The notes below the pieces were generated by a model. That model made no database searches and was not told the DNA's origin. It saw nothing but the letters and a program-made list of their open reading frames with translations. Of a stretch of DNA of 64,000 nucleotides, positions 1-64,000 are shown piece by piece; the first letter of the stretch is position 1; each line of letters starts with the position of its first letter. The position numbers were made by a program, and so were the translations under genes. Source of the DNA: Phnomibacter ginsenosidimutans (lineage in GTDB: Bacteria > Bacteroidota > Bacteroidia > Chitinophagales > Chitinophagaceae); contig NZ_CP046566.1 of assembly GCF_009740285.1 (NCBI RefSeq), positions 1-64,000 on the forward strand, written 5' to 3'.

Positions 1-660
1 TGGAACGGACTGTTACTGCATGATGCTTGATGATGAGCCCACCAAAAATGGCGACACCAAACCCAATGAGGGATAAGCGCAGATAGCTGGTGAATTTTAT
101 GCAGGTGCGTGGGCGTAAGCAAGAGCGAATGCGACCGGCAAAAAATACTTTTCCAAATCGGTGGCCAGCACGGTTACAAGGCAGGCAGCAAACAACAAGG
201 TCCTTTCCCCGCAGGGGTAAAAAGCAAAGAAGCCGTGCAGGTGCTGAGCCAAAAGAAAATGGGCGGGGTTGCAGTGGAGGGTTCATGAAAAAACCCTGCA
301 AGGGAAAAACGCAGCATATCCCGCTGCCGAAACGATATTTGAGTCATTGGGGCTGTCATCTTCGGGTCTTGCCAAAGAGCAAACTATAGGTGCCCATAAT
401 AAGAATGAGAGCTCCGCCGGCAGCAATCCAGTTTTTTGTATTGTAAAACAGAGCTCAATAATTCTGCTGCCAAATTGCCAACGAGTACTAGCAGTACATC
501 GCCAAGGCTAACGCCCGCTATGAATGCGTAACCTGCTTTGTGGCCCATTTTCATGCTCACTTTGAGAATGGCGAACACGATGGGCCCTACCGCTTATGGA
601 TAAGAACAATCCCAACCCGATGCCTTTCAACAAAATATCCCATGCAAGCTTATTGTGAGG
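1..660 (-). pseudogene. LysE-family amino-acid exporter, frame-broken and cut by window edge
   Basis: On the minus strand the readable piece GPIVFAILKVSMKMGHKAGY, followed by an AFIAGVSLGDVLLVLVGNLA segment, matches the N-terminal half of LysE/RhtB-type transporters (a Gly-Pro after the first helix, then a glycine-rich second helix). Upstream, in another frame, LLKGIGLGLFLSIS supplies the usual first hydrophobic helix. Later pieces near 400-60 read as membrane segments in alternating frames. Proteins of this family export amino acids or small metabolites across the inner membrane. No single frame runs more than about 65 codons, so the gene is either a pseudogene or badly sequenced. The neighbouring GH3 and TspO-like genes are broken at the same density, which favours sequence error. 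The C-terminus lies beyond base 1. Confidence 0.6.
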
Positions 661-679
661 GCGGACAATTTCCCAGCTA

Positions 680-2165
680 AGGTTTGGTATGAAGCAACCT
701 TAATCTTGTGCGACTGCAGAAACTTCTGCCAGTCTTCCCACATTTTGCCCTTCAGCACCCGTGGAAACTTTGTGCTGTGCCCAATTTTTCCCCTTGCTGG
801 CCATAAAGTCTAGGAATGCATGTTCGGGTAAGTACTGTCAGCAAAACTTCTTTCAACGCATGTTCTACCATCGTAGTCATCGTTGAGTTGCTTCCAGCTT
901 TGCATCTATCAGCAGGCGAAGTTGCGTTTCATCCATTAAGGATCGTCGCAAGCTACAAACCAATGGTGAGCAAAGAAATTGCCATAAGGTTGCCCGCCAC
1001 CGTAAACTCCGGAATGCACACGGTAGGTTCTTGGCCACCATTTGAATGGCCCTGTTCATATTTTCTACACTCGGGTGTTCGCCCACCAAACTCGGGAAGT
1101 GTTGGTCGGCCGGTGGATGATGATTTCGAGATGTTCGAGGTCTTCAAAGCGAACGGTATCGCCAATGAAGGTAACGCCACGCACCTGCATTGGTGCTGAG
1201 GTATAGCGTAATCGCCTCCTTCCACTTCATGAATCAGTGAGGACAATGCATCGGGCAGCATGTTGCCTTCGGCATCAAAAGCTGCTCGTCGAAATTCACA
1301 AATTCAAAGAAGAAAATTGTATGTTGATGGACCAGCTTCATGCCCTTGGCATGCTGGCGGTTTTGATAAGCCAAAAGCTAACTTCGCTGGCCAGGCGGTT
1401 TCTGAGGTAATGGGCTTGCCCACAGTTTTCGAACCCCTTTTATACGGCTCCATGGCCACACCACCGTGTACATAAAAACGAAGTTGGGCCACGCCTAGGT
1501 CGTGGATATTGTTGAGCTGGTAGCGTTCAATAATTTTTTCGATACAGCTGCAACCATGCCGGAACACCCCACTATGAAACCAATATCCCAGTTGGGGGCG
1601 TTGGCAACAATTTCTTCAATTTTTACTGCCCCGGTCTCTCTCCTTGGCTATGCGTTTGCCCGGCTTGTACAGGCGTTGAAACCAAAAGGGAATATTGCGC
1701 TGCTGAATGCCACTCAGGTCGCCCGGCAGGTAGGTAGGTCCCTTTTGTAACTCCGGTACTGCCGCCCAGCAGGAGCCAACCTTTGGGCAGCGCCCCAAAG
1801 TTGACATCGGCTGATAGCCGGTGAGGGAAAACAACTGCCGCAGACTGGTTGTTGGCCTTAATGAGGTCTTTGTAAGTCATGGGAATGCTATATTTGCCTT
1901 GGCCGCTTCCTTGTGCTCGCTGCTAAGGGCAAAAAATTGATCGCCCCGGCCAGCACATCGGGCACTTGCAGGGTTTTGTGACAAAAGCATTGGCCGCTGC
2001 TTGCTGTAATCGTAGGTAAACCCGCTGCTGAAGGCTTTGCCGGCATGGCGGCTCATGAGAATTTATCAATCAAACTGCTGCCAAACTCGGTGTAACGGGC
2101 CTTGGTCAATAGTTTTTCAGCACTTTCAATTGCATACGCCGGGGGTTGCCAGAGGAGATATAGAG
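680..2165 (-). pseudogene. GH3 auxin-responsive promoter family protein (acyl-acid ligase fold), frame-broken
   Basis: Fragments in all three minus frames line up in the right order for a bacterial GH3-family protein. From N to C: FALSS, then YKDLIKANNQSAAVVF, a GALPKGWLLLGGST segment, the piece GDLSGIQQRNIPFWFQRLYK, then NAPNWDIGFIVG, FYVHGGVAMEPYK, GAWRYL, FIGDTVRFEDLEHLEIII, GEHPSVENMNRAIQMVA, EFTVAG and FFAHHWFVACDD. GH3 proteins belong to the ANL adenylating superfamily and ligate carboxylic acids; the bacterial substrate is unknown. Frame changes occur roughly every 50-100 bases. The order and spacing are conserved and no large deletion is visible, so I read this as a normal gene seen through poor sequence rather than an old pseudogene. 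The family assignment rests on remembered motifs. Confidence 0.6.
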
Positions 2166-2169
2166 GCGT

Positions 2170-3075
2170 CGGGCAATAGACTGCAGTAAAGGAATATTAA
2201 TGAGTGCCATGGTAAAGCAACAACAATAGGTAAAGTGCCACGAATGTGCACGGGATGCCTATCTGTGGATGCTGACTGTGGATGAGTTTGTGGTGTTGTT
2301 TTTTTTTGCCAACCAGAAGCCTGCAATGCTGGCCAGTGCAGCTGGCTACTATCCAACGCCATCTGCCCAAGCCACGGCGTGGTGGTTTGTTGTGCACGGT
2401 AAATACCGAGCATTGCGCTCCCCACCACTACGGCCGCAGTGGCTGCCGCAAACCGGTTCCCACCCAGCAAGGCGAGTAGACCACGCACATCATTACCGCC
2501 GACCAAACAGCTGGCTCATGGGCCCGCCCTGCCAGCCAACATGCACCAATAAGGCGGTGGTGTTGGCAATGGTGGCTATCGATATCCATCCGAAGCAAAT
2601 GACAAATGGGGCAAATAAGAGCCAGCGTATGGCGGCCGAAGCGGTGGCTGTAGCCTTTTTTATGCGCCGAAACTGCAGGAAGGAGAAGCGTCAGCAATAC
2701 CAGCAAGGCCAAGGCACTGCCTACCTCAGGAATGCTCGAGCAGCAAGATGCAGCTTACATTATTGATACCACTGATGATGAAGAGGGGGGCTCAGTTGTG
2801 CTGCCGCACTGCGTTGCGCTGTGGTGGGCTTTGGCTCTTGCTTGAGCACAGCCAGCTACTGCTGATAACGACATACAACAGCGGCAACCAGGTATAAATA
2901 ACCGACCAGATGCTAAAGGTGAATCCATCGGGTACAAAAAGGTTAGGAATGGGGAGGACTACCCGGCCCGGTATTGAGCCCTTTATGGGAAAATATTGGC
3001 CATGGCATTGGCAAGCAGGGTGAGCAGAAAGCCTCAGCCAGTTCAGAAAAACCAATCCTTTGCGGACGATGGGGC
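2170..3075 (-). pseudogene. TspO/MBR-like tryptophan-rich sensory membrane protein, frame-broken
   Basis: On the minus strand the readable pieces are LLTLLANAMANIFP, then NLFVPDGFTFSIWSVIYTW near 2880-2950 and, after further frame changes, FAPFVICFGWISIATIANTT and ALLVHVGWQGG near 2540-2620. Late hydrophobic segments follow near 2330-2490. The sequence FTFSIWSVIYTW and the WISIATIAN helix are typical of Bacteroidota tryptophan-rich sensory proteins related to TspO, which are integral membrane proteins of five or more helices. It is transcribed away from tRNA-Asn. No intact frame longer than about 126 codons exists. The function in this organism cannot be inferred beyond the family. Confidence 0.6.
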
Positions 3076-3176
3076 AGATAGCGGAGAAATATTTAGAAAA
3101 AAGAAACGGCTGAAATAATTTTTTGTTTGGTTGAACAATCTAAACCCCTATTTTTGCAACCCCGAAAGGGAAATTC

Positions 3177-3250
3177 CTCTCCTTAGCTCAGTTGGTTAGA
3201 GCATCTGACTGTTAATCAGAGGGTCGCTGGTTCAAGTCCAACAGGGGAGC
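3177..3250 (+). tRNA. tRNA-Asn (anticodon GTT), host of the island attachment site
   Basis: A full cloverleaf can be drawn. The D arm is GCTCAGTTGGTTAGAGC (3186-3202), the anticodon loop is CTGTTAA with GTT for Asn, and the T arm contains GGTTCAAGTCC. The acceptor 3177-3183 pairs with 3243-3249 with one G-T wobble. The T stem has one mismatch (C with A at 3241). The 3' end differs from the second copy at 32136-32181 (CCAGC and one more G), which looks more canonical. Adding one G here and removing one T from the 5' acceptor would give the usual TCCTCCT/AGGGGGA stem. So either the gene carries element-derived bases or this error-rich stretch has two indels. The 3' half is the attachment repeat. 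Confidence 0.9.
3206..3250. repeat. attL: left attachment repeat
   Basis: Bases 3206-3240 are identical to 32136-32170. After that the copies diverge (A for G, one G fewer). This copy completes the functional tRNA-Asn gene. Confidence 0.85.
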
Positions 3251-3259
3251 CTGAAAATC

Positions 3260-3294
3260 AAGCGGTTACAAACGAAAGTGAGTAACCCGCTTTT
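3260..3294 (+). terminator. Element-supplied terminator after tRNA-Asn
   Basis: AAGCGGTTAC pairs with GTAACCCGCTT across a 12-base loop, with one bulged C, and is followed by TTTTC. It lies 10 bases after the tRNA and would replace the original tRNA terminator now stranded at 32189-32222. Confidence 0.5.
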
Positions 3295-3300
3295 CTATTC

Positions 3301-3338
3301 CGACACAGTGTCGAAATTCCGACACAGTGTCGAAATTC
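3301..3338. repeat. Two tandem 19-bp units, each a CGACACAGTGTCG palindrome
   Basis: CGACACAGTGTCGAAATTC occurs twice back to back (3301-3319, 3320-3338). Each copy contains a 13-bp palindrome. Two direct CCGACAC motifs occur at 31991-31997 and 32002-32008, just inside the other end of the island. I suggest recombinase or accessory-protein arm sites, or an operator for the small left-end gene. Confidence 0.6.
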
Positions 3339-3751
3339 TTCAGTTGTACACTTTTCAATGACAGCGTCAAATTGCAGTCCCAAATATTGACAGAACTCCA
3401 TGAACGGTGACGACCTGATGGTCTTCTTTACCCAGCAGCTTTGATTTAACCTTTTGATGGGTCACGACCATAGCGTTCGCTCCTCCCTTCCGGTTACGAT
3501 TTGAATGTCTTTTGGGTAGATACAAATACGCTCCATTGTGTTCTTTGATTTAATACTCCATCTATACTTCAACTATACTGTAAATAGGGTTTCACTATGA
3601 TAAAAATACTAAATAGTTTACCATGATAAATATATACAATATGGAAAAATCGGCAAGGATGCCGAAAGCTGAAAGTGCTTAATTGGTAAGGCTTTGGTAC
3701 GTGTGGTAAATTCGGGTTGCAATTCGCATCAATCACTAAAATCGTTATCAA

Positions 3752-4513
3752 ATGGCACGTCAAAAAGGTATTATCAAACCTCGATGGCACTATTGGTGGC
3801 ATCACATTATCTACAAATCGCAGGACGGGTACCTGGCCCGTGAAAAGGGCGGGGTTGAAGGCGACCCCATTGCCAACGATCCATCGTTTGCCCGTACACG
3901 GGAAAATGGTGCAGAATTTGGCCGGGCCGGTAAGGCGGGCAAATTGCTTCGCACTGCATTCCGGGCACCGCTCCAAAACACTGCAGACCCTCGTATGGTA
4001 AGCCGTATGACGGCTGACTTTGAAGGTGATTCAGGCCGATGAAACCAACGACCGTGGTCAGCGCAACGTGATTGACGGGGAAGCCGAACTGTTGGAGGGC
4101 TTTGATTTCAATATCAGGGGGTAAGCTGGGCACTACGCTGTATGCACCATTTACCGCCAGCATCAACCGCACCAGCGGTGCGGTTGGAAGTGGTTATCCC
4201 GCCTTTTGTTCCCATCAACATGATTGCGGCGCCAGGTGGCAGCACTCACTCAAACTGATTTTAGCAGGTGCTGAGGTTGAACTTTGAGTCAGAGAGCTAT
4301 GTATCTGACTCGACCGAGTGCTGAGTGCTTGGTGGCCCTGATTCAACCACAACCACTGCACTCACCCTGTCGAACACAGTAACAGCCGCCAGCACCAAAC
4401 CACTGTTCCTCGTATTGGGTATTGAGTTTTATCAGGAAGTAAACGGTAGTATGTACTCGTTGAAGAATGGTACATACAACGCACTGGCACTGGTGAAAGT
4501 GAGCGGTTCTTAA
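3752..4513 (+). pseudogene. Bacteroidota conserved hypothetical protein, frame-broken
   Basis: Translation starts MARQKGIIK at 3752. The next conserved piece, LDGTIGGIT, is in another frame, then YKSQDGYLAREKGG and RTRENGAEFGRAGKAGKLLR return to the first frame. Further pieces follow: RNVIDGE, KLGTTLYAPFTASINRTSGA, VVIPPFVPINMIAAP, NFESESYV, and a final long piece ending YNALALVKVSGS. This order matches a recurrent Bacteroidota protein of about 250 residues that I know only as hypothetical. The paired frameshifts around 3778 and 3810 cancel each other, which is easier to explain by sequencing indels than by decay. A terminator at 4541-4568 follows. It is a single gene on the plus strand near the island left end. 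Confidence 0.55.
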
Positions 4514-4540
4514 TAGCAGCGGAGTTCTTGAGTACAATAG

Positions 4541-4568
4541 GCCCTGCCGGTTCCGGCGGGGGCTTTTT
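4541..4568 (+). terminator. Rho-independent terminator after the 3752-4513 gene
   Basis: GCCCTGCCGG-TT-CCGGCGGGGGC forms a GC-rich stem with one bulge and is followed by TTTTT. Confidence 0.7.
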
Positions 4569-4866
4569 CATTACTGGCCATAGGTATTTTGTAAATTGCA
4601 TGTATGGAAAAACGGCCTTGAGAATGTCACTGTCAATCAATTCTGCACTCTTATTGGGATAAGCATAGAACAGTTTCGTTCTTGCTGCCTTAGGACGGGA
4701 GTAATGCATAGTGGTCCCGGTCCAGCGATCGGTCACAGATAGGCAGATGTGTGCTGTATGGGAATTTCAAATGACAGGCAGATTGAAAATCAATGTCGCA
4801 GCTTTTCAAAAAAACGGTTTCTTACTAAAGGCAGTAAGGGGAGGACATGGTAAGATTATCAATACA
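4569..4866. other. No recognisable gene
   Basis: Short open stretches exist on the minus strand (about 4570-4700) but match nothing I recognise and run through the 4541-4568 terminator. Confidence 0.3.
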
Positions 4867-5040
4867 ATGAAAGAAAAGGAAACAGTAAAAGAGGATGAGC
4901 CTCAACCTTTAGGTGATACTTTGAATATGTCTGACACTTCAATCCAATCTTCAGGAAAATCCGGACCTGAAATATCTGTGCCGATGGGTGGTCAGCCAGG
5001 TTTTAAAAGAAGCGTAGAAAGTAAGTCTTTCTATGAGTAA
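4867..5040 (+). CDS. Small hydrophilic hypothetical protein (57 aa)
   Basis: Starts MKEKETVKEDEPQPLG at 4867 and ends SFYE at a TAA (5038-5040). A good hairpin terminator begins nine bases later, which is the main reason to believe the gene. The protein is polar and rich in Ser, Glu, Pro and Gly, with no predicted membrane segment and no family I recognise. The same frame is open upstream to 4711, but there the composition does not look coding. Uncertain. Confidence 0.4.
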   Translation: MKEKETVKEDEPQPLGDTLNMSDTSIQSSGKSGPEISVPMGGQPGFKRSVESKSFYE

Positions 5041-5048
5041 ATAGAAAA

Positions 5049-5072
5049 GGGTCCTTGCTTTTGCAAGGGCCC
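5049..5072. terminator. Bidirectional terminator between convergent genes
   Basis: GGGTCCTTGC-TTTT-GCAAGGGCCC hairpin with A-rich and T-rich flanks, placed between the plus-strand gene ending 5040 and the minus-strand gene ending 5079. Confidence 0.7.
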
Positions 5073-5078
5073 CACATT

Positions 5079-5430
5079 TTAGTATTCGGATGGCAGCAGC
5101 AGTACGCCATCAATGAGGTACAGGGGTACACTGGTCGGCTGCGAAATCGCTGAACTGAATTTCTTGCCGGGCAATCTCTTTGCCATTGCCATCATCAGCC
5201 ACGGCTACAAAGCGATGGCCTGTAAGGCGCTGCAGCAGCCATTTTTGAAAGCCTTCCTTTTTGACACTGGCCGTGAGCTGGTGGCTAAATACCAGGTCTA
5301 TCAACCAATAGGCCTGAAACTTTTCAGCCATGGCACATACGCCATCGGTGTAGAGCAACCGGCTAATCGGATGGCGGTAATAATTTTCGGTGCAGGTGTA
5401 GGCTCTCAGTTCGTCGTTTGCGTTTTTCAT
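5079..5430 (-). CDS. DUF6876-like small protein (frameshift near the C-terminus)
   Basis: Reads MKNANDELRAYTCTENYYRH, then a segment with YTDGVCAMAEKFQAYWLID. The pattern E.YYRH, YTDGV..MAE and AYWLID is what I remember of DUF6876, a family of about 110-120 residues found in Bacteroidota mobile elements, with no known biochemical role. The first frame stops at 5110 after CTPVPH, but a one-base shift gives LYLIDGVLLLPSEY and a TAA at 5079-5081, which fits the expected C-terminus. I chose the start at 5430 because the upstream frame is low-complexity poly-Lys/Phe. A large inverted repeat lies directly upstream. Confidence 0.55.
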
Positions 5431-5487
5431 AAACATTGCTTTTAAAAGAAAAAGAAGAAAAAAAGAAAGCCCTTGGGGTGTGGGCAT

Positions 5488-5551
5488 TCGTATTTCCAAA
5501 CCGTAATGATGGGATTGTGCGTGGGCCTTTGCGTTCGGTTTGGAAATACGA
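5488..5551. repeat. 16-bp perfect inverted repeat upstream of the DUF6876-like gene
   Basis: TCGTATTTCCAAACCG (5488-5503) and its exact complement (5536-5551) flank 32 bases. An outer, imperfect inverted repeat of purine-rich CTTTTAAAAGAA type encloses it (about 5431-5465 against 5590-5617), so 5431-5617 could fold as one nested hairpin. It may be a regulatory structure, a protein binding site or a transfer/replication origin; nothing here decides which. Confidence 0.6.
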
Positions 5552-5619
5552 GGATGGCTTTGTGCGGTGGGGGGGCCGCAGCTAACTTTGCTGCTCTTTT
5601 TTTCTCTTCTTTTAAAAGG

Positions 5620-6660
5620 AAACGGTGAACACTGATAAAGGAGTTTTGCCGAAAATGTTGATTACCTAAATGCATGTCCGTTGTGTAGCTGCTTTAGCAT
5701 TGCATCCACTGTTGAGGGATGTCAACAAAACGGACTGATGAATAGAAACGAAATCGTCAAACAGCGACGGTACCACACCCAAAACCTTAGTACTGCAGAT
5801 ACAAAGGCTTTAAATGGCTGGGATATGTACTTCAGTTCAGCGCCGCCAGCGCCGAGCCACCCGAAGGCTGGGGCCGGGAGCCGCAACGGCGGAGCGGAAT
5901 GAGGAACGAATGCAGCGACAAAGTGAGGCGGAGGCACCAGTCCGTATACGCAAAGGGCCTGGCACGGTTTTTTGCTTTTCGCTGCTTCATTTTATTACTA
6001 CAGTATCAACACAAATAGCAGTTGAACAGCGCAACGATGCAAAAACCGTGACCGCAGGCTGTAGGGCAGGTAAAGCGGAGCTGTGTCAGCAGAGCGACTG
6101 CCCGAAAGCTGGAGGGTACAGGCCCGCAGCTGAGGGTGGCCAGCCGGCGGCGCACAAGAAAGTGGTGGAGGCCCGATGGATGCAGGCCTGCCTATCCTGC
6201 AGTGCAGCGACCGCTGACTGTAGTTGTAGTGAGAGTGGAGCCAACGAAGCCTGGCCAATAAATGGGTATTGTGCGTTGGGCTTGGCAGGCGTAGTGCAGC
6301 GAAACGGAACGGAAGCGAAAGGAAGTAAGGGAGCCAACCAAGGTAGGCTGGGCTGCAGCCAGTAAAAGGGCCGGACGGCGGCGACCTGAGGGCGGCCAAA
6401 AACCACGACAGCCTGCGGAGCTTGCGGAGCACCCGCAGGGCGGTATGGCTCTGCTGCACAAAGCTGCGTGTGTTGGCCTGCAGCAGTGCCATGCCGGGCT
6501 GGCGAGGTTTTTGTTGGCCGAACGATGGAAGACCGCCGACCTTTTGTTAGGTCACACTCCTTGCCCACACTATTCCAGCAGCATACAGCGACGAAATATT
6601 TTGGGCAAAAGATGGTAAACATTTGGAAAAGTGAAAAACGATAGGGATTTTTAGAGCAAC
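5620..6660. other. GC-rich stretch without recognisable gene
   Basis: About 1 kb in which both strands have only short, overlapping, low-quality open frames with no family signature. It is clearly richer in G and C than the flanking AT-rich island genes. A CCTGCGG/CCGCAGG hairpin lies at 6412-6439 and several GC-rich near-repeats (GCGGAGC, GCAGGCCTGC) occur. It could hold a structured RNA, an origin or a decayed gene; I cannot support a specific call. Confidence 0.3.
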
Positions 6661-6790
6661 GTATTTGTATTGGCGAAAGGGAATACAGTTACGAATTTTT
6701 TATTGCTACTGAACATACAAAGCGTTATGAAACTTGCCGCAAGTGAAATAGATTATAGTTTTCTTTTATTTATTTTTTACAAAGTTTTTT

Positions 6791-7423
6791 ATGAAAACTG
6801 TCAACGATTCAAAAGCAGAAATTATGACAACCCTGAACCACATCAGGACTGTTTATAATAAGCTACATGCTCAAAGTGGACTCCATAGACCATTTACTTT
6901 TCCTGATGCCCACAAGCTGACAGAAGGATTACTACTAAGTACATGGACACATTGGGAAGAATTTATTCAAGAAATATTGATTATAGACCTCGCAACAACC
7001 AATGATGGATTTTTGAAAAAGGACATTAAGAAATTTAGGACAATTGGTGCTCCAATGCGATATGCTGAAAAGATTTTAAATCATCCGGATAGTCCTGAAA
7101 AGTTTATTGAGTGGGATTATAGTGTTGTTCAAAAAAGAGCAAATAACTATTTAGCTGCAGGACATAGATATCCAACATCATTGGCAAGACAAAATGATAT
7201 CGACAAGCTGAAAAGAATTCGTAATGGAATTGCGCATAAAAGTGACAAAGCTTGGGACTCTTTTATAAAGTTAGTAAGGGCGGCACCATTCAGTTTGACT
7301 GGAACACAACTCCGCGGAATGACCGTGGGACGGTTCGCTTTTAGCCATCAGTGGAATGGCAACTTTGTTCTAATTGAATCTATAAATGTTATAGAAGAAT
7401 GTGTGAATGAACTAGTACCATAA
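6791..7423 (+). CDS. HEPN-domain protein (RiboL-PSP-HEPN-like)
   Basis: 210 residues, helical, beginning MKTVNDSKAEIMTTLNHIRT. The C-terminal third contains KRIRNGIAHKSD: Arg144 and His149 form an R-x4-H motif, the hallmark of HEPN RNases, and an aromatic-rich helix TWTHWEEFIQEIL (51-63) precedes it. HEPN proteins of this RiboL-PSP type are found in defence and toxin-antitoxin loci and cleave RNA when active. No partner antitoxin is obvious: the only neighbours are a GC-rich empty stretch upstream and the HipA-like genes on the opposite strand beyond the 7796-7832 terminator. It is low GC, like other island cargo. The activity is inferred; R-x4-H is also present in non-cleaving HEPN proteins. 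Confidence 0.65.
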   Translation: MKTVNDSKAEIMTTLNHIRTVYNKLHAQSGLHRPFTFPDAHKLTEGLLLSTWTHWEEFIQEILIIDLATTNDGFLKKDIKKFRTIGAPMRYAEKILNHPDSPEKFIEWDYSVVQKRANNYLAAGHRYPTSLARQNDIDKLKRIRNGIAHKSDKAWDSFIKLVRAAPFSLTGTQLRGMTVGRFAFSHQWNGNFVLIESINVIEECVNELVP

Positions 7424-7795
7424 ATGCTTTTGGTAACATGGGATTTGGTCAGGAGAGCTGAAAAGCATGCTTCTCTACTGTAGTTACAATTAATAATGCC
7501 AACGGCTTAAAATCGAAGTGAGCCTGTTGGATCTTCTACCATTGGGTAAATGGAGTATTTCACAAAGAATTTTCAGAATAATAGTTAGTTTAACGGAGAC
7601 GTTTATGTTGAATGCTGCAGGAAAGCAGCAAACCAATGATGAGGATGTATTTCATGTGTGAGTGTGTGGTTACTGATGATAGCGAATGGTGTCGGGTATG
7701 GGGTGTTTGTTTGGCCACAGATTCACCACTGGATATTTAATTCTAAGCAAATGGGAAGACAATACTTGGAATGAAATAGTTCTATGTGGAGTATA
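7424..7795. other. No recognisable gene
   Basis: About 370 bases between the HEPN gene and the terminator. No frame on either strand has coding character that I can recognise. Confidence 0.3.
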
Positions 7796-7832
7796 ATAAT
7801 TAAGGCCTACTTCATAAGTAGGCCTTAATTAT
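7796..7832. terminator. Perfect 17-bp hairpin, bidirectional terminator
   Basis: Arms 7796-7812 and 7816-7832 pair without mismatch across the loop CAT (core AAGGCCTACTT). It separates the plus-strand HEPN gene from the minus-strand HipA-like genes, whose last stop is about 20 bases away at 7853. Confidence 0.8.
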
Positions 7833-7852
7833 ATTCCGGTAAAAAGCATTAT

Positions 7853-8258
7853 TTAAAATGAAGGAACAAGTTCGTAAGGATTAGAAATTGTTTTCTTACC
7901 AAAACGCTTAAGAAGAGCCGCTTCATTTGATTTGTCAATGTTTTCCTTTTCAATTATTTCCTGTACGGCTGGCTGCTTTAAACCAGGGATACGAATTTGA
8001 AAAAAAAGGCCAAAGTGTTTCGCTTTTGTAGACTTTATTCAAATCCGGAAATCCAACGATATGGTTGTATTCGTTCGAGTGCTGTTTAAACTCTTCAGAA
8101 TATTTAAAATACCAGTAGCTGCCTTCACAATAAAGCCAACCGATTTTTAAGTTGTCAATTGATAAAGTAAATTTAGAGTCTTCGCCCTGTGGCAATTGTA
8201 TTTGCAATTCACGATCGTCCTCGCTTTTGCTAAACCAGTTGATGATTTTACGCAACAT
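7853..8258 (-). CDS. HipA N-terminal-like protein (separate subunit), frameshifted in A8 run
   Basis: Begins MLRKIINWFSKSEDDRELQI. Residues 20-80 form a beta-rich region, FTLSIDNLKIGWLYCEG, of the kind seen in the small N-terminal domain of HipA toxins. The first frame ends at 7950, but a one-base shift in an A8/T8 run (8000-8007) yields IRIPGLKQPAVQEIIE, LLKRFGKKTI and SNPYELV, which is the conserved end of that domain, with a TAA at 7853-7855. Here the N-domain is a separate gene lying two bases after the kinase gene. That split resembles HipS/HipT organisation, but the order is reversed. It probably binds or modulates the kinase. Confidence 0.6.
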
Positions 8259-8260
8259 AA

Positions 8261-9263
8261 TCAGTACCCCCTTATTTTTTTAAACCGGGTTTGAATTACC
8301 TCTTTGATTAATGATTTTCTAGCTTGAATGAACATCGGAAAGAACTCTTTTTCAAGCATTTCCAAAACCTTTAGCTCATTTTCCAGACTGGACATTGATT
8401 TTACAATCTGATCATATTCATGGTTTAGTCTCCCTACAAAATCTACTAGTTCAAAATGGTTCGCTTTGGAATTATCTTCAATGCTTATCCTCGGAGAGGC
8501 ATTTTCAATATACGACAAAACCTTTTTTTGTCCTGCTTTCAATAGGTTTTTAAGATTTTCGTCACTATAATTCCAAAATAAACCTCTTGCTGAATCGTAA
8601 AGGGGGGCAAAAGTAGGCAATTTTTTACTTTTTTTCATTGTGCCTATGACTCCCCAATTGTAAAAATGGCGGTCATTGTTACCTACAAGAGCATCAAAAG
8701 CGATCATTTTAACAAGCTCAGTAGTCAATGCTTCAAAATTCTCGGGGAAAACTGTGCGAATCGAATCTCTTATAAACTCGAAAGTGAATAGCTCTCTGGA
8801 GGTTTTCTTATTGTTCGCAATTTCTTCAGCCATGGTTAAGTCGCCTAGGTGCTCGCCACATATTTCGGCACCGTGAATCAACCTTTCGTCCCGGTTCAGA
8901 AAAAACTTGCTGCAAAATCTGATTTGCCCGTTTGCTTGCACCAACTTGATTTCATTCATTTTTGGATCAAGCACCTGACCAATACGGTTAATCATGTATT
9001 CAATTACTGACTCATGCGGGTACCACTTCTCTGCAGTTTTTGCAATGAAGGAATGCCAGGATTTAGATGAAGACTTTCGAACCACACTATCTGGCTCAAA
9101 AAAAGTAAGCCTTGATAAATTGCTTGGGTGCATCGCCATCCAAATCAATCGGCTTAACTAAATATTCATCCTCTTTCAATACAGGTATAAGATGAAGATT
9201 TGCCAATTTTCCAGAACAATTTATGGATTGCTCGACCCTTAAGTTGCCTCTTTGATTATGCAT
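8261..9263 (-). CDS. HipA-like Ser/Thr kinase toxin, frameshifted in T7 run
   Basis: The upper part, MHNQRGNLRVEQS to DGDAPKQFIKAYFF, is in one frame from 9263. A T7 run near 9107 shifts to the frame TFFEPDSVVRKSSSK that continues to 8261. The kinase core has FDALVGNNDRHFYNWG (catalytic Asp and Asn) and PLYDSARGLFWN (metal-binding Asp), the signature of HipA C-terminal kinases, which phosphorylate aminoacyl-tRNA synthetases or other targets and arrest growth. Repaired length is about 330 residues. No HipB-type HTH antitoxin gene is present next to it. The partner is the small N-domain protein at 7853-8258. Whether the frameshift is real or a homopolymer error cannot be told from one sequence. 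Confidence 0.7.
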
Positions 9264-9476
9264 CGCATTTATGGTATGCTTGAACTAGATAATAAATGTA
9301 AAACTGTTAGACTTCTAAATTGGCCCTAATATTTGAAGTGTAGTGATGGGCTAAATTATCAGGAACTACATCAATATTAGAAACAATGCTTCCGCCGGGT
9401 TACGAACTTCAGATTGGCCGGGATTAATGGGGGCACTATTGAAAGTAATAAGTATTACAGGCAAACCTAATTCGGA
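9264..9476. other. Intergenic region upstream of the HipA-like kinase
   Basis: AT-rich and without a recognisable gene. It should hold the promoter for the HipA-like pair; I see no convincing operator palindrome. Confidence 0.3.
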
Positions 9477-10106
9477 TTAGACTTTACCGTGACACCTCTT
9501 GAATTTCTTGCCGCTTCCACAAGGGCATGGCGCATTTTGTGAAACACCCGTAAAATTAGTAGTAGATTGTTGTTCTGCCGATTTAGGGCCTGGAACAGAA
9601 TTGTTATTTGCATCCAGATTGTCGTCAGTATTGAAGTCAATCGTGGTGTTCGAAGGAACTCTGAAAGATATTGTTGTCTTGCCGCCTTGATTGGTAATTG
9701 CGAAATCGCCGCGGGTAATCAAATCCATGCCAATAATTATATCGAAAGCACCTGCAGTAGATTCGCATTCAGTTACTGGAATGAATACAAATGCGACTTT
9801 GTTTGGTAAAAAGATATTTACGAAATAAGTATTCTTTTCTGTAACTCCATCCGCATGATGCACTTGTGCTTTTCCAGTAGGGGATAATCCTAATCTAATT
9901 GCTAAATCTCGTGTAATTGCGCAACTAGTAGCTCCAGTATCCCAAAGAGCCTTTGTAGGCTGAGGTGTCGGGTGTGAACCTGGCGAGACCCCTGGCTTGA
10001 AAGGAAGGGAAACATGGCACTCAGTAATTATTTCTCGGAGGCGGGTTTGAGAAGAAACTGTAAAGGATTGGCCTTTATGATTTTTGGCGGACTTTAATTC
10101 CTGCAT
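9477..10106 (-). CDS. Retropepsin-like aspartic protease with C-terminal SEC-C motif
   Basis: 209 residues. ALWDTGATSCAIT places the catalytic DTGA at residues 56-59, and DIIIGMDLI about 70 residues later is the usual second hydrophobic motif of retroviral-type, dimeric aspartic proteases. After a polar Asn/Ser-rich linker, the C-terminus carries a SEC-C motif, APCPCGSGKKFKRCHG (Cys194, Cys196, Cys205, His206), a small zinc-binding module often used to bind protein or nucleic acid. The start codon overlaps the stop of the upstream gene by one base, so the two are translationally coupled. The target is unknown. Its place directly downstream of the defence operon suggests a linked function, but they are separated by about 460 bases. 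Confidence 0.75.
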   Translation of the reverse strand: MQELKSAKNHKGQSFTVSSQTRLREIITECHVSLPFKPGVSPGSHPTPQPTKALWDTGATSCAITRDLAIRLGLSPTGKAQVHHADGVTEKNTYFVNIFLPNKVAFVFIPVTECESTAGAFDIIIGMDLITRGDFAITNQGGKTTISFRVPSNTTIDFNTDDNLDANNNSVPGPKSAEQQSTTNFTGVSQNAPCPCGSGKKFKRCHGKV

Positions 10107-10342
10107 TAAATAAATACTACTCTTGAGTGAAAGGTTTGGGAGTATGATGCTTCATTAGGGTCACAAAGTTGTATAAGGAAAGTACCAGCCTGATACTTAT
10201 CTTGTGAATCAAGCAATGCTTCAATTTCGGAATCAAAGACACCTACAACTTCTTGACCTCTGATAACAATAAATTTGGAGGCGTACTTGCCAACGAGTTC
10301 TTTCTTGTTATCAAGAAAGTATTTGAACTCAATTTCCAGCAT
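10106..10342 (-). CDS. Small hypothetical partner of the retropepsin-like protease
   Basis: 78 residues, MLEIEFKYFLDNKKELVGKY then KFIVIRGQEVVGVFDSEIEA and GTFLIQLCD. The pattern of a short beta strand FIV.RG.EVVG.F followed by a helix and GTFLIQ looks like small proteins that repeatedly sit upstream of retropepsin-like genes in bacteria. Their function is unknown to me; a substrate or regulator role is a guess. One-base stop/start overlap with the protease gene argues for a two-gene operon. Confidence 0.65.
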   Translation of the reverse strand: MLEIEFKYFLDNKKELVGKYASKFIVIRGQEVVGVFDSEIEALLDSQDKYQAGTFLIQLCDPNEASYSQTFHSRVVFI

Positions 10343-10799
10343 AGCTATTGGTGTGGTTAAGATATTTTAATTAGCAGTCAAAGGTAAGTTACCACAATTT
10401 TTCCACAGTAAATATTAATAGAGCTTTCTGATTTTGGAATGGCCTTTTTGTTTTTTAGATAGGTTCTAGAAAAACGGGACAATATTTGGAAGTCCTATAA
10501 AGTTGTTGGCATTTGGCAGCAGCTTGTCAAATATTCAAAGAATTGTACCAGGGCTATATCGACTGGTGGCCCGCCAAGGATTTTAGCATTTTGCCGTTTA
10601 ACGAAATTCATAATTTTATTTTTCTGGTTTCTTCCACAACCTAGTTCAATAAATAAAGATTAAGTCCTGCTCGGGATTTACCAGTACACCGAATCCTTTT
10701 TGGGTGTCAAACCATTTAACAAGGTCTATTTCCATGAAGTGTGGAAGTTAAACTTGGTTTTTAGAAACACATTTGAATATGAGCATCGAGTGCTTTTGT
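10343..10799. other. Intergenic stretch with gene remnants
   Basis: Apart from a cold-shock-domain-like fragment (10646-10735) nothing is recognisable. The rest looks like decayed coding sequence on the minus strand. Confidence 0.35.
10646..10735 (-). pseudogene. Truncated cold-shock-domain-like fragment
   Basis: Starts MEIDLVKWFDTQKGFGVLV at 10735 and stops after 29 residues. VKWFD..KGFG is the N-terminal strand pair and RNP1-type motif of cold-shock domains, which bind single-stranded nucleic acid. The rest of the domain is missing or out of frame. Confidence 0.4.
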
Positions 10800-11482
10800 T
10801 TAAACGGCAATAAACGCCACAGATGAATCGTCTGAAGCATTTGCGGTAATGCCATGCGTCTGTATGGAAATTAGCATGTTTTCCATAAAGGAAGCGGAAT
10901 AGATTTGCTGCAGAGGGAAACCATCAGAGCATAGGAGAAAAGAATCATCATGTGATAGTTGAGAGGTTTCATAGAAGTCTGCAATCGGATTTGAATCGTC
11001 ACCTTGAATAGATCTTGTAACAATATGGCGGTGGGATGCGATGGCTCCAGCATCCATAACTATACCTCGCTCCTGTAGCTCAGTTGTTAAGGAATGCGGC
11101 TTGGATTCGAATACGAGTTCGTTATTTCTGAAGTGAAGGATTTTGACATCACCGACCCAGAAGCAAATTGCCTTATTACCTTCTATGTAAACACCTCCAA
11201 GCGTAGCGCCTGATTTTTCACAGGTACGGGTTCGCATTTGGCGTAAGGCCAAATTGGCTTTGTTGATGCCAATTTGAATCAGGCTCGATCGACTTGCTTT
11301 TGCGAAGAGAGAAGTGCTAACATATTTTCCGCAACCAGTTTGGCAGCCACATCTCCTTTGGCATAGCCACCCATACCATCAGCAATCAGGCAAATGTATC
11401 TACCATCGCCCAGGTCTTGATATAGCAAGTAATCCTCATTAACAGGCTTTCGACCTTTTACTGTATGACTCCACACTTTCAT
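10800..11482 (-). CDS. PP2C-type Ser/Thr phosphatase, one frameshift
   Basis: The N-part, 11482-11279, reads MKVWSHTVKGRKPVNEDYLL and CLIADGMGGYAKGDVAAKL. NED and DGMGG are PP2C metal-binding motifs. The frame ends at VDRA, but a one-base shift gives SLIQIGINKANLALRQMRTR joined to the C-part (to 10800), which has SGATLGG, WVGDVKILHFRN and DSFLLCSDGF, the remaining PP2C motifs. Repaired length is about 228 residues, right for a single-domain PP2C. Its start overlaps the end of the HerA-like gene by four bases (ATGA), so it is the last gene of the defence operon. It probably reverses phosphorylation by the operon's kinase. Confidence 0.75.
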
Positions 11483-13500
11483 TTTTGACCAGTAGCTTGG
11501 ATTGTTCCTCCACCGTGTTTGGTAACACGGGGTCTGGTTGAAATTTTTACAGGCTTCACTGTTATTGCTTTGTCAGAAGCTTTGGACGACCAAAGGAAAC
11601 CTTCACCGGGCATTAATGCACTCATGTCAGCGGGTGTTAATGCACTAAGTTGGGTGACAGATTTCTGAATGTGCTTTAACCATTGCGGACTGTTGAATTT
11701 GTGCAACAGGACAATACTGCTCAGTTCAATTATCTCGTTAGGAAGGCTAGGTGGATCCTGGCTGGCAATCATTATACTTACTCCCTTGTGGCGCATTTCT
11801 CTGATAGCAGTTACTATGTTGCCTGTGAGGTCTTTGTTGTCCATGTATTTATGGGCCTCATCAAACACAATGAACTTATTGAAATGCACACCTTTCCAGT
11901 TTTTGACTCCAGAGAAAATATTGAGCATAATTACGAACAAGCCGAGAGCTTCGTCCTTCACAATAAATTCATCACGAAGGTCTACGATTATTAGTCGGCC
12001 AGGCTTCAATTGATCACGTAGATACACAGCATCATCTATGTACTCCCTGGCAAAGCTCAGCTTTTGTTTGGCCAATGCTTTCTGACTATTTGATAGGAGT
12101 TCCGAAATCTCTACACTGAGTCCAATATGATCCAGCGATAAGTTATTCCGTCGATCCTTCATGATGGCCTTCAACTGTTTGATATAGGTCGAATCATTGC
12201 CGATAGCTCCCAGCAAGAACATCCAGTCTTGCACATTCAGTTCTTTTGAATTGAAGGCAATAGGAAAAACGTCAATTGAAGGGTATTCCACCTTTCTTGC
12301 TTCTACTTTATCCTTTGGGGTAAGCAAAACCACATCTTCAATTCGACCTGGCTCTGCGCCAAATTCTTGCTTTAGCTTTCTTAATTCGGCATCCTTGTCA
12401 TTTGGGTAAATCATTGAAGTGAACTCTGGCTCATAATCCATGCTCTCGCTGTAATGAAATATGACACCTGCCAGTGGCGCTTCTATCTTGTTGACTTTGT
12501 TGAATGGTTTTAGAACCATTTCTGTCACTGTTCCAATAGTATAACTTTTGCCGCCACCCTGCACGCCAAAAAGACTTATGGTGTTGGTTTCGCTAAGATC
12601 CACAGCTATTGATTTTCCTGTCACGGTTTTTCCGAGGATTCCGAACTGGGTACTATCTCCATTTTTACCAATCATTACATCATATTCCGGGGCCTCATGT
12701 TCAATGATATTCGCAGGTTCAATAGGCGGCGTATCAATTGGCGTATTTGAAGTATCAATAATACCACCTTCATCGTCTTCATCATTTCGGCGACTGTTTT
12801 TATCTGCCAACGATGAAATTGGATTTTCGTTGGCAGAAGTGTCTGGGACTTCGTGGTCTGCGCTTTGTGTTGTGTCCTCAGACTGAGTGTTTTCTGATGC
12901 TAAATGTTCACTCGTCTTTTTGCTTTCGATTTTGAATTGCTGAATAAACGCTCTGAGCTTCTGGTTAATACCAACTGCTTCGCTCAGTTCGTCGTCCAGT
13001 ACTTTCTCCTCCAGGCGCCTTGTATTGAGGTCAGAATCAGGATCAAGAATATCCTTGATCACACGTTCACCAAAGGTGAAGAATGTACAATCTGCATCTA
13101 TTGACTCCTTCAGGTGCCTTTTAGGGAAACCGAGTTCAAAGATGAGTCCTAGCTGCTGAAACTTAAATGAGAAGCCCTCATCTAAATTCTGTAAGAAGTC
13201 ATTATATGCGCCATAAGCTTTGTCTGACAAGTACTCGTACCTCGATGCCCGATCTAAGTAGAATGAGAGTAGTGACTTAAGTTCCTTATTTTTTATTTCC
13301 CGGTCAAGGCGATCGAATGAAAGATGATATTCAGGATCGTAGTGAGACCTAATAGCTTCAATTGTATTCAGAATCTGTTGCCTCATCTTTAGCTTGAGGT
13401 CGGCTCTTTCAGCCTCTGTCAGCGCTTTGCGACATTTTACTTCAATTACAGTAACAGAGATTTGCCGTTTTTCGCAATCAATAGAAATGAGCAGATTATC
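11479..13500 (-). CDS. HerA/FtsK-like ATPase with PD-(D/E)xK-like motif, C-terminal part of a giant defence protein
   Basis: The first Met in frame is at 13386, but the frame is open further upstream. That extra part reads DNLLISID (from 13500), then VIEVKCRKAL, giving D-x18-E-x-K, a plausible PD-(D/E)xK nuclease site; a start at 13386 would miss it. Counting from 13386: a helical region (1-160), an acidic linker (160-230), Walker A GVQGGGKS (274-281), Walker B FIVFDEAH (505-512), a sensor-like IMIASQDP and a basic tail. HerA-type ATPases are hexameric DNA translocases often paired with nucleases. No start codon is needed if it is joined to the 13499-14950 frame, and the sequence continues smoothly across (FEDRRQKQ to ADNLL). 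Possible equivalents are MAD8 or DptH; this is inference. Confidence 0.75.
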   Translation of the reverse strand, partial: DNLLISIDCEKRQISVTVIEVKCRKALTEAERADLKLKMRQQILNTIEAIRSHYDPEYHLSFDRLDREIKNKELKSLLSFYLDRASRYEYLSDKAYGAYNDFLQNLDEGFSFKFQQLGLIFELGFPKRHLKESIDADCTFFTFGERVIKDILDPDSDLNTRRLEEKVLDDELSEAVGINQKLRAFIQQFKIESKKTSEHLASENTQSEDTTQSADHEVPDTSANENPISSLADKNSRRNDEDDEGGIIDTSNTPIDTPPIEPANIIEHEAPEYDVMIGKNGDSTQFGILGKTVTGKSIAVDLSETNTISLFGVQGGGKSYTIGTVTEMVLKPFNKVNKIEAPLAGVIFHYSESMDYEPEFTSMIYPNDKDAELRKLKQEFGAEPGRIEDVVLLTPKDKVEARKVEYPSIDVFPIAFNSKELNVQDWMFLLGAIGNDSTYIKQLKAIMKDRRNNLSLDHIGLSVEISELLSNSQKALAKQKLSFAREYIDDAVYLRDQLKPGRLIIVDLRDEFIVKDEALGLFVIMLNIFSGVKNWKGVHFNKFIVFDEAHKYMDNKDLTGNIVTAIREMRHKGVSIMIASQDPPSLPNEIIELSSIVLLHKFNSPQWLKHIQKSVTQLSALTPADMSALMPGEGFLWSSKASDKAITVKPVKISTRPRVTKHGGGTIQATGQK

Positions 13501-14950
13501 AGCCCTGCTTTTTGTTTCTGTCGGCGATCTTCAAACAAGTCCTGATGGAGATCGGTGGGATCAGAAAGCTCTCCTGCAATAGCCCTTTCTTTTCGAGCAC
13601 CCGTTTGGTAAATGCAGAGCCAATTACTTCGAACGCCTTATTCTTTGTTGAATTGAGTTGCAGGATAAGAGAACTGCTTACTGCCCTTAAATCTTCCAGC
13701 AATTGATGTATGGTACGACTATCAGACTCGTTGTCGATGTTAAGGCCAAATTCCTGAAAATGAGGACCCAGCAAAGCCAAAACTTCAGATGTTGGCCTCG
13801 TGGTTAAAAAGGAAGAAATGCCTGATACTTCATCACCAGGAATGTAATCTAACAAGAATGGAATTGAGTTATCTTTTGAAGGAAGATCAAACACTTCTGG
13901 CCCCAAGTTTCTATCATAAGTGATTACCCAATCAGAATGATTGTGCAGATGGGCCAGTAATACTTTATCCAACGCATTTAGTGTGATTTGAGTGGATGGT
14001 AAGGAATCTGTTGGTCTGGAAGCCAGGGTGCCGGCCGTGAATGACTGCAAGCAGTCAAAGAACAGCCCTGCTGCATTTGATAATTCATTTTTCCAGCTAG
14101 AAAGATTGGAGGCTAAAATATAACGATTCCATTTAGTCTCATCATTTGCAGTGGATACATTGAGTGCCGAATCTGTAATGAGGCCATTCAGAAAGAAGCA
14201 GCGTGATGGCAGATTGGGTTTGAAAAGTTCTACGCGAACTGGGAAAGGGCTTATGAAGAAGCTTATGTGGGAAGTGAAGAGATGAGGCTGGCGTATATAC
14301 TCTTCAATCATGTTTATTGAAAAGCGAAGCTTGGGGAAAAGGCGGTTGTCAGAGGGCTGTGCAAAGGCTTCTGCTTCATCGCGAATATTCGATTCCGGAT
14401 TAAGCAGGTTTTTCAATCCTTCGCCATGTTCAATGATTCTATCATGCCCTCTGAAAATGCGTACTTCATATTTGACATTTTCGAAATCAGGTTCAGATTC
14501 AAGTTCCACAAATGCATCTGCAAAGATGAATGCATCACCTGCATTAAATATGTTTAGAATCAATTTATCGGTGTAGGGGTGTTGTGCCCTATAATTCTTG
14601 ATTTGCCGGACAACCAACTTTAAGTTCACATCATTGTCTACAAAGTTTTCCCTGGTTACATTAAGGAGTAGCCGAAAGTACTGTGTCAATTGCCGGTCTA
14701 TCGAAGTGCTGTTTACTGAGGAATTGTCTATCGGAGAAGCCAGATAAATACCCCAGCTTTGCATTAATTCGCCTGTGTAGTGATAATTTTTGAGGCCGTT
14801 CGGCTCCACTATAACTAAAGGGTTATTTTCAGGATATAATTCTCCTTCAAAAAGTTCGCTCAATCCTTTGAACCAGGCCTTCTGATGTCCTGGAAATTCG
14901 AGCGTTTTTACTTCCCAATCGTTATATGATCGATAAGTTGTACAAACCAA
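13499..14950 (-). CDS. Middle part of the giant HerA-like defence protein
   Basis: 483 residues in frame, with no family motif that I recognise: mixed alpha/beta, with segments such as DWEVKTLEFPGHQKAWFKGL and VLLAHLHNHSDWVITYDRNL. Two observations say it is not a separate gene. At 14908-14950 the preceding frame (LRLSWFVQLIDHIT) runs directly into DWEVKTLEF after a one-base shift. At 13499 its end runs into the nuclease-like segment of the next frame. Repaired, 16929-11479 would be one protein of about 1,800 residues. If the splits were real, this fragment would lack its own start signal, since MVCTTYRSYN is an out-of-frame artefact of the overlap. Confidence 0.6.
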   Translation of the reverse strand: MVCTTYRSYNDWEVKTLEFPGHQKAWFKGLSELFEGELYPENNPLVIVEPNGLKNYHYTGELMQSWGIYLASPIDNSSVNSTSIDRQLTQYFRLLLNVTRENFVDNDVNLKLVVRQIKNYRAQHPYTDKLILNIFNAGDAFIFADAFVELESEPDFENVKYEVRIFRGHDRIIEHGEGLKNLLNPESNIRDEAEAFAQPSDNRLFPKLRFSINMIEEYIRQPHLFTSHISFFISPFPVRVELFKPNLPSRCFFLNGLITDSALNVSTANDETKWNRYILASNLSSWKNELSNAAGLFFDCLQSFTAGTLASRPTDSLPSTQITLNALDKVLLAHLHNHSDWVITYDRNLGPEVFDLPSKDNSIPFLLDYIPGDEVSGISSFLTTRPTSEVLALLGPHFQEFGLNIDNESDSRTIHQLLEDLRAVSSSLILQLNSTKNKAFEVIGSAFTKRVLEKKGLLQESFLIPPISIRTCLKIADRNKKQG

Positions 14951-16929
14951 CTTAACCTTAGTGGATGGATTGGTGATAATAGCAAGGCTTCAATCGGGGT
15001 GCCGTCTGGTAAGTTTGTCTTGAGCTTTATTAAGTCGCTGAATTGCAGTTCGGCAAGAAAGCGCTGTAACTCCTCTTTCTCTTCATTGGATATAAGCTTA
15101 TCTCCCAATTTGGACTTTAATTGGGCTACCCAAGAACTCCATGAAAGAATGTAGGCTTCAATCTGGTTTCTCAGGTAAATGAGATTGGTAGTTTCAACTA
15201 TTCCATTGCCTGCAATATTTGACTGAAGAATGCTTTTGAAAAGTTGCTGACGAAGTGAAACAATATCAGTATCTATAATACTGTTTAAGACACTGGAGCG
15301 AAATGATGCTGAGCGAAATGCAATTTCACTCGCATTCGGACTGAGCTCACAGACAACAGTACCGATTTCATTTGCGTTATTCAAGAATAGCCACTCCAAT
15401 TCGCGGAGCTTGGAAGGGATATTCACCTGATAATTGTGCCGAGTATTGTATGCAATATGGAAAGTGGCTAATTGCTTTGGTTTTGGACCGTCCTGCCATG
15501 TGTTAGAGTCTTCTGTCGGTACGGGTGATTGTAAGCGAATACCTTTTCTAAGGTCTTCAATCCTAAACTTGAAATAGGCTTCAGTTACATTATGAATCTT
15601 GTCCTTTCGAATATTATCCAGTAGTTCTTCACCTTCTTCTACCTGAAAATGGAAGTCATCCGAATCACAAGTCAGTTTAAAGTCAAAGCTTGATTTAAGC
15701 AAATCAGGATTTTCTGTTTTTTGACGCTCCCATTCCATTTGTATAGAAGCCTCTTTAAATTCATCATCTGCATTCAGGACATTACCATGCTCATCTTCTG
15801 CATAAACTTTGAAAAAATATGAACCTTCTTCAACAACATTAGGATGTAGCTCTACAGTTGCCTCTCTGTAAGACCGTCCTGAGGTTGTGTTTTTTATTTT
15901 CTTCAGTACAGTAACCTCCTCACCAGCACCACCGGTTACCCTCATCAGGATAATTCGAAAAGAACGCAGTTCTGAAATTTCCGATGGATTGGGCTGCGTG
16001 TTGAACTTAACCTTTACTTTGGACGCTCTCGTTGAATTAGCATGCAGCACTTTGGTGCCTTCCTCCAATTTGAAATCAGTGCTTGAAATTTCTGTAGTAA
16101 AAAGTTTTATACCCTTTGTGTCTAATTCAGGAATAGGCCAATTGCAAAAATTGAGCTCCGGATAATTCTCCAAGATCCTTTGGAATAATTGGCTTGCATT
16201 TCTAATGCCACTTTCAGCTTTTAGAAAGTTAACAATGTATGGCTGGATTGAATTGGGCTCGATGGGCATCTCAGAAATTCGGTCATAGATTGGCTTGTTA
16301 AAAGTTGCCATCAGACTCGAACAACGCATGTTGAAATTCAAACGTGCTTTCGTTTGTAATTCTACTGTAAATAGTTTGCTATCTGGAATTAAACCAAAGA
16401 AGTAGAGATTGTTGCCAATACTTTCTGAGGTAAATCCCTGCTTTTTAAGTTCCAGTAGGTATTTGATGGCATTACTTAAAGCACTTGCTTGCTTTTCAAA
16501 TGATTTTAGAATGAAAACAACATTTGAATACCATTCTACAGGCACCAGACTAAGCATTTTAATTTTCAAACGAGCCTCAATGTCATCTAACGATAGGTCT
16601 TTGAAAGTATTATTTCCATAGGAATCCTCGGCTGCAGTGCGGCTTGAAGCAGGAATAAGTATAAGTAAAGGTTTTTCTTCCTTATTGCGCAATTCAATCA
16701 GCTTACTGGCTGAAATATGGTTGCTACTTGATCGATCATCTGAAATGATAAAGCTGTCTATGCGAGGATATGTCTTTCTTACTTTTTCAAGAATGTAGTT
16801 TAACTCAGCTTCACCAAAACCTGTGATTTTCATGCAGTGGCCAGGCTTTGCATTCAACAGCTCCGCACTATTGAGTTCGAGTAGCAAATCAATTATCTCT
16901 TGGAAATATGGGGAAATGGAAGTGTGCAT
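14908..16929 (-). CDS. N-terminal part of the giant HerA-like defence protein
   Basis: Starts MHTSISPYFQEIIDLLLELN at 16929; a TTG directly before it is also in frame, right after the upstream stop at 16933. 673 residues in this frame. It contains an early alpha/beta region with LRNKEEKPLLILIPASS, and a beta-rich middle (about 300-420), KVKFNTQPNPSEISELRSFR to YFFKVYAEDEHGN, that looks like an immunoglobulin-type fold. It ends LLLSPIHPLRLSWFVQLIDH. No catalytic motif is visible. Stop/start contact with the 16933-18492 gene shows translational coupling. It probably serves recognition or assembly for the C-terminal nuclease/ATPase part. Confidence 0.6.
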   Translation of the reverse strand: MHTSISPYFQEIIDLLLELNSAELLNAKPGHCMKITGFGEAELNYILEKVRKTYPRIDSFIISDDRSSSNHISASKLIELRNKEEKPLLILIPASSRTAAEDSYGNNTFKDLSLDDIEARLKIKMLSLVPVEWYSNVVFILKSFEKQASALSNAIKYLLELKKQGFTSESIGNNLYFFGLIPDSKLFTVELQTKARLNFNMRCSSLMATFNKPIYDRISEMPIEPNSIQPYIVNFLKAESGIRNASQLFQRILENYPELNFCNWPIPELDTKGIKLFTTEISSTDFKLEEGTKVLHANSTRASKVKVKFNTQPNPSEISELRSFRIILMRVTGGAGEEVTVLKKIKNTTSGRSYREATVELHPNVVEEGSYFFKVYAEDEHGNVLNADDEFKEASIQMEWERQKTENPDLLKSSFDFKLTCDSDDFHFQVEEGEELLDNIRKDKIHNVTEAYFKFRIEDLRKGIRLQSPVPTEDSNTWQDGPKPKQLATFHIAYNTRHNYQVNIPSKLRELEWLFLNNANEIGTVVCELSPNASEIAFRSASFRSSVLNSIIDTDIVSLRQQLFKSILQSNIAGNGIVETTNLIYLRNQIEAYILSWSSWVAQLKSKLGDKLISNEEKEELQRFLAELQFSDLIKLKTNLPDGTPIEALLLSPIHPLRLSWFVQLIDHITIGK

Positions 16930-16932
16930 CAA

Positions 16933-18492
16933 TTAGGCATTTAAGATATAACGAGGTCTAACTTTCTGAAGGATGTATGCGTCGCTTAACTCTGTATAGA
17001 AGCCAATTTGTCGCAACTTTGATTTGAATGCTGTGAGATTTTCTCTAAAGGCCTGTTTAGTATAGACGTTGGAGTTGGCAAATCTGGAATCATCGTTGCC
17101 GTTAATAATGAGACCATACCTTTCGCGAAGCTCCTGAGTAAGTTCTTCTATCGATAGGCTTGTTGTATAATATTTGTTACCATCGTTTCTTAAAACAAGA
17201 ATTTGCACCAGCGCCTCCAATAAACGAGTACCCAGCACAAAGCGGCGTGGATGCTTCCTGCTTCTTCCTTGTGCAAGGATCCCTCTTTCTGTATTTTTCT
17301 GTGAAAGGGCATCAAGAAGTTGTACATGGTATGGATACAAATAGCCAGTTCTGGCTTTCATGATAGCTTCAATGTATTTGTCAAAGTGTTTGGTTTCATA
17401 TTTGCCAATCTCCTCTAACAAATTTCTGTCGTCATCATTCAGGTTTTGCACGATTGCGTCCCATAGCACATTGAAGTAAAGATCAAATTGGTCATCTCGT
17501 TTTGAAAGAATTTCTAAGGCCTTGGCTAAATGATCAGAATTAGTTTTGTTTAAGCTGAGACGCCTTAAGGCAGCATTTATTTGAAATGTTGCTTTAATGT
17601 AATCGTAAATGGAGTTGCTCATTATTTCTGCGTCGGCTGCAGCAAGAGATGCCACCTTACTATCCACGTTATCCGTCAAGTCCACTACAATTGACCACTG
17701 AGAGGTGACTTCGGTAGTGCCAGCTGTAATCATTTTTGGTAAAAGCTGAATAAGGTTTTGGAGATAGATTGAAAGGTGGAAAGATGTGATGGTCTTTAAA
17801 TAATCAATCATCACGTTGCGAGGGATAATTCGCTTATACACTAATAGTTTCCTAATGTCTTCACAGAAGAGCTTAGCTTGTTTTTCAAGAATTGGTTTAA
17901 TGTTATTCAAACCAGTACTGCTTGTTTTGAAGCCAGTGCTAATATTTTTAATTAATTGAAGAAGCCCTAAGCTATCCACATCGAGGGAGTCAAACGTGTT
18001 TATCTGTCCTGTAACCTTGTCCCAGCCTTCTGAAAGAAAAGATATGAGCTCATCTCTAATAGCAGGTTCAGCACCCAACATCAAAAAAACCTGATCTGCA
18101 TTGTTATAGTCACGGGTACTGGTGGCATTACGGAGTCGGTAAGATTCTAAATGAATTGGACGCAGAGAGGATATTTTTTCTTTGTCCGAGTTGCCCCTAT
18201 AAACCATGTTCACTAAGTTGCTTCTTATCCAGAGCTCTGTGCCTAATGGGTTATCTCTAAAGCCAGAAACTGCATCGCTCAATTCTAGCCTTCTGAATAT
18301 CTCTTTGATGGTTTCGACTTCAATTATTGTATTGTCGCCAGATCGGGCACGCTGTTTGGGACGTATTCCGTTATGGCGCAAAAGCATGAAGAGATTGACA
18401 AGCGTATTGTCAATGTTCACCTGCTTCGCATCGCCTGCAAAAATCAGTTCGTTGCGGAAAACGCTCTCTTCTTTATTAAGCTTGATAGGCAT
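16933..18492 (-). CDS. Defence operon protein of unknown function (MAD7/DptG-like position)
   Basis: 519 residues, intact, beginning MPIKLNKEESVFRNELIFAG and ending RPRYILNA. Almost entirely helical, with no catalytic motif that I can see. The C-terminal 120 residues (RFVLGTRLLEALVQILVLRN to the end) look like a winged-helix-type domain. In DptFGH modules a helical protein (DptG) sits between a P-loop ATPase and a HerA-like giant. In MADS a protein of unknown function (MAD7) sits between the kinase and the ATP-binding protein. The position here is the same in both comparisons. The start lies two bases after the stop of the ATPase gene. Probably a structural partner joining the kinase/ATPase to the HerA-like protein. 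Confidence 0.6.
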   Translation of the reverse strand: MPIKLNKEESVFRNELIFAGDAKQVNIDNTLVNLFMLLRHNGIRPKQRARSGDNTIIEVETIKEIFRRLELSDAVSGFRDNPLGTELWIRSNLVNMVYRGNSDKEKISSLRPIHLESYRLRNATSTRDYNNADQVFLMLGAEPAIRDELISFLSEGWDKVTGQINTFDSLDVDSLGLLQLIKNISTGFKTSSTGLNNIKPILEKQAKLFCEDIRKLLVYKRIIPRNVMIDYLKTITSFHLSIYLQNLIQLLPKMITAGTTEVTSQWSIVVDLTDNVDSKVASLAAADAEIMSNSIYDYIKATFQINAALRRLSLNKTNSDHLAKALEILSKRDDQFDLYFNVLWDAIVQNLNDDDRNLLEEIGKYETKHFDKYIEAIMKARTGYLYPYHVQLLDALSQKNTERGILAQGRSRKHPRRFVLGTRLLEALVQILVLRNDGNKYYTTSLSIEELTQELRERYGLIINGNDDSRFANSNVYTKQAFRENLTAFKSKLRQIGFYTELSDAYILQKVRPRYILNA

Positions 18493-18494
18493 GA

Positions 18495-20273
18495 TTACAG
18501 GTTCATTGGTTCAAGGTGAAGTTTGTGATTTGGTTGAACTGAAATCTTGAAGTACTCAATATTGTCTCTGGTGACTACCACCTCTTTGTAGCTCAAATTC
18601 TCCAACAGATTTTTGAAAATGATCAGTTCAATGAATTTGCCGCGGATATCATTTAAAGATGGACTGAAACCTTTTTGTATGAAATACAACATTTCATACA
18701 GGTCCAATGATATCGTGAGCTTGATGTGCTTTTGCGCTTTGTGTCTGAAGACCAGGCTATCCGGGAAGTACTCAAGGTACTTGGTTAGGTGATCAGTTTT
18801 ATTTACATACAGCTCGAATCGATCTAAAGCGAAAAGGCGGAATGATTTACTGATGGGATCTTCGATCTCTGTTGAGCCAAGGGTTAGATACTTACTATCG
18901 ATGGCAACGTTGTCGCAGCCTTCATTGAGTGAGATGGCACGTGAAATAGACCGTTTGGTTGGATCGTCTTTATCCCCGGTTTTCAACAGATCAACAAAGG
19001 TGAAAAGCGACTGATATGGAATACGTCTTAGGAAGGAAGGTATTTGGACATTGCCTAAATCTGTGTCTATTAGTTCTGCTCTTCCTTCGTAGTAATGATG
19101 TCGTATGAAGGCCTTATGAATGCGCTGTAGTCTTGAAATAGATTCTGACGTTTGCTCGTGGGCCGGACTAAGGTTTTTGTTTTGGTTAAATTGGTCGAGT
19201 AAATTCAACTCTCTTTCTGCAAACTCCAGGTAGTCTTTTGATTTGTGTTTACCAAAGAACAATTCTCTGTCGAGGTGAGGGATCGCTACACTGCCGATGT
19301 CGGTTTCTCTTACGAGCTTTATTAACCTGTCTTGATTTCCTCCATCTGCGGCAGCCGGATCAGAAATGTTGAAGTAGTAATGGTTCCAAATCGCCAGCGG
19401 ATCTTCGGTTTGCAGCGATGCATCAACGTCTTTACAGCTGTAATCACGTGTTAGCATGAAAGCTATAAAAGACCTCAAATCACGCATGGTGATGTGCAGT
19501 TCCCGTTTGAGACTTACTGCTCGGAGCAGCCACTCCATTCTTGCGGTGACTTCATCCCCGGAAGCAGGGTCATTAAACGACTCAACATTGTAGCGGATGA
19601 AGCAATGAGATTTAACAGGGCACTGTTGACATTTTAGCCACAATGACTTGTCTGTTAATGCTTTTACCTGTTTTCGGAAAAGACTAGGATTGTCTGCGTC
19701 TCCTGCCACTACGGAACGAAGATTCAGGTTGATAATCAATAAACCCTCTGGCAAGGGAGAGTGACCTTCCTGATAGAAATATTCTTCAATGGCATTGGCC
19801 ATGTTCTTAAAATGGACAGATGTACTTAAGAACTCGATAAGTCGTCCTTCGTTAATGGCAATCAGCCGGCCTTCATTAGCCTTGTTGTAGTTGGTTAAAC
19901 CAACAAATGGTGAAAAGAAAGCTTCAAGTACATCATTATTGAATTTGTCATTTTCGTCTTGTGATCCGTCGTAGTTGCTTTCAAAAGGAACAGCATTGAT
20001 CTCGAATCGGGCTCCGTTTTTATGGTGGAATCGGGAGAGGCTTTTAATAGAATTATCCTCTTCAATTCGCTTGATGAAAGCTGTTTTTCCATCGCCGGCA
20101 TTTCCTGTAATGATCACCAATTTGTACTGCTCCATCCAGTATGGCTGGGATAAGGTTGGTATCCAGTTTGGTTTTTGTGTAGGTAAGTCGGTCCAGCTCT
20201 TTGGTTTCGTGGCTGGCCCGTGTACCAGCATTACCATGCTTAGACTGGCTGTATAGCGAATTGAGATACTCAA
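18495..20273 (-). CDS. P-loop ATPase domain, C-terminal part of the NERD-kinase-ATPase protein (DptF-like)
   Basis: The true coding part starts near 20128, where the kinase frame shifts by one base into YKLVIITGNAGDGKTAF (Walker A GNAGDGKT). The stretch before that in this frame is an artefact of the overlap. Further features are GLLIINLNLRSVV and a short cysteine cluster, CQQCPVKSHC, preceded by LW, as I remember in DptF-type proteins. The remaining 350 residues are helical. It ends NHKLHLEPMNL at 18495. The ATPase probably powers or gates the restriction complex. With the kinase part repaired, the protein from the second kinase to here would be about 870 residues. Confidence 0.65.
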   Translation of the reverse strand: MSISIRYTASLSMVMLVHGPATKPKSWTDLPTQKPNWIPTLSQPYWMEQYKLVIITGNAGDGKTAFIKRIEEDNSIKSLSRFHHKNGARFEINAVPFESNYDGSQDENDKFNNDVLEAFFSPFVGLTNYNKANEGRLIAINEGRLIEFLSTSVHFKNMANAIEEYFYQEGHSPLPEGLLIINLNLRSVVAGDADNPSLFRKQVKALTDKSLWLKCQQCPVKSHCFIRYNVESFNDPASGDEVTARMEWLLRAVSLKRELHITMRDLRSFIAFMLTRDYSCKDVDASLQTEDPLAIWNHYYFNISDPAAADGGNQDRLIKLVRETDIGSVAIPHLDRELFFGKHKSKDYLEFAERELNLLDQFNQNKNLSPAHEQTSESISRLQRIHKAFIRHHYYEGRAELIDTDLGNVQIPSFLRRIPYQSLFTFVDLLKTGDKDDPTKRSISRAISLNEGCDNVAIDSKYLTLGSTEIEDPISKSFRLFALDRFELYVNKTDHLTKYLEYFPDSLVFRHKAQKHIKLTISLDLYEMLYFIQKGFSPSLNDIRGKFIELIIFKNLLENLSYKEVVVTRDNIEYFKISVQPNHKLHLEPMNL

Positions 20274-21120
20274 CTATATCTATGTCCGAAGTACGAATAG
20301 CTGGCGCTGCCACGGGTGCAGTATTCAAGGGTTGTAAAACGCCATCTTTACCAATTGCTTCCAGCGCATTCAACATTTCAGCCGCATCCTTAAACCGAAT
20401 ATTCGGTTTTGTTGAAATAGCCTTGTGAATGAAGGCTTCAAATGCTGGCGATACTGTATTTACCCATTTACTAAGTGGCTCAGGGTCCTTGCTGACTCTG
20501 GGAAAACGATCTGGCGCCCAAGGATACTGTTTGGCTATGAGTTCATAAAGTGTAATGCCGAGGGCAAACAAATCAGCAGATTTATCCCAATGCACTTTGG
20601 AATCTTCAATCAGGTCGGGCGCCAGGTAGGGGTTGGTACCTACGAAGTCTTTGTTATCTGCTACCAGTGAGGCTACATTGAAATCAATAAGTACAAACTT
20701 TTCCTGTTTATCCCACATGATGTTCTGTGGTTTTATATCCCGGTGCAGGATGGGGTTTTCCTGCTGTTGCATCTCCCGAAGGGCAGACAGGATATCATGC
20801 GCCACTTCGTATACTCTGGCAATGGGCAGTCTTGCATCTGTGCGGGTGTAAACACTGAGGTTTTCGCCCTCCAGGTATTCAGTAACTGTGTAGAACTGGC
20901 CACTGGGAACTGTTCCGTTCCAGATGAACTTTACAATATTCGGATGGTTGAGATCACGCAATGCGTTATACTCATCTGTAACGCTGGCACGATTAACGCT
21001 TTCGTGAAACAACTTCAAAGCATAGTCTTTTCCCTGCAGGGTGTGCCTTACTTTGAAAACCTCGGAATAGCCACCCTTGCCCAGTCGCTTGGTAAATGGT
21101 ATAGTCACCAACCCGATCAC
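20062..21120 (-). CDS. Active-looking Ser/Thr protein kinase domain of the defence operon
   Basis: Kinase signature complete: glycine loop KRLGKGGYSEVFKV, ATP-binding Lys in YALKLF, catalytic loop HRDIKPQN, IDFNVAS in place of DFG (Asp kept), GTNPYLAPDLIE in the APE position, and SADLFALGITLYELI. The open frame begins MIGLVTIPF, but the conserved kinase actually starts as GDYTI in the upstream frame and shifts by one base at TIPFTKRLG. The frame ends beyond the kinase at 20062, after another shift into the ATPase frame around 20128. This kinase probably phosphorylates operon partners on infection, with the PP2C at 10800-11482 as the opposing enzyme. Confidence 0.75.
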   Translation of the reverse strand: MIGLVTIPFTKRLGKGGYSEVFKVRHTLQGKDYALKLFHESVNRASVTDEYNALRDLNHPNIVKFIWNGTVPSGQFYTVTEYLEGENLSVYTRTDARLPIARVYEVAHDILSALREMQQQENPILHRDIKPQNIMWDKQEKFVLIDFNVASLVADNKDFVGTNPYLAPDLIEDSKVHWDKSADLFALGITLYELIAKQYPWAPDRFPRVSKDPEPLSKWVNTVSPAFEAFIHKAISTKPNIRFKDAAEMLNALEAIGKDGVLQPLNTAPVAAPAIRTSDIDIVEYLNSLYSQSKHGNAGTRASHETKELDRLTYTKTKLDTNLIPAILDGAVQIGDHYRKCRRWKNSFHQAN

Positions 21121-22081
21121 CTTCTTTCAATTCTTCAACAATGGTCGATGGAAGTGAGGACGGTTGCTTAGCTGTTTGGCCTGCTGGTTGAGAGTCGTTC
21201 TCTTTCAGTTTCTGATTGAGGAACGCTTCCAGCTCATCTACATTATCCCATCTGTCTTCCCGCTCAACCACGATTGTTTTATTGCAAAGCTCATCGAGCC
21301 ATTTGGGGAGATTGCCATTGATGGCAGAAGGGAGCAAATTGGGCGTTAGTTTGCCGCCCATCTTATCTAAAGCAAATGGGGAACGGACTGGTTCCTGCCC
21401 GGTGAACAACCAATAGATGAGAATACCTAAGGAATAAATATCTGATGACCGGGAGGCATCGCCCACGGTAAGCTCCAGCGGATGGTAGGCTGTGGCATTG
21501 GTTTCATTCAAGGTGGCCATTACCGTATAGCCTTGCTGGTTATGGTCGGTGAAGTAGGCCTTTCCAAAATTGCCAAGAAATGCATAGCCACCACTTACAT
21601 AAATGTTATCGGGGTTAATATCTCGGTGAAAGATGTTTTCCTTGTGGGCTTCTCGTAAGGCAGCAATGATGTTTTTGATGAAGCCAATTTTTTCATTGAA
21701 TGTGAAGGTGCGGCTGCGGGCTTCTGCTCTTAAGGAGTTCTCGTCCAGAAAGTCGGATATCTCGTAGAAGACATGGTTTTCTTCATCGATCTTAAACTCC
21801 ACATTTAAAATGAAGGGCTTGGTTTTGATCTTAGATAAAGCATGATATTGGTTGGTGATGATGTCCTGGCGCTTTTGGAGTTCTGGTAGGGAAAGGCCTG
21901 AAACTTGCAGTGCATATTCCTTTACCCGCTTGCGAATGGTGGAAGTGACGCCCTTGGGCTTGACCAGGTATTCTATAAAGTTTTGTTCCTGCTGCAGGAT
22001 ATCCAATATTTCATAGCCTTCCACCTCCCGTTTGTCTTCAGGCTTTTTCTTAGCATGGCTACCAATGATAAACTGTACCAA
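20993..22081 (-). CDS. Degenerate kinase domain (pseudokinase) of the NERD-kinase protein
   Basis: Follows the NERD gene in the same frame, separated only by a TAG at 22082-22084; the next codon, TTG, would be the start if translated alone. The kinase fold is recognisable from ISDFLDENSL, FHRDINPDNIYV (HRD and Asn kept), LGNFGKAYF and SSDIYSLGILIYWLFTG. The DFG Asp is replaced by Asn (NFG), no clear glycine loop is present, and so it is probably inactive or weakly active. The C-terminus (EELKEGDRVGDYTI) leads into the second kinase after a one-base shift. Domain order NERD - kinase resembles PglW of the Pgl/BREX type 2 system. Confidence 0.65.
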   Translation of the reverse strand: MVQFIIGSHAKKKPEDKREVEGYEILDILQQEQNFIEYLVKPKGVTSTIRKRVKEYALQVSGLSLPELQKRQDIITNQYHALSKIKTKPFILNVEFKIDEENHVFYEISDFLDENSLRAEARSRTFTFNEKIGFIKNIIAALREAHKENIFHRDINPDNIYVSGGYAFLGNFGKAYFTDHNQQGYTVMATLNETNATAYHPLELTVGDASRSSDIYSLGILIYWLFTGQEPVRSPFALDKMGGKLTPNLLPSAINGNLPKWLDELCNKTIVVEREDRWDNVDELEAFLNQKLKENDSQPAGQTAKQPSSLPSTIVEELKEGDRVGDYTIYQATGQGWLFRGFQSKAHPAGKRLCFEVVSRKR

Positions 22082-22609
22082 CTATTGTTGGATACTCTTG
22101 ATGGCATTAGCTGTTTGACCAACCGAAAGTGGGTCTGTGATATAATCAATGAGGGCTGGCTTCAACTCAAAGGAAAGCCTTGCCGCTTCGTCGAAAATAT
22201 CCGGTGCGTAACTATTGGGATAGGAAAGGGTTAGCAGGTTTTGAATCCACGCTTTTGACCAAGCTAGATTGTGCTCTTTGATCTTAGAAGCAAGGATTGC
22301 GGTTTTTATGCGACCCAGTTTGAGTGGGTTTTGTTTCTGCTTGTCGTTCACATACCAATAGGTATCACCACCTTCAATACGGCCACGCCAATCCTTGTTT
22401 TCAATATTATAAATGGCATGTGGTGCTATTACCACCAAATCATATTCCCAATACTGCGTTTTGTTATTCCTTGGATTAGTAGAAGCAATCTCCAGGTTGG
22501 GCAACAAGAAATAATCATCTGGAAGATGCACTTCCAGAAAATCAAGTAAACGCTTTTCTCCAGCGTTTACAACTGAATCGAAATAGGGCGGTGTGATTAT
22601 TCTTGCCAT
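22082..22609 (-). CDS. NERD (nuclease-related) domain protein, first part of the kinase polypeptide
   Basis: 175 residues. After MARIITPPYFDSVVNAGEKR comes EYDLVVIAPHAIYNIENKDW: Asp57, Glu70 and Lys72 form the D...ExK pattern of NERD domains, which share the PD-(D/E)xK nuclease fold. The gene starts inside the end of the S-subunit gene (13-base overlap) and stops with a TAG in frame with the following kinase. In PglW-like and MADS kinases the NERD domain is fused to the kinase, so the TAG may be a point error, a true split or a recoded codon. Activity as a nuclease is possible but not shown by sequence alone. Confidence 0.7.
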   Translation of the reverse strand: MARIITPPYFDSVVNAGEKRLLDFLEVHLPDDYFLLPNLEIASTNPRNNKTQYWEYDLVVIAPHAIYNIENKDWRGRIEGGDTYWYVNDKQKQNPLKLGRIKTAILASKIKEHNLAWSKAWIQNLLTLSYPNSYAPDIFDEAARLSFELKPALIDYITDPLSVGQTANAIKSIQQ

Positions 22610-24000
22610 GATTCAATTTCATTTTGAAGGATAGCAAAGGCTTTATTTTCCAACTTATTTGCTATCGTTAACTTATCATATGCAATCTTCATCATTTCGC
22701 CTATTTGAAGTTCTGAAGCAGGTTCAAGCCGAGGAACTGGCAACTCATTTAGAAGTGGAACAATATACCCGAGTAGATTTGTGCCATACACTGTATTTCT
22801 AAACAGACGAAACCAAAAAGGAGAGTTAAGTACAGCAAATAGATATCCAGAGTCAATTCTGTTGATATTTGGGATGAATCGCATTGCATGGCCCGCAATG
22901 ACTTTACCTTCAAGATATCCCCATACGAATTTCGCTCTGGAAAATATTTCGTTTTCACCCAAAGTGCCCTGTCCTGGTATTAGAATGGTACCTTTTGCAA
23001 CGGACTCTTCGGTGATATTCTTTATGTGCTTTGCTGAGATATATTTGCCTTTCGGATTGAAACTGAAGAGATCACCTTGTGATAATAGTTCAACTGATTT
23101 TTTTGATGTCGCTTCAATACGTTTGTACCTAGCACCATAATGTGGGTCGCACATTAAAACATCTTTTAGAGTATCGTATTTTCCAGTCTTTAAAAAACTT
23201 ATAATCTCTCCTTTCCTCGGACTAAAATTTCTGGCCCTAAAGGTGTGAAACAGGTTATTTGAAACCGATACTTTGAATGTATTCGCAATATTTCTTTCTA
23301 AAGGTTGAGACAGTTTGTTTAACAGAGACTTTGATAAAGAGAGTTCTTGGTGATAAAACTCAGTTGCCTCTCTTATTTTAAGATTTGCTTCATCTCTATT
23401 TTGCCATGCTTTGGTAGTCAGGTCGTGAATTACTTGTTGTTTATCGTCTTCAAAGCGAGGAATAGGAATTCCAGCTAACATTTCCTCCGTTACAAACGGT
23501 TGAGCATTACCGCTAATGTGTCGGCGTGAGAGATGAAATCCATATCTGCTAGCTAAGAATGAATATAAAAAGCCGGTCTTAACCTTTCCATTTGGGATTA
23601 TCCTTATCACGTTGTCTGAACCCAGACACCCGCTGATTTCCCTTGAAGCAAATGTGTATGAACCCACCGTATTTTGGCCAACACGACCAGTTAGAATCAT
23701 TCCTTCACTTAAAAAGCCTTTTTTTTCGTTCCAAAATTTAGCAGATGCATATTTACAGCCAACCAAAGGGGAGGAGGATAATATATCCGTATTTCCCAAG
23801 TACGGTATTCCGTGTTTCTCTCCGACATATATTCGTTTACTTCTGCCAGCACAAAAGATATCTGACGTCACTTCTTTTAGTGTATAATGATCTCTTAAAC
23901 GAAATTGCCTGTCATAAATAACACCTTGAGTTAAGTGAAAATCTGAATTAAGTCGTCCGCTTTCACAAATATATTTTGACTGTACCCTACCCGCTTTCAT
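22597..24000 (-). CDS. hsdS: Type I-like specificity subunit (HsdS)
   Basis: 467 residues with two target-recognition halves. TRD1 spans about 1-200 (with GIPYLGNTDIL, GMILTGRVGQNTVG and ending GIPIPRF), TRD2 about 235-440 (with GTLGENEIF, GTNLLGYIVP and ending ELPVPRLEP). Each is followed by a helical conserved region (QQVIHDLTTKAWQNRDEANL, then LQIGEMMKIAYDKLTIANKL). HsdS dimerises the methyltransferase and sets the bipartite recognition sequence. The region is AT-richer than hsdM, as expected for variable TRDs. Its start overlaps hsdM by four bases (ATGA). In MADS nomenclature the S subunit is MAD5. No hsdR follows. Confidence 0.85.
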   Translation of the reverse strand: MKAGRVQSKYICESGRLNSDFHLTQGVIYDRQFRLRDHYTLKEVTSDIFCAGRSKRIYVGEKHGIPYLGNTDILSSSPLVGCKYASAKFWNEKKGFLSEGMILTGRVGQNTVGSYTFASREISGCLGSDNVIRIIPNGKVKTGFLYSFLASRYGFHLSRRHISGNAQPFVTEEMLAGIPIPRFEDDKQQVIHDLTTKAWQNRDEANLKIREATEFYHQELSLSKSLLNKLSQPLERNIANTFKVSVSNNLFHTFRARNFSPRKGEIISFLKTGKYDTLKDVLMCDPHYGARYKRIEATSKKSVELLSQGDLFSFNPKGKYISAKHIKNITEESVAKGTILIPGQGTLGENEIFSRAKFVWGYLEGKVIAGHAMRFIPNINRIDSGYLFAVLNSPFWFRLFRNTVYGTNLLGYIVPLLNELPVPRLEPASELQIGEMMKIAYDKLTIANKLENKAFAILQNEIESWQE

Positions 24001-26030
24001 AAACTCTCTCCTTTTAAAAAATTGAAATAACTTTTGGTGATCGAGGGCGGATCATCATCTAGCCATTTTAGTTTTTCGCGCCTTTTTCTGACCTCTGATG
24101 TATTGTTTCTTTTGTGTACCACATATTGTGTTTCTGTATCAAAAAGAATTTCGGCACCATCTTCATCCCGCTGGTAGATTGGATTTCCTCTTCTGTCTTT
24201 GCCCAGCTTTTCAGCAATTGCCATAAATACTTCATAATCTTCCTCTCCATCGGCAGCCAGTTGCTTTTCCAATTCAGATTTTTTCTGTAAGAAAAGGAGG
24301 GAAGCCTGCACCCCCACTTGCGGGAGGAATGCTTCAACAGCAAGATCAACCGAAGCAAGTATTTTAAATCGTTCCAGAATCCACTCACGTACTGGTAGCG
24401 TATTTGGATTGCCAAGGATGCCATCGGGTAATACAATGCCCACACGACCTCCTTCTTTCAAAAGGTCGTAGCAGGCCTCAATAAACAACACTTCGGGGGC
24501 TGTGCTGTATTGTGAAAGTTGATACCGATTCGCAATTTCTGGTTCCACCTTTACTTTGGCGCCAAATGGTGGGTTGGTAAATATGAGGTCGAACTTGCCA
24601 CGGGCATCATCCAATAAGCCACCTTCATAATCTTCCAAAAAATCAAGGCTCTTTTCCAGGGCTTCTTTGATCTTGGATATCTCTTCCGGATGTTCCCAAT
24701 TGGGATAGGCCAAGGAGTTCACGTGAAAGATGTTGGCATGGCCATCACCTGCCATCACCATATTCATACGGGCAGCTTTCTTTAGGTCGGGGTCAAAGTC
24801 GAAGCCAAAAATGGAATGTTCTGCATATTGCTTCACCCGCTCGTTCACTTCATATGAGTTGAACTTTTCAGCCAACAAAGGACCGTCCAAATGCGGGAAC
24901 ATTTGTTTGGCGATTTTCTTCCGAACATGGTCGAGCACCATCACTAAAAAACCACCCGAGCCGCATGCCGGATCCAGCACCCGGTGGTGTTCTTCCGGAT
25001 CCATCATTTCTACCATTGCCCTAATGATGTTGCGGGGTGTAAAGAACTGTCCAGCTTCCTGCTTCAGCGTGTTGCTCACAATGGTTTCATAAGCCAGGCC
25101 CTTTACATCTACGGAAGCATCGAGAAAAGAATAGCGAGATAATTCGCCCGCTATGTAGGCAAGACCTTTATCTGTCAGGCCAATAGATTCGTTTCCTTCG
25201 AATACTTCGGAAAATATTTCGTCGGTTTTCAGTTCTTCAAAGAGGCCTTTAATGCGTTTGGCTACTTCTTTGCGGCCTTCATCGGTATTCTGTTCTTTGA
25301 TGCCTACCCAAAACTTCCGGCGGTAGCTTTCGCCTTTTTCCGCACAAATAAACCGGCGCTTCTCATCGTAGAGTTTACAGAAGATGAGATTCAGCAGCTG
25401 CCAGAAAGCATCTTTCTTTCTGCCTTCGTTTCCATAGATATAATCGTGGCAGCGTTTGAACACTTTGATCATGGAATCGTTGGCCGGTTTTCGGCTGTAT
25501 GAGCGGTCGGCACGGTCAAGGTCTTCCAGTGTTTCCCCCTCGCCTGGAAAATCAGATATATCTGTGAAGACATAATCAAAACCTACAGCATCCGATTCGC
25601 GGTGCAGAAAGTGATTCATGGAGCCATTGGTCCAGAGGCCAAATTCACAGTTGTCCAATGCCCCCATCGCATTTTCCAAAGTGGCTACTATACCTTTCTT
25701 CTTATCGTTCTCTTTGGTTTTGTCATCGAGCACAATACAGGCCCGGATAATATTTTCCTGATCGTGATCTGCCCCCTTGGTGAATACCACCAGGTCTACC
25801 TTCTGTTTTTTGGTTTTGTTGGTATCGGGGTCGGTATACTCAATTTTGAAATCACGCTCCATATCTGTCAGGTCAAATCCATACTCTTCGTTGAGCATAC
25901 GGATGACCGACTGCAGGTTTTCTTCCTGTGGTTTGGCTGTTTTGATTTCATTGGTGAGCAGACAAACGAGTTGCTTGTCATCCAGTACAATGTCTTCCGA
26001 TTGTTCAATGTCTAATGGCTCTGTACTCAT
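23997..26030 (-). CDS. hsdM: Adenine-specific DNA methyltransferase (HsdM) with N-terminal HsdR_N-like domain
   Basis: 677 residues. Motif I VLDPACGSGGF (351-361) binds AdoMet, and NPPF (486-489) is the catalytic motif IV of gamma-type N6-adenine methyltransferases. The helical HsdM N-domain lies at about 185-330. Residues 40-150 form an extra alpha/beta domain, KVDLVVFTKGADHDQENIIR then CIVLDDK, similar to the HsdR N-terminal PD-(D/E)xK-like domain, with Asp in place of the usual Glu. It methylates host DNA with the S subunit, marking self. Four-base overlaps on both sides place it in the operon. It corresponds to MAD2 in MADS, from memory. Gene intact, which stands out given the number of broken neighbours. 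Confidence 0.85.
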   Translation of the reverse strand: MSTEPLDIEQSEDIVLDDKQLVCLLTNEIKTAKPQEENLQSVIRMLNEEYGFDLTDMERDFKIEYTDPDTNKTKKQKVDLVVFTKGADHDQENIIRACIVLDDKTKENDKKKGIVATLENAMGALDNCEFGLWTNGSMNHFLHRESDAVGFDYVFTDISDFPGEGETLEDLDRADRSYSRKPANDSMIKVFKRCHDYIYGNEGRKKDAFWQLLNLIFCKLYDEKRRFICAEKGESYRRKFWVGIKEQNTDEGRKEVAKRIKGLFEELKTDEIFSEVFEGNESIGLTDKGLAYIAGELSRYSFLDASVDVKGLAYETIVSNTLKQEAGQFFTPRNIIRAMVEMMDPEEHHRVLDPACGSGGFLVMVLDHVRKKIAKQMFPHLDGPLLAEKFNSYEVNERVKQYAEHSIFGFDFDPDLKKAARMNMVMAGDGHANIFHVNSLAYPNWEHPEEISKIKEALEKSLDFLEDYEGGLLDDARGKFDLIFTNPPFGAKVKVEPEIANRYQLSQYSTAPEVLFIEACYDLLKEGGRVGIVLPDGILGNPNTLPVREWILERFKILASVDLAVEAFLPQVGVQASLLFLQKKSELEKQLAADGEEDYEVFMAIAEKLGKDRRGNPIYQRDEDGAEILFDTETQYVVHKRNNTSEVRKRREKLKWLDDDPPSITKSYFNFLKGESL

Positions 26031-26752
26031 ATGCTGTGCTTTTTTAGCAGTTGTTCTATTTCACTCCGCTTGTCACGACGGCCGGCAAAGCGGAGCAGTT
26101 TGGATGTATTTACGTTGTATCGTTTCAGTGCATTCCTGAAAATGGCATCAATGTCGTAGCCAAGTGGCTTGAAGTATTTATCGTAATACCAGTACACATT
26201 TACCAGCAACCCTTCTAATGCCAGCATGGAATAATCGCCTTGGCTAATGATAGGTGTTTCAGAAACCTGAGGGATGAGAATGATGGCTTCTTCGACAGGC
26301 AGCATGTATCGTGCAATGGTTTCTTTGTCGGGGTTGGCAAAAATCTTCTTACTGAATTGCTGGGCGTTGGCGAAGATTTGATCCAGCTCCGGACGATCAA
26401 CTTCTATGAAGAGCCAGTTAACCGTTGTTTCAATTGCAATTAAGTCATCCAGCATGGATGTATCCCAGACTGCAGGCGGATGATTGCATAAAGCCCTGAT
26501 TCGGTTGATTGTCCGCTTGGATTTAAGAGAGAGTTCCGCATTGTATTCCGGCTTGAATAGAAAGGAATACTGGCCACGCCCCACCCTTTGAATCAAATTT
26601 TCCTTGGTTAGCTGGCTTAGCCGCCACGAAAGTGTATTGTCCAATGTGCCGGGAAACTGCCGACGCAGCTCTGCCATTATCTCACTGGTGGAGATAGCAG
26701 AAAGGCCAGGCCAACGATTCTTAAGGTATGCGGCAAGCTCTTGAGTGTTCAT
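26027..26752 (-). CDS. Winged-helix AbiEi-like protein (DUF6577-like), first gene of the defence operon
   Basis: About 241 residues from MNTQELAAYLKNRWPGLSAI; longer starts at 26779 and 26797 are in frame. The N-terminal 85 residues look like an AbiEi-type winged helix: TSEIMAELRRQFPGTL, then NTLSWRLSQLTKENLIQRVG, then RGQYSF. The rest (LLIAIETTVNWLFIEVDRPE and following) resembles the DUF6577 family. It may be a transcriptional regulator of the operon, in the position of the HTH protein MAD1 of MADS, or a toxin-antitoxin-like sensor. I prefer the shorter start because a promoter-like sequence lies just upstream. Its stop overlaps the hsdM start (ATGA). Confidence 0.7.
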   Translation of the reverse strand: MNTQELAAYLKNRWPGLSAISTSEIMAELRRQFPGTLDNTLSWRLSQLTKENLIQRVGRGQYSFLFKPEYNAELSLKSKRTINRIRALCNHPPAVWDTSMLDDLIAIETTVNWLFIEVDRPELDQIFANAQQFSKKIFANPDKETIARYMLPVEEAIILIPQVSETPIISQGDYSMLALEGLLVNVYWYYDKYFKPLGYDIDAIFRNALKRYNVNTSKLLRFAGRRDKRSEIEQLLKKHSI

Positions 26753-26766
26753 AAGCAGGTTGATAG

Positions 26767-26798
26767 TAAATGTATCCATGCGGGCATAATTGACCAAA
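26767..26798 (-). promoter_or_regulatory. Possible promoter of the defence operon
   Basis: On the minus strand TTTG (26798-26795) lies 20 bases before TACATTTA (26774-26767), close to the Bacteroidota pattern TTTG/TAnnTTTG. ATG 26752 is 15 bases downstream. One mismatch in the -7 box, so weak. Confidence 0.25.
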
Positions 26799-26830
26799 CT
26801 TTGGCAAGTTTATTTTTAAGTTGCCGAAAT

Positions 26831-27731
26831 TTAGGGGCTGTAATTTGCCATGATGCCTAGGGACTTCGCAATATTGATCAAGGTGCCCAGAGAGGCTTGG
26901 CTGGTAACAGCCTTTTTAAGGCACTCATCAAACTTTCTGTCAGTTTCTGAGGGTTTGTAGGCGGAATGAAACTGGCTAAGGCGGTGATAATAGGAGCGGC
27001 CAGCATGGCCGAAGCTGCTGGCCAGATTGCATCCAATTGAGAACCAGACATTGTAATCAGCGGTGATATCCAGGCAATGAGATTCGATGTGCTTCAGTAT
27101 GATTTCCACCAATACTTGGTTATTACCCTGGTGCTTTGCGTAGGATGAAAATGGTTTGTTGGGGGCAGGCGCCATCGGTTTTGGGAGTCCTGTAAATGGA
27201 ATTGCTGCATGGTTGAAGTATGCCTCTGGGTCCCAGGAATAGCCCCGGAGGCGGGAGAGGTTGCCACATTTCTGATCCAGCCGAATATTGAAATTGGTAA
27301 AAAGCTGTAATAGTGCCTGAAAATGCAAATGATGCTTTTCTGGATAGGCAACCGGTATTAATACAAAGTATCCTTCGCCACTGACTGACAGGCCGCAGTA
27401 AGCAACCTGTTTTATCTTGGACAATTCAGACTTGAGCTCAAAGAAGTTTTGAAGGTTACAATTGTCTTTGTGGTCGATGTCGAGGCAGATAAATCCGCTG
27501 TGTTTCAGCATTGATTGATCGGAACGATGGCTGAAAGTGCCACTTGGGGTAATTGCCGGCAGCAAGGCTTTTTTTGTATCCCGCTCTGCCTTGTCTTTGA
27601 TCATGCGGATGGCTTCAACTGTAGGCTTGGTATTGGCTACCGGTTAGCCATTGCAGCAGCGATATTTCACCTGCAGGCTTGGGGTCCATGTATGAATGGA
27701 ACCAGCTGACATCTACATTGAGTATTGACAT
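26831..27731 (-). CDS. BT4734/VirE-N-like primase of the island, one frameshift
   Basis: Starts MSILNVDVSWFHSYMDPKPA at 27731 and reads LLQWLTG before shifting one base near 27625 into EAIRMIKDKAERDTKKALLP. Continues through ITPSGTFSHRSD, GFICLDIDHKDN (acidic residues of the primase-like site), CGLSVSGEGYFVLIPV and NLSRLRGYSWDP. The last 90 residues (DITADYNVWFSIGCNLASSF) match a PriCT-2-type C-terminal domain. Such proteins occur with a RepA-like ATPase in Bacteroidota integrative elements, where they probably prime replication after excision. It lies downstream of the iteron cluster and the ATPase gene, same strand. Confidence 0.7.
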
Positions 27732-27750
27732 GACTATAATTTGGAATGGA

Positions 27751-27835
27751 GGATTTCCGGATTTCCAAAAGGATTTCCATGATATAAGAGGTGGATGGAA
27801 ATGGAAATGTGCATATATGCCGTTTCCGGATTTCC
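27751..27835. repeat. Iteron-like GGATTTCC repeats, candidate replication origin of the island
   Basis: GGATTTCC occurs at 27751-27758, 27759-27766, 27771-27778 and 27828-27835, all in the same orientation, the first two back to back. Inverted versions, ATGGAAATGGAAATG, lie between. The cluster sits in the only gap between the RepA-like ATPase and the primase. Confidence 0.55.
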
Positions 27836-27862
27836 ATGCCGGATTTGCCGGGAATGAAAGGC

Positions 27863-29071
27863 CTATGTCAGCGGGATAATGGTATAGGCTGGGCCGGTTT
27901 CTGTCTTTTTCTTTACCAGCTTATAGGTAAGGTGCTGAATGCAAATGGGGCGCTCCTTCCGGCATACATCTTCCAGACGTTTTCTGGCAGCGTCCTTTCT
28001 GACGCACAATGTTGATTCCACATGCTGAATGAGTTCCTGATAGGGAATAGTTTGTCTTTCGGTAAAACATTCCTCCAAGACACTGACAGTTTCATCGATT
28101 GCGGAAACTTTGGCTGATAGCTGCCGATAGTCCGCCAGTTCATCTTCTGGAATCAGTGCTATTGTTTTGATTTCGTCCTTGTATCGGGCGAAAAGACTGT
28201 CAGGCCGCTTCGTGCTCCGGCATTTCAGGAATTTGATCTCAATGACATCAGTCAGCTTGTTGTCCTGTTTCATGAAACCTACCTGGAGGACAGTGGAGGC
28301 CTTGTTCATTATTTCAGTGCCTAGATGGCCTCGGGCTTTTTCGGAGCCTGGGTTTTCGTGAATTACGCAAATGAAGGAGCATTTTGATTTGTTGATCATT
28401 CTATTCATTAGGTCAATGAGCTCCAAGGAATGCTCTGGTCGATTGAAGTCTTTCACGCAATCAGTCACCACGTCAAGGACGACTAACAGGTGGCCGCTAA
28501 TTGTAGCCCGTTTTTCAGTGATGTACTGTTCCAATGAAGCGAACCTTTCATCCCTGGGGATTTCAAGCAGACTTATAAAGTCAAAATTTGACGGCAGTGA
28601 TTCAGGATTCGCAGCCTGGATACCCGCGAAGTGAAGGATTTGCTGAATGGCATGAGGCAACTGATAGTCCAGGTTGCGTTCAGTATCTGCAAGGATTACA
28701 TGAAATGACTCTTCTTTGGAGCACTGGAAACCCAAATGACTTACCTGTGGGCGCTGGCTGATGAATGTGGAGCAGATATGTTCTGCCACTCTGCTCTTAT
28801 GCACCCCGGATTGACCCTGGACAACCATAATGGTATTCGGGAATAGAATGGCCTGATCGCCCTGGAAGAGAATAGGTTGAGGAGCAGTCAACTTGGATAC
28901 CACCTTTTCCCTGAGCTGCCTTTGTGTTTCGAATAATTGCCTGACATTGGCAGGCATCTGGATTTCCCGGCAAAGCTGGTTTAAATTGGCACTGTCCTGA
29001 AAGGAGGCTATTACTGGTGTATTTTCATGCTGCAAATCAGAAAATACCTGCGAAGTGGAGTGGTTCATCAT
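27863..29071 (-). CDS. RepA/KaiC-like AAA ATPase of the island
   Basis: 402 residues. Walker A GQSGVHKS (86-93) is the unusual form of RepA-type, RecA-fold ATPases in Bacteroidota elements. Walker B is in HLLVVLDVVTDC, followed by MINKSKCSFICVIHENPG (sensor and loop). The C-terminal 100 residues are a winged-helix-like region with many basic residues. It is probably a replicative helicase loader/helicase for the excised element. The gene overlaps the upstream HTH gene by four bases and is followed by the iteron cluster and primase gene. Confidence 0.75.
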   Translation of the reverse strand: MMNHSTSQVFSDLQHENTPVIASFQDSANLNQLCREIQMPANVRQLFETQRQLREKVVSKLTAPQPILFQGDQAILFPNTIMVVQGQSGVHKSRVAEHICSTFISQRPQVSHLGFQCSKEESFHVILADTERNLDYQLPHAIQQILHFAGIQAANPESLPSNFDFISLLEIPRDERFASLEQYITEKRATISGHLLVVLDVVTDCVKDFNRPEHSLELIDLMNRMINKSKCSFICVIHENPGSEKARGHLGTEIMNKASTVLQVGFMKQDNKLTDVIEIKFLKCRSTKRPDSLFARYKDEIKTIALIPEDELADYRQLSAKVSAIDETVSVLEECFTERQTIPYQELIQHVESTLCVRKDAARKRLEDVCRKERPICIQHLTYKLVKKKTETGPAYTIIPLT

Positions 29072-29433
29072 TTGGGCCCTCCACTTTTCTTTTTGTTGGA
29101 CCTAAGAAACTGATTTGCGCTGTTGGCCATTTCTGCCATTGTCTGCTGCCGGCCGGATTTCAGCCAGGCATCAATTTCGGATTTGAGGAAACGAAGTTTC
29201 TTGCCACCCTTGTGATAAGGAATCAACCGCTGATTGACCCAGGCATAAACGGTGGGTTTTGCGGGTTTGTCGGGCAGGTAGGTGCAAAGCTCGGAGAGGT
29301 CGAACCAGCGGTCTTCTTGTTGGTTGGACGATTCCGTTTTTACTGATGCCTGGGAAAAGAATGATTCGAGTTCTTCTCGAAACAGCTCCCGAACCTGGGG
29401 AACCGACAACTGGGTTAGAATTACATTTTCCAT
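29068..29433 (-). CDS. Excisionase-like helix-turn-helix protein
   Basis: About 121 residues from MENVILTQLSVPQVRELFRE; a longer in-frame start exists at 29457. The central part, DLSELCTYLPDKPAKPTVYA then WVNQRLIPYHKGGKKLRFLK and SEIDAWL, is a MerR/excisionase-type HTH_17 domain. The C-terminus is basic. Such proteins bend DNA at attachment sites and/or control the next genes. It overlaps the ATPase gene by four bases and lies in the integrase-proximal module. Confidence 0.8.
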   Translation of the reverse strand: MENVILTQLSVPQVRELFREELESFFSQASVKTESSNQQEDRWFDLSELCTYLPDKPAKPTVYAWVNQRLIPYHKGGKKLRFLKSEIDAWLKSGRQQTMAEMANSANQFLRSNKKKSGGPK

Positions 29434-29508
29434 GCTTTTATCGCTTTTACACGACAAAGCTTTTGCTCAAATATGCCCTTGGGTGGGTGCTTTGGGGTAC
29501 CCGAAATC

Positions 29509-30687
29509 TTACTCTTTACTACCCAATTCCTTGTTGATTTTGGCTAAAATGGGGGTGAGGCCGAGCTCCTCAAAGTATTTTCTGATGAATTGTAGGTCTT
29601 TTGTTAGGGCTGCTTCATTAGCAGGAAATGGGTTACGAAGCTTTTTGTAGATTTCTGTATTATGAATGGATTTTGCGCCCAATTGTTTGCCCGTTAGGAA
29701 TTGTATAAATTTTGCTTTTGCAGTTATATCTACGTTTTTAACGCCAGCATAATCCAGTAAGTAATTCGTTGCAAGAACTTGTCGGGCAAGGGTAAACTCT
29801 TTCGAAGTAATTGATGAAGATTGTTGTTCCGAAATATCATCTTCATTTGATAAAAGTGATTTTTCCAGAAGATCTTCTGCTATTGAGATACGCCTTGTCA
29901 GGCTTTCTTCCAGCGGGCACAAACCAGAGTTTCTACAACTTGCCTGGTGGTATTTAAGGACTTTTCCACCATACTCAATCCCCTTTTTAATAGTAGTCAA
30001 ACGATATTGTTTTGGAATAGTTTTGAGGAACTCCATGTACTCATAGCGCCACTTGGAGTAGGACTCAATATCTAAAAGACGACTATATTCGAACCTGCCA
30101 TAGATTGCTTTCTGAATTATAAATTTTGGCAGGTCGCCAAAATTGATTGCGATGCGATGAGCAAATGAGCTTCCTTTTTGTATCGGACGAATTGTGTCGG
30201 CTGGTTGACCTGCCGACACATGCATGATATCATGGGGATGGTTTTGATCAATAAGACAGAAATCTTTTTCAGGGGTTGATTCGTTCGGATAAAGAGATAG
30301 AAATTTCTCTTCAACGATTTTTAATGCTGCTTCGTATTTGCCCATATGGCTGCCGCAAGGATAACCACCAAACCATTTCAAAACAAAACCCAACATGCTG
30401 TGCTGGTGACGAATATCCATTTGCAGTTTGTCAAAGTAAATGCTAAATGTATCAGGAAAGCTATGGCTATTCATAATCAATTCGCATTGGAACCAAACTG
30501 CATTAAGGAACTTTGGACGCTCTAATTCATTTATATATAAAGCTGACTCCAGGAACGAGTAACACTCGTTCATTAGTTCTTGATTGGGAAAATTGGATGC
30601 ATCGAAATAGAAAGAAAGGGGATTGTCATAGCAGAAATCTGGATTGATTTTAAACATGAATGAGGGCTTTGAATGAGCATTAAGCAA
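29509..30687 (-). CDS. Hypothetical protein of Bacteroidota mobile elements (RteC-like C-terminus)
   Basis: 392 residues, starting MLNAHSKPSFMFKINPDFCY; an alternative Met is at 30657. Helical throughout. The C-terminal part (TLARQVLATNYLLDYAGVKN, then KFIQFLTGKQL and SIHNTEIYKKLRNPF) resembles the end of RteC-type or other element-encoded regulatory proteins; no catalytic motif is visible. It is located between the integrase and excisionase-like genes. The function is not known to me. Confidence 0.6.
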   Translation of the reverse strand: MLNAHSKPSFMFKINPDFCYDNPLSFYFDASNFPNQELMNECYSFLESALYINELERPKFLNAVWFQCELIMNSHSFPDTFSIYFDKLQMDIRHQHSMLGFVLKWFGGYPCGSHMGKYEAALKIVEEKFLSLYPNESTPEKDFCLIDQNHPHDIMHVSAGQPADTIRPIQKGSSFAHRIAINFGDLPKFIIQKAIYGRFEYSRLLDIESYSKWRYEYMEFLKTIPKQYRLTTIKKGIEYGGKVLKYHQASCRNSGLCPLEESLTRRISIAEDLLEKSLLSNEDDISEQQSSSITSKEFTLARQVLATNYLLDYAGVKNVDITAKAKFIQFLTGKQLGAKSIHNTEIYKKLRNPFPANEAALTKDLQFIRKYFEELGLTPILAKINKELGSKE

Positions 30688-30728
30688 ATATCCGAAGTTG
30701 AATATAGCAATCTAAAAGTAGGTAATGC

Positions 30729-31989
30729 TCAATCTGTTTGTTGTTTAAATGCCGTCAGGGCTTTCAGGGCTTCCATTTTTGCCTCATCTTCAAAACCGGC
30801 AAGGTATTGCTGAGTGGTACGAATACTACTGTGGCCAATGGCTTCACTAATGAAAGAAACGTTGGCACCACTTCGCTGTAGGATGGTGGCAAATGAGTGC
30901 CGGGCAAAATAAGTAGTGACTGAACGTTCTATTCCGAGGTCTGCTGCAATGGCTTTCATGTGGTCGTTGATCAGGTGTGTGAGTTGTTGTATCAGGTTCC
31001 GCTGTCTTTCGAGGTCTTGGCCATCTTCCAGCACGGGGAAAATAAACTTCTTGGGGTCGGGTTCGTTGCCCCATTTGGCAATGATTGACTTTAGCTCGTC
31101 ATTCAATACAATCCGGATGGGTTCAACAATGCGTTTTGTTCTGGCGGTTTTGGCTCTGATGAAGGAGATTGTATTGCCATCTACATTGCTGTATTTCAGC
31201 AGGCACATGTCCTTTACGTTGATGCCATTGGCCATGTACATGAACATCCAGTAGTCACGGCACATTTCAGCGGTAGAGTCTTTTGGCAGTTGGTGGTAGA
31301 ATATCTTGGAGATATCATCGATGGTGAGTGCCTTCTTCACGTTTTTGCTTGGTTGGGATTTCGTAGCGCCGCTTTCCGAACGGATAGAGGTCTTTGGAAA
31401 GCAAGCCCTCAGCAATGGCATTATTGAAGATGGTCCGCAGGGAGCGGAGGTAAATGCCTACGGTGGTGATGCTGTTTCCTTCCTTCGCCATCCACTTCTC
31501 ATAGTTATGGAGGAACTGAGGGGTTACGTCGGCAAACCTCGCATTTGGCGAATAGGCAGCCAGGCTTTTCTTGGCGCATTCATAGGACACAGCTGTACCA
31601 ATACGGCCGGCAGCCCGCAGCTCATCTGCGTAGTCCTGGAATGCTGTGTCCAGGGCATCTTTTGCAGCACGGTTTTGCAAATACGCTTTTTCAAAAGCAG
31701 CCCAGGTGAAAAGGGGAAGCTCGGCGATAACTCTGGCGGCTTTCTGTTCCAGCTCGTTCAACTTCAGCCGTATGCCTTTGTAGGGTTCCCGGGGTTTCTC
31801 ACCCATCACCTTTTTGTAGTCATCAGGAGTAAGGGCGAACGGTGTTGGGTAATACTTCTTCTTCCGGTCGTGGGTGATGCGGATGGAAACCGCACAGGTA
31901 CCGTTTGCTCTTGGGTGATACTGGTCAATGAAAATGGCGGTGGTGGCAGCGGAATGAGACATGGGTAATTGGGTTTGCGAGGAAGCCAT
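30729..31989 (-). CDS. int: Tyrosine recombinase (integrase), one frameshift
   Basis: The N-part starts MASSQTQLPMSHSAATTAIF (31989) with an Arm-type domain (KKYYPTPFALTPDDYKKVM) and SAM-like core-binding domain (residues about 110-210). It ends in RRYEIPT; a one-base shift at about 31350 gives KNVKKALTIDDISKIF, which continues to 30729. The catalytic domain has YFARHSFATIL (Arg II region), EAIGHSSIRTTQQYL with the nucleophile Tyr, and Lys in IRAKTARTKR. The first Arg of box I is not visible (NGINVKDMCLL), as in IntDOT-type integrases. It reads inward from the right end; the first codons lie next to the CCGACAC motifs and 150 bases from attR. Repaired length is about 420 residues. Confidence 0.8.
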
Positions 31990-31990
31990 T

Positions 31991-32008
31991 CCGACACGGC
32001 TCCGACAC
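31991..32008. repeat. CCGACAC direct motifs inside the right end
   Basis: CCGACAC at 31991-31997 and 32002-32008, directly upstream of the integrase start. They share the motif with the left-end palindromes at 3301-3338. Candidate arm-type binding sites or autoregulatory operator. Confidence 0.45.
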
Positions 32009-32135
32009 AAATTTAATTAAATTACCCGTAATATCCATAAGAAAAAAGTAGTATTTTATGAAATAATAAATTGACAAACAATTACTTACGTTATTTTTTG
32101 TAATAATTGTTTATTGCTGTTTCGGGCTGTTTTTA

Positions 32136-32181
32136 TGACTGTTAATCAGAGGGTCGCTGGTTCAAGTCCAGCAGGGGGAGC
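32136..32181. repeat. attR: partial copy of tRNA-Asn 3' end
   Basis: 35 bases identical to 3206-3240 and then CCAGCAGGGGGAGC, the canonical 3' end of tRNA-Asn. The 5' half of the tRNA is absent, so this is a duplicated end and not a gene. Confidence 0.85.
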
Positions 32182-32188
32182 GAAAAGA

Positions 32189-32222
32189 AAAAGGGTCGTA
32201 CAAATGTGTACGACCCTTTTTT
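32189..32222 (+). terminator. Original tRNA-Asn terminator, now separated from its tRNA
   Basis: AAAAGGGTCGTACA (32189-32202), loop AATG, complement (32207-32220), then TTTTTT. It lies eight bases beyond the attR repeat. Confidence 0.8.
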
Positions 32223-32245
32223 GTAGCCCGTTTCTTTTGGCGATT

Positions 32246-32938
32246 TTAGGTGGTCTGTTTTTCTACAATTGCAAAAAAGATATTTCTGTTGAGGCGGTAG
32301 CCGAGTTGCTGATACACTTTGAGTGCTGGTTCGTTGGTAGTAAGGCTGTGCAAAAATGGCACCTCACCACGATGAATAATTTGTTGACTGACATGTGATA
32401 AAATATGCCTGGCCAGTTGCCTGCCACGATATTCGGGATGGGTGCAAATGGCACTCACTTCTGTGTAGCCCGGTACTTTCAATCTTTCGCCGCCCATGGC
32501 TATGAGTTGGTCCCCGTCAAACACACCAACATATCCGCCAAACTGTATGGTTTGCGCAACAAAAGGACCCGGCTTGGTGAGGGCCGTTAGTTCCAGCATT
32601 TGTGGTATGTGCACCTCGGTAAGTGGTTCCAATGCGTGTTCTTGAAAGGCAGGTTGAAATTCCACACAAATCATCTGGTACAAAGGCACCGTAAAATGAA
32701 CCTGTAAAGAAGGAGGAATGATGACTGGCGTTTCTTGCATGAGGTACATGCGCCGCTGTGTGGGAATGTTTATTTCAAAATGATGCAGTGCTGCTGCATC
32801 CCAGTTTTCCATACCTGCAAACGGGGCTACATCTGGTGCAAAAAACCGAAGCTGTTGGCTACCGGCATTCAGGTGCTGCTGCACAGTGCCGAGAGCATGC
32901 CAAACGGGGTTGGCCAACGTATTACCAAGTTGAAGCAT
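32246..32938 (-). CDS. GNAT-family N-acetyltransferase
   Basis: 230 residues. The N-terminal 115 residues are a divergent domain; the C-terminal part has the GNAT core: VFDGDQLIAMGGERL, VSAICTHPEYRGRQLARHIL (acetyl-CoA pyrophosphate loop R-G-R-Q-L-A), and TNEPALKVYQQLGYRL, the usual end of FR47-like acetyltransferases. Transfers an acetyl group to an unknown amine. First chromosomal gene right of the island, so an empty chromosome should have it next to tRNA-Asn. Intact. Promoter on the minus strand not evident. Confidence 0.75.
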   Translation of the reverse strand: MLQLGNTLANPVWHALGTVQQHLNAGSQQLRFFAPDVAPFAGMENWDAAALHHFEINIPTQRRMYLMQETPVIIPPSLQVHFTVPLYQMICVEFQPAFQEHALEPLTEVHIPQMLELTALTKPGPFVAQTIQFGGYVGVFDGDQLIAMGGERLKVPGYTEVSAICTHPEYRGRQLARHILSHVSQQIIHRGEVPFLHSLTTNEPALKVYQQLGYRLNRNIFFAIVEKQTT

Positions 32939-33416
32939 GTATAATTATTGAGGTATGCGGCTGATTGAACGCTTGCTGGTATCGTCTCTTTTCAAGCTGA
33001 CTTTGTACAAGACATCTCCATTTGCAAACTAATGGAATTGTTACTGTTTTTGGGTATTGGTTTCTCTACTGCCTTTCAATCAACTATTCCATCCCGCTTG
33101 TACTTTTGTTGCATAAATGAGGTGTTATTTCACATCAATGAGATGTGAATTTCCTTAATGAATTGCTTGCAAATAAACGCCGCCTGAGTATTTACTATTT
33201 CCCGTTGTAATCGCTGGTAAATAGTGTTCGGGAAAAAATGAGATTTTACTTTGTAGTAGTTGTACTACAAGCCCGTAAACATGAGGTTTGCTGTCTTATA
33301 CCTGCAAAAGTTTTAATATATTTATAGTGTCTTACAACAGACTTGATTACCTCCTTATCTGCATTTGTTCTTAAGGGATATTCAGGTTTATTTCCTGGTG
33401 AAATAAAACGACTGAA
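32939..33416. other. Intergenic region with two hairpins and a -7-like box
   Basis: No gene is recognisable. TTCACATC-AATGA-GATGTGAA at about 33129-33149 and TTGTAGTA-GTTG-TACTACAA at about 33251-33270 can form hairpins. TACTTTTG at about 33098 fits the Bacteroidota -7 consensus and may serve the secreted protein gene at 33417. Confidence 0.35.
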
Positions 33417-34951
33417 ATGAGAACGACAATGGTAAAGCCCGGCACATTTTTGCTGGCAGTATTGCAACTTTTTTCTTCCTTTTTTGGGCAAAACCAAATA
33501 GCTACGCCAGCATTACCTTAACGGTAAACGGGCAGGCAAATGGTGCTTCAGTAGTACAGGGTGCTCCCTTTAACTGGACCGTTACCGGATTGGCTAACGG
33601 CGCTGTAATAAACAACGAATTATGGATTGATGTCAACGCCAACGGCTTTATTGATCCTGGTACAGATTTTATGTTTGTTGGTTTTCCGCAGCGGGATGGT
33701 GTACCCGGTGGCGACCAGGGCCCGGGCGATGATGATGCTACCGCAAATGGTACCTTAACTTCTACCATTGCAGGCATGTACTTCCCTGTGTCTTATTATG
33801 TATTCAAAGTAACGTCTGGCTCCGAATCAGTTACTTCTACTTATCAGGAAACAGCACTCATGAAGCCCACATATAGTGTAAGTGGTAGAGTAACGCAAGA
33901 TGGATTAGGGAAAGCCAATGTAGCCGTGTCTTTACAGACACAAAACAATGGAGAGTTTTATGCATTGACCAACTCGACGGGGTATTATACCATTACCACC
34001 AATCTAACGGCTGGTACCAATGTCAATTTACGTATTCCCATAGATGCGTTCAACAGCCAGTTAAATGGATTGATAGCCACACCAAACGATGCGCAGTACG
34101 TTCTCAACGGTAATTTGTACAACGTCAATTTTACCCTGCGGGCTGGTAAAATCATTACGGGTAGAGTAACGAATGCATTAAACAATCCGATACCAAATAT
34201 GGATGTGCAAATTTACCCGAATGGTGGCGGCAATGGCTATGATGGCTTAACTGATGGCGATGGTCGGTATTACATCAGTGTAGATACTGGTACTTATGTA
34301 GTACGGTTTGGTAGCAACGAAAATACTCAGGGATATATTCAAACCTATTACAATCAAAAGTACATTGGCTGGATGACCGATTTGGTTCAGGTTACGTTGG
34401 GCGCAGATACCATCAGAAACATAAATGCAGTGTTGTACAGAGGTGGTGTTATTACAGGTACTTTTATCAAAGATGGTGTGCCTGCAAGAGGCAACATTGT
34501 TGTATTTGATTACAACAATCCTACAACTCCGCTTTATGAAACTTGGCATGACAATAACAATGCCATTTATTATCTTACAGTACCGCCAGGCAACTATAGT
34601 GTGCAATTCAATTTGGAAAATGGACAAGGACAAGCCTATTATAATCAGTCGCTGTTTTCTCCTGGCACAGCTGTAACGGTACAATCGATTTACGACACTG
34701 CCCGCAACATCAATGTGAACTTTTCTACCCTGCCCAAGATGTACACATTTACTGGTTGGGGAGATTGGAACAATCCGGGCAACTGGCAAAACAATCAGCT
34801 GCCACCTTCAACTTTGCCTACAGGCGATTATATCGTCATTCAAAATGGAGAGTGCACTTTAAGTGGTTCGCAAACCATTTCTTCAGGTGCGTTTTTGGTC
34901 ATCCGCAATGGCTCAACCTTAAAAGTGAATGGAAGCTTGATACGACAATAG
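33417..34951 (+). CDS. Secreted protein with carboxypeptidase-regulatory-like repeats, one frameshift
   Basis: ATG at 33417 or 33429 opens a signal peptide, KPGTFLLAVLQLFSSFFGQN. A one-base shift near 33505 leads into SYASITLTVNGQANGASVVQ, continuous to 34951. The body has four beta domains: an N-terminal one (to about 120), then three that begin YSVSGRVTQDGLGKANVAVS, IITGRVTNALNNPIPNMDVQ and GVITGTFIKDGVPARGNIVV, typical CarboxypepD_reg-like folds. It ends with WGDWNNPGNWQNNQLPPS and a beta-helix-like tail, without a clear type IX sorting domain. Extracellular, possibly adhesive or a polysaccharide-binding scaffold. A terminator follows. Confidence 0.7.
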
Positions 34952-34971
34952 CCACGTAAGTAATGCTTACC

Positions 34972-35008
34972 AAAGCGGTCGCTATGTTGAATAGCGACCG
35001 CTTTTTTT
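34972..35008 (+). terminator. Rho-independent terminator after the secreted repeat protein
   Basis: AAAGCGGTCGCTAT (34972-34985) pairs perfectly with 34991-35004 over a five-base loop and is followed by T4. Confidence 0.85.
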
Positions 35009-35123
35009 CAGCAGAAATATCTTTGTGAAAACAACTGAACAAGCTTTGTTTGGGGCTTTACGAAATGTCTGCTTTTTCAGCTGTAGCTTGCCCCGGCATC
35101 TATCTTTAAAATGTGTCCCGTTT

Positions 35124-35525
35124 ATGTTACAAATTCACCCCTTTCGATTGAAGCCCGGCGAAGACCTTCGGGCCGGCATTGAAGCATATGTGCAGCAGCA
35201 TCAACTGAAGGCTGCCTTTGTGATGACCTGTGTAGGCAGTCTTACCCAGTATCATCTACGCATGGCCGATCAATCGAAGGGCGAAAAGAAGAACGGACAT
35301 TTTGAAATTGTAAGTCTTGTGGGTACTTGCAGCATACATGGTTCGCATTTACACCTCAGCATCAGCAATGAAGCGGGCATTACTACCGGTGGGCATTTGC
35401 TGCATGAATGCCACGTGTATACCACGGCCGAAATAGTGCTGGGTGAAAGTACCGAACACGTATTTGTGCGGGAAAACGATGGCACTACTGCGTGGGAGGA
35501 ACTGCAGGTGAAAAAAAGACAATAA
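35124..35525 (+). CDS. PPC/DUF296 domain protein
   Basis: 133 residues from MLQIHPFRLKPGEDLRAGIE; the frame is open upstream to 35025, but only the part from 35124 resembles the family. PPC-domain features: F.LKPGEDL near the start, AAFVMTCVGSLTQYHLRMAD, EIVSLVGTCSI, HLHLSISNEAGITTGGHL and a final EHVFVRENDGTTAW. These small proteins form trimers; plant versions bind AT-rich DNA (AHL proteins), and bacterial ones are of uncertain role. Start supported by the family length (130-150). Monocistronic after the 34972 terminator. Confidence 0.8.
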   Translation: MLQIHPFRLKPGEDLRAGIEAYVQQHQLKAAFVMTCVGSLTQYHLRMADQSKGEKKNGHFEIVSLVGTCSIHGSHLHLSISNEAGITTGGHLLHECHVYTTAEIVLGESTEHVFVRENDGTTAWEELQVKKRQ

Positions 35526-35531
35526 CAATAT

Positions 35532-36197
35532 TTACAAACCCAATGCTTTCAGCATGGCTTCGGCAACCAGCTGGTTACCCGTGTCATTCAGGTGTACACG
35601 GTCGTAGCTGAGCTGGCCTTTTTCCTGATTGTTGGGGTTGTTGGCTTCGTTGTATGATTGCCAAAATGCACGAAGGTCTACCAGCTTCAATTGATGGGTA
35701 TTTGCCAGTTGACGAATGGCATCTGAGTATTTGTTCAAATCGGCATCCTGTGGATTGGCATTGCCTTTGAGCTCACCAATGCCTGCCGGCGTCACCAGAA
35801 TTACTTCAATGTTTTTGGCCTTCAGCTTGTTGATGATGGCGGTATAAAACTTGCCAAACTTATCAAAGTCAGTGCCGGTTTGGCTGGTGGCTTTGTGCCA
35901 TATATCATTCACGCCAATGTAAATGAAAACGATGTCGGGATTTTTATCAAGCACATCGGATTCCATGCGCAGGTACAGGTCGTACACTTTGTTGCCGCCA
36001 ATGCCGGCACCAATCAATTCATACTGGCTGCTCAGTTTTTTCTGCTCCAGCATTTGCTGCATGCGCCATATATAGCCACCATTGTTTACACCCATTTGCG
36101 TAATGGAATCACCGAAAAAAACAACTTTCTTTTTTTGTACGGGCAGCCAGCTAATCATCATAGCAAGCAGGGCAAATAAAGCAACAATGCGTTTCAT
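35532..36197 (-). CDS. SGNH/GDSL-type hydrolase, secreted
   Basis: 221 residues. Signal peptide MKRIVALFALLAMMISWLP; block I FFGDSITQMG (nucleophile Ser), block II with GAGIGGNKVYDL, block III GVNDIW, block V DRVHLN (Asp-x-x-His). It is a periplasmic or exported esterase/acyl hydrolase of the kind that acts on carbohydrate esters or lipids. Ends only six bases from the convergent PPC gene. Intact. Confidence 0.85.
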   Translation of the reverse strand: MKRIVALFALLAMMISWLPVQKKKVVFFGDSITQMGVNNGGYIWRMQQMLEQKKLSSQYELIGAGIGGNKVYDLYLRMESDVLDKNPDIVFIYIGVNDIWHKATSQTGTDFDKFGKFYTAIINKLKAKNIEVILVTPAGIGELKGNANPQDADLNKYSDAIRQLANTHQLKLVDLRAFWQSYNEANNPNNQEKGQLSYDRVHLNDTGNQLVAEAMLKALGL

Positions 36198-36238
36198 ATG
36201 GTTGGTTGATTATAGCGGGCAAGCTACCAAAAAATGCA

Positions 36239-36682
36239 TCATGGCTTACTGTCTTTTAGCACCAGCAGTTTGTAAAAACGCAACAACTCATCGAGTTCAA
36301 GTTTGGTAAGCGGTGTATGCGTGTCGTATTTGGCTTTGAAGAGCAACACCCGCTTGTGTGCCGGATATTTTTCCAAAATGCTGGCAATTACAATACGAAC
36401 GGGCAGGCTTTCTTCATGAATGGGTGCCGATACAGGTGCTTCCGATTTTTGGCGCACCGGCATCTTTTGAATGATGGCTTGCAGGGTAGCCAGTTTGCCT
36501 TCGGGCATGTTGTGCACCTTCGATGCTTTGTGCATCAGGCCTTCTAGTTGCTTGCGGGTAAGAAAGCCTCGCTCCTGATACTGCTGTAGCAAGCTGGCCG
36601 CAAACGGCGAATGCGGAAATGTACGCACCGTGATGCGCAGTATATCCAGTATTACATCTATTTTTTGTGGAGGAGTAGCCAT
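36239..36682 (-). CDS. Hypothetical helical protein
   Basis: 147 residues from MATPPQKIDVILDILRITVR; the frame is open upstream (36715) into a divergent promoter region. Mostly helical, with RKQLEGLMHKASKVHNMPEG and a C-terminal TPLTKLELDELLRFYKLLVL. No family recognised and no membrane segments. Lies in a short intergenic zone, divergent from the SRPBCC gene. Confidence 0.6.
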   Translation of the reverse strand: MATPPQKIDVILDILRITVRTFPHSPFAASLLQQYQERGFLTRKQLEGLMHKASKVHNMPEGKLATLQAIIQKMPVRQKSEAPVSAPIHEESLPVRIVIASILEKYPAHKRVLLFKAKYDTHTPLTKLELDELLRFYKLLVLKDSKP

Positions 36683-36729
36683 GCTGTGGCGGTAAATGTA
36701 GCACTGAACAATCATCTTACATTTACGGC

Positions 36730-37173
36730 ATGATGGTAAAGGCGCAAATCATTATTGAAAGAAGCAGCACCGAAGTATTGCTGGCATTTTTACATACCCA
36801 ACATACACAAGCCTGGTGGTATGGGTGTCACACTTTTGCTGATGTTGCAGCCGGCTATATCAGCTGGCAATGGCGGCATGAGGATGGGCGTTTTCAATAC
36901 ATCAGTAGTGGCGAAATTCAACAGTATGAACCGGGTTTGTTTTTGCAATTGCGTAATATGTGGCAATACGATTTTGAAAAAGCAAACCCATTAGGCCCGG
37001 TGGATTTACTGATAGAATGTACACCACAATCGGGCCATACATTACTGCACATTCATCATGGTCCGTTTGCTGCAAACACTGCCGAATGGCAAGCCTACGC
37101 CGCAGCTGTTGAAACCGGCTGGCAGCAAGTATTACCGCAGCTAAAACAATACCTGGAAAGGGCTACAGTTTAG
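36730..37173 (+). CDS. SRPBCC/AHSA1-like domain protein
   Basis: 147 residues. Begins MMVKAQIIIERSSTEVLLAF and has TQAWWYGCHTFADVAAGYIS, FLQLRNMWQYDFEKANPLGP and ETGWQQVLPQLKQYLERATV. The order of strands with a long C-terminal helix (AVETGWQQVLPQLKQYLE) fits the START/SRPBCC fold, which binds hydrophobic ligands or acts as a co-chaperone. Its last 11 bases overlap the convergent flippase gene. Confidence 0.65.
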   Translation: MMVKAQIIIERSSTEVLLAFLHTQHTQAWWYGCHTFADVAAGYISWQWRHEDGRFQYISSGEIQQYEPGLFLQLRNMWQYDFEKANPLGPVDLLIECTPQSGHTLLHIHHGPFAANTAEWQAYAAAVETGWQQVLPQLKQYLERATV

Positions 37174-38677
37174 CCACAAAGCGGCCAATCAGCGGCAGCT
37201 TCACCAACTCTTTCTTTTCTACTTTGGCCATGAAAACCGCATAGCCCGCAAACAGCGCAGCAGCTATCAATCCTTTGCCCCATAGTGAAGAGATGAATGG
37301 GTTAATGCCCCAGTTTTGCAATACATACAAACCAACAGCAATCAACAAATAGGCAGCGTATTTTTTCCAGGCATAGGGCACAGGATAATACCGCTGCCCC
37401 ATGCGGTAGCTGACCAGCATCATGGCGGCGTAGCAAATAAAAGTTGCCCACGCACTACCGGTGTAGCCAAACAGCGGAATCCACCACACGTTGAGCAACA
37501 CCGTTACCAAAGCACCGCCCAATGTAATCCATGCACCGGTCCAGGTTTTGTTGGTGAGTTTGTACCAAATACTGAGGTTGTAATAAATGCCGAGGAACAC
37601 ACTGGCCATGGCCAATATGGGAATGATGGCCGAGCCTTCGTTGTAGGCGGCAAAGTTTTCGCCGTAGGCGATGCGTGTAATGAGTGGCAAACCCAATGCA
37701 ATGCCCAGCCACATGAGGCTGCAGGCCATTACAAAAAACTTCATTACCCGGGCATAAGTACGTGCTGCGTTATCGCCGGTACTTTGTTTGAAAAAGAAAG
37801 GTTCGGCCGCCATTTTAAACACCTGAATAAACATGGTGATGAGCACGGCCACTTTGTAGCTGGCACCAAAAATGCCGAGTTGTCTTTTTTCTTCTTCAAT
37901 AGGTAAATCGAGCACATGACTGTACACCAACCGGCTCAGCATTTCATTGATCATGCCGCCAAAGCCCACAATAATCAGAGGATAAGCGTACAGCATTACC
38001 TGCTTCCAGAGTTTCGCATCAAACTCAATGCGCAGCGCCTTCCATTCTTCCCACAGCAGCAGGAGTGAAATGGCACTGGCGATGGCATTGGCCACAATGT
38101 AATAGCCAATACCAAAGGAGGGGTTGTAAAACAAGAGCAATGAATCGTTGGGGTCTTGTGCATAGCGCAGCGGACAAAACCGCAGGAAATAAAAACTCAG
38201 CAACACCGTGAGGCTGATGTTCATCACTTTTACAAACGCATACTTGCGGGGCCGCTCCTGGTGACGCAGCCTTGCAAAAGGAATGGCAGAGAGTGTATCG
38301 AAAAACAGGATGTACACCATCCACCGGAAGTACTCGGGCTTTGTTTCCAGCGAAGTGAAGCGGGCCAAGGGCTCGGTAAACAACAGCAGCATAATGGAAA
38401 ACACAATGGTGCTGCTAATGATGGAAACGCTCAATGTATTGAACAAGCGTTTTTCTTCGGTATGCTGCACAAATCGGAAGTACGCAGTTTCCAATCCGTA
38501 GGTAAACAGGATGTTGAGAAACGGAATGAGGGCATACACCTGTGTGATATCAGCTGTTTGTGTAGGCCCATACCATCGGAACAAAAAGATGGACAAGAGA
38601 TAGCCCAAGAATCGGGTAGCAATGGTGGGAACCCCATACCATAAAGTTTGTCCGGCTAATTTTTTTACACTACCCAA
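37163..38677 (-). CDS. Polysaccharide flippase (oligosaccharide/LPS export, MOP superfamily)
   Basis: 504 residues, about 12-14 membrane helices. Starts MGSVKKLAGQTLWYGVPTIA, where the early GVPTIATRFLGYLLSIFLFR helix is typical of Wzx/MurJ-like flippases. Later segments include FGASYKVAVLITMFIQVFKM and AEPFFFK. It translocates a lipid-linked oligosaccharide over the inner membrane. No sugar-biosynthesis genes lie next to it in the window. Intact, which contrasts with the frame problems elsewhere. Confidence 0.85.
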   Translation of the reverse strand: MGSVKKLAGQTLWYGVPTIATRFLGYLLSIFLFRWYGPTQTADITQVYALIPFLNILFTYGLETAYFRFVQHTEEKRLFNTLSVSIISSTIVFSIMLLLFTEPLARFTSLETKPEYFRWMVYILFFDTLSAIPFARLRHQERPRKYAFVKVMNISLTVLLSFYFLRFCPLRYAQDPNDSLLLFYNPSFGIGYYIVANAIASAISLLLLWEEWKALRIEFDAKLWKQVMLYAYPLIIVGFGGMINEMLSRLVYSHVLDLPIEEEKRQLGIFGASYKVAVLITMFIQVFKMAAEPFFFKQSTGDNAARTYARVMKFFVMACSLMWLGIALGLPLITRIAYGENFAAYNEGSAIIPILAMASVFLGIYYNLSIWYKLTNKTWTGAWITLGGALVTVLLNVWWIPLFGYTGSAWATFICYAAMMLVSYRMGQRYYPVPYAWKKYAAYLLIAVGLYVLQNWGINPFISSLWGKGLIAAALFAGYAVFMAKVEKKELVKLPLIGRFVAKL

Positions 38678-38815
38678 TTGGTCTGTTTTTGGTGCAATTT
38701 ATCGAACTGTGTAGCAATGCTGATGCCAAACCTGCGGGCCACCGGTAAATATGTTTATTTTTAACGGAGTAGCCGTTGAATACTGCTGCTTGCAACACAC
38801 AAAAAACCTACAACT

Positions 38816-39523
38816 ATGAAAAAGCAATTCTCTTTTGTAATGGCCATTTTGCTGGCCTGTACTGTATATGCACAAGATCCGGTGGATGCTGCCATTACAC
38901 CAGCGCATCCCACCCGTACTGGTCAGGTAGCATTCAATGGTGTCGAATATCCTTGCAGTGTTACTGATTACGATGCGGCAACCGATGTAGTACAAGATGC
39001 GATTAAATCATACATGCAATCTCTCGGCTACAAGCCAGATAGCCGCAAGGGTTTTATGGTGTATCGAAATGTGCGGTTGACAAATGTGAACAACGGCCAA
39101 CCGGTTGATTTACTCATTTTGGTAGAAACCAAAAGCCGTCAGGAAAAAGACAAGTCCACCGTGTACAGCATCACCAGTGAGCCCGGCAAAATTCCTGACA
39201 AAAAAGTAGATAAAGGCAGCATCAATCCGGCAGCCGTTGCCATGGTTACCGGCGCAGGTACTTTGTTGGCCGAACTCAATGAACATGTGGTGGCTAAAGA
39301 ATTCAACCGACTGCTGAGTGTACAGCAAGACGTGGTGGCCAAAACCGAACGCAAACTGAAAGACCTTCAGAATGATTATGCCTCCATGAAAAAGAAAATG
39401 GATCAGCTGCAAAAAGACATGACCCAAAACCAGAAAGACCAGGAAGCAACCAGCAAAATGATAGAAGAAGAAAAGAAGAAACTGGCTGAGATGGAAGTTA
39501 AAAAGCCCGGCACTGGCAACTGA
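38816..39523 (+). CDS. Secreted hypothetical protein with C-terminal coiled coil
   Basis: 235 residues. Signal peptide MKKQFSFVMAILLACTVYAQ. The middle region (about 30-130), EYPCSVTDYDAATDVVQDAI to VDLLILVETKS, is mixed alpha/beta. Residues 160-235 form a long charged coiled coil (KLKDLQNDYASMKKKMDQLQ to AEMEVKK). Probably periplasmic. No family name known to me. The stop is four bases from that of the convergent cytochrome peroxidase gene. Confidence 0.65.
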   Translation: MKKQFSFVMAILLACTVYAQDPVDAAITPAHPTRTGQVAFNGVEYPCSVTDYDAATDVVQDAIKSYMQSLGYKPDSRKGFMVYRNVRLTNVNNGQPVDLLILVETKSRQEKDKSTVYSITSEPGKIPDKKVDKGSINPAAVAMVTGAGTLLAELNEHVVAKEFNRLLSVQQDVVAKTERKLKDLQNDYASMKKKMDQLQKDMTQNQKDQEATSKMIEEEKKKLAEMEVKKPGTGN

Positions 39524-39527
39524 TGCA

Positions 39528-40556
39528 TTAAGGCTGCGCCAGCTTTTTGTTTTTCAGAAAGGCAGAGTCCGTTAGTGCGGATAAAAAGGCTACCAACTGC
39601 CCCTTTTCAAAATTGGAAAGGGGTATTTTATTTTTCACCAGCGGGTCGGTGGTGGGCCCGTTGATAATGCCGCTGTTGTAGTGCTCCAGCACTTGGTACA
39701 CATCAAAAAAACGGCCATCGTGCCCGTAGTAGCTGCTCACCATTATGTTGCGCAACGAAGGCACCCGAAACTTGAGGCTATCGGCCGGGTTTTGGGTAAT
39801 ACGCATCCGGCCTTTGTCTTGCAGCACGGCATCCATCGGTATGCCGGTGTTGCGATAGCTGAGGTCGGTAAACAAGGGCTCCTTGTGGCAGCTGGCACAT
39901 TTCTGTTTGAAGATATCGTAGCCCAAACTTTCAGGCAGGTTGAACGTCGCTTCACCACGCATTACTTTATCGTATTTGCTATTGGCACTTACCATGGTAA
40001 GCATAAACTGGCTGAGAGCCTGCGTCATGCGTTTGGTGTTGATCTCTTCACTACCAAATGCTGCTGTAAACATGCTGCGATACACTGCATCGGCCCGCAG
40101 TTTGTTCAGCACATTGTCGATGGTTTCGGCCATTTCTACCGGGTTGGTAATGGGCGCCAGCGGTTGTAAATCGAGGTGGGTAATGCCACCATCATGATGA
40201 AACTCGCTGTACCAGGCCAGGTTTTGCAAGGGTGGCGCATTGCGGAGCGTATGGCTGTTGTTGAAGCCATGGCTCAGGTCGTGGGCAAAAGTGCCAAAAG
40301 CTGCATCTTGCTGGTGGCAACTGGCGCAGGGAAACTGTCCGTCTTTGCTGAGGCGGCCATCGTAAAACAATTTTTTACCAAGTGCAATACCTTGCTCTGT
40401 GAGTGGATTGTCGGCAAAATTGTACACAGGTTGTGGCCAGCCCGCCGGTTGCGTAAAGCTGACAGGCGTTACTGGCTTCACGGCATTGGGATCGTTTTTT
40501 TTACAACCTGCCAGTAGCAACAGCCCCATGCTTGCTATGTAAAACCATCGCCGCAT
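39528..40556 (-). CDS. Di-heme cytochrome c peroxidase/MauG-like (MbnH-like)
   Basis: 342 residues. Lipoprotein-type signal MRRWFYIASMGLLLLAGC. Two c-type heme sites: CASCH at 77-81 and CASCH at 220-224. In between are LRNAPPLQNLAWYSEFHHDG and, later, RVPSLRNIMVSSYYGHDGRF, as in MauG/CCP family proteins. The gene starts immediately after the stop of the MbnP-like gene (TAA-ATG), so the two are co-translated. In methanobactin clusters, MbnH converts a Trp of MbnP to kynurenine; a similar periplasmic partner modification is likely here, though no methanobactin genes are seen. Confidence 0.85.
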   Translation of the reverse strand: MRRWFYIASMGLLLLAGCKKNDPNAVKPVTPVSFTQPAGWPQPVYNFADNPLTEQGIALGKKLFYDGRLSKDGQFPCASCHQQDAAFGTFAHDLSHGFNNSHTLRNAPPLQNLAWYSEFHHDGGITHLDLQPLAPITNPVEMAETIDNVLNKLRADAVYRSMFTAAFGSEEINTKRMTQALSQFMLTMVSANSKYDKVMRGEATFNLPESLGYDIFKQKCASCHKEPLFTDLSYRNTGIPMDAVLQDKGRMRITQNPADSLKFRVPSLRNIMVSSYYGHDGRFFDVYQVLEHYNSGIINGPTTDPLVKNKIPLSNFEKGQLVAFLSALTDSAFLKNKKLAQP

Positions 40557-41303
40557 TTAATACTGCACTTCTTTGAGTGAAAACATGTTGGCGTAGTTGT
40601 TGGCTATTTTCAACGCCAGAGCACCCGGCTCCATGGTGGTGCTTTCGGTTGCAATGGAAATATTTGCGGCACCGGTAAACCATTTGAGTGCATCGGCCTG
40701 CAAAATGATATTGAAGCGACTGCCGGTGGTAATAGGTAAAGATGAACTGAATGGAATGCTCACCTGCCGCAATGCATTTTGCCCGGTACGGAAACCGCCA
40801 ATGTGGTAAGTAACCGCTTGCAGCGGCGCCGTGCTCACAAACGAACGGCCTTCGAGCTTGGCAAAAATGTAGCCGCTATTCCAGGTCCAAAACATACCAT
40901 TGGCAGGGTCCAACGCTCCGGTTTGAACGCCGCTTACATTGCGGGTACTGTCTACACCAATCCAAAAGCGTAAGGTTTTTACCTGACCGGCTTTTACAGG
41001 TATGCTAAATGATTTGGATGCTGCATTGGCTTCATCTACCAGAAAATAGCTGTCCGGTATTTGTTGCTCTTCATTATTGTCGTACACCACCGAAAAGTTG
41101 GAGAGATAATATTTGAACACATTAATGGTGACCGGATCGCCGGAGGCAATGGTCACCTGTGTGCCCAATTGCAAGGGTGCTGCACCGGCTGCATGTTGTA
41201 TGCTGATGCTTACCGGAACATCAGTAGCCGCAGTGTCCGATTTTTTTCGGCAACCCAGGGCTACAAGTATTGTTAGCAAAAAGAGTGAAGCAAGTTGTTT
41301 CAT
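40557..41303 (-). CDS. MbnP-family protein, partner of the di-heme enzyme
   Basis: 248 residues with lipoprotein signal MKQLASLFLLTILVALGC. The family features I recognise are VTINVFKYYLSNFSVVYDNN, YFLVDEANAASKSFSIPV, LRFWIGVDSTRNVSGVQTGA and GMFWTWNSGYIFAKLEG, with several conserved Trp. MbnP-like proteins bind copper after MbnH-type modification of a tryptophan. Gene order mbnP-mbnH with zero spacing supports a working pair. Periplasmic or outer-membrane anchored. The role outside methanobactin systems is open; metal acquisition is the usual suggestion. Confidence 0.8.
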   Translation of the reverse strand: MKQLASLFLLTILVALGCRKKSDTAATDVPVSISIQHAAGAAPLQLGTQVTIASGDPVTINVFKYYLSNFSVVYDNNEEQQIPDSYFLVDEANAASKSFSIPVKAGQVKTLRFWIGVDSTRNVSGVQTGALDPANGMFWTWNSGYIFAKLEGRSFVSTAPLQAVTYHIGGFRTGQNALRQVSIPFSSSLPITTGSRFNIILQADALKWFTGAANISIATESTTMEPGALALKIANNYANMFSLKEVQY

Positions 41304-41315
41304 ACGGCATGTGTG

Positions 41316-41720
41316 TTAATCGGTGAAGCTCACTTTACCCCGACTCTTTTTAATATCGCTGCGCTGCTTTTTGCCCGCCATGCGTTTTTCTTTTGCCGCC
41401 TTGCCGGGCTTGGTGGCAATCCTTGCTTTCTTCGGCGTCAAAGCTTTCGCCACCAGCTCCTGCATTTTGCGCAGCACTTCGGCTTTGTTGGACAGCTGGG
41501 TGCGGTGCGTTTGTGCTTTTACATGCAGCACTTGCTCGGCCGTGAGCCGGTGCGCCAGTTTTTGCAACAGCAACTGCCGCTGGGCATCGCTGAGCACAGC
41601 AGAGTTGGCCACCGACCAAAAGCCGGTCACCGCTGTTTCAACCTTGTTCACGTTTTGACCACCCTTGCCACCGCTGCGGCTAAACTGGTATTGTATTTCG
41701 TGTGCAAAATCGGGCTGCAT
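41316..41720 (-). CDS. arfB: Peptidyl-tRNA hydrolase ArfB (ribosome rescue)
   Basis: 134 residues. RSGGKGGQNVNKVETAV carries the GGQ motif (20-22) of class I release-factor domains. The basic tail KARIATKPGKAAKEKRMAGK with KQRSDIKKSRGK is typical of ArfB/YaeJ, which inserts it in the empty mRNA channel and hydrolyses the peptidyl-tRNA of stalled ribosomes. Length fits the family (about 135-140). Lies downstream of the divergent unit that includes the R-M system. Intact. Confidence 0.9.
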   Translation of the reverse strand: MQPDFAHEIQYQFSRSGGKGGQNVNKVETAVTGFWSVANSAVLSDAQRQLLLQKLAHRLTAEQVLHVKAQTHRTQLSNKAEVLRKMQELVAKALTPKKARIATKPGKAAKEKRMAGKKQRSDIKKSRGKVSFTD

Positions 41721-41802
41721 AAGAGGCTAAAGATAACACGCATGGCCCGCAACTGATGGTGCTGTACAGTTTTAGGAGAAAATTGGAGCGGCGAGGGGGA
41801 GG

Positions 41803-41871
41803 TAACCACAAAGGCGCCAAGGAGGCACAAGGAGCAAGAAGTTTTTAACACCGAGGCAAAGGAGGGAACAC
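41803..41871. repeat. Degenerate AACCACAAAGG/CACAAAGG interspersed repeat
   Basis: Short units such as AACCACAAAGGCG, GGCACAAGGAGC and CCGAGGCAAAGGAGG. A relative lies at 46663-46758. The element is non-coding and in the intergenic space upstream of the R-M unit. Confidence 0.55.
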
Positions 41872-41995
41872 ACTGGCTACGGAGAATTTTTGATTCAGCA
41901 AACAACTACATGCTTCAGGTTCATTATACTTTCTAACAGGTATAGAAAAAAGGTTTAAAGGACACTTGTTGTATTGCAAATTTCATTTTATGTTT

Positions 41996-42010
41996 GGACA
42001 AATATTGTCC
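41996..42010. promoter_or_regulatory. Palindromic operator-like site before the R-M regulator gene
   Basis: GGACAAATATTGTCC is a perfect 15-base dyad (GGACAA, TTGTCC) ending three bases before the proposed ATG at 42014. This is the place expected for a controller-protein autoregulatory site. Confidence 0.5.
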
Positions 42011-42013
42011 CAA

Positions 42014-42349
42014 ATGGCATATTCAAAGAAAAAAATAGCAACCGTTGGTGAACAACTCAGGTCTGAAAGAGAGGTAGCGAAACTTTCACTAAGAGAAGTT
42101 GGAATGCATACGGGAATAGACACATCACTTCTAGGTAAAATCGAGAGAAATGAAAGACACCCAACGAAGGAACAGATTAAGCAGTTAGCTGCATTTTTTA
42201 AAATAAATGAGAAAGAATTGATAAAAGAGCTGATTAGTGACCAACTAGCTTTTAAAATTTTATCAGAGGATATTGATATTGATACTTTCAGAGTAGCAGA
42301 GGATAAAGTTGAATATTTAAAATCTAATTACGATGGGAAAAAAAATTAG
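42014..42349 (+). CDS. XRE-type HTH regulator (R-M controller protein-like)
   Basis: About 111 residues from MAYSKKKIATVGEQLRSERE; earlier in-frame Mets (41966, 41990) overlap the palindrome and are less likely. The HTH is VAKLSLREVGMHTGIDTSLL with GKIERNERHPTKEQIKQLAA, of the Cro/C1 type. It overlaps the methyltransferase gene by 17 bases. Likely delays or balances R-M expression. An AT-rich gene in a GC-richer surrounding, so probably acquired with the R-M genes. Confidence 0.8.
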   Translation: MAYSKKKIATVGEQLRSEREVAKLSLREVGMHTGIDTSLLGKIERNERHPTKEQIKQLAAFFKINEKELIKELISDQLAFKILSEDIDIDTFRVAEDKVEYLKSNYDGKKN

Positions 42350-43652
42350 AGTTGTTGAGCTTTTTGCGGGAGTTGGTGGATTTAGATTAGGTCTAGAAGG
42401 TTGGAGAAATAAATCAGCTTGCTCTGGATATACAAAAAATTTAAAGCAAACCTATGAAGTCATTTGGAGCAATCAATGGGAGCCATCTACAAAAGCCCAA
42501 CATGCATCTTATGTTTATGAACATCGATTTGGAAAAGAGGGACATTGTAATAAGGATATATCGACTGTTGATGTAAGTGAAATTCCAGATCATGACTTAC
42601 TTGTTGGTGGCTTTCCATGTCAAGATTATTCTGTTGCAACTACTCTCAAAAACTCAAAAGGTTTGATCGGAAAAAAAGGAGTTCTTTGGTGGTCAATACA
42701 TAAAATTCTGAGTGAGAAACTTAATAAGCCAAAATATGTATTCCTTGAAAATGTTGATAGACTCATTAATTCACCATCAAATCAACGTGGCAGAGATTTC
42801 GCAATAATATTAAAGAGCTTAGGTGACTTGGGGTATGCAGTTGAGTGGAGGATAATAAACGCAGCGGATTATGGAATGCCACAAAGAAGAAGAAGGATTT
42901 TCATTTTAGCGTATTTAAAGTCAACTTCAATTTACAATTCCATTAAAAAACAACGCCCACTGGATTGGATACTATATGATGGTACGCTTGCTACAGCATT
43001 TCCTATTACTTCGGTTCAAACGTTATTCCCAAAAGAATTTGAACTAAAAGAAGATATTGTGGACATATCGTCTAAATTCAATATTGATGGTGGGGAATCA
43101 ATTTTTGAAAACTCTGGACTTTTTATAAATGGAGTTGTAACGACATTAAAATCTTCTCCTGTATTTAATGGCAATTCAACGGTTCTAGGAGATATAATTC
43201 TTAATGGGGAAGTAACTGACGAGTTTTATATTGACGAATGTGATTTGCAAAAATGGCGTATTCTTAAAGGACCTAAAAATCAGGTACGTATTAATGCTGA
43301 CGGTCATGAATATAAGTATAGTGAAGGAGGAATGGTTTTTCCTGATCCGTTAGACAGACCTTCAAGAACTATAATAACGGGCGAAGGTGGAGCATCTCCC
43401 TCTAGATTCAAACACGTTATTAAAACTATTAAAGGGTTTAGAAGACTTTCACCTATTGAGCTAGAAAGACTAAATATGTTTCCTGATAATCATACTAAAT
43501 TGGATGGCATATCAAATTCAAAAAGAGCATTCTTTATGGGTAATGCTTTAGTTGTTGGTGTTATTGAAAAAATTGGAATTGCTCTTAACGAAAAAGTTCA
43601 AGAAGTTGCAAACGTTCGATTAAAGAATCAAATTGAATCTTTAATCGATTAA
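42333..43652 (+). CDS. DNA cytosine-5 methyltransferase
   Basis: 439 residues. Motif I VVELFAGVGGFRLGLE (AdoMet binding), motif IV GGFPCQDYS with nucleophile Cys96, motif VI VFLENV, motif VIII QRRRRIFI, motif IX/X in ELERLNMFPDN and FFMGNALVVGV. A 150-residue target recognition region lies between VIII and IX. It makes C5-methylcytosine and protects against the convergent endonuclease. Overlaps the regulator gene by 17 bases. Low GC, intact. Confidence 0.9.
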   Translation: MGKKIRVVELFAGVGGFRLGLEGWRNKSACSGYTKNLKQTYEVIWSNQWEPSTKAQHASYVYEHRFGKEGHCNKDISTVDVSEIPDHDLLVGGFPCQDYSVATTLKNSKGLIGKKGVLWWSIHKILSEKLNKPKYVFLENVDRLINSPSNQRGRDFAIILKSLGDLGYAVEWRIINAADYGMPQRRRRIFILAYLKSTSIYNSIKKQRPLDWILYDGTLATAFPITSVQTLFPKEFELKEDIVDISSKFNIDGGESIFENSGLFINGVVTTLKSSPVFNGNSTVLGDIILNGEVTDEFYIDECDLQKWRILKGPKNQVRINADGHEYKYSEGGMVFPDPLDRPSRTIITGEGGASPSRFKHVIKTIKGFRRLSPIELERLNMFPDNHTKLDGISNSKRAFFMGNALVVGVIEKIGIALNEKVQEVANVRLKNQIESLID

Positions 43653-43669
43653 AATAGATTTGAGTTACA

Positions 43670-44284
43670 CTATTGAATTCGTTTGACAACACCCGAATGT
43701 CTTTTAGTAATTGGGTCTTTTATCTTCTCAATGATAAAGCCTTCAGGTGGAAGCAGTCCAATCAATACCATTGGAGTTGTAAGCTGATTTTGCATTGGTA
43801 GAAGGTAATCAAGATATTTTTCAAATTCGCCAACGGCACTATCGAATGCTCCTGCTTGCTTTAGCTCACTTGTTGCAGTAATTACTACAGCAAGTTCAGT
43901 TTGAATTGCTTTACTAATATGGTTTAGCTCACTTGCCATTACAGGCTTAAGCAAATTCCATGAAATTGCTTCACCATGATTAAATCCTACTTCAATTGAT
44001 ACTGGTGCTTTTGCAAAGTCAAGTCTCCATTTATCACCTTGATAATTATCATTTTGGAAAATTGGAGACTCTGGAATCCAGCCTTCAGAAATAAACCGTT
44101 CTTTTAGTAAGTGATTTATAGCATGAGACAAACTCATTTTGCCAACATATTTGTTATGCTGTATTATTAAATCTTCATCTGTTATGCTGGTTATTACATA
44201 ATGTATATTGTCCCAAATGTCTTTATAGCTTGGGTCTTGAAAAATTATTTGCCCATTTCTGTGTGAATGAGTGATGTATTTCAT
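43670..44284 (-). CDS. BglII/BstYI-family type II restriction endonuclease
   Basis: 204 residues. The segment KWRLDFAKAPVSIEVGFNHG contains Asp89 and Glu98, matching the D-x9-E core of the BglII-like family, and is followed by EAISWNLLKPVMASELNHIS. BglII-type enzymes cut AGATCT or RGATCY sequences; the recognition site here is not deducible. Convergent with the methyltransferase gene, 17 bases between stops. Low GC. The opposing orientation allows separate timing of R and M. Confidence 0.75.
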   Translation of the reverse strand: MKYITHSHRNGQIIFQDPSYKDIWDNIHYVITSITDEDLIIQHNKYVGKMSLSHAINHLLKERFISEGWIPESPIFQNDNYQGDKWRLDFAKAPVSIEVGFNHGEAISWNLLKPVMASELNHISKAIQTELAVVITATSELKQAGAFDSAVGEFEKYLDYLLPMQNQLTTPMVLIGLLPPEGFIIEKIKDPITKRHSGVVKRIQ

Positions 44285-44322
44285 TTTGCTTTAATTTCTT
44301 GATGTAAAAGAAAGAGTAAAAA

Positions 44323-45363
44323 CTATCCGCCTGCTTTCAATGCAGCAATAGCGGCTTCCAGTTCTTTCACTTTCTTTTCCAGTTCGGGCAGGCGGCGGCT
44401 CACAGCCTGGCTGCGCAGGGCGGAGGTATAATCGTAAGCAGGTGAGCCGGTCACAGCCTTACCATTGTCCAGCGATTTGCTCACCCCGCTTTGTGCGTTG
44501 ATTTTGGCACCATCACCAATTTTGATGTGGCCCACAATGCCCACTTGTCCGCCAATCATTACGCCCTTGCCCACTTTGGTACTACCGCTAATGCCGGTTT
44601 GCGCCGCTATCACGGTGTGGCTGCCAATTTCTACGTTGTGAGCTATTTGTACGAGGTTGTCAATTTTAGCACCGGCATGCACCATGGTGCTGCCAATGGT
44701 AGCCCGGTCGATGGTGCTGTTGCTGCCCACTTCCACATCGTCTTCCAACACCACATTACCCATTTGGGGCACTTTCTTAAAGGTACCATCAGCTTGTGGG
44801 GCAAAGCCAAAACCATCGCTGCCAATGACGGTGCCTGCATGCACAATCACGTTTTTACCCAGCACACAGCGGTGATACACTTTTACGCCGGGGTTCAGCA
44901 CAGTGTTGTCGCCAATGGTTACATCATCACCAATAAATACCTGCGGGTAAATTTTCACGTTGTTGCCAATGCGAACATTCTTGCCGATGTAGGCAAATGC
45001 ACCAATGTACACGTCGTTACCCATGGTGGCGGTATCGTGTACAAAAGAAGGTTCTTCGCGGCCACTCAGCATTTGGCGTTGCATGGCTTCGTACTGGCTC
45101 AGCAGCGCAGCAAAAGCACTGTACGCATCGGGCACCCGTATGAGGGTAGCCTGCACGGCCTGCTTCAGCTCCAGCGATTCATTCACGATGACAACAGATG
45201 CCTGCGTGGTATAGAGGTATTCTTCGTATTTGGGGTTGGCTAAAAAAGCTAACTGTCCGGCCTGGGCTTCTTCAATTTTGCCAAAGCCACTTACGGCTGC
45301 CTGTGCGTTGCCTTCAACACGGCCACCGGCCAGCTGGGCAATTGTTGCTGCTGAAAACGTCAT
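44323..45363 (-). CDS. lpxD: UDP-3-O-(3-hydroxymyristoyl)glucosamine N-acyltransferase (LpxD)
   Basis: 346 residues. N-terminal uridine-binding domain (TIAQLAGGRVEGNAQAAVSG), then a left-handed beta helix of hexapeptide repeats from about residue 105 (YIGAFAYIGKNVRIGNNVKI and many more), with catalytic His in NLVQIAHNVEIG, and a C-terminal helical coiled part (LPELEKKVKELEAAIAALKA). Third step of lipid A synthesis. The R-M unit lies just downstream (R gene 38 bases away). Confidence 0.95.
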   Translation of the reverse strand: MTFSAATIAQLAGGRVEGNAQAAVSGFGKIEEAQAGQLAFLANPKYEEYLYTTQASVVIVNESLELKQAVQATLIRVPDAYSAFAALLSQYEAMQRQMLSGREEPSFVHDTATMGNDVYIGAFAYIGKNVRIGNNVKIYPQVFIGDDVTIGDNTVLNPGVKVYHRCVLGKNVIVHAGTVIGSDGFGFAPQADGTFKKVPQMGNVVLEDDVEVGSNSTIDRATIGSTMVHAGAKIDNLVQIAHNVEIGSHTVIAAQTGISGSTKVGKGVMIGGQVGIVGHIKIGDGAKINAQSGVSKSLDNGKAVTGSPAYDYTSALRSQAVSRRLPELEKKVKELEAAIAALKAGG

Positions 45364-45411
45364 AAATCTAAAGTAGTGTTGTAGCGATGCAGGATGGACG
45401 ATTCCACGGCC

Positions 45412-46614
45412 TTACACGCTGAGGTAGCAAATATACTGTTTGCCCACGGTGGCGGCGAGGCTCTGCTGTATCAAGGCATTGTCGACCTGCGAAATATCCC
45501 GTACACTGCCATCCTTAAACAGGATGTTGATGCGTTCATCATCGGTTTTGTAGGTGGTGTTGCGGGCTTCGCCGGTAAATACCAGGTAGCTCAGTTCCTC
45601 CTCCGTTACATCGGGATGCGCCTGTCGGATGGCTGCTTTTTTCTGCGCTATCACTTCCGGCGCAATCGGCTCCGATTGTAGTTTGATCTTGAACAGGTTG
45701 CGGTTGAGCAGGCAGGTACACATGGTGGCCAGTACCCGGTCGGGGTGTTGCTGCCATTCTTTGATGGCCATCATCACATCCACATCATCGAGCATGGTAA
45801 AACGGCGCAGCAGCTCGGCTGCATCTTCTGTATCGGGGCGGTTGTACAGCACATAGTGCAGGTTGGGGTGACAGCCGGCACCAATTTCCCGGGCACGGCG
45901 AATAATGCGCACCAGCATTTGCTCGGCCGCCAGCACTGTTTTGTGCAGGTACACCTGCCAGTACATGAGGCGGCGGGCTACCAAAAATTTTTCGATGCTG
46001 TACACCGCTTTTTCTTCCACCATCAGCTGGCCGTTGTGCACGGTCAGCATTTTAATGATGCGGTCGTAGCCAATCACCCCTTCACTCACTCCAGTAAAAA
46101 AGCTGTCGCGGTTGAGGTAGTCCATGCGGTCTACATCCAACTGACCGCTCACCAGCTGGTGCAAAAAAGGCTTGTGGTAGGTATTGTTGAAAATGGCGAG
46201 TGCTGTATCCAAAGCGCCATTCAGTTCAGCATTGATATGCTCCATGATGAGGCGGCTCATGGTTTCGTGGTGTACACCCTGCACCAGTGTGCCTTCCAGT
46301 GCGTGGCTGAAAGGGCCGTGGCCCACATCGTGCAGCAAGATGGCCACTTTGGCGGCAGTGGCTTCATCGGGTGTTATCTCAATACCCTTGCGTTGCAGTT
46401 CGCCCAGCGCCTGACTCATCAGGTGGTAAGCACCGAGGCTATGCGCCATGCGGGTGTGCACGGCACCGGGGTACACCAGGTGGGCAAATGCCATTTGGTA
46501 AATGCGCCGCAGCCGCTGATAATACGGATGACTGACCACCCGAAACACCACCGGATCGTCGATGCTGATGAAACCGTAAATCGGGTCGTTGATGATTTTG
46601 CCTTTGAAACTCAT
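45412..46614 (-). CDS. HD-domain phosphohydrolase (dGTPase-like)
   Basis: 400 residues from MSFKGKIINDPIYGFISIDD. The frame is open further upstream, but that part consists of the CACAAAGG repeat at 46663-46758. HD motif: HTRMAHSLGAYHLM, ILLHDVGHGPFSHALEG (His-Asp metal ligands), DRMDYLNRDSF with the final Asp. It resembles deoxynucleoside triphosphohydrolase-like HD proteins (YdhJ type) that hydrolyse nucleotides; substrate unknown. Same strand as lpxD, 49 bases upstream of it. Confidence 0.85.
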   Translation of the reverse strand: MSFKGKIINDPIYGFISIDDPVVFRVVSHPYYQRLRRIYQMAFAHLVYPGAVHTRMAHSLGAYHLMSQALGELQRKGIEITPDEATAAKVAILLHDVGHGPFSHALEGTLVQGVHHETMSRLIMEHINAELNGALDTALAIFNNTYHKPFLHQLVSGQLDVDRMDYLNRDSFFTGVSEGVIGYDRIIKMLTVHNGQLMVEEKAVYSIEKFLVARRLMYWQVYLHKTVLAAEQMLVRIIRRAREIGAGCHPNLHYVLYNRPDTEDAAELLRRFTMLDDVDVMMAIKEWQQHPDRVLATMCTCLLNRNLFKIKLQSEPIAPEVIAQKKAAIRQAHPDVTEEELSYLVFTGEARNTTYKTDDERINILFKDGSVRDISQVDNALIQQSLAATVGKQYICYLSV

Positions 46615-46662
46615 GTGGCGGCAAAAGTCGGTCATTAGAGGGAAATGGAGGAATGGCGAAAT

Positions 46663-46758
46663 TTTGAACCACAGAGGTAAAGGAGGTCGGCACAAAGGAG
46701 CACGGAGATTTTTTGAACCACGAAGGCACAAGGCAGACACAAAGGGGCACGAAGTTTT
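46663..46758. repeat. Two units of an AACCACGAAGGCACAAAGG-type repeat
   Basis: Two diverged copies of about 48 bases, each starting TTTTGAACCAC and including CACAAAGG.GCACG, back to back. Related to 41803-41871. Typical short interspersed repeats between genes; a function is not known to me. Confidence 0.55.
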
Positions 46759-46824
46759 TGCTACGGAAAAGTAAAAAGCATTAATCTGTGAATCTGCGGC
46801 AAACCATTACTCACTAAGACTTCT

Positions 46825-47349
46825 GTGCAAATCCGTTCACTATCCTACATATCCGCGTCCTATTCTTCAAAGGCTTCGTATTTTGTGCTGGTGGAACCAC
46901 TTTTCGACGATGAATATTTTATGCGCAGGGCGCTGCAAGAAGCACAGATCGCTTTCGACAAAGACGAAATACCTGTGGGTGCACTTGTGGTGCAAGACAA
47001 TAAAATCATTGGCCGTGGCCACAACCAAACCGAGCTGCTGCACGATGTAACGGCCCATGCCGAAATCATTGCACTTACTGCGGCTTTCAATCACCTTGGT
47101 GCCAAGTACCTGCCCGATGCCACCTTATACGTAACGCTGGAACCCTGCCACATGTGTGCCGGTGCTTTGTACTGGAGCAAAATTGGTCGCATTGTGTACG
47201 GCGCTTCAGATGAGAAACATGGCTACCGTAAATTTTACGGGAACCAATCGCCCTTTCACCCCAAGACGGTGGTGGAAAGCGGGCTACTGGCCACCGCCGG
47301 TGCCGAATTGATGAAATCATTTTTTCAGCGAAAAAGAACAGCCAAATGA
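46825..47349 (+). CDS. tadA: tRNA-specific adenosine deaminase (TadA)
   Basis: The conserved region begins at about 46898 (FDDEYFMRRALQEAQIAFDK). The frame is open from a GTG at 46825, but the first 25 codons do not look like the family; a GTG near 46885 is a likelier start. Zinc-site motifs: HAE (with catalytic Glu) and PCHMC. It converts adenosine 34 of tRNA-Arg(ACG) to inosine. Its end overlaps the next gene by four bases (ATGA). Confidence 0.9.
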   Translation: MQIRSLSYISASYSSKASYFVLVEPLFDDEYFMRRALQEAQIAFDKDEIPVGALVVQDNKIIGRGHNQTELLHDVTAHAEIIALTAAFNHLGAKYLPDATLYVTLEPCHMCAGALYWSKIGRIVYGASDEKHGYRKFYGNQSPFHPKTVVESGLLATAGAELMKSFFQRKRTAK

Positions 47350-48557
47350 CACCACTGAAATCATGGGCACTCGTACTGTTGTTGGCAGGCGGAGTAAACA
47401 GCTCAACGGCACAGCAGTCTGCTTTCAAAGTCGTCATCAATAGCGACAAACTGGAGCCCGGTGATACCTTGCAACTCGACGCCGAATATGCGGTGGGCGA
47501 CCGGCAACTGCCTCCCGCCACCTTGGCCGTGACGCTGCTGAAAGATGGTGAGCCCGGCAAATTTTGGCAAATGCGCTGGCCGTTGGTGAATGGTAAGGCT
47601 ACGGCTGCTGTGGTATTGCCGGATAGTATGCCTGCCGGATTGTACAACATGGCGTTTGCCATTCAGCCCAGGTTTTTAAAATTTTACTGCGATTACATCT
47701 ACCCGGAACGTCCCACCAATTTGCAGGCTATTTTTTCGCATTTGGGAGGTATACAACGACTGCCGGTGAAAGCCACACCCAACCGTCGCTTTGTAATGGA
47801 AGACATTCTGATAAACGGCGATGTAACACTCAGCTTTCAACAAGAAGACGACACTGAGGGATTGCCGGTAATGATGCGGGTGGATGCCTGGCTCGACTCT
47901 AGTTTTACGCCTGCGGCTTATGGGGTAAAACAACTGGCGGTCAATCTGCCCAACGATTCCACTTTTTTGCCCCAGCGATTACAGAAAGAAACTTTTTTCA
48001 ATGGTGATTTCAGTTGTTTTCAGGGCAATTATGCGGCTCAATTGAAAGCAGAAAAAGTAGCCTGCTTACCAATGACCAAACAGTTTGATAGTTTGTTTGT
48101 GCCCAAGGAATTTAAGGCTGGTGCCGACTATATATACGATTGCCTGCAGGATAGCGTAGCCAATGCCGCCCCAACGGTGTATGATTTGCTACAGCAGCGT
48201 ATGAAGGGATTCGAAATCAGCTACTGGGGCGACATAGAAGATGTACGCATGTACAGCCAATCGTCTATTGAGCTGAAAAGATTGCAAAACGAAATGATGC
48301 TTCAGTGGCGGGGTAAACTCTACCGCATTTGTCTGGATGGCATGTATGGCGATCCGAGCTTGTTTGTGTTTCCACCCAATGCTTTTGGCAGCATCCGCAT
48401 TTTTGAGCCACCCTTTTATACAGAGCCTTCCAGCAAAAAACAATTTGGCACCATTGCGTTTTTCAGCAAGCGGTTTCCGTTTGCTCAACCATATCCTTAC
48501 AGAAGTAGTTTCATCATTCGCGGCTATACGCCTGATATGTACCTGCTGCCATTGTAA
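47346..48557 (+). CDS. Exported hypothetical protein
   Basis: 403 residues. Signal peptide MTPLKSWALVLLLAGGVNSS. A beta-rich N-terminal domain (FKVVINSDKLEPGDTLQLDA to MPAGLYNMAFAIQPRF, about 28-110) resembles the macroglobulin-type MG2 domains that start many Bacteroidota exported proteins. The C-terminal part contains PTVYDLLQQRMKGFEISYWG, similar to the DUF/plug-like segment of TonB-related proteins. Overlaps tadA. Function not assigned. Confidence 0.65.
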   Translation: MTPLKSWALVLLLAGGVNSSTAQQSAFKVVINSDKLEPGDTLQLDAEYAVGDRQLPPATLAVTLLKDGEPGKFWQMRWPLVNGKATAAVVLPDSMPAGLYNMAFAIQPRFLKFYCDYIYPERPTNLQAIFSHLGGIQRLPVKATPNRRFVMEDILINGDVTLSFQQEDDTEGLPVMMRVDAWLDSSFTPAAYGVKQLAVNLPNDSTFLPQRLQKETFFNGDFSCFQGNYAAQLKAEKVACLPMTKQFDSLFVPKEFKAGADYIYDCLQDSVANAAPTVYDLLQQRMKGFEISYWGDIEDVRMYSQSSIELKRLQNEMMLQWRGKLYRICLDGMYGDPSLFVFPPNAFGSIRIFEPPFYTEPSSKKQFGTIAFFSKRFPFAQPYPYRSSFIIRGYTPDMYLLPL

Positions 48558-48606
48558 GGGCTGTTATCATTTCCTGAAATCGCATCCCCGTCCAACAATG
48601 CTTGTT

Positions 48607-48614
48607 TACTTTTG
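48607..48614 (+). promoter_or_regulatory. -7 box of the sod promoter
   Basis: TACTTTTG matches TAnnTTTG. The sod start lies 46 bases downstream. A -33 TTG is not clear. Confidence 0.4.
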
Positions 48615-48660
48615 TTAGCTCTTCAGATCTCTATTTTCAAACAATTAAAAATTCAATAGC

Positions 48661-49272
48661 ATGGCTTTTACATTGGATCCGCTGCCTTACGCCAGCAATG
48701 CGCTGGAACCTTATTTCGATCAACAAACCATGGAAATACATCATGGCAAACACCATCAGGCATATGTAACCAACCTGAACAATGCCATTGCCGGTACGCC
48801 CAACGAAGGCAAAAGCCTCGAGGAACTGGTAGCCAACGCTGGTGCTATCGGCGGTCCCGTTCGCAACAACGGGGGTGGCCACTGGAACCACGCTTTCTTT
48901 TGGGCACAACTGGCGGTAAACAATGGCGCTGCACCCACCGGTAAGCTGGCTGCCGCCATCGAAGCCGACCTGGGTGGCTACGACAAACTGAAAGAAGAAT
49001 TTAAAAAAGCTGGTATCGGTCGCTTTGGTAGCGGCTGGGCCTGGTTGATTGTAAAAGATGGCAAACTTGCCATCAGCAGCACGCCTAACCAAGACAACCC
49101 ATTGATGGATGTAGCCGAAGTAAAAGGTACGCCCATCCTCGGCCTCGATGTGTGGGAGCATGCTTACTACCTGAAGTATCAAAACCGTCGCCCCGACTTT
49201 ATTGATGCTTTCTGGAATGTGGTAAACTGGGATGTAGTAGCTGAACGCTACGAAAAAGCCCTCGGTGCTTAA
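48661..49272 (+). CDS. sod: Fe/Mn superoxide dismutase
   Basis: 203 residues. [20 protein letters not shown] holds the first His ligand; [11 protein letters not shown] the second; [20 protein letters not shown] the Asp and third His. Length and sequence fit the cytoplasmic cambialistic/Fe-Mn family, which dismutes superoxide to oxygen and hydrogen peroxide. It has its own promoter-like box and a terminator, so monocistronic. Confidence 0.95.
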
Positions 49273-49292
49273 TACTCCTTTGCAATCATCAA

Positions 49293-49323
49293 CAATAAAG
49301 CCGGTCTTGTACCGGCTTTATTG
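49293..49323 (+). terminator. sod terminator
   Basis: CAATAAAGCCGGT, loop CTTGT, perfect complement, then TTTTG. Confidence 0.85.
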
Positions 49324-49441
49324 TTTTGTGAAATGATGTGTGGAGGAGATTTGAACTACAGCGGTTCTTAAAATCTTATGGCATTTTTACAACTGTTTGT
49401 TCAACCACTTCGTAACTAGAGATGTTTGGTTCCCACTTTCT

Positions 49442-50431
49442 ATGCAACAGTTTCGCCCACAGTTAAAACGCACACTCCGCCGGCTCGGCCGCACCCTGCT
49501 GGCATTGTACCTGCTGGCCATCATCGGTGGCCTCATTGCCGATCAGTATGTACAATTCAGGCAAAGCGATGCGGAAACGCAACAGTTTTTTGCAGCCCGG
49601 CAACAGCCCATTCACATTGGCTATTACAACACGCAGCAAAGACAAATGCGGTACATCTATACCGAAGATGATGCCAGCAAACCTGTGATATTATTCATTC
49701 ATGGTGCACCTAGCAGCAGTAGTTATTTCCGTGATTACCTCAGCGATACCAACCTGCGCAAAGCCGCCAACCTGTTTGCCGTAGACCGCCCGGGTTATGG
49801 CTATTCCGGCTTTGGCGAACCCGAGCCTTCCATTGCCAAACAGGCGGCGATGATTGCCCCCATTTTGCAGCAACTGCACAAGCAATCGAGGCCGGTACTG
49901 TTGGTAGCTGCTTCTTACGGCACCAGCATTGCAGCCCGCATGGCCATGGATTATCCGCAGCTGGTAGATGGATTGGTGCTGTTGGCTCCATCGCTGGCGC
50001 CGGGGGAGGAAAAAACTTACGACGTGAGTTATGTACTGGAGTCGCCTTTCTTTTCGTGGGCACAACCCCGCATGATTCATTCGGCCAATGTCGAAAAACT
50101 TTCGCACCGCCAAGAGTTGGAAGCCATGCTGCCTTATTGGAAAAACATCACGGTGCCTGTTACGTATTTTCAGGGGGCGGATGATGCACTCATATACACC
50201 AGTAACGCCGCTTTTGCCAAACAACAACTCACCAACGCCAGCGAACTGAATGTGCACATGCTGCCGAGATTGGGACATCTCATTGCCTTTAAAGCAAGGC
50301 CAATCATTGTGCCGGCCATAGTCAACATGCTGCCCAAAGCAGCGCAGTATTTTGCGCAGCGAAAACAGGAGGCAGTGCAACCGCAACTTACAGCTGTGCT
50401 GGCTGATGCAGCATCAGCCAATCGACAGTAG
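49442..50431 (+). CDS. Alpha/beta hydrolase, membrane-anchored
   Basis: 329 residues from MQQFRPQLKRTLRRLGRTLL; a TTG further up (49397) is less likely. The N-terminal hydrophobic segment LALYLLAIIGGLIADQYV anchors it in the membrane. Oxyanion-type FIHGAPSSS, nucleophile elbow AASYGTS (a variant of G-x-S-x-G), Asp in FQGADDALIY, His in PRLGHLIAF. Substrate unknown. Intact, with no operon partner apparent. Confidence 0.8.
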   Translation: MQQFRPQLKRTLRRLGRTLLALYLLAIIGGLIADQYVQFRQSDAETQQFFAARQQPIHIGYYNTQQRQMRYIYTEDDASKPVILFIHGAPSSSSYFRDYLSDTNLRKAANLFAVDRPGYGYSGFGEPEPSIAKQAAMIAPILQQLHKQSRPVLLVAASYGTSIAARMAMDYPQLVDGLVLLAPSLAPGEEKTYDVSYVLESPFFSWAQPRMIHSANVEKLSHRQELEAMLPYWKNITVPVTYFQGADDALIYTSNAAFAKQQLTNASELNVHMLPRLGHLIAFKARPIIVPAIVNMLPKAAQYFAQRKQEAVQPQLTAVLADAASANRQ

Positions 50432-50494
50432 TTGCTATTTTTCATCAGGTTTTTTACCCGCCGAAGCCATTAACTTGTTGGCCTAAACAAGCTA

Positions 50495-52827
50495 TTGGCA
50501 TCCGCTACACAAATACAAGCAGTTGATACCTGGCACATGCACCTCAGTGGGTTGGTGCAGGGTGTGGGCTTTCGGCCACTGGTATACCAGCTGGCTACTG
50601 CTGCAGGTTTGCAAGGTGCTGTGTGCAACGATGCGGACGGTTTACACATTTGGGTAAATGCATCAGCACAGGCAGCAGCTCATTTTTTACAAGCAATATT
50701 GGCAGCTGCGCCGCCCCGTTCGGTGGTTACCCATAGTGCGTTGGTAAAAGCCGAACCACAAACGTTCAACGGATTTACGATTGTGCTGGCTGATACCCCG
50801 AAAGCACCCCGCTTGTGGATACCACCCGACTTTGCCCTGTGTGATGATTGCAGACGAGAGTTGCACGAAGCAGGCAACCGGAGAGAGCATTATCCATTCA
50901 TCACCTGCACTACCTGCGGGCCACGGTATTCCATCATACAGCAATTGCCTTTCGAAAGAGCATTCACTACGATGGAGCCTTTCACTTTGTGCGACAGCTG
51001 TGCTGCAGAGTACAACAATGTAGATGACCGCCGATTTTTTGCGCAGACCACATCCTGCCCCAGCTGTGGGGTGCAAATGACTTTGGCCTTGCCGGATGGC
51101 AGCGTCATCACCGATACCGCTGCCGTATTGGAGCAACTGCTCACCACTTTACAGGCAGGAAAAATACTGGCCATTAAAGGTATTGGTGGCTTTTTATTGC
51201 TTACCGATGCAGGCAATGCCACGGCCATCGACAGGCTCCGCAACCGAAAAAAAGACCAGCCAAACCACTGGCAGTCATGTATCCATCATTGCCCATGTTG
51301 GAGCAGCAAACCAGCTTGACAGAACTGCAAAGAACCTGGCTTACATCGCCCGTTGCACCCATTGTATTGCTGCCAATAACTGCAGCCATGCAACATGAGT
51401 TAGCAACGGAACAATTGGCACCGGGCCTGCACAAGCTGGGTGTGATGCTACCCTTTGCGCCGCTGTTTGAATGGTTGCTGGCGGCCTACAAAAAACCAGT
51501 GGTGGCTACCAGTGCCAACCTGAGTGGTTCGCCCATTATTTACCAAAATGAACAAGCACAGCAGCACCTGCTGCAAGTAGCTGATGTATTGCTGTATCAC
51601 AACCGAAACATTGTGATGCCGCAGGATGACAGTGTGGTCAGCATGGCTGCACAAAGCCAAACACCGGTATGGCTGCGCCGGAGCCGTGGCCTGGCGCCGG
51701 CATGCTCATTTTATACCCCACAACGTCAAGAGCCCATGCTGGCTACCGGGGCGTTGATGAAAAGCAGTTTTGCCATTGCACAAGATAGGATGGCTTATAT
51801 CAGCCAGTACATGGGCAGCACCGAAAGCTACGATGCACAACTCATGTATAGAGAGGGTTTGGTGCATGTGCAGCAGCTGTTGCATCACCGGCCTTCGGTG
51901 ATCATTACTGATAAACACCCTGCGTATTTCAGCCATGAACTGGCACAGGAGTTGGCTGCTAAACACAAGTGTCCTTTGTTGCTGGTACAGCACCACAAAG
52001 CCCATGCTGCAGCAGTGTTGGCTGAAAATAATTTACTGCATCAATCCGAGCCCGTGCTGGCAGTGGTGATGGATGGCACAGGTCTGGGTGATGATGGCAA
52101 CAGCTGGGGCGGTGAGTTTTTTGTTTACCACAATAACTGCATGGAGAGAGTAGCACATTGGCAACCATTCCCGTATTTGCTGGGCGATAAAATGGCCCGT
52201 GAACCACGGCTCTCGTTGTTGAGTGCTTTGCCAGCCGGCATGCGGCATGTATGCAAGCAATGGTTTACCGAAACAGAGTGGCTGCTCTACCAAAAAATGC
52301 TGCAATCGTACAAAGGCATACAGACGACCGCAGTTGGTCGTTTATTTGATGCGGCGGCCTGTTGGCTGTTGCAAATGCCGGGGCAGCAGTACGAAGGTCA
52401 TGCCGCCATGCGGCTGGAAGCAATGGCAAATGAGTACGTGCAAGCAAATGGCATACCCGCTGCGTTTGACTTGACTATTGAAGACAATACTTTGCCCGGC
52501 AGTCGCTTGCTGGCCATGCTCATTCATGCTGAATCTGTGGGGGCCACTGCTCCCGAACTGGCGGCTCGTCTTCATTCCAGCATCAGCCAGTCCATTTGTC
52601 AAATGGCCCGCCATTTGCACGTACCACGTGTGGCTTGCAGCGGTGGTGTTTTTCAAAACAGTTTGCTCATCGATATGCTGCACCTGCATGCAGGCAATGA
52701 CCTGCAATTGTATTTCCATCAGCAGCTATCACCCAACGATGAGAACGTATCATTTGGCCAGCTGGTATATGCCGATTGCAATATCGACGATGTGTGGGCT
52801 TCCGCTTTACATCAGGTGGACGATTGA
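50495..52827 (+). CDS. hypF: Carbamoyltransferase HypF (hydrogenase maturation), one frameshift
   Basis: N-terminal acylphosphatase domain HLSGLVQGVGFRPLVYQLAT, then two zinc-finger motifs (CDDC...CTTC and CDSC...CPSC), and a YrdC-like domain (AGKILAIKGIGGFLLL). At about 51265 the frame shifts by one base: RNRKK continues as PLAVMYPSLPMLEQQ in the second frame, which runs to 52827 with a Kae1-like domain (LLVQHHKAHAAAVLAENNL, MDGTGLGDDGNSWGGE). Repaired length is about 770 residues, normal for HypF. The start may be TTG at 50495 or ATG at 50537. HypF makes the thiocarbamate on HypE for the CN ligands of NiFe hydrogenase. Operon with hypD and hypE. Confidence 0.9.
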
Positions 52828-52900
52828 TTTTTATCATACTTGCTCCGCAGGCTTTGTGTCATATTGCAGAGAACAGCCATCTGAATAAACGCCTGCCATC

Positions 52901-53994
52901 ATGAAGTATTTATCGGAGTACCGCGACCCGGAGCTGGTCGATCATTTACTGAAAGAAATACATGCCATTGTTACCCGCGACTGGACCATTATGGAAGTAT
53001 GTGGCGGGCAAACGCATAGCCTGGTGAAAAACGGCATTTTGAACATGTTGCCCGACAAAGTGCACATGGTGCACGGTCCGGGTTGTCCGGTATGTGTAAC
53101 GCCGCAAAGCCTCATTGATAAAGCCGTGTATCTGGCCGATGAAGCAGGCGTAATCATGTGCTCTTATGGCGATATGCTGCGGGTGCCGGGCACCAAAAAA
53201 GTTTGCTGGAAGCAAAAGCAAGTGGTGCCGATGTACGCATTTTGTACTCGCCACTCGAAGCAGTAAACATCGCCAAAGAAAATCCGGATAAGGAAGTGGT
53301 GTTTTTTGCCGTAGGCTTTGAAACCACCGCACCGGCCAATGCGTTGAGTGTGATTCATGCACAAAAAGCAGGCATTAAGAATTACAGCATCTTAACGTCA
53401 CATGTATTGGTGCCACCAGCTATTGAAGCTATTGTTAACGATCCGGGCAATGTGGTGCAGGGCTTTTTGGCCGCAGGCCATGTGTGCACTATCATGGGCA
53501 TGCAAGAATATGTGCCCATTGTAGAAAAATACAAACTGCCGATAGTGGTAACGGGCTTTGAGCCGGTGGATTTGTTACAAGGCATTTACATGTTGCTGTT
53601 GCAATTAGAAAACGGCGAATACAAACTCGAAAATCAATACAGCCGGGTGGTGAGTGAAGAAGGAAATCCGGCTGCGCAGCAAACCATTGCCGAAGTGTTT
53701 GAAGTAAGCGACCGCGAATGGCGGGGCATTGCTACCATACCGAAAAGTGGGTATGAATTGAAAGCCGACTACAGCAGGTTTGATGCCAATGTCAAATTTC
53801 ACATTCCGGATTTGCAATCCATGAAAGACAATGGTTGTATTGCCGGCGAAATTTTGCGGGGCAAAAAGAAACCCTTTGAATGTCCGCAGTTTGGCAAGCA
53901 ATGCACACCACTTAATCCATTGGGTGCACCTATGGTGAGTAGTGAAGGGGCTTGTGCTGCCTATTATCATTTCAGCAATATTGCTGTAGTGTAA
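52901..53994 (+). CDS. hypD: HypD (hydrogenase maturation), one frameshift in an A6 run
   Basis: Starts [30 protein letters not shown] and [11 protein letters not shown] are HypD signature segments; the first frame reads [13 protein letters not shown] and then leaves the conserved sequence at an A6 run (53193-53198). Joined by one base to the frame [20 protein letters not shown], the sequence continues to 53994 with [15 protein letters not shown] and the Fe-S Cys motifs near the end. Total about 364 residues. HypD assembles the Fe(CN)2CO unit with HypC. The break at a homopolymer suggests sequencing error. Confidence 0.9.
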
Positions 53995-54014
53995 AACACA
54001 AATACCTGTTCGTG

Positions 54015-55061
54015 ATGAGTGATACTTTTCAACTCCAATGCCCCATGCCGAAATTCGATTTTGATGCCATCAACCTTGGCCATGGCAGTGGTGGTATTCT
54101 ATCGCAGCGGTTGCTGAACAGTGGCGTGTTTGATGTACTCAAAAACGACAAGCTGGATGAACGCCATGACGGAGCAGTGTTTGAGTTGCCCGGCAAATTG
54201 GCTTTTAGCACCGACAGTTATGTGGTGTCGCCCATCATTTTTCCCGGAGGCAATATTGGTGATTTGGCGGTGAATGGCACCGTGAATGATTTGGCTATGT
54301 GTGGCGCCAAAGCAATGTATTTATCGCTGTCTTTTATTTTGGAAGAAGGCCTGCCCATGACCACTTTCTGGCAGGTACTCAACAGCATCAAAATGGCCTG
54401 CAATGCTGCTGGCGTACAAGTGGTAACCGGCGATACCAAGGTTGTAGAGCGGGGTAAAGGCGATCAAATTTTTATCAATACATCAGGCATAGGACAGGTG
54501 CATGCAAAAGCGGCGCTGGGTTGGTCATCCATTCAGCCCGGCGATGTGGTGCTCATCAATGCACCCATTGCGGCGCATGGCATTGCCATCATGAGTTTGC
54601 GTAGCGGCCTCGAGTTTGAAACCAGCATTACCAGCGATACCTGTGCCCTGCATCATACCGTGCTGCAACTATTGGATGAATACGGAGATGCATTGCATTT
54701 TTTGCGGGACGCTACCCGTGGCGGTTTGGCCAGTGTGCTCAACGAAATAGCCAAAGACGGTTCGCATGGCATTGAGCTGTTGCAAAAAAATATTCCGGTG
54801 GATGAGCAGGTATCGGGTGCTTGTGAAATGCTCGGACTAGACCCATTGTATGTAGCCAACGAAGGCGTATTTGTGCTGTTGGCAAAAGCTGATGTAGCAG
54901 ATAGCATTTTGCGCAGCATGCAATCAAACGGCTGGCCGCAGGCAGCCATTGTAGGCAAGGTAGTAGCAGAACACGCAGGTCAGGTAACTATGCAAAGCAG
55001 CATTGGTGGCCGCAGGGTGGTAAACATGCTGCCGGGTGAACAGTTGCCCCGCATTTGCTAA
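54015..55061 (+). CDS. hypE: HypE (hydrogenase maturation)
   Basis: 348 residues from MSDTFQLQCPMPKFDFDAIN. AIR-synthase-type fold: LGHGSGG, GNIGDLAVNGTVNDLAMCGA, VVTGDTKVV, LRDATRGGLASVLNEIA. It ends in PRIC, where the final Cys receives the carbamoyl group from HypF and is dehydrated to thiocyanate. Intact. Twenty bases after hypD, same operon. Its stop overlaps the stop of the convergent membrane protein gene by four bases. Confidence 0.95.
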   Translation: MSDTFQLQCPMPKFDFDAINLGHGSGGILSQRLLNSGVFDVLKNDKLDERHDGAVFELPGKLAFSTDSYVVSPIIFPGGNIGDLAVNGTVNDLAMCGAKAMYLSLSFILEEGLPMTTFWQVLNSIKMACNAAGVQVVTGDTKVVERGKGDQIFINTSGIGQVHAKAALGWSSIQPGDVVLINAPIAAHGIAIMSLRSGLEFETSITSDTCALHHTVLQLLDEYGDALHFLRDATRGGLASVLNEIAKDGSHGIELLQKNIPVDEQVSGACEMLGLDPLYVANEGVFVLLAKADVADSILRSMQSNGWPQAAIVGKVVAEHAGQVTMQSSIGGRRVVNMLPGEQLPRIC

Positions 55062-55585
55062 GGCATGCGTTTGGTTTGTTGTACAAAATCTTTCAAACCA
55101 TTCAGGTAGATGGCACCTCTTTTTTCTGCTGTATAATCTGCTGAAAGTGAAATGGCTGCTTGTACGGCCAAACCCAATGCTACACCATACAACATCAATT
55201 TGTCGGGTTGGTTTTTGAGTAAAAAAATACCAACCAATGCTACCAGCAGCAATACAATTTCCGTCCAGCGATAGACCACAAAATTGCGCATCACTTTTTC
55301 CATGCGGGGAATTTCCTGTGTGGCAATGGCATCGGGATTAAGATCCATTTTGTATACAATGTCTTTGCGTTGCGTATCGCTGCGGGAGTACACGGTGTAG
55401 CCAACCGTCAACTGCAATAAGCCGACAACGATAAGAGGAACGGCTGCGCCTTTATGCAAGGGCGTTTTTAGCCAAAACCAAAACAGCAAAGCCACCACAA
55501 CAGCGGTGATGCCAAGCAACACAAAAACGAGGCTTTCTATTTTTTCTGCTGTGAAATACGCTTCGGCATCGGCTTTGGTAAACAT
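55058..55585 (-). CDS. Hypothetical integral membrane protein
   Basis: 175 residues with four hydrophobic helices: LVFVLLGITAVVVALLFWFW, VPLIVVGLLQLTVGYTVYS, WTEIVLLLVALVGIFLL and LMLYGVALGLAVQAAISLSA. No catalytic motif. Convergent with hypE. Family unknown to me. Confidence 0.6.
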   Translation of the reverse strand: MFTKADAEAYFTAEKIESLVFVLLGITAVVVALLFWFWLKTPLHKGAAVPLIVVGLLQLTVGYTVYSRSDTQRKDIVYKMDLNPDAIATQEIPRMEKVMRNFVVYRWTEIVLLLVALVGIFLLKNQPDKLMLYGVALGLAVQAAISLSADYTAEKRGAIYLNGLKDFVQQTKRMP

Positions 55586-55621
55586 GCTACTGCAATAAAG
55601 GGTGATACAATCTGTATGCCT

Positions 55622-55789
55622 TAAGAGACTGTTTAAAATCCATCCACTGCTATCCCCATGGGTCTTTTTGGCTGCAACTGCGTTGGATTTTTCGCCGTAG
55701 GCCTCCAGCTACGACTGCAAAATCCGCCTTGTTTCGCTCAAAAATTACCCGATGGGTATTTCCAGTAATGAAAATTAAACAGTCTCTAA
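55622..55789. mobile_element. 168-bp MITE with 13-bp terminal inverted repeats
   Basis: AGAGACTGTTTAA (55624-55636) and its exact complement (55775-55787) bound 138 bases with no reading frame. TAA repeated at 55622-55624 and 55787-55789 could be a 3-bp target duplication, which would make the repeat GAGACTGTTTAA. Ends of this kind occur in IS5-group elements. The right end lies within the stop codon of the glutathione peroxidase gene. Confidence 0.65.
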
Positions 55790-56370
55790 GATAAATGTTT
55801 TGTAATGGCAGCATCTAACGGATCTACACCAGCCGGAAAAAATTGAATGAGTTGGCCTTCGGGGCTCACCAGGTATTTGCAAAAGTTCCAGGTAGGTATT
55901 TGTTTGTTCCAGCCATTTTGTTCGGGTTGTGTGAGCCACTTGTACACGGGTTGCATGCTGCCACCTGTTACGGGTGCTTTCTTCATCAATGGAAAACTCA
56001 CCCCAAAATTTACCTGACAAAACTGAGCAATCTGCGCATCATTGGCAGGCTCTTGTCCGCCAAAATCGTTGGCCGGAAAACCCAACACTACCAGCTTCTC
56101 AGAGTATTGTTGTTGCAATGCTTCCAGCCCGTTGTACTGTGCGGTGTAGCCACATTCGGAAGCAGTATTCACCAGCAATACATACTTGCCTTGCAAACTT
56201 TGAAATGGCAATGGCTCCTGATTATTGCGGGTGGCTTGTAAAGTGTAAAATGAAACCGCAGCCGTTTGTTTTTGAGCAGGGGCTGCTGCCGCTGCTTTAT
56301 TGCCGGTAAGCTTGTGCATGAACATGAGTACAGGGTACAAGCTTTTGAGTAATCGTTGTTTAATGGTCAT
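55786..56370 (-). CDS. Glutathione peroxidase-like thiol peroxidase
   Basis: 194 residues with an N-terminal hydrophobic leader (LLKSLYPVLMFMHKLTG), then NTASECGYTAQYNGLE (peroxidatic Cys73, instead of Sec), GFPANDFGGQEP (Gln), and WNFCKYLV (Trp, Asn). Probably periplasmic or anchored, reducing peroxides with thioredoxin-type donors. The TAG stop is formed at the MITE end, so the last residues may have been changed by its insertion. A dyad operator-like site lies directly before the start. Confidence 0.9.
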   Translation of the reverse strand: MTIKQRLLKSLYPVLMFMHKLTGNKAAAAAPAQKQTAAVSFYTLQATRNNQEPLPFQSLQGKYVLLVNTASECGYTAQYNGLEALQQQYSEKLVVLGFPANDFGGQEPANDAQIAQFCQVNFGVSFPLMKKAPVTGGSMQPVYKWLTQPEQNGWNKQIPTWNFCKYLVSPEGQLIQFFPAGVDPLDAAITKHLS

Positions 56371-56377
56371 GGGTTCT

Positions 56378-56395
56378 ATTACAATTTATCGTAAT
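56378..56395. promoter_or_regulatory. Dyad before the glutathione peroxidase start
   Basis: ATTACAAT-TT-ATCGTAAT, an 8-2-8 dyad with one mismatch, seven bases upstream of the start codon. Similar in shape to PerR/Fur boxes. Confidence 0.35.
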
Positions 56396-56480
56396 AATAG
56401 TTGAATAAAAGGGATTGGCAAATTTCTGTTTGTTGGAATAGCAAAAGACTTTGTTCAACCAATGGTATAGCATGATACAA

Positions 56481-56508
56481 ATAGCCCACGGTTTTATCCG
56501 TGGGCTAT
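56481..56508 (-). terminator. Hairpin terminator after the FAD/Fe-S dehydrogenase gene
   Basis: ATAGCCCACGG, six-base loop, perfect 11-base complement. About 50 bases past the stop of the minus-strand dehydrogenase gene. Only a weak T tract follows. Confidence 0.6.
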
Positions 56509-56556
56509 GCATGTTGTCTACATCATTGCAAATGGATTCATCCATTTGTCTAAAAA

Positions 56557-59500
56557 TTATTGCAAGGCTTCCCACAGCACTTCGATGGGATGCAGGGCTT
56601 TGCGGCCAGTACCATCTTTTACCTGATGGCGGCAGCTGGTGCCGGGTGCGGCTATAATCACTTCTTCAGCAGCCGACCGCACTGCTGGAAACAGAACGAG
56701 TTCGCCAATCTTCATGCTCAATTCGTAGTGTTCTTTTTCATACCCAAAACTACCCGCCATGCCGCAGCAGCCGCTGGGTATCGTTTGCACGGTATAGTTG
56801 GCCGGCAGCGACAATGCCTTCACTGTTGGCGCTACAGAAGCAACGGCTTTTTGCTGGCAATGGCCATGCAGTTTGATACTACGGGGAGCTTGTGTAAACT
56901 GCGCTGCTGTGATATTTCCTTTGTCGATTTCTTGTGCTAAAAATTCATCTATCAGCAAGGCATGTTTGGCCAGCTCTTTTGAAGCAGCCAGATTTTCATC
57001 AGTAGCCAAATCGGGATACTCATCGCGGAAGGCAAGGATGGCCGATGGCTCAATACCAATGAGTGGAGTATCAGCACTAACCAACGGTGCCAACAATTCG
57101 ATGTTCGTGTTGGCAATCACTTTTGCCTGCCGCAGCAACCCTTTGCTCAGCCAGGTTCTGCCACTTTCTATGTGTTGCGGAATGATGACTTCGTAACCCA
57201 GCTTTTCCAACAGCTCAATGGCTTTTATACCAATGTGCGTGTCGTTGTAGTTGGTGAATTCATCGCAAAAAAGGAAAACCGTTTTTGGTTTGTTGTTTTT
57301 GGTTTGTTGTTCGTTGTCCTCCGGAGTTCCGGACTTTTCGCCCTTCGACATCCCGATAGCTATCGGGATCAGGGCTTCAATCTTCTCCCGACTCCCGACT
57401 CCCGACTCCCGACTTCCCGTCTTCCGGTCTTTCCGACTTTTATACCACGCCATCAACGTTTGCTTTTGCAACGTCGGCATGCTTCTTTCCGTGGCAAAGC
57501 CACTGAATTTTTTCACCAGCGTACTAATGCCTGGAGCGGTCATCACAACATTGTAAGCAGCGGGCCAAATGGCACCCAGCTTAGCCATGCGGGTAAAGTT
57601 GGCAATCATACGACTGCGTAGCGGCACACCGTTGGCATCGTAGTAGTGCTGTAAAAATTCGGCTTTCAACTTGGCTACGTCTACGTTGCTGGGGCATTCA
57701 CCCTTGCAACCCTTGCAGCTCAGGCAAAGGTCCATCACTTCTTTTATTTCCTTATGGTCGAAGCGGTTGACCTTGTTGCTGTGTGTCAAAAACTCCCGCA
57801 GAATATTGGCCCTTGCACGGGTGGTATCTTTTTCATTTCTCGTAGCCATAAACGAAGGGCACATGGTGCCGCCGCTCAGGTGTGTTTTGCGGCAATCGCC
57901 ACTGCCATTGCACTGCTCGGCATGCTGCAGTACATCCTGATTGTGGTAACGGAAAATGGTATTGAATGTTGGCGTTTGTTGCCCCGGCTCGTAGCGCAGC
58001 ATGCTGTTCATGCTGGGGGTATCTACAATTTTGTTGGGGTTGAAAATGTTGTGCGGATCCCAGGTGTATTTGAGCTGGCGCAGCAGTTCATAGTTTTTTG
58101 GGCCAATCATTTGCGGAATGAATTCGCCCCGCAGTCGGCCATCGCCATGCTCGCCACTCAGTGAGCCTTTGTATTGTTTTACCAGCGTGGCTATTTCTTC
58201 GGCAATGATGCGGAAGAGTTTGTTGCCCTCGGCCGTTTTGAGATTGATGATGGGTCGCAGGTGAATTTCACCACTACCGGCATGGGCATAGTGCACACTG
58301 TACAAGCCGTGCTTTTTCAAAATCACGTTGAAGTCGCGGATGAAATCGGGCAGGTCGTTTACATCTACACTCGTGTCTTCAATCACGGCCACGGCTTTTT
58401 CATCACCTGGCAGGTTGCCCAGCAAACCAAGACCGGCTTTGCGCAGGGCCCATATTTTTTTGCAATCATCGCCATACAACACGGGGAAATGATAGCCCAG
58501 TCCGGCGGCCCGCATTTCCGCTTCCATGGCTTCAAAAACGGGAGCAATGTCTTCGCGGTTGTCCCGCAATATTTCTACCACCAAAATGGCGCCGGGGTCG
58601 CCTTGTACGAAGAAGCGGTTTTTGCGCTGCTCAATATTGTCTTTGGTGCATTCGAGTATGTAGTGGTCAATCAGTTCGCTGGCGCTGGGTTGGTATTTCA
58701 GCGCAATCAGGTTGGCCCGCAGGCTTTCATCAATCGAGTTGAAATGAATGCACATGAGTCCGCCTTCTTTGGGCGGCAGGTCGTTTACATGCAGTACAAT
58801 TTCGGTGATGAAGCAAAGCGTACCCTCGCTGCCAGCAATGAGGCTGCAGAAATTAAAATCGGGTCCGCCGGCGGTAAAAGGCGCCATGTCTACCAGCAGA
58901 TCGATGGCATAGCCGGTGTTGCGGCGTTCCACCGTTTTTTTCGGAAACTGGCTGCGTATTTCTTCCTGATGGGCTTCTACACTCAGCATGCTACGTACCT
59001 GTTTGTACACTTTGCCTTCGAGGGTGGGCAGTTCGCATTTGGCATGAAAATCATCGAGGCTCAGGGCTTTAAAAACCACTTCGCTGCCATCGCTCAAAAA
59101 GCCTTTTACTTCCAGCAAATGCTCCCGGGTGCTTTTGTACACCACGCTGTTGCTGCCGCAGCTGTTGTTGCCCACCATGCCGCCAATCATGGCCCGGTTG
59201 GCTGTGCTGGTTTCGGGGCCAAAAAACAGGCCGTGGGGCTTCAAAAACATGTTGAGCTCATCGCGGATGACGCCGGGCTGCACCCGCACCCAATGTTCGT
59301 CTTTGTTCAGTTCCAGTATCTGGGTAAAATGCTTGCTCACATCTACCACAATGCCATTGCCCACCACCTGACCCGCCAGGCTGGTGCCGGCCGTGCGGGG
59401 GATGAGTGAGGTGTTGTGCTCGTTGGCAAAACGAATGAGCGTTTGCAGGTCCTGGTTGTGTTTGGGAATGGCTACGGCCAGGGGCATTTCGCGGTAGGCC

Positions 59501-59592
59501 GATGCATCGGTAGCATACAGCACCCGCATGGCCTGATCGGTATATAATTCGCCTTGCAGTTGGGTGGCCAACTGGCGCAATGGTTCAGTCAT
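56557..59592 (-). CDS. FAD-linked oxidase / Fe-S dehydrogenase (D-lactate or glycolate dehydrogenase-like)
   Basis: 1,011 residues from MTEPLRQLATQLQGELYTDQ. FAD-binding PCMH domain with PRTAGTSLAGQVVGNGIVVD and GPETSTANRAMIGGMVGNNS; oxidase C-domain with GSGEIHLRPIINLKTAEGNK and SGEHGDGRLRGEF. Then a ferredoxin-like stretch, CLSCKGCKGECPSNVDVAKL, and CCG-type iron-sulphur or redox domain ending GCCGMAGSFGYEKEHYELSM. It oxidises a 2-hydroxy acid and passes electrons to quinone. Between the Fe-S and CCG parts an in-frame repeat insertion is found (57270-57440). Intact frame despite it. Confidence 0.85.
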   Translation of the reverse strand: MTEPLRQLATQLQGELYTDQAMRVLYATDASAYREMPLAVAIPKHNQDLQTLIRFANEHNTSLIPRTAGTSLAGQVVGNGIVVDVSKHFTQILELNKDEHWVRVQPGVIRDELNMFLKPHGLFFGPETSTANRAMIGGMVGNNSCGSNSVVYKSTREHLLEVKGFLSDGSEVVFKALSLDDFHAKCELPTLEGKVYKQVRSMLSVEAHQEEIRSQFPKKTVERRNTGYAIDLLVDMAPFTAGGPDFNFCSLIAGSEGTLCFITEIVLHVNDLPPKEGGLMCIHFNSIDESLRANLIALKYQPSASELIDHYILECTKDNIEQRKNRFFVQGDPGAILVVEILRDNREDIAPVFEAMEAEMRAAGLGYHFPVLYGDDCKKIWALRKAGLGLLGNLPGDEKAVAVIEDTSVDVNDLPDFIRDFNVILKKHGLYSVHYAHAGSGEIHLRPIINLKTAEGNKLFRIIAEEIATLVKQYKGSLSGEHGDGRLRGEFIPQMIGPKNYELLRQLKYTWDPHNIFNPNKIVDTPSMNSMLRYEPGQQTPTFNTIFRYHNQDVLQHAEQCNGSGDCRKTHLSGGTMCPSFMATRNEKDTTRARANILREFLTHSNKVNRFDHKEIKEVMDLCLSCKGCKGECPSNVDVAKLKAEFLQHYYDANGVPLRSRMIANFTRMAKLGAIWPAAYNVVMTAPGISTLVKKFSGFATERSMPTLQKQTLMAWYKSRKDRKTGSRESGVGSREKIEALIPIAIGMSKGEKSGTPEDNEQQTKNNKPKTVFLFCDEFTNYNDTHIGIKAIELLEKLGYEVIIPQHIESGRTWLSKGLLRQAKVIANTNIELLAPLVSADTPLIGIEPSAILAFRDEYPDLATDENLAASKELAKHALLIDEFLAQEIDKGNITAAQFTQAPRSIKLHGHCQQKAVASVAPTVKALSLPANYTVQTIPSGCCGMAGSFGYEKEHYELSMKIGELVLFPAVRSAAEEVIIAAPGTSCRHQVKDGTGRKALHPIEVLWEALQ
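57270..57440. repeat. Intergenic-type repeat inserted in frame in the dehydrogenase gene
   Basis: Three kinds of simple repeat occur together: TTTTTGGTTTGTTGT twice, a 20-bp palindrome ATCCCGATAGCTATCGGGAT (57350-57369), and CGACTCC in four tandem copies (CGACTCCCGACTCCCGACT). They encode an unconserved insert of about 45 residues rich in Gly, Ser, Arg and Glu (GSRESGVGSREKIEALIPIA) between conserved parts. Confidence 0.6.
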
Positions 59593-60012
59593 GGTTCTAG
59601 TTTCCTTGTAAAAGAAAATCAGGCAGCACTGCGAATGTAAGACCTGCCGCCGGCATTGCATCCGGTACTGTGGAAGAGCTGCTTGCTGTAGGGTTGTTTT
59701 TCAAAAACAATCCGTGGATGGCTGGCGAAAAGAAATTGCCCGAAGGAGTATTCCTTTCCCATTTTGAAATGAACTTAGTCTTTCGGATAAATCCGTTTTG
59801 TCTCATTTACTGCAGCCTCATTTTTAAAAATTCTTCGCAACTATCCCTTGTTGTGCATGATGAAATACAGCTGCTACATAGCAGGTAATTTTTACATTTG
59901 AAGCCATGAATATTAACAGGAAATTGCCCGCCATGCGTGGATAATGCCATTCCTTTACCGCTACACATTTCGTTGCTCACACCCCTTCGTTTATAACCAT
60001 TAAAAGATTGAC
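59593..60012. other. Intergenic region between divergent genes
   Basis: Contains start signals for the minus-strand dehydrogenase and the plus-strand OmpA gene. A -7 box TACATTTG lies at 59893-59900. No gene recognised. Confidence 0.35.
59893..59900 (+). promoter_or_regulatory. -7 box for the OmpA lipoprotein gene
   Basis: TACATTTG fits TAnnTTTG exactly. It would give a leader of about 105 bases. No clear -33 TTG. Confidence 0.3.
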
Positions 60013-60921
60013 ATGAAGAAATTGATGATGCCTGTAGCAGGCCTGGTGGTACTGCTGAGCAGCTGTGTCAGCAGCAAAAAATTCCAACAAGCACAAGATG
60101 ATTATGCGGTGCTCAACAACAAGTACACGCAACTGCAGGAAGACCTGAAGAACTGCGAAAAAGACCTGGTAAAAGCCAGCAATTTTTTGCAAACTTCTGA
60201 GAACAACAATGCCAATTTGAAAGAACAACTCAAAACGTATAAGGACCAGGCTTCTAACCTGCAAAGCACCAACACGCAGGTGCTGGGCCGCCTCGAAGAC
60301 CTGAGTGTGCTGAGCAGTAAGCAGGCCGAAAGTGTACAGCAAAGCCTGGCCAAACTGGCCGAGCGGGATATTTACATCAAAGACCTGCAAGGTGCCATGG
60401 CCCGAAAGGATAGCCTGAACATGGCGCTGGTGATGAACCTGAAAGGATCACTCGGCCCCATTGCTGACGACGACATCAATATTGAAGTGGACAAGGGTGT
60501 GGTGTACATCAACATCAGCGACAAGCTGTTGTTTACCACCGGTAGCTACGACGTAAACCCCAAGGCCATGAACGTGTTGGAAAAAGTAGCCACCGTGCTG
60601 AAGAACCAACCCAACATTGAGTTTATGGTAGAAGGCCATACCGATAATGTGCCCATTAAAGGTGGTGCTCTCCGCGACAACTGGGATCTGAGTGTGCTGC
60701 GGGCTACTTCGGTGGTACGCACTTTGCAAACCAAATTTGGCATTGATCCCAAGCGGATGACCGCCGGTGGCCGTGCAGAATATGTACCGGTAATGAGCAA
60801 CAGCAGCGCCAGTGGCAAAGCCGCCAACCGTCGTACCCGCATTGTGGTACTGCCCGAACTCGATCAGTTTTTCCAACTGCTGAACCCCGGCACCACAGCC
60901 GAAAAACCAGCAGGCAAATAA
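60013..60921 (+). CDS. OmpA-family lipoprotein with coiled coil
   Basis: 302 residues. Lipoprotein signal LMMPVAGLVVLLSSC. Residues 25-130 are a coiled coil (YAVLNNKYTQLQEDLKNCEK and following). The C-terminal OmpA/MotB peptidoglycan-binding domain begins at about 160: LLFTTGSYDVNPKAMNVLEK, VEGHTDNVPI, DLSVLRATSVVRTL, GGRAEYVPV, NRRTRIVVLP. Anchors the outer membrane or a complex to peptidoglycan. Monocistronic with a terminator. Confidence 0.9.
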   Translation: MKKLMMPVAGLVVLLSSCVSSKKFQQAQDDYAVLNNKYTQLQEDLKNCEKDLVKASNFLQTSENNNANLKEQLKTYKDQASNLQSTNTQVLGRLEDLSVLSSKQAESVQQSLAKLAERDIYIKDLQGAMARKDSLNMALVMNLKGSLGPIADDDINIEVDKGVVYINISDKLLFTTGSYDVNPKAMNVLEKVATVLKNQPNIEFMVEGHTDNVPIKGGALRDNWDLSVLRATSVVRTLQTKFGIDPKRMTAGGRAEYVPVMSNSSASGKAANRRTRIVVLPELDQFFQLLNPGTTAEKPAGK

Positions 60922-60942
60922 ACCTTACAAATAGTGTAGCAA

Positions 60943-60978
60943 TAAAAGCGGCGCCGGTACATACCGGCGCCGCTTTTA
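60943..60978 (+). terminator. Terminator after the OmpA gene
   Basis: TAAAAGCGGCGCCGGTA, loop CA, perfect 17-base complement. The arms carry their own A and T tracts, so it may act in both directions. Confidence 0.85.
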
Positions 60979-61079
60979 TGTAAAAGATATAGTCAAATTA
61001 AATTACAATGAGCTTATCAGCTAATCGATTAATTTGTAGTATTTGATTCTAATTTGCGGATGCTCCAAATACAAAAGAT

Positions 61080-61553
61080 GTGGTAACTGAAAAAATTTTC
61101 AAGACAGCAAAAAGACCATATTATTTCTATATCGTGGTAGTTCTATGGGCTTGCGCTTTTGGTATTTTTTGTATTGAATTAGAAGGAACGACAACTAGTA
61201 TATACTATGAAAAGTCAATTCTCTTTTTAACCGTAACAACTTTTGTATATGTTTTATTCGGAAGATATCTAGCAACTATTTCACTATCCAAATATTGTAT
61301 TCGAATAGATTATGTTTTTCCATGGAATAAAGGAATTGAATTTCAATTTGAAACGTTGAAAGAAATTGACTTTAAAGAATATGAAATATTAGATAGGGTT
61401 ACTACAAGGTGGTATAGAGGAGGAAAGAGATTGTATTTGAAAGATGAAAAGGGGAAAGTCTGTCAGTTTAAATACAATATTAATCCGCTAGACAACCAGC
61501 GACTGCTAAATGAATTACAACAAAAATGTGTATCTGGTATAACATTCAGTTGA
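61080..61553 (+). CDS. Small membrane protein with PH-like domain
   Basis: 157 residues from a GTG start (the only in-frame start in reach). Two membrane helices: YYFYIVVVLWACAFGIFCIE and ILFLTVTTFVYVLFGRYLA. They are followed by a beta-rich part, IEFQFETLKEIDFKEYEILD with KRLYLKDEKGKVCQFKYNIN, resembling bacterial PH-like domains. AT-rich compared with the OmpA gene before it. Function unknown. Confidence 0.55.
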   Translation: MVTEKIFKTAKRPYYFYIVVVLWACAFGIFCIELEGTTTSIYYEKSILFLTVTTFVYVLFGRYLATISLSKYCIRIDYVFPWNKGIEFQFETLKEIDFKEYEILDRVTTRWYRGGKRLYLKDEKGKVCQFKYNINPLDNQRLLNELQQKCVSGITFS

Positions 61554-61621
61554 ACCGAACCATCTTCGATTAATTGCTTTGATTATTCGGCGTAGCTAAA
61601 CAAGCACTACTACGCTTTTTC

Positions 61622-62476
61622 CTACTTCAAATGCTTTTCCCAAAACGCCAGTGTGCGGCTCCAGGCCAGTTTGGCGGCGGCTTCGTTGTAGCGGGCTGCT
61701 GAGCTGTCGTTGTGAAAAGCATGGTTCACCCCTTCGTACAAATATTGTTCATACACTTTGTTGTTGGCCTTCAGGGCATCTTCGTAAGCCTTGGCACCAG
61801 CGTTGATGCGTTCGTCTAAACCCGCATAATGCAGCTGCACGGCGGCCTGTATGTCGGGCACTTCGCTCAGCTCGGGCTGGCGGCCATAAAACGCTACGGC
61901 TGCTTTGAGGGCTGGCACACTCACCGCCAAACTATTGGCCATAGCACCACCCCAGCAAAAACCGACACAACCAATCTTGCCCGTGCAATCTTTGCGGCTT
62001 TGCAGGTACGGTACGGCACCGGCAAAGTTGAGTACGTTTTGTTGGGCATCGAGTTTGGCAAACAAGCCTCGGGCTTCATCTTCATTGGCAGGTGTACCAC
62101 CCAGCAGGCTTAGGCCATCTACTGCAATAGCTACATAACCAGCTTTGGCAGCTCTTCGTGCTACATCTTCAATATGGGCATTGAGGCCGCGGTTTTCGTG
62201 AATGATAATCACGCCCGGATACTTACCCTTTTTGTTGGGCCGGGCCTGATAGCCTTTCATGGTGCCGGCGGCTATGGTGTAGGTTACCTGTTCGGTGGCA
62301 ATGTCTTCGTCGAGCTCCACGGTTTGCGCCATGGCATAGTTGCCTTCCAGTTGTGGCAGTATGGCCAGGGCGGCGGCTGTGCTGCCGGTAAGCAGGGCCA
62401 GGCGTTTCAAGAAAACAGTGCGGCTAAGTGGCTTGTGGGTGTACTCATCGTACAGGTTGATGATTTGTTGATCCAT
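61622..62476 (-). CDS. Dienelactone hydrolase-family protein, exported
   Basis: 284 residues from MDQQIINLYDEYTHKPLSRT. A Tat-like or Sec signal follows (SRTVFLKRLALLTGSTAAAL). Catalytic motifs: nucleophile Cys in GFCWGG, acid Asp in LHYAGLDERI, His in NHAFHND. HENRG in VIIIHENRGLNAHIEDVARR is characteristic of this family. It hydrolyses lactones or related esters in the periplasm. Start chosen after the preceding frame, which does not look coding. Intact. Confidence 0.9.
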   Translation of the reverse strand: MDQQIINLYDEYTHKPLSRTVFLKRLALLTGSTAAALAILPQLEGNYAMAQTVELDEDIATEQVTYTIAAGTMKGYQARPNKKGKYPGVIIIHENRGLNAHIEDVARRAAKAGYVAIAVDGLSLLGGTPANEDEARGLFAKLDAQQNVLNFAGAVPYLQSRKDCTGKIGCVGFCWGGAMANSLAVSVPALKAAVAFYGRQPELSEVPDIQAAVQLHYAGLDERINAGAKAYEDALKANNKVYEQYLYEGVNHAFHNDSSAARYNEAAAKLAWSRTLAFWEKHLK

Positions 62477-62650
62477 GGCAAAAGGGATAATAAAATGAAG
62501 AGAAGGGACACAGGAAGATACTGAGACGCCGGAACGCTGCAAATTGTTTGGGGCAATCCGCAAAGTTTACTGGTATTTTACCGTCTGTATAATCAACAAA
62601 TGGCTACAACCGTGGCCTGTCCTATTTTGCCAATTATCATTGAATACATT

Positions 62651-64000
62651 ATGCAACTAAAACACATGCTTTCTGCGCTGGGTGTAGCCATGACTACCCT
62701 GGTGGCAGCACAATCTTCTTCTGAAGCCGGCTGGCTTCGCTATCCTGCTATCAGCCCCGATGGCAGTAGCGTCGTTTTTACCTACAAAGGTGATTTGTAC
62801 AAAGTACCTGCCAGCGGTGGTACCGCTTCGCTGCTCACCATGCACGAAGCCCACGACTACAATGCCATCTGGAGCCCCGATGGCAAATACATTGCTTTTG
62901 CCAGCGACCGCTATGGCAACTTTGATGTGTTTGTTATGCCCGCCACCGGTGGCGAAGCCAAGCGCCTCACTTTCCACAGTGCTGGTGAAGTGCCTTTTTC
63001 TTTTACGCCCGATGGCAAAAACATTTTGTTTGGTGCGGCCCGTATGGATGCGGCCGCCAACCGACAGTTTCCTACCGGTAGCATGCCCGAGTTGTACAGC
63101 GTGTCGGTCAATGGTGGCCGGGTGCAACAGATACTCACTACACCGGCAGAAGACGTGAAATACAGTGCCGATGGCAAACGCCTTTTTTACCACGATAAAA
63201 AGGGCGGCGAAAACACCTGGCGCAAACACCATACAAGTGCCATTGCCCGTGATATCTGGATGTACGACGTAACCACGGGCACCCACAAACGCCTCACCGG
63301 TTTTGCCGGCGAAGACCGTAGCCCCGTGCTGGCCGATGGCGATAAAACCGTGTATTACCTCAGCGAAGCCAGCGGTAGTTTCAACGTGTATAAGATGAAT
63401 GCGGATGGCAGCAATGCAACAGCCGTTACCAATTTTAAAACGCACCCTGTCCGCTTTTTAAGTGCGGCTAATAATGGTACGCTTTGCTTTGGCTACGATG
63501 GACAGCTGTACACACATGCCAATGGTAAAACCAACAAACTCAACATCAGCATTGTGGCCGATGCCCGCAGCACCAATGAAAAGACTGTGGCAGTAGGTGG
63601 TGGTGTAAGCGGCATGAAAGTATCGCCCAATGGTAAAGAAGTAGCCTACCTCTTTCGGGGCGATGTGTTTGTAAGCAATGCCGATGGCAGTGGCACCAAG
63701 CAGGTAACCAAAACGCCTGAAGCCGAAGAAGACATCAGCTGGCACAGCGATGGCCGCATGCTGGTGTACAGCAGCGAACGCAATGGCAAGTGGAGCATTT
63801 ACAAAAGCGAAATCGTTCGTAAGGAAGAGCCCTATTTCTATGCCAGCACTTTGGTAAAAGAAACGGTGCTGCTAACGGGTGATAAAAGTGTACTCAACCC
63901 CGACATGAGCCCCAACGGCAAAGAGCTGGCCTACGTAGAAAACTACAACACCCTGAAAGTGCTGAACCTCGCCAGCAATCAGAGCCGCACATTGGTGACC
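62651..64000 (+). CDS. Tricorn-like S41-family protease/PD40-repeat protein, truncated by the window end
   Basis: The frame stays open to the last base (450 codons). Signal peptide MLSALGVAMTTLVAAQS. The visible part consists of WD40-like PD40 repeats, for example ISPDGSSVVFTYKGDLYKVP, WSPDGKYIAFASDRYGNFDV, FTPDGKNILFGAARM, VSPNGKEVAYLFRGDVFVSN and MSPNGKELAYVE. This beta-propeller order fits the N-terminal half of tricorn-type proteases, in which PDZ and S41 protease domains would follow beyond the window. Exported protein degradation is the likely role; the catalytic part is not visible. Confidence 0.85.
   Translation, partial: MQLKHMLSALGVAMTTLVAAQSSSEAGWLRYPAISPDGSSVVFTYKGDLYKVPASGGTASLLTMHEAHDYNAIWSPDGKYIAFASDRYGNFDVFVMPATGGEAKRLTFHSAGEVPFSFTPDGKNILFGAARMDAAANRQFPTGSMPELYSVSVNGGRVQQILTTPAEDVKYSADGKRLFYHDKKGGENTWRKHHTSAIARDIWMYDVTTGTHKRLTGFAGEDRSPVLADGDKTVYYLSEASGSFNVYKMNADGSNATAVTNFKTHPVRFLSAANNGTLCFGYDGQLYTHANGKTNKLNISIVADARSTNEKTVAVGGGVSGMKVSPNGKEVAYLFRGDVFVSNADGSGTKQVTKTPEAEEDISWHSDGRMLVYSSERNGKWSIYKSEIVRKEEPYFYASTLVKETVLLTGDKSVLNPDMSPNGKELAYVENYNTLKVLNLASNQSRTLVT

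Follow-up and report, generated by a model that had tools for sequence, protein, structure and literature searches.

The operon at 10800-26797 on the minus strand of this Phnomibacter ginsenosidimutans sequence is very probably a MADS locus, as judged by curated NCBI equivalog models. The best explanation of the region, with a probability of roughly 0.6, is a Bacteroidota MADS with an added phosphatase that lies on a tRNA-Asn genomic island and works by the mechanism proposed below. MADS is a known bacterial anti-phage defence system in which the cell's own DNA is marked by methylation. MADS, short for methylation-associated defence system, is credited to Maestri et al. 2024, and PMC11842806, PMC12322248 and PMC11980395 mention it in passing. 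The features of the window, by which we mean the whole stretch of 64,000 nucleotides that was analysed, are as follows.

3206-3247, plus strand: left attachment repeat, the 3' part of tRNA-Asn (3177-3251); recurs at 32136-32177 with 41 of 42 bases matching
10800-11482, minus strand: broken gene for a PP2C protein phosphatase, its start codon overlapping the stop of MAD8 (profile matches; MAD8 adjacency in relatives)
11479-16932, minus strand: MAD8 (DndH/SspH-like) with C-terminal HerA ATPase, broken (NCBIfam NF047742; PADLOC mad8)
16933-18492, minus strand: MAD7 (DndG/SspG-like), helical, intact single ORF (NCBIfam NF047733, 619.9 bits, cut-off 410; PADLOC mad7, 6.7e-48)
18495-22609, minus strand: MAD6 with NERD nuclease, pseudokinase, Ser/Thr kinase and DndF/SspF-type P-loop domains, broken (MAD6 model; profile matches)
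22597-24000, minus strand: MAD5 specificity (S) subunit, intact single ORF (NCBIfam NF047740, 415.9 bits, cut-off 400)
23997-26030, minus strand: MAD2 N6-adenine DNA methyltransferase, intact single ORF (NCBIfam NF047738, 827.4 bits, cut-off 720)
26027-26797, minus strand: winged-helix regulator, DUF6577/AbiEi-like, in the MAD1 position (Pfam DUF6577, 1.5e-42; PADLOC AbiEi, 5.8e-48)
29068-29457, minus strand: excisionase-type HTH_17 protein (Pfam HTH_17; NF047737, 81.3 bits, cut-off 80)
30729-32010, minus strand: tyrosine integrase just inside the right island end, split in two frames (profile matches)
32136-32177, plus strand: right attachment repeat of the island (repeat match; G080 synteny resumes here)

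In the window itself, MAD2, MAD5, MAD7 and the N-terminus of MAD8 exceeded the cut-offs of their NCBIfam equivalog models. These models recognised a reference MADS locus in full (8/8). Since MAD6 is split, its pieces scored 193, 339 and 200 bits, all under the cut-off of 460, and its three N-terminal fragments (NERD, kinase 1, kinase 2) had MAD6 as their best match. Two intact relatives exceeded this cut-off (L005, 806.6 bits; L002, 760.7 bits), and one of them, scanned further, also exceeded those of MAD7 and MAD8. The first piece of MAD8 (14908-16932) reached 205.3 bits with NF047742 (cut-off 175), and its last piece (11479-13386) matched PADLOC mad8 at 3.9e-35.

The gene order on the one strand is regulator, adenine methyltransferase, S subunit, NERD-kinase-kinase-P-loop protein, helical protein, HerA-ended giant and PP2C, and the first three junctions overlap by 4, 4 and 13 bases. 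The original prediction had described this same-strand order, with stop/start contacts or overlaps of 4-13 bases, and the profile matches bear the order out. It had placed MADS nearest among known systems, and the curated models go further, since they name MAD2, MAD5, MAD7 and MAD8 and so point to MADS and not merely to something MADS-like. MAD2 directly adjoins MAD5 in 20/20 related genomes. Because the adjacency of MAD2, S subunit and kinase is kept in all 20 of the other genomes compared, the order is beyond chance. The Piscinibacter reference MADS has MAD2, MAD5, MAD6, MAD7 and MAD8 in an order identical to that of the window.

There is next to no chance that the operon is a BREX/Pgl type 2 system. 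The PglW profile matches the NERD-kinase part, and the NERD-pseudokinase-kinase order is given for PglW too in PMC12839542. However, PglW reached only 36-246 bits (top 245.5) against a cut-off of 990, PglX models reached 28-34 bits against cut-offs of 500-900, and the listed matches of the operon genes included neither PglY nor PglZ; on these grounds this reading was rejected. A type I restriction-modification system was also rejected. The listed matches in the operon contain no HsdR gene, in line with the original prediction; the one HSDR_N_2 domain match (32.8 bits, cut-off 25) falls in the N-terminus of MAD2.

Compared to MADS as described, the operon has no MAD3 or MAD4, a DUF6577/AbiEi-like regulator in the place of MAD1, and a PP2C after MAD8. 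The leader gene had no NCBIfam match, and no MAD1 was recognised in the operon. A tblastn search for MAD3 and MAD4 gave no match in the window or in 105 other sequences, the source locus excepted, and the mad4 profile was found in 0 of 7 genomes. The original prediction had noticed both absences and the added phosphatase, and had proposed a possible new subtype on these grounds. Two annotated E. coli MADS loci (L146 and L147) also lack MAD3 and MAD4, so this absence is not special and makes no new subtype on its own. These E. coli loci resemble the window in their MAD5-6-7-8 block, which likewise has a tRNA and an integrase next to it, but they differ from it in carrying two MAD2 genes and MAD1, with no PP2C found.

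The phosphatase is the distinctive part of this form of MADS. The window fragment scored slightly under the Pfam cut-off (19.3 against 20.3), and an intact relative passed PP2C_2 (51.7 against 24). With the C-terminus of the window's own MAD8, 67 loci were gathered, which are thus near relatives, some of them almost identical. PP2C adjoins MAD8 in 61 of these, and in 58 of the 59 with a full-length MAD8; the two genes overlap in 50 of the 56 loci first listed, and in five further loci PP2C starts 34-114 bases before the MAD8 end. The six loci with no adjacent PP2C are L055, L058, L059, L061 and L063, which have short HerA ORFs, two of them cut by contig ends, and L064 from Bacillus. PP2C residues Asn15, Asp17, Asp35, Asp188 and Asp226 were present in 60/60 loci. 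PP2C identity follows that of MAD8 (r 0.91; 0/2000 permutations as high), and its mean identity of 0.40, compared to 0.62 for MAD6 and 0.60 for MAD8, indicates that it diverges faster. In the MADS loci of Piscinibacter, Hymenobacter and Bacillus, and in the two from E. coli, the examined stretches contained no PP2C, so the phosphatase is not required for MADS generally. The idea that PP2C substitutes for MAD3/MAD4 was rejected, as both PP2C and MAD3/4 are absent from the loci of E. coli and Bacillus; in the Hymenobacter locus, a further counter-case, MAD2 lies directly beside the S subunit and PP2C is absent.

The Dpt-like and Pgl-like parts noticed earlier were recovered as SspF, SspG, SspH, HerA and PglW profile matches. 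The C-terminus of MAD6 matches SspF, MAD7 matches SspG, and MAD8 matches SspH and HerA, which the operon has in common with DndFGH/DptFGH; unlike these, it pairs the complex with an adenine methyltransferase and an S subunit. PMC10853773 describes a DndF fused to NERD, an inactive kinase and an active kinase, and a DndH with REase and HerA; the word "phosphatase" is absent from its main text. In MAD6, the NERD motif (Glu-Tyr-Asp...Glu-x-Lys), the P-loop Lys, and the lysine, HRD Asp and DFx Asp of kinase 2 were each found in 58/58 loci. In kinase 1, Asn replaces the DFG Asp and the catalytic-loop Lys is absent (Asn in 54), again in 58/58; the first kinase domain, which the original prediction had called a kinase, is therefore a conserved pseudokinase. 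Asp1148, Glu1167 and Lys1169 of MAD8 were present in 59/59 loci. A Foldseek search with the MAD8 REase segment gave nothing at E <= 0.001 (best McrBC, E 0.046, TM 0.22), and because this match is weak, the nuclease assignment draws on motif conservation and the published DndH analysis. A search of solved structures matched MAD8 in its HerA part only, to TdpA at E 0.003, and gave no match for MAD7.

A MAD2-type methyltransferase with an S subunit methylates adenine in a sequence specified by the S subunit. In the mechanism that we propose, MAD2 with MAD5 would methylate adenine in the MAD5-set sequence and mark host DNA as self. The S subunit shares 24-47% identity with its counterparts in 20 relatives, compared to 64-93% for MAD2. 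MAD6, MAD7 and MAD8 would form a DndFGH-type complex by which unmarked DNA is cut: MAD7 and MAD8, the latter through its N-terminal part, may bind the DNA, the HerA motor of MAD8 would move it, and the REase site of MAD8 would cut it, with the NERD site of MAD6 as a second nuclease. The active kinase 2 of MAD6, paired with the fixed pseudokinase, would arm the system by phosphorylating either a host protein or one of the subunits of the complex. PP2C would remove the arming phosphate, keeping the system off in uninfected cells. We give this role of the phosphatase, an off-switch that restrains the MAD6 kinase, a little under an even chance.

Another explanation, although an unlikely one, is that PP2C is a phage-sensing antitoxin: the MAD6 kinase would be toxic, and a phage block of PP2C would release abortive defence. 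KKP works in this way, its two kinases (PfkA and PfkB) having their toxicity neutralised by a PP2C, according to PMC11341870. Co-inheritance of pseudokinase, kinase and phosphatase and the faster divergence of PP2C are consistent with this, and both systems have two kinase domains and a PP2C in one defence locus. In contrast to KKP, there are no separate PfkA and PfkB; relatives carry both domains, the first a pseudokinase, in one protein that also includes a nuclease and a P-loop domain. Also, MADS with no PP2C, such as L064, retains the same kinase motifs, which argues that the kinase is not toxic everywhere that PP2C is lacking. We consider it improbable that Bacteroidota MADS has acquired a phosphorylation fuse, in which a toxic MAD6 kinase is continually reset by PP2C and PP2C-binding phage proteins trip both the kinase and the MAD6-7-8 nuclease; if true, the system would respond not only to a lack of methylation but also to phages that attack its off-switch. 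It is very doubtful that PP2C plays no part in MADS and is a hitchhiker that regulates some unrelated signalling pathway. In favour of this, no PP2C was found in several of the MADS loci that lie outside the main set from Bacteroidota, but the overlaps with MAD8, the presence in 58/59 loci and the correlation with MAD8 speak against it. With a phosphatase so fixed beside MAD8 in this clade, the role of the MADS kinase becomes testable by removal of a single gene from an intact relative. A kinase part common to DndFGH-type complexes, PglW and the KKP module here connects the three. In the mostly open-access literature searched, we found no paper pairing methylation-associated defense with a phosphatase and none joining DndH, protein phosphatase, kinase and defense; such a report may already have been published outside it.

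The original prediction had listed one gene each for the NERD-kinase protein and the giant and had missed the breaks in them, but neither is a single reading frame in the copy as sequenced. Compared to an intact relative of ~92% identity, MAD6, MAD8 and PP2C carry six frameshifts and one stop; three of the seven operon genes are broken, and the regulator, MAD2, MAD5 and MAD7 are each a single ORF. MAD6 has an in-frame TAG at 22082-22084 and frameshifts near 21088 and 20130, and appears as four ORFs (22082-22609, 20993-22081, 20062-21120 and 18495-20273); paired 2-base gaps at 21157/21150 cancel and were left out of the count. MAD8 has frameshifts near 14928, 13556 and 13525 and appears as three ORFs, the two outer pieces given above and 13499-14950. 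PP2C is split near 11286. In relatives, L002 among them for MAD6, each of these genes is one ORF (MAD6, 1370-1576 codons in 13 listed loci; MAD8, 1790-1837; PP2C, 220-244). If the sequenced letters are correct, intact MAD6, MAD8 and PP2C cannot be made from this copy.

These lesions could reflect either consensus errors left uncorrected or a restriction function that was lost recently, and we lean towards error for at least part of them. The measured segments had dN/dS of 0.03-0.11, indicating purifying selection and no long decay (PP2C was excluded, its synonymous sites being saturated). It is less likely than not that the copy in the window is a genuine MADS whose inactivation is recent, in which the restriction side (MAD6, MAD8 and PP2C) is lost and MAD2 and MAD5 methylate on as an orphan pair. 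The confinement of all seven lesions to these three genes is consistent with inactivation, as is their density: six frameshifts were seen where ~1.5-1.6 were expected from the core rate of 4 in 40-44 kb (Poisson P 0.004-0.006). The operon lesions are not at base runs, unlike three of the four core splits; none of those four is at GATC, 31 GATC sites in 37-61 kb come with no split gene, and the island integrase is likewise split. However, dN/dS in the measured broken segments runs from 0.027 to 0.114, a range that takes in the values of intact MAD2 (0.055, against Sediminibacterium C3) and MAD7 (0.057), and the assembly splits 4 of 33 core genes too, compared to G080 (13 were counted in the 20-kb test region, after a gene whose match covered 17 residues had been set aside). 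Nor does decay predict that four of the six frameshifts lie within 3 nt of GATC, compared to 3.7% of positions (P 2.6e-5, uncorrected for the post hoc choice of motif).

In an even sample of Bacteroidota that includes the source genome, MAD2 was found at E <= 1e-100 in 5 of 395 genomes; the other four scored 440-671 bits, under the cut-off of 720 that only the window's own MAD2 passes. MAD7 matched 1 of 299 genomes in the phylum of the Bacillus genome, which is that genome itself. Eight of 11 plasmid matches to MAD2 were examined. No kinase or MAD7/8-like gene is annotated near the methyltransferase on the Tessaracoccus, Skermanella, Paenarthrobacter and Streptomyces plasmids, and one of the eight, L132, carries no annotation. 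In the window, the operon sits within the tRNA-Asn island at 3206-32177. The HTH_17 protein of this island, 2.3 kb upstream of the first operon gene, exceeds the cut-off of the 49-residue MAD1 model by 1.3 bits.

The operon is single and compact, running from 10800 to 26797 on the minus strand, with overlaps of 4, 4, and 13 bases at its first three junctions, as the original prediction had described, and with the PP2C start codon overlapping the MAD8 stop. Its genes, in order, encode a DUF6577/AbiEi-like winged-helix protein, MAD2, MAD5, MAD6, MAD7, MAD8, and a PP2C phosphatase, and its GC content is 0.42 compared to 0.48 in the core. The suggestion that MADS is the nearest system was supported by NCBIfam equivalog models, which scored above their cut-offs for MAD2 (827.4 bits; cut-off 720), MAD5 (415.9; 400), MAD7 (619.9; 410), and the N-terminal piece of MAD8 (205.3; 175). 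MAD6 was also the best NCBIfam model for three pieces of the window MAD6, each of which fell below the cut-off of 460 because the gene is split; two intact relatives scored 806.6 and 760.7. The fourth piece, containing the P-loop, had no match among the NCBIfam models and matched SspF in PADLOC. As a control, the same models recognized all eight genes, MAD1-MAD8, of a Piscinibacter plasmid locus. The operon is a genuine MADS, in a Bacteroidota form whose PP2C is fixed.

The added phosphatase was confirmed in the window and in 58 of the 59 loci with a full-length MAD8. Among the 67 loci found with the window MAD8 C-terminus as query, PP2C directly follows MAD8 in 61, and it is present on two Bacteroidaceae plasmids. 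It was not found in the fetched stretches of the Piscinibacter, Hymenobacter, Bacillus, and two E. coli MADS loci. PP2C pairwise identity correlates with that of MAD8 (r 0.91) and MAD6 (r 0.89) across 56 loci, which are kin to each other and not independent; neither correlation was reached in 2000 permutations. In PMC11341870, the phosphatase of a kinase-kinase-phosphatase module acts as its antitoxin, and by analogy the PP2C may have such a role here.

MAD3 and MAD4 are missing, as predicted. When the Piscinibacter genes were used as tblastn queries against 107 sequences, including the window, only their own locus matched, and a mad4 profile found none in seven genomes. MAD2 immediately adjoins MAD5 in 20/20 related genomes. 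However, two E. coli loci with a MADS annotation have the order MAD1-MAD2-MAD2-MAD5-MAD6-MAD7-MAD8, with a tandem MAD2 pair and no MAD3/MAD4, so the absence is not confined to the Bacteroidota group. The proposed new subtype therefore does not stand on this loss; the distinctive part of the variant is the PP2C. The MAD1 position holds a BLAST relative of the window DUF6577 protein in 10 of 20 loci, AbiEi_2 alone in two, and something else in two. The remaining six (L102, L105, L111, L113, L115, and L116) carry an AbiEii-type gene (Pfam, 6/6) directly before MAD2 and a larger upstream gene, AbiEi_2 in the four checked, in contrast to the lone AbiEi/DUF6577 regulator of other loci.

The kinase protein and the HerA giant had been predicted as whole genes, but both are split compared to Sediminibacterium C3 (about 92-96% protein identity over the MAD6-8 segments). 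On paper, the window copy is broken as sequenced, with the following lesions on the minus-strand operon:

22082-22084, in-frame TAG in MAD6
near 21088 and 20130, frameshifts in MAD6
near 14928, 13556, and 13525, frameshifts in MAD8
near 11286, frameshift in PP2C

These may reflect genuine decay, since six operon frameshifts were observed against about 1.5-1.6 expected from the core rate (P 0.004-0.006). They lie away from base runs, while 3/4 core splits are at base runs, and GATC is at none of the four core splits. Another possible explanation is consensus error: 4/6 frameshifts are within 3 nt of GATC, compared to 3.7% of sites (a motif picked post hoc), and 4/33 core genes of the same assembly are split relative to the same-genus genome G080. 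The operon is richer in GATC (57 sites in 16 kb) than the core (31 in 24 kb). The dN/dS of the measured broken segments, 0.027-0.114, spans the values of intact MAD2 and MAD7, which also fits consensus error; PP2C and the S subunit were too diverged to measure, and pairwise dN/dS mainly reflects time before the lesions and therefore argues against long decay only. GATC is rare overall (1.35 per kb in the window and G000 samples L073-L082), which, with the split core genes, could mean that the assembly is prone to error or that GATC is truly avoided. Identity to Sediminibacterium C3 is 92-96% for MAD2 and MAD6-8, 74% for the winged-helix protein (26027-26797), about 55% for the C-terminal part of PP2C (10800-11482), and about 27% for the S subunit (22597-24000). 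Judged from these sequences, module exchange is possible.

Catalytic residues were counted, locus by locus, in 58 intact MAD6, 59 MAD8, and 60 PP2C proteins. All MAD6 proteins keep the NERD Glu-Tyr-Asp...Glu-x-Lys, the P-loop lysine, and the lysine, HRD aspartate, and DFx aspartate of the second kinase. In the first kinase, Asn replaces the DFG Asp in 58/58, and the catalytic-loop Lys is replaced by Asn (54), Ser (3), or Cys (1); this domain is therefore a pseudokinase. MAD8 Asp1148, Glu1167, and Lys1169 (numbered in an intact relative, L005) and the HerA P-loop lysine are kept in 59/59, as are PP2C Asn15, Asp17, Asp35, Asp188, and Asp226 in 60/60. In an AlphaFold model of the MAD8 REase segment (mean pLDDT 75.3), the three MAD8 residues are placed on neighboring strands, or next to them, between helices; its top Foldseek match, McrBC, was weak (E 0.046). 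Wherever the window MAD6, HerA, and PP2C pieces cover the checked residues, these are present. Elsewhere, proteins of about 700 codons, far below MAD8 length, match the HerA part (L058:2377-4449 and L059:975-3095), and the genes listed around them include none of MAD7 or MAD6 size; they are possible mini-MAD8 proteins.

MAD6, MAD7, and MAD8 match the SspF, SspG, and SspH profiles. Sections of PMC10853773 describe a DndF core fused to NERD, an inactive kinase, and an active kinase, and give DndH an REase and a HerA/FtsK ATPase as well as DNA-binding domains and an inactive methylase; part of PMC12839542 gives PglW the same NERD-pseudokinase-kinase order as MAD6. These likenesses suggest that MADS would operate as DndFGH-type restriction complexes do, with an adenine methyltransferase and S subunit as its guides.

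The operon lies in an island with the 3' part of tRNA-Asn repeated over 42 bp at its two ends (41/42 bases alike):

3206-3247, left copy
32136-32177, right copy

A split tyrosine integrase is immediately inside the right end, and synteny with G080 picks up again at 32136. The G080 stretch at this site, about 67 kb, shares only a match to 3468-6570 with the window, so the island may be composite. Three further genes were seen on the island:

6791-7423, plus strand, weak RiboL-PSP-HEPN match under the Pfam cut-off, possibly an RNase-type defense or toxin gene
8261-9148, minus strand, kinase-like gene of the HipA_C type close to the operon (PDC-M03A candidate in PADLOC)
9477-10106, minus strand, aspartyl protease domain of the retropepsin-like type, with a SEC-C motif at the C-terminus
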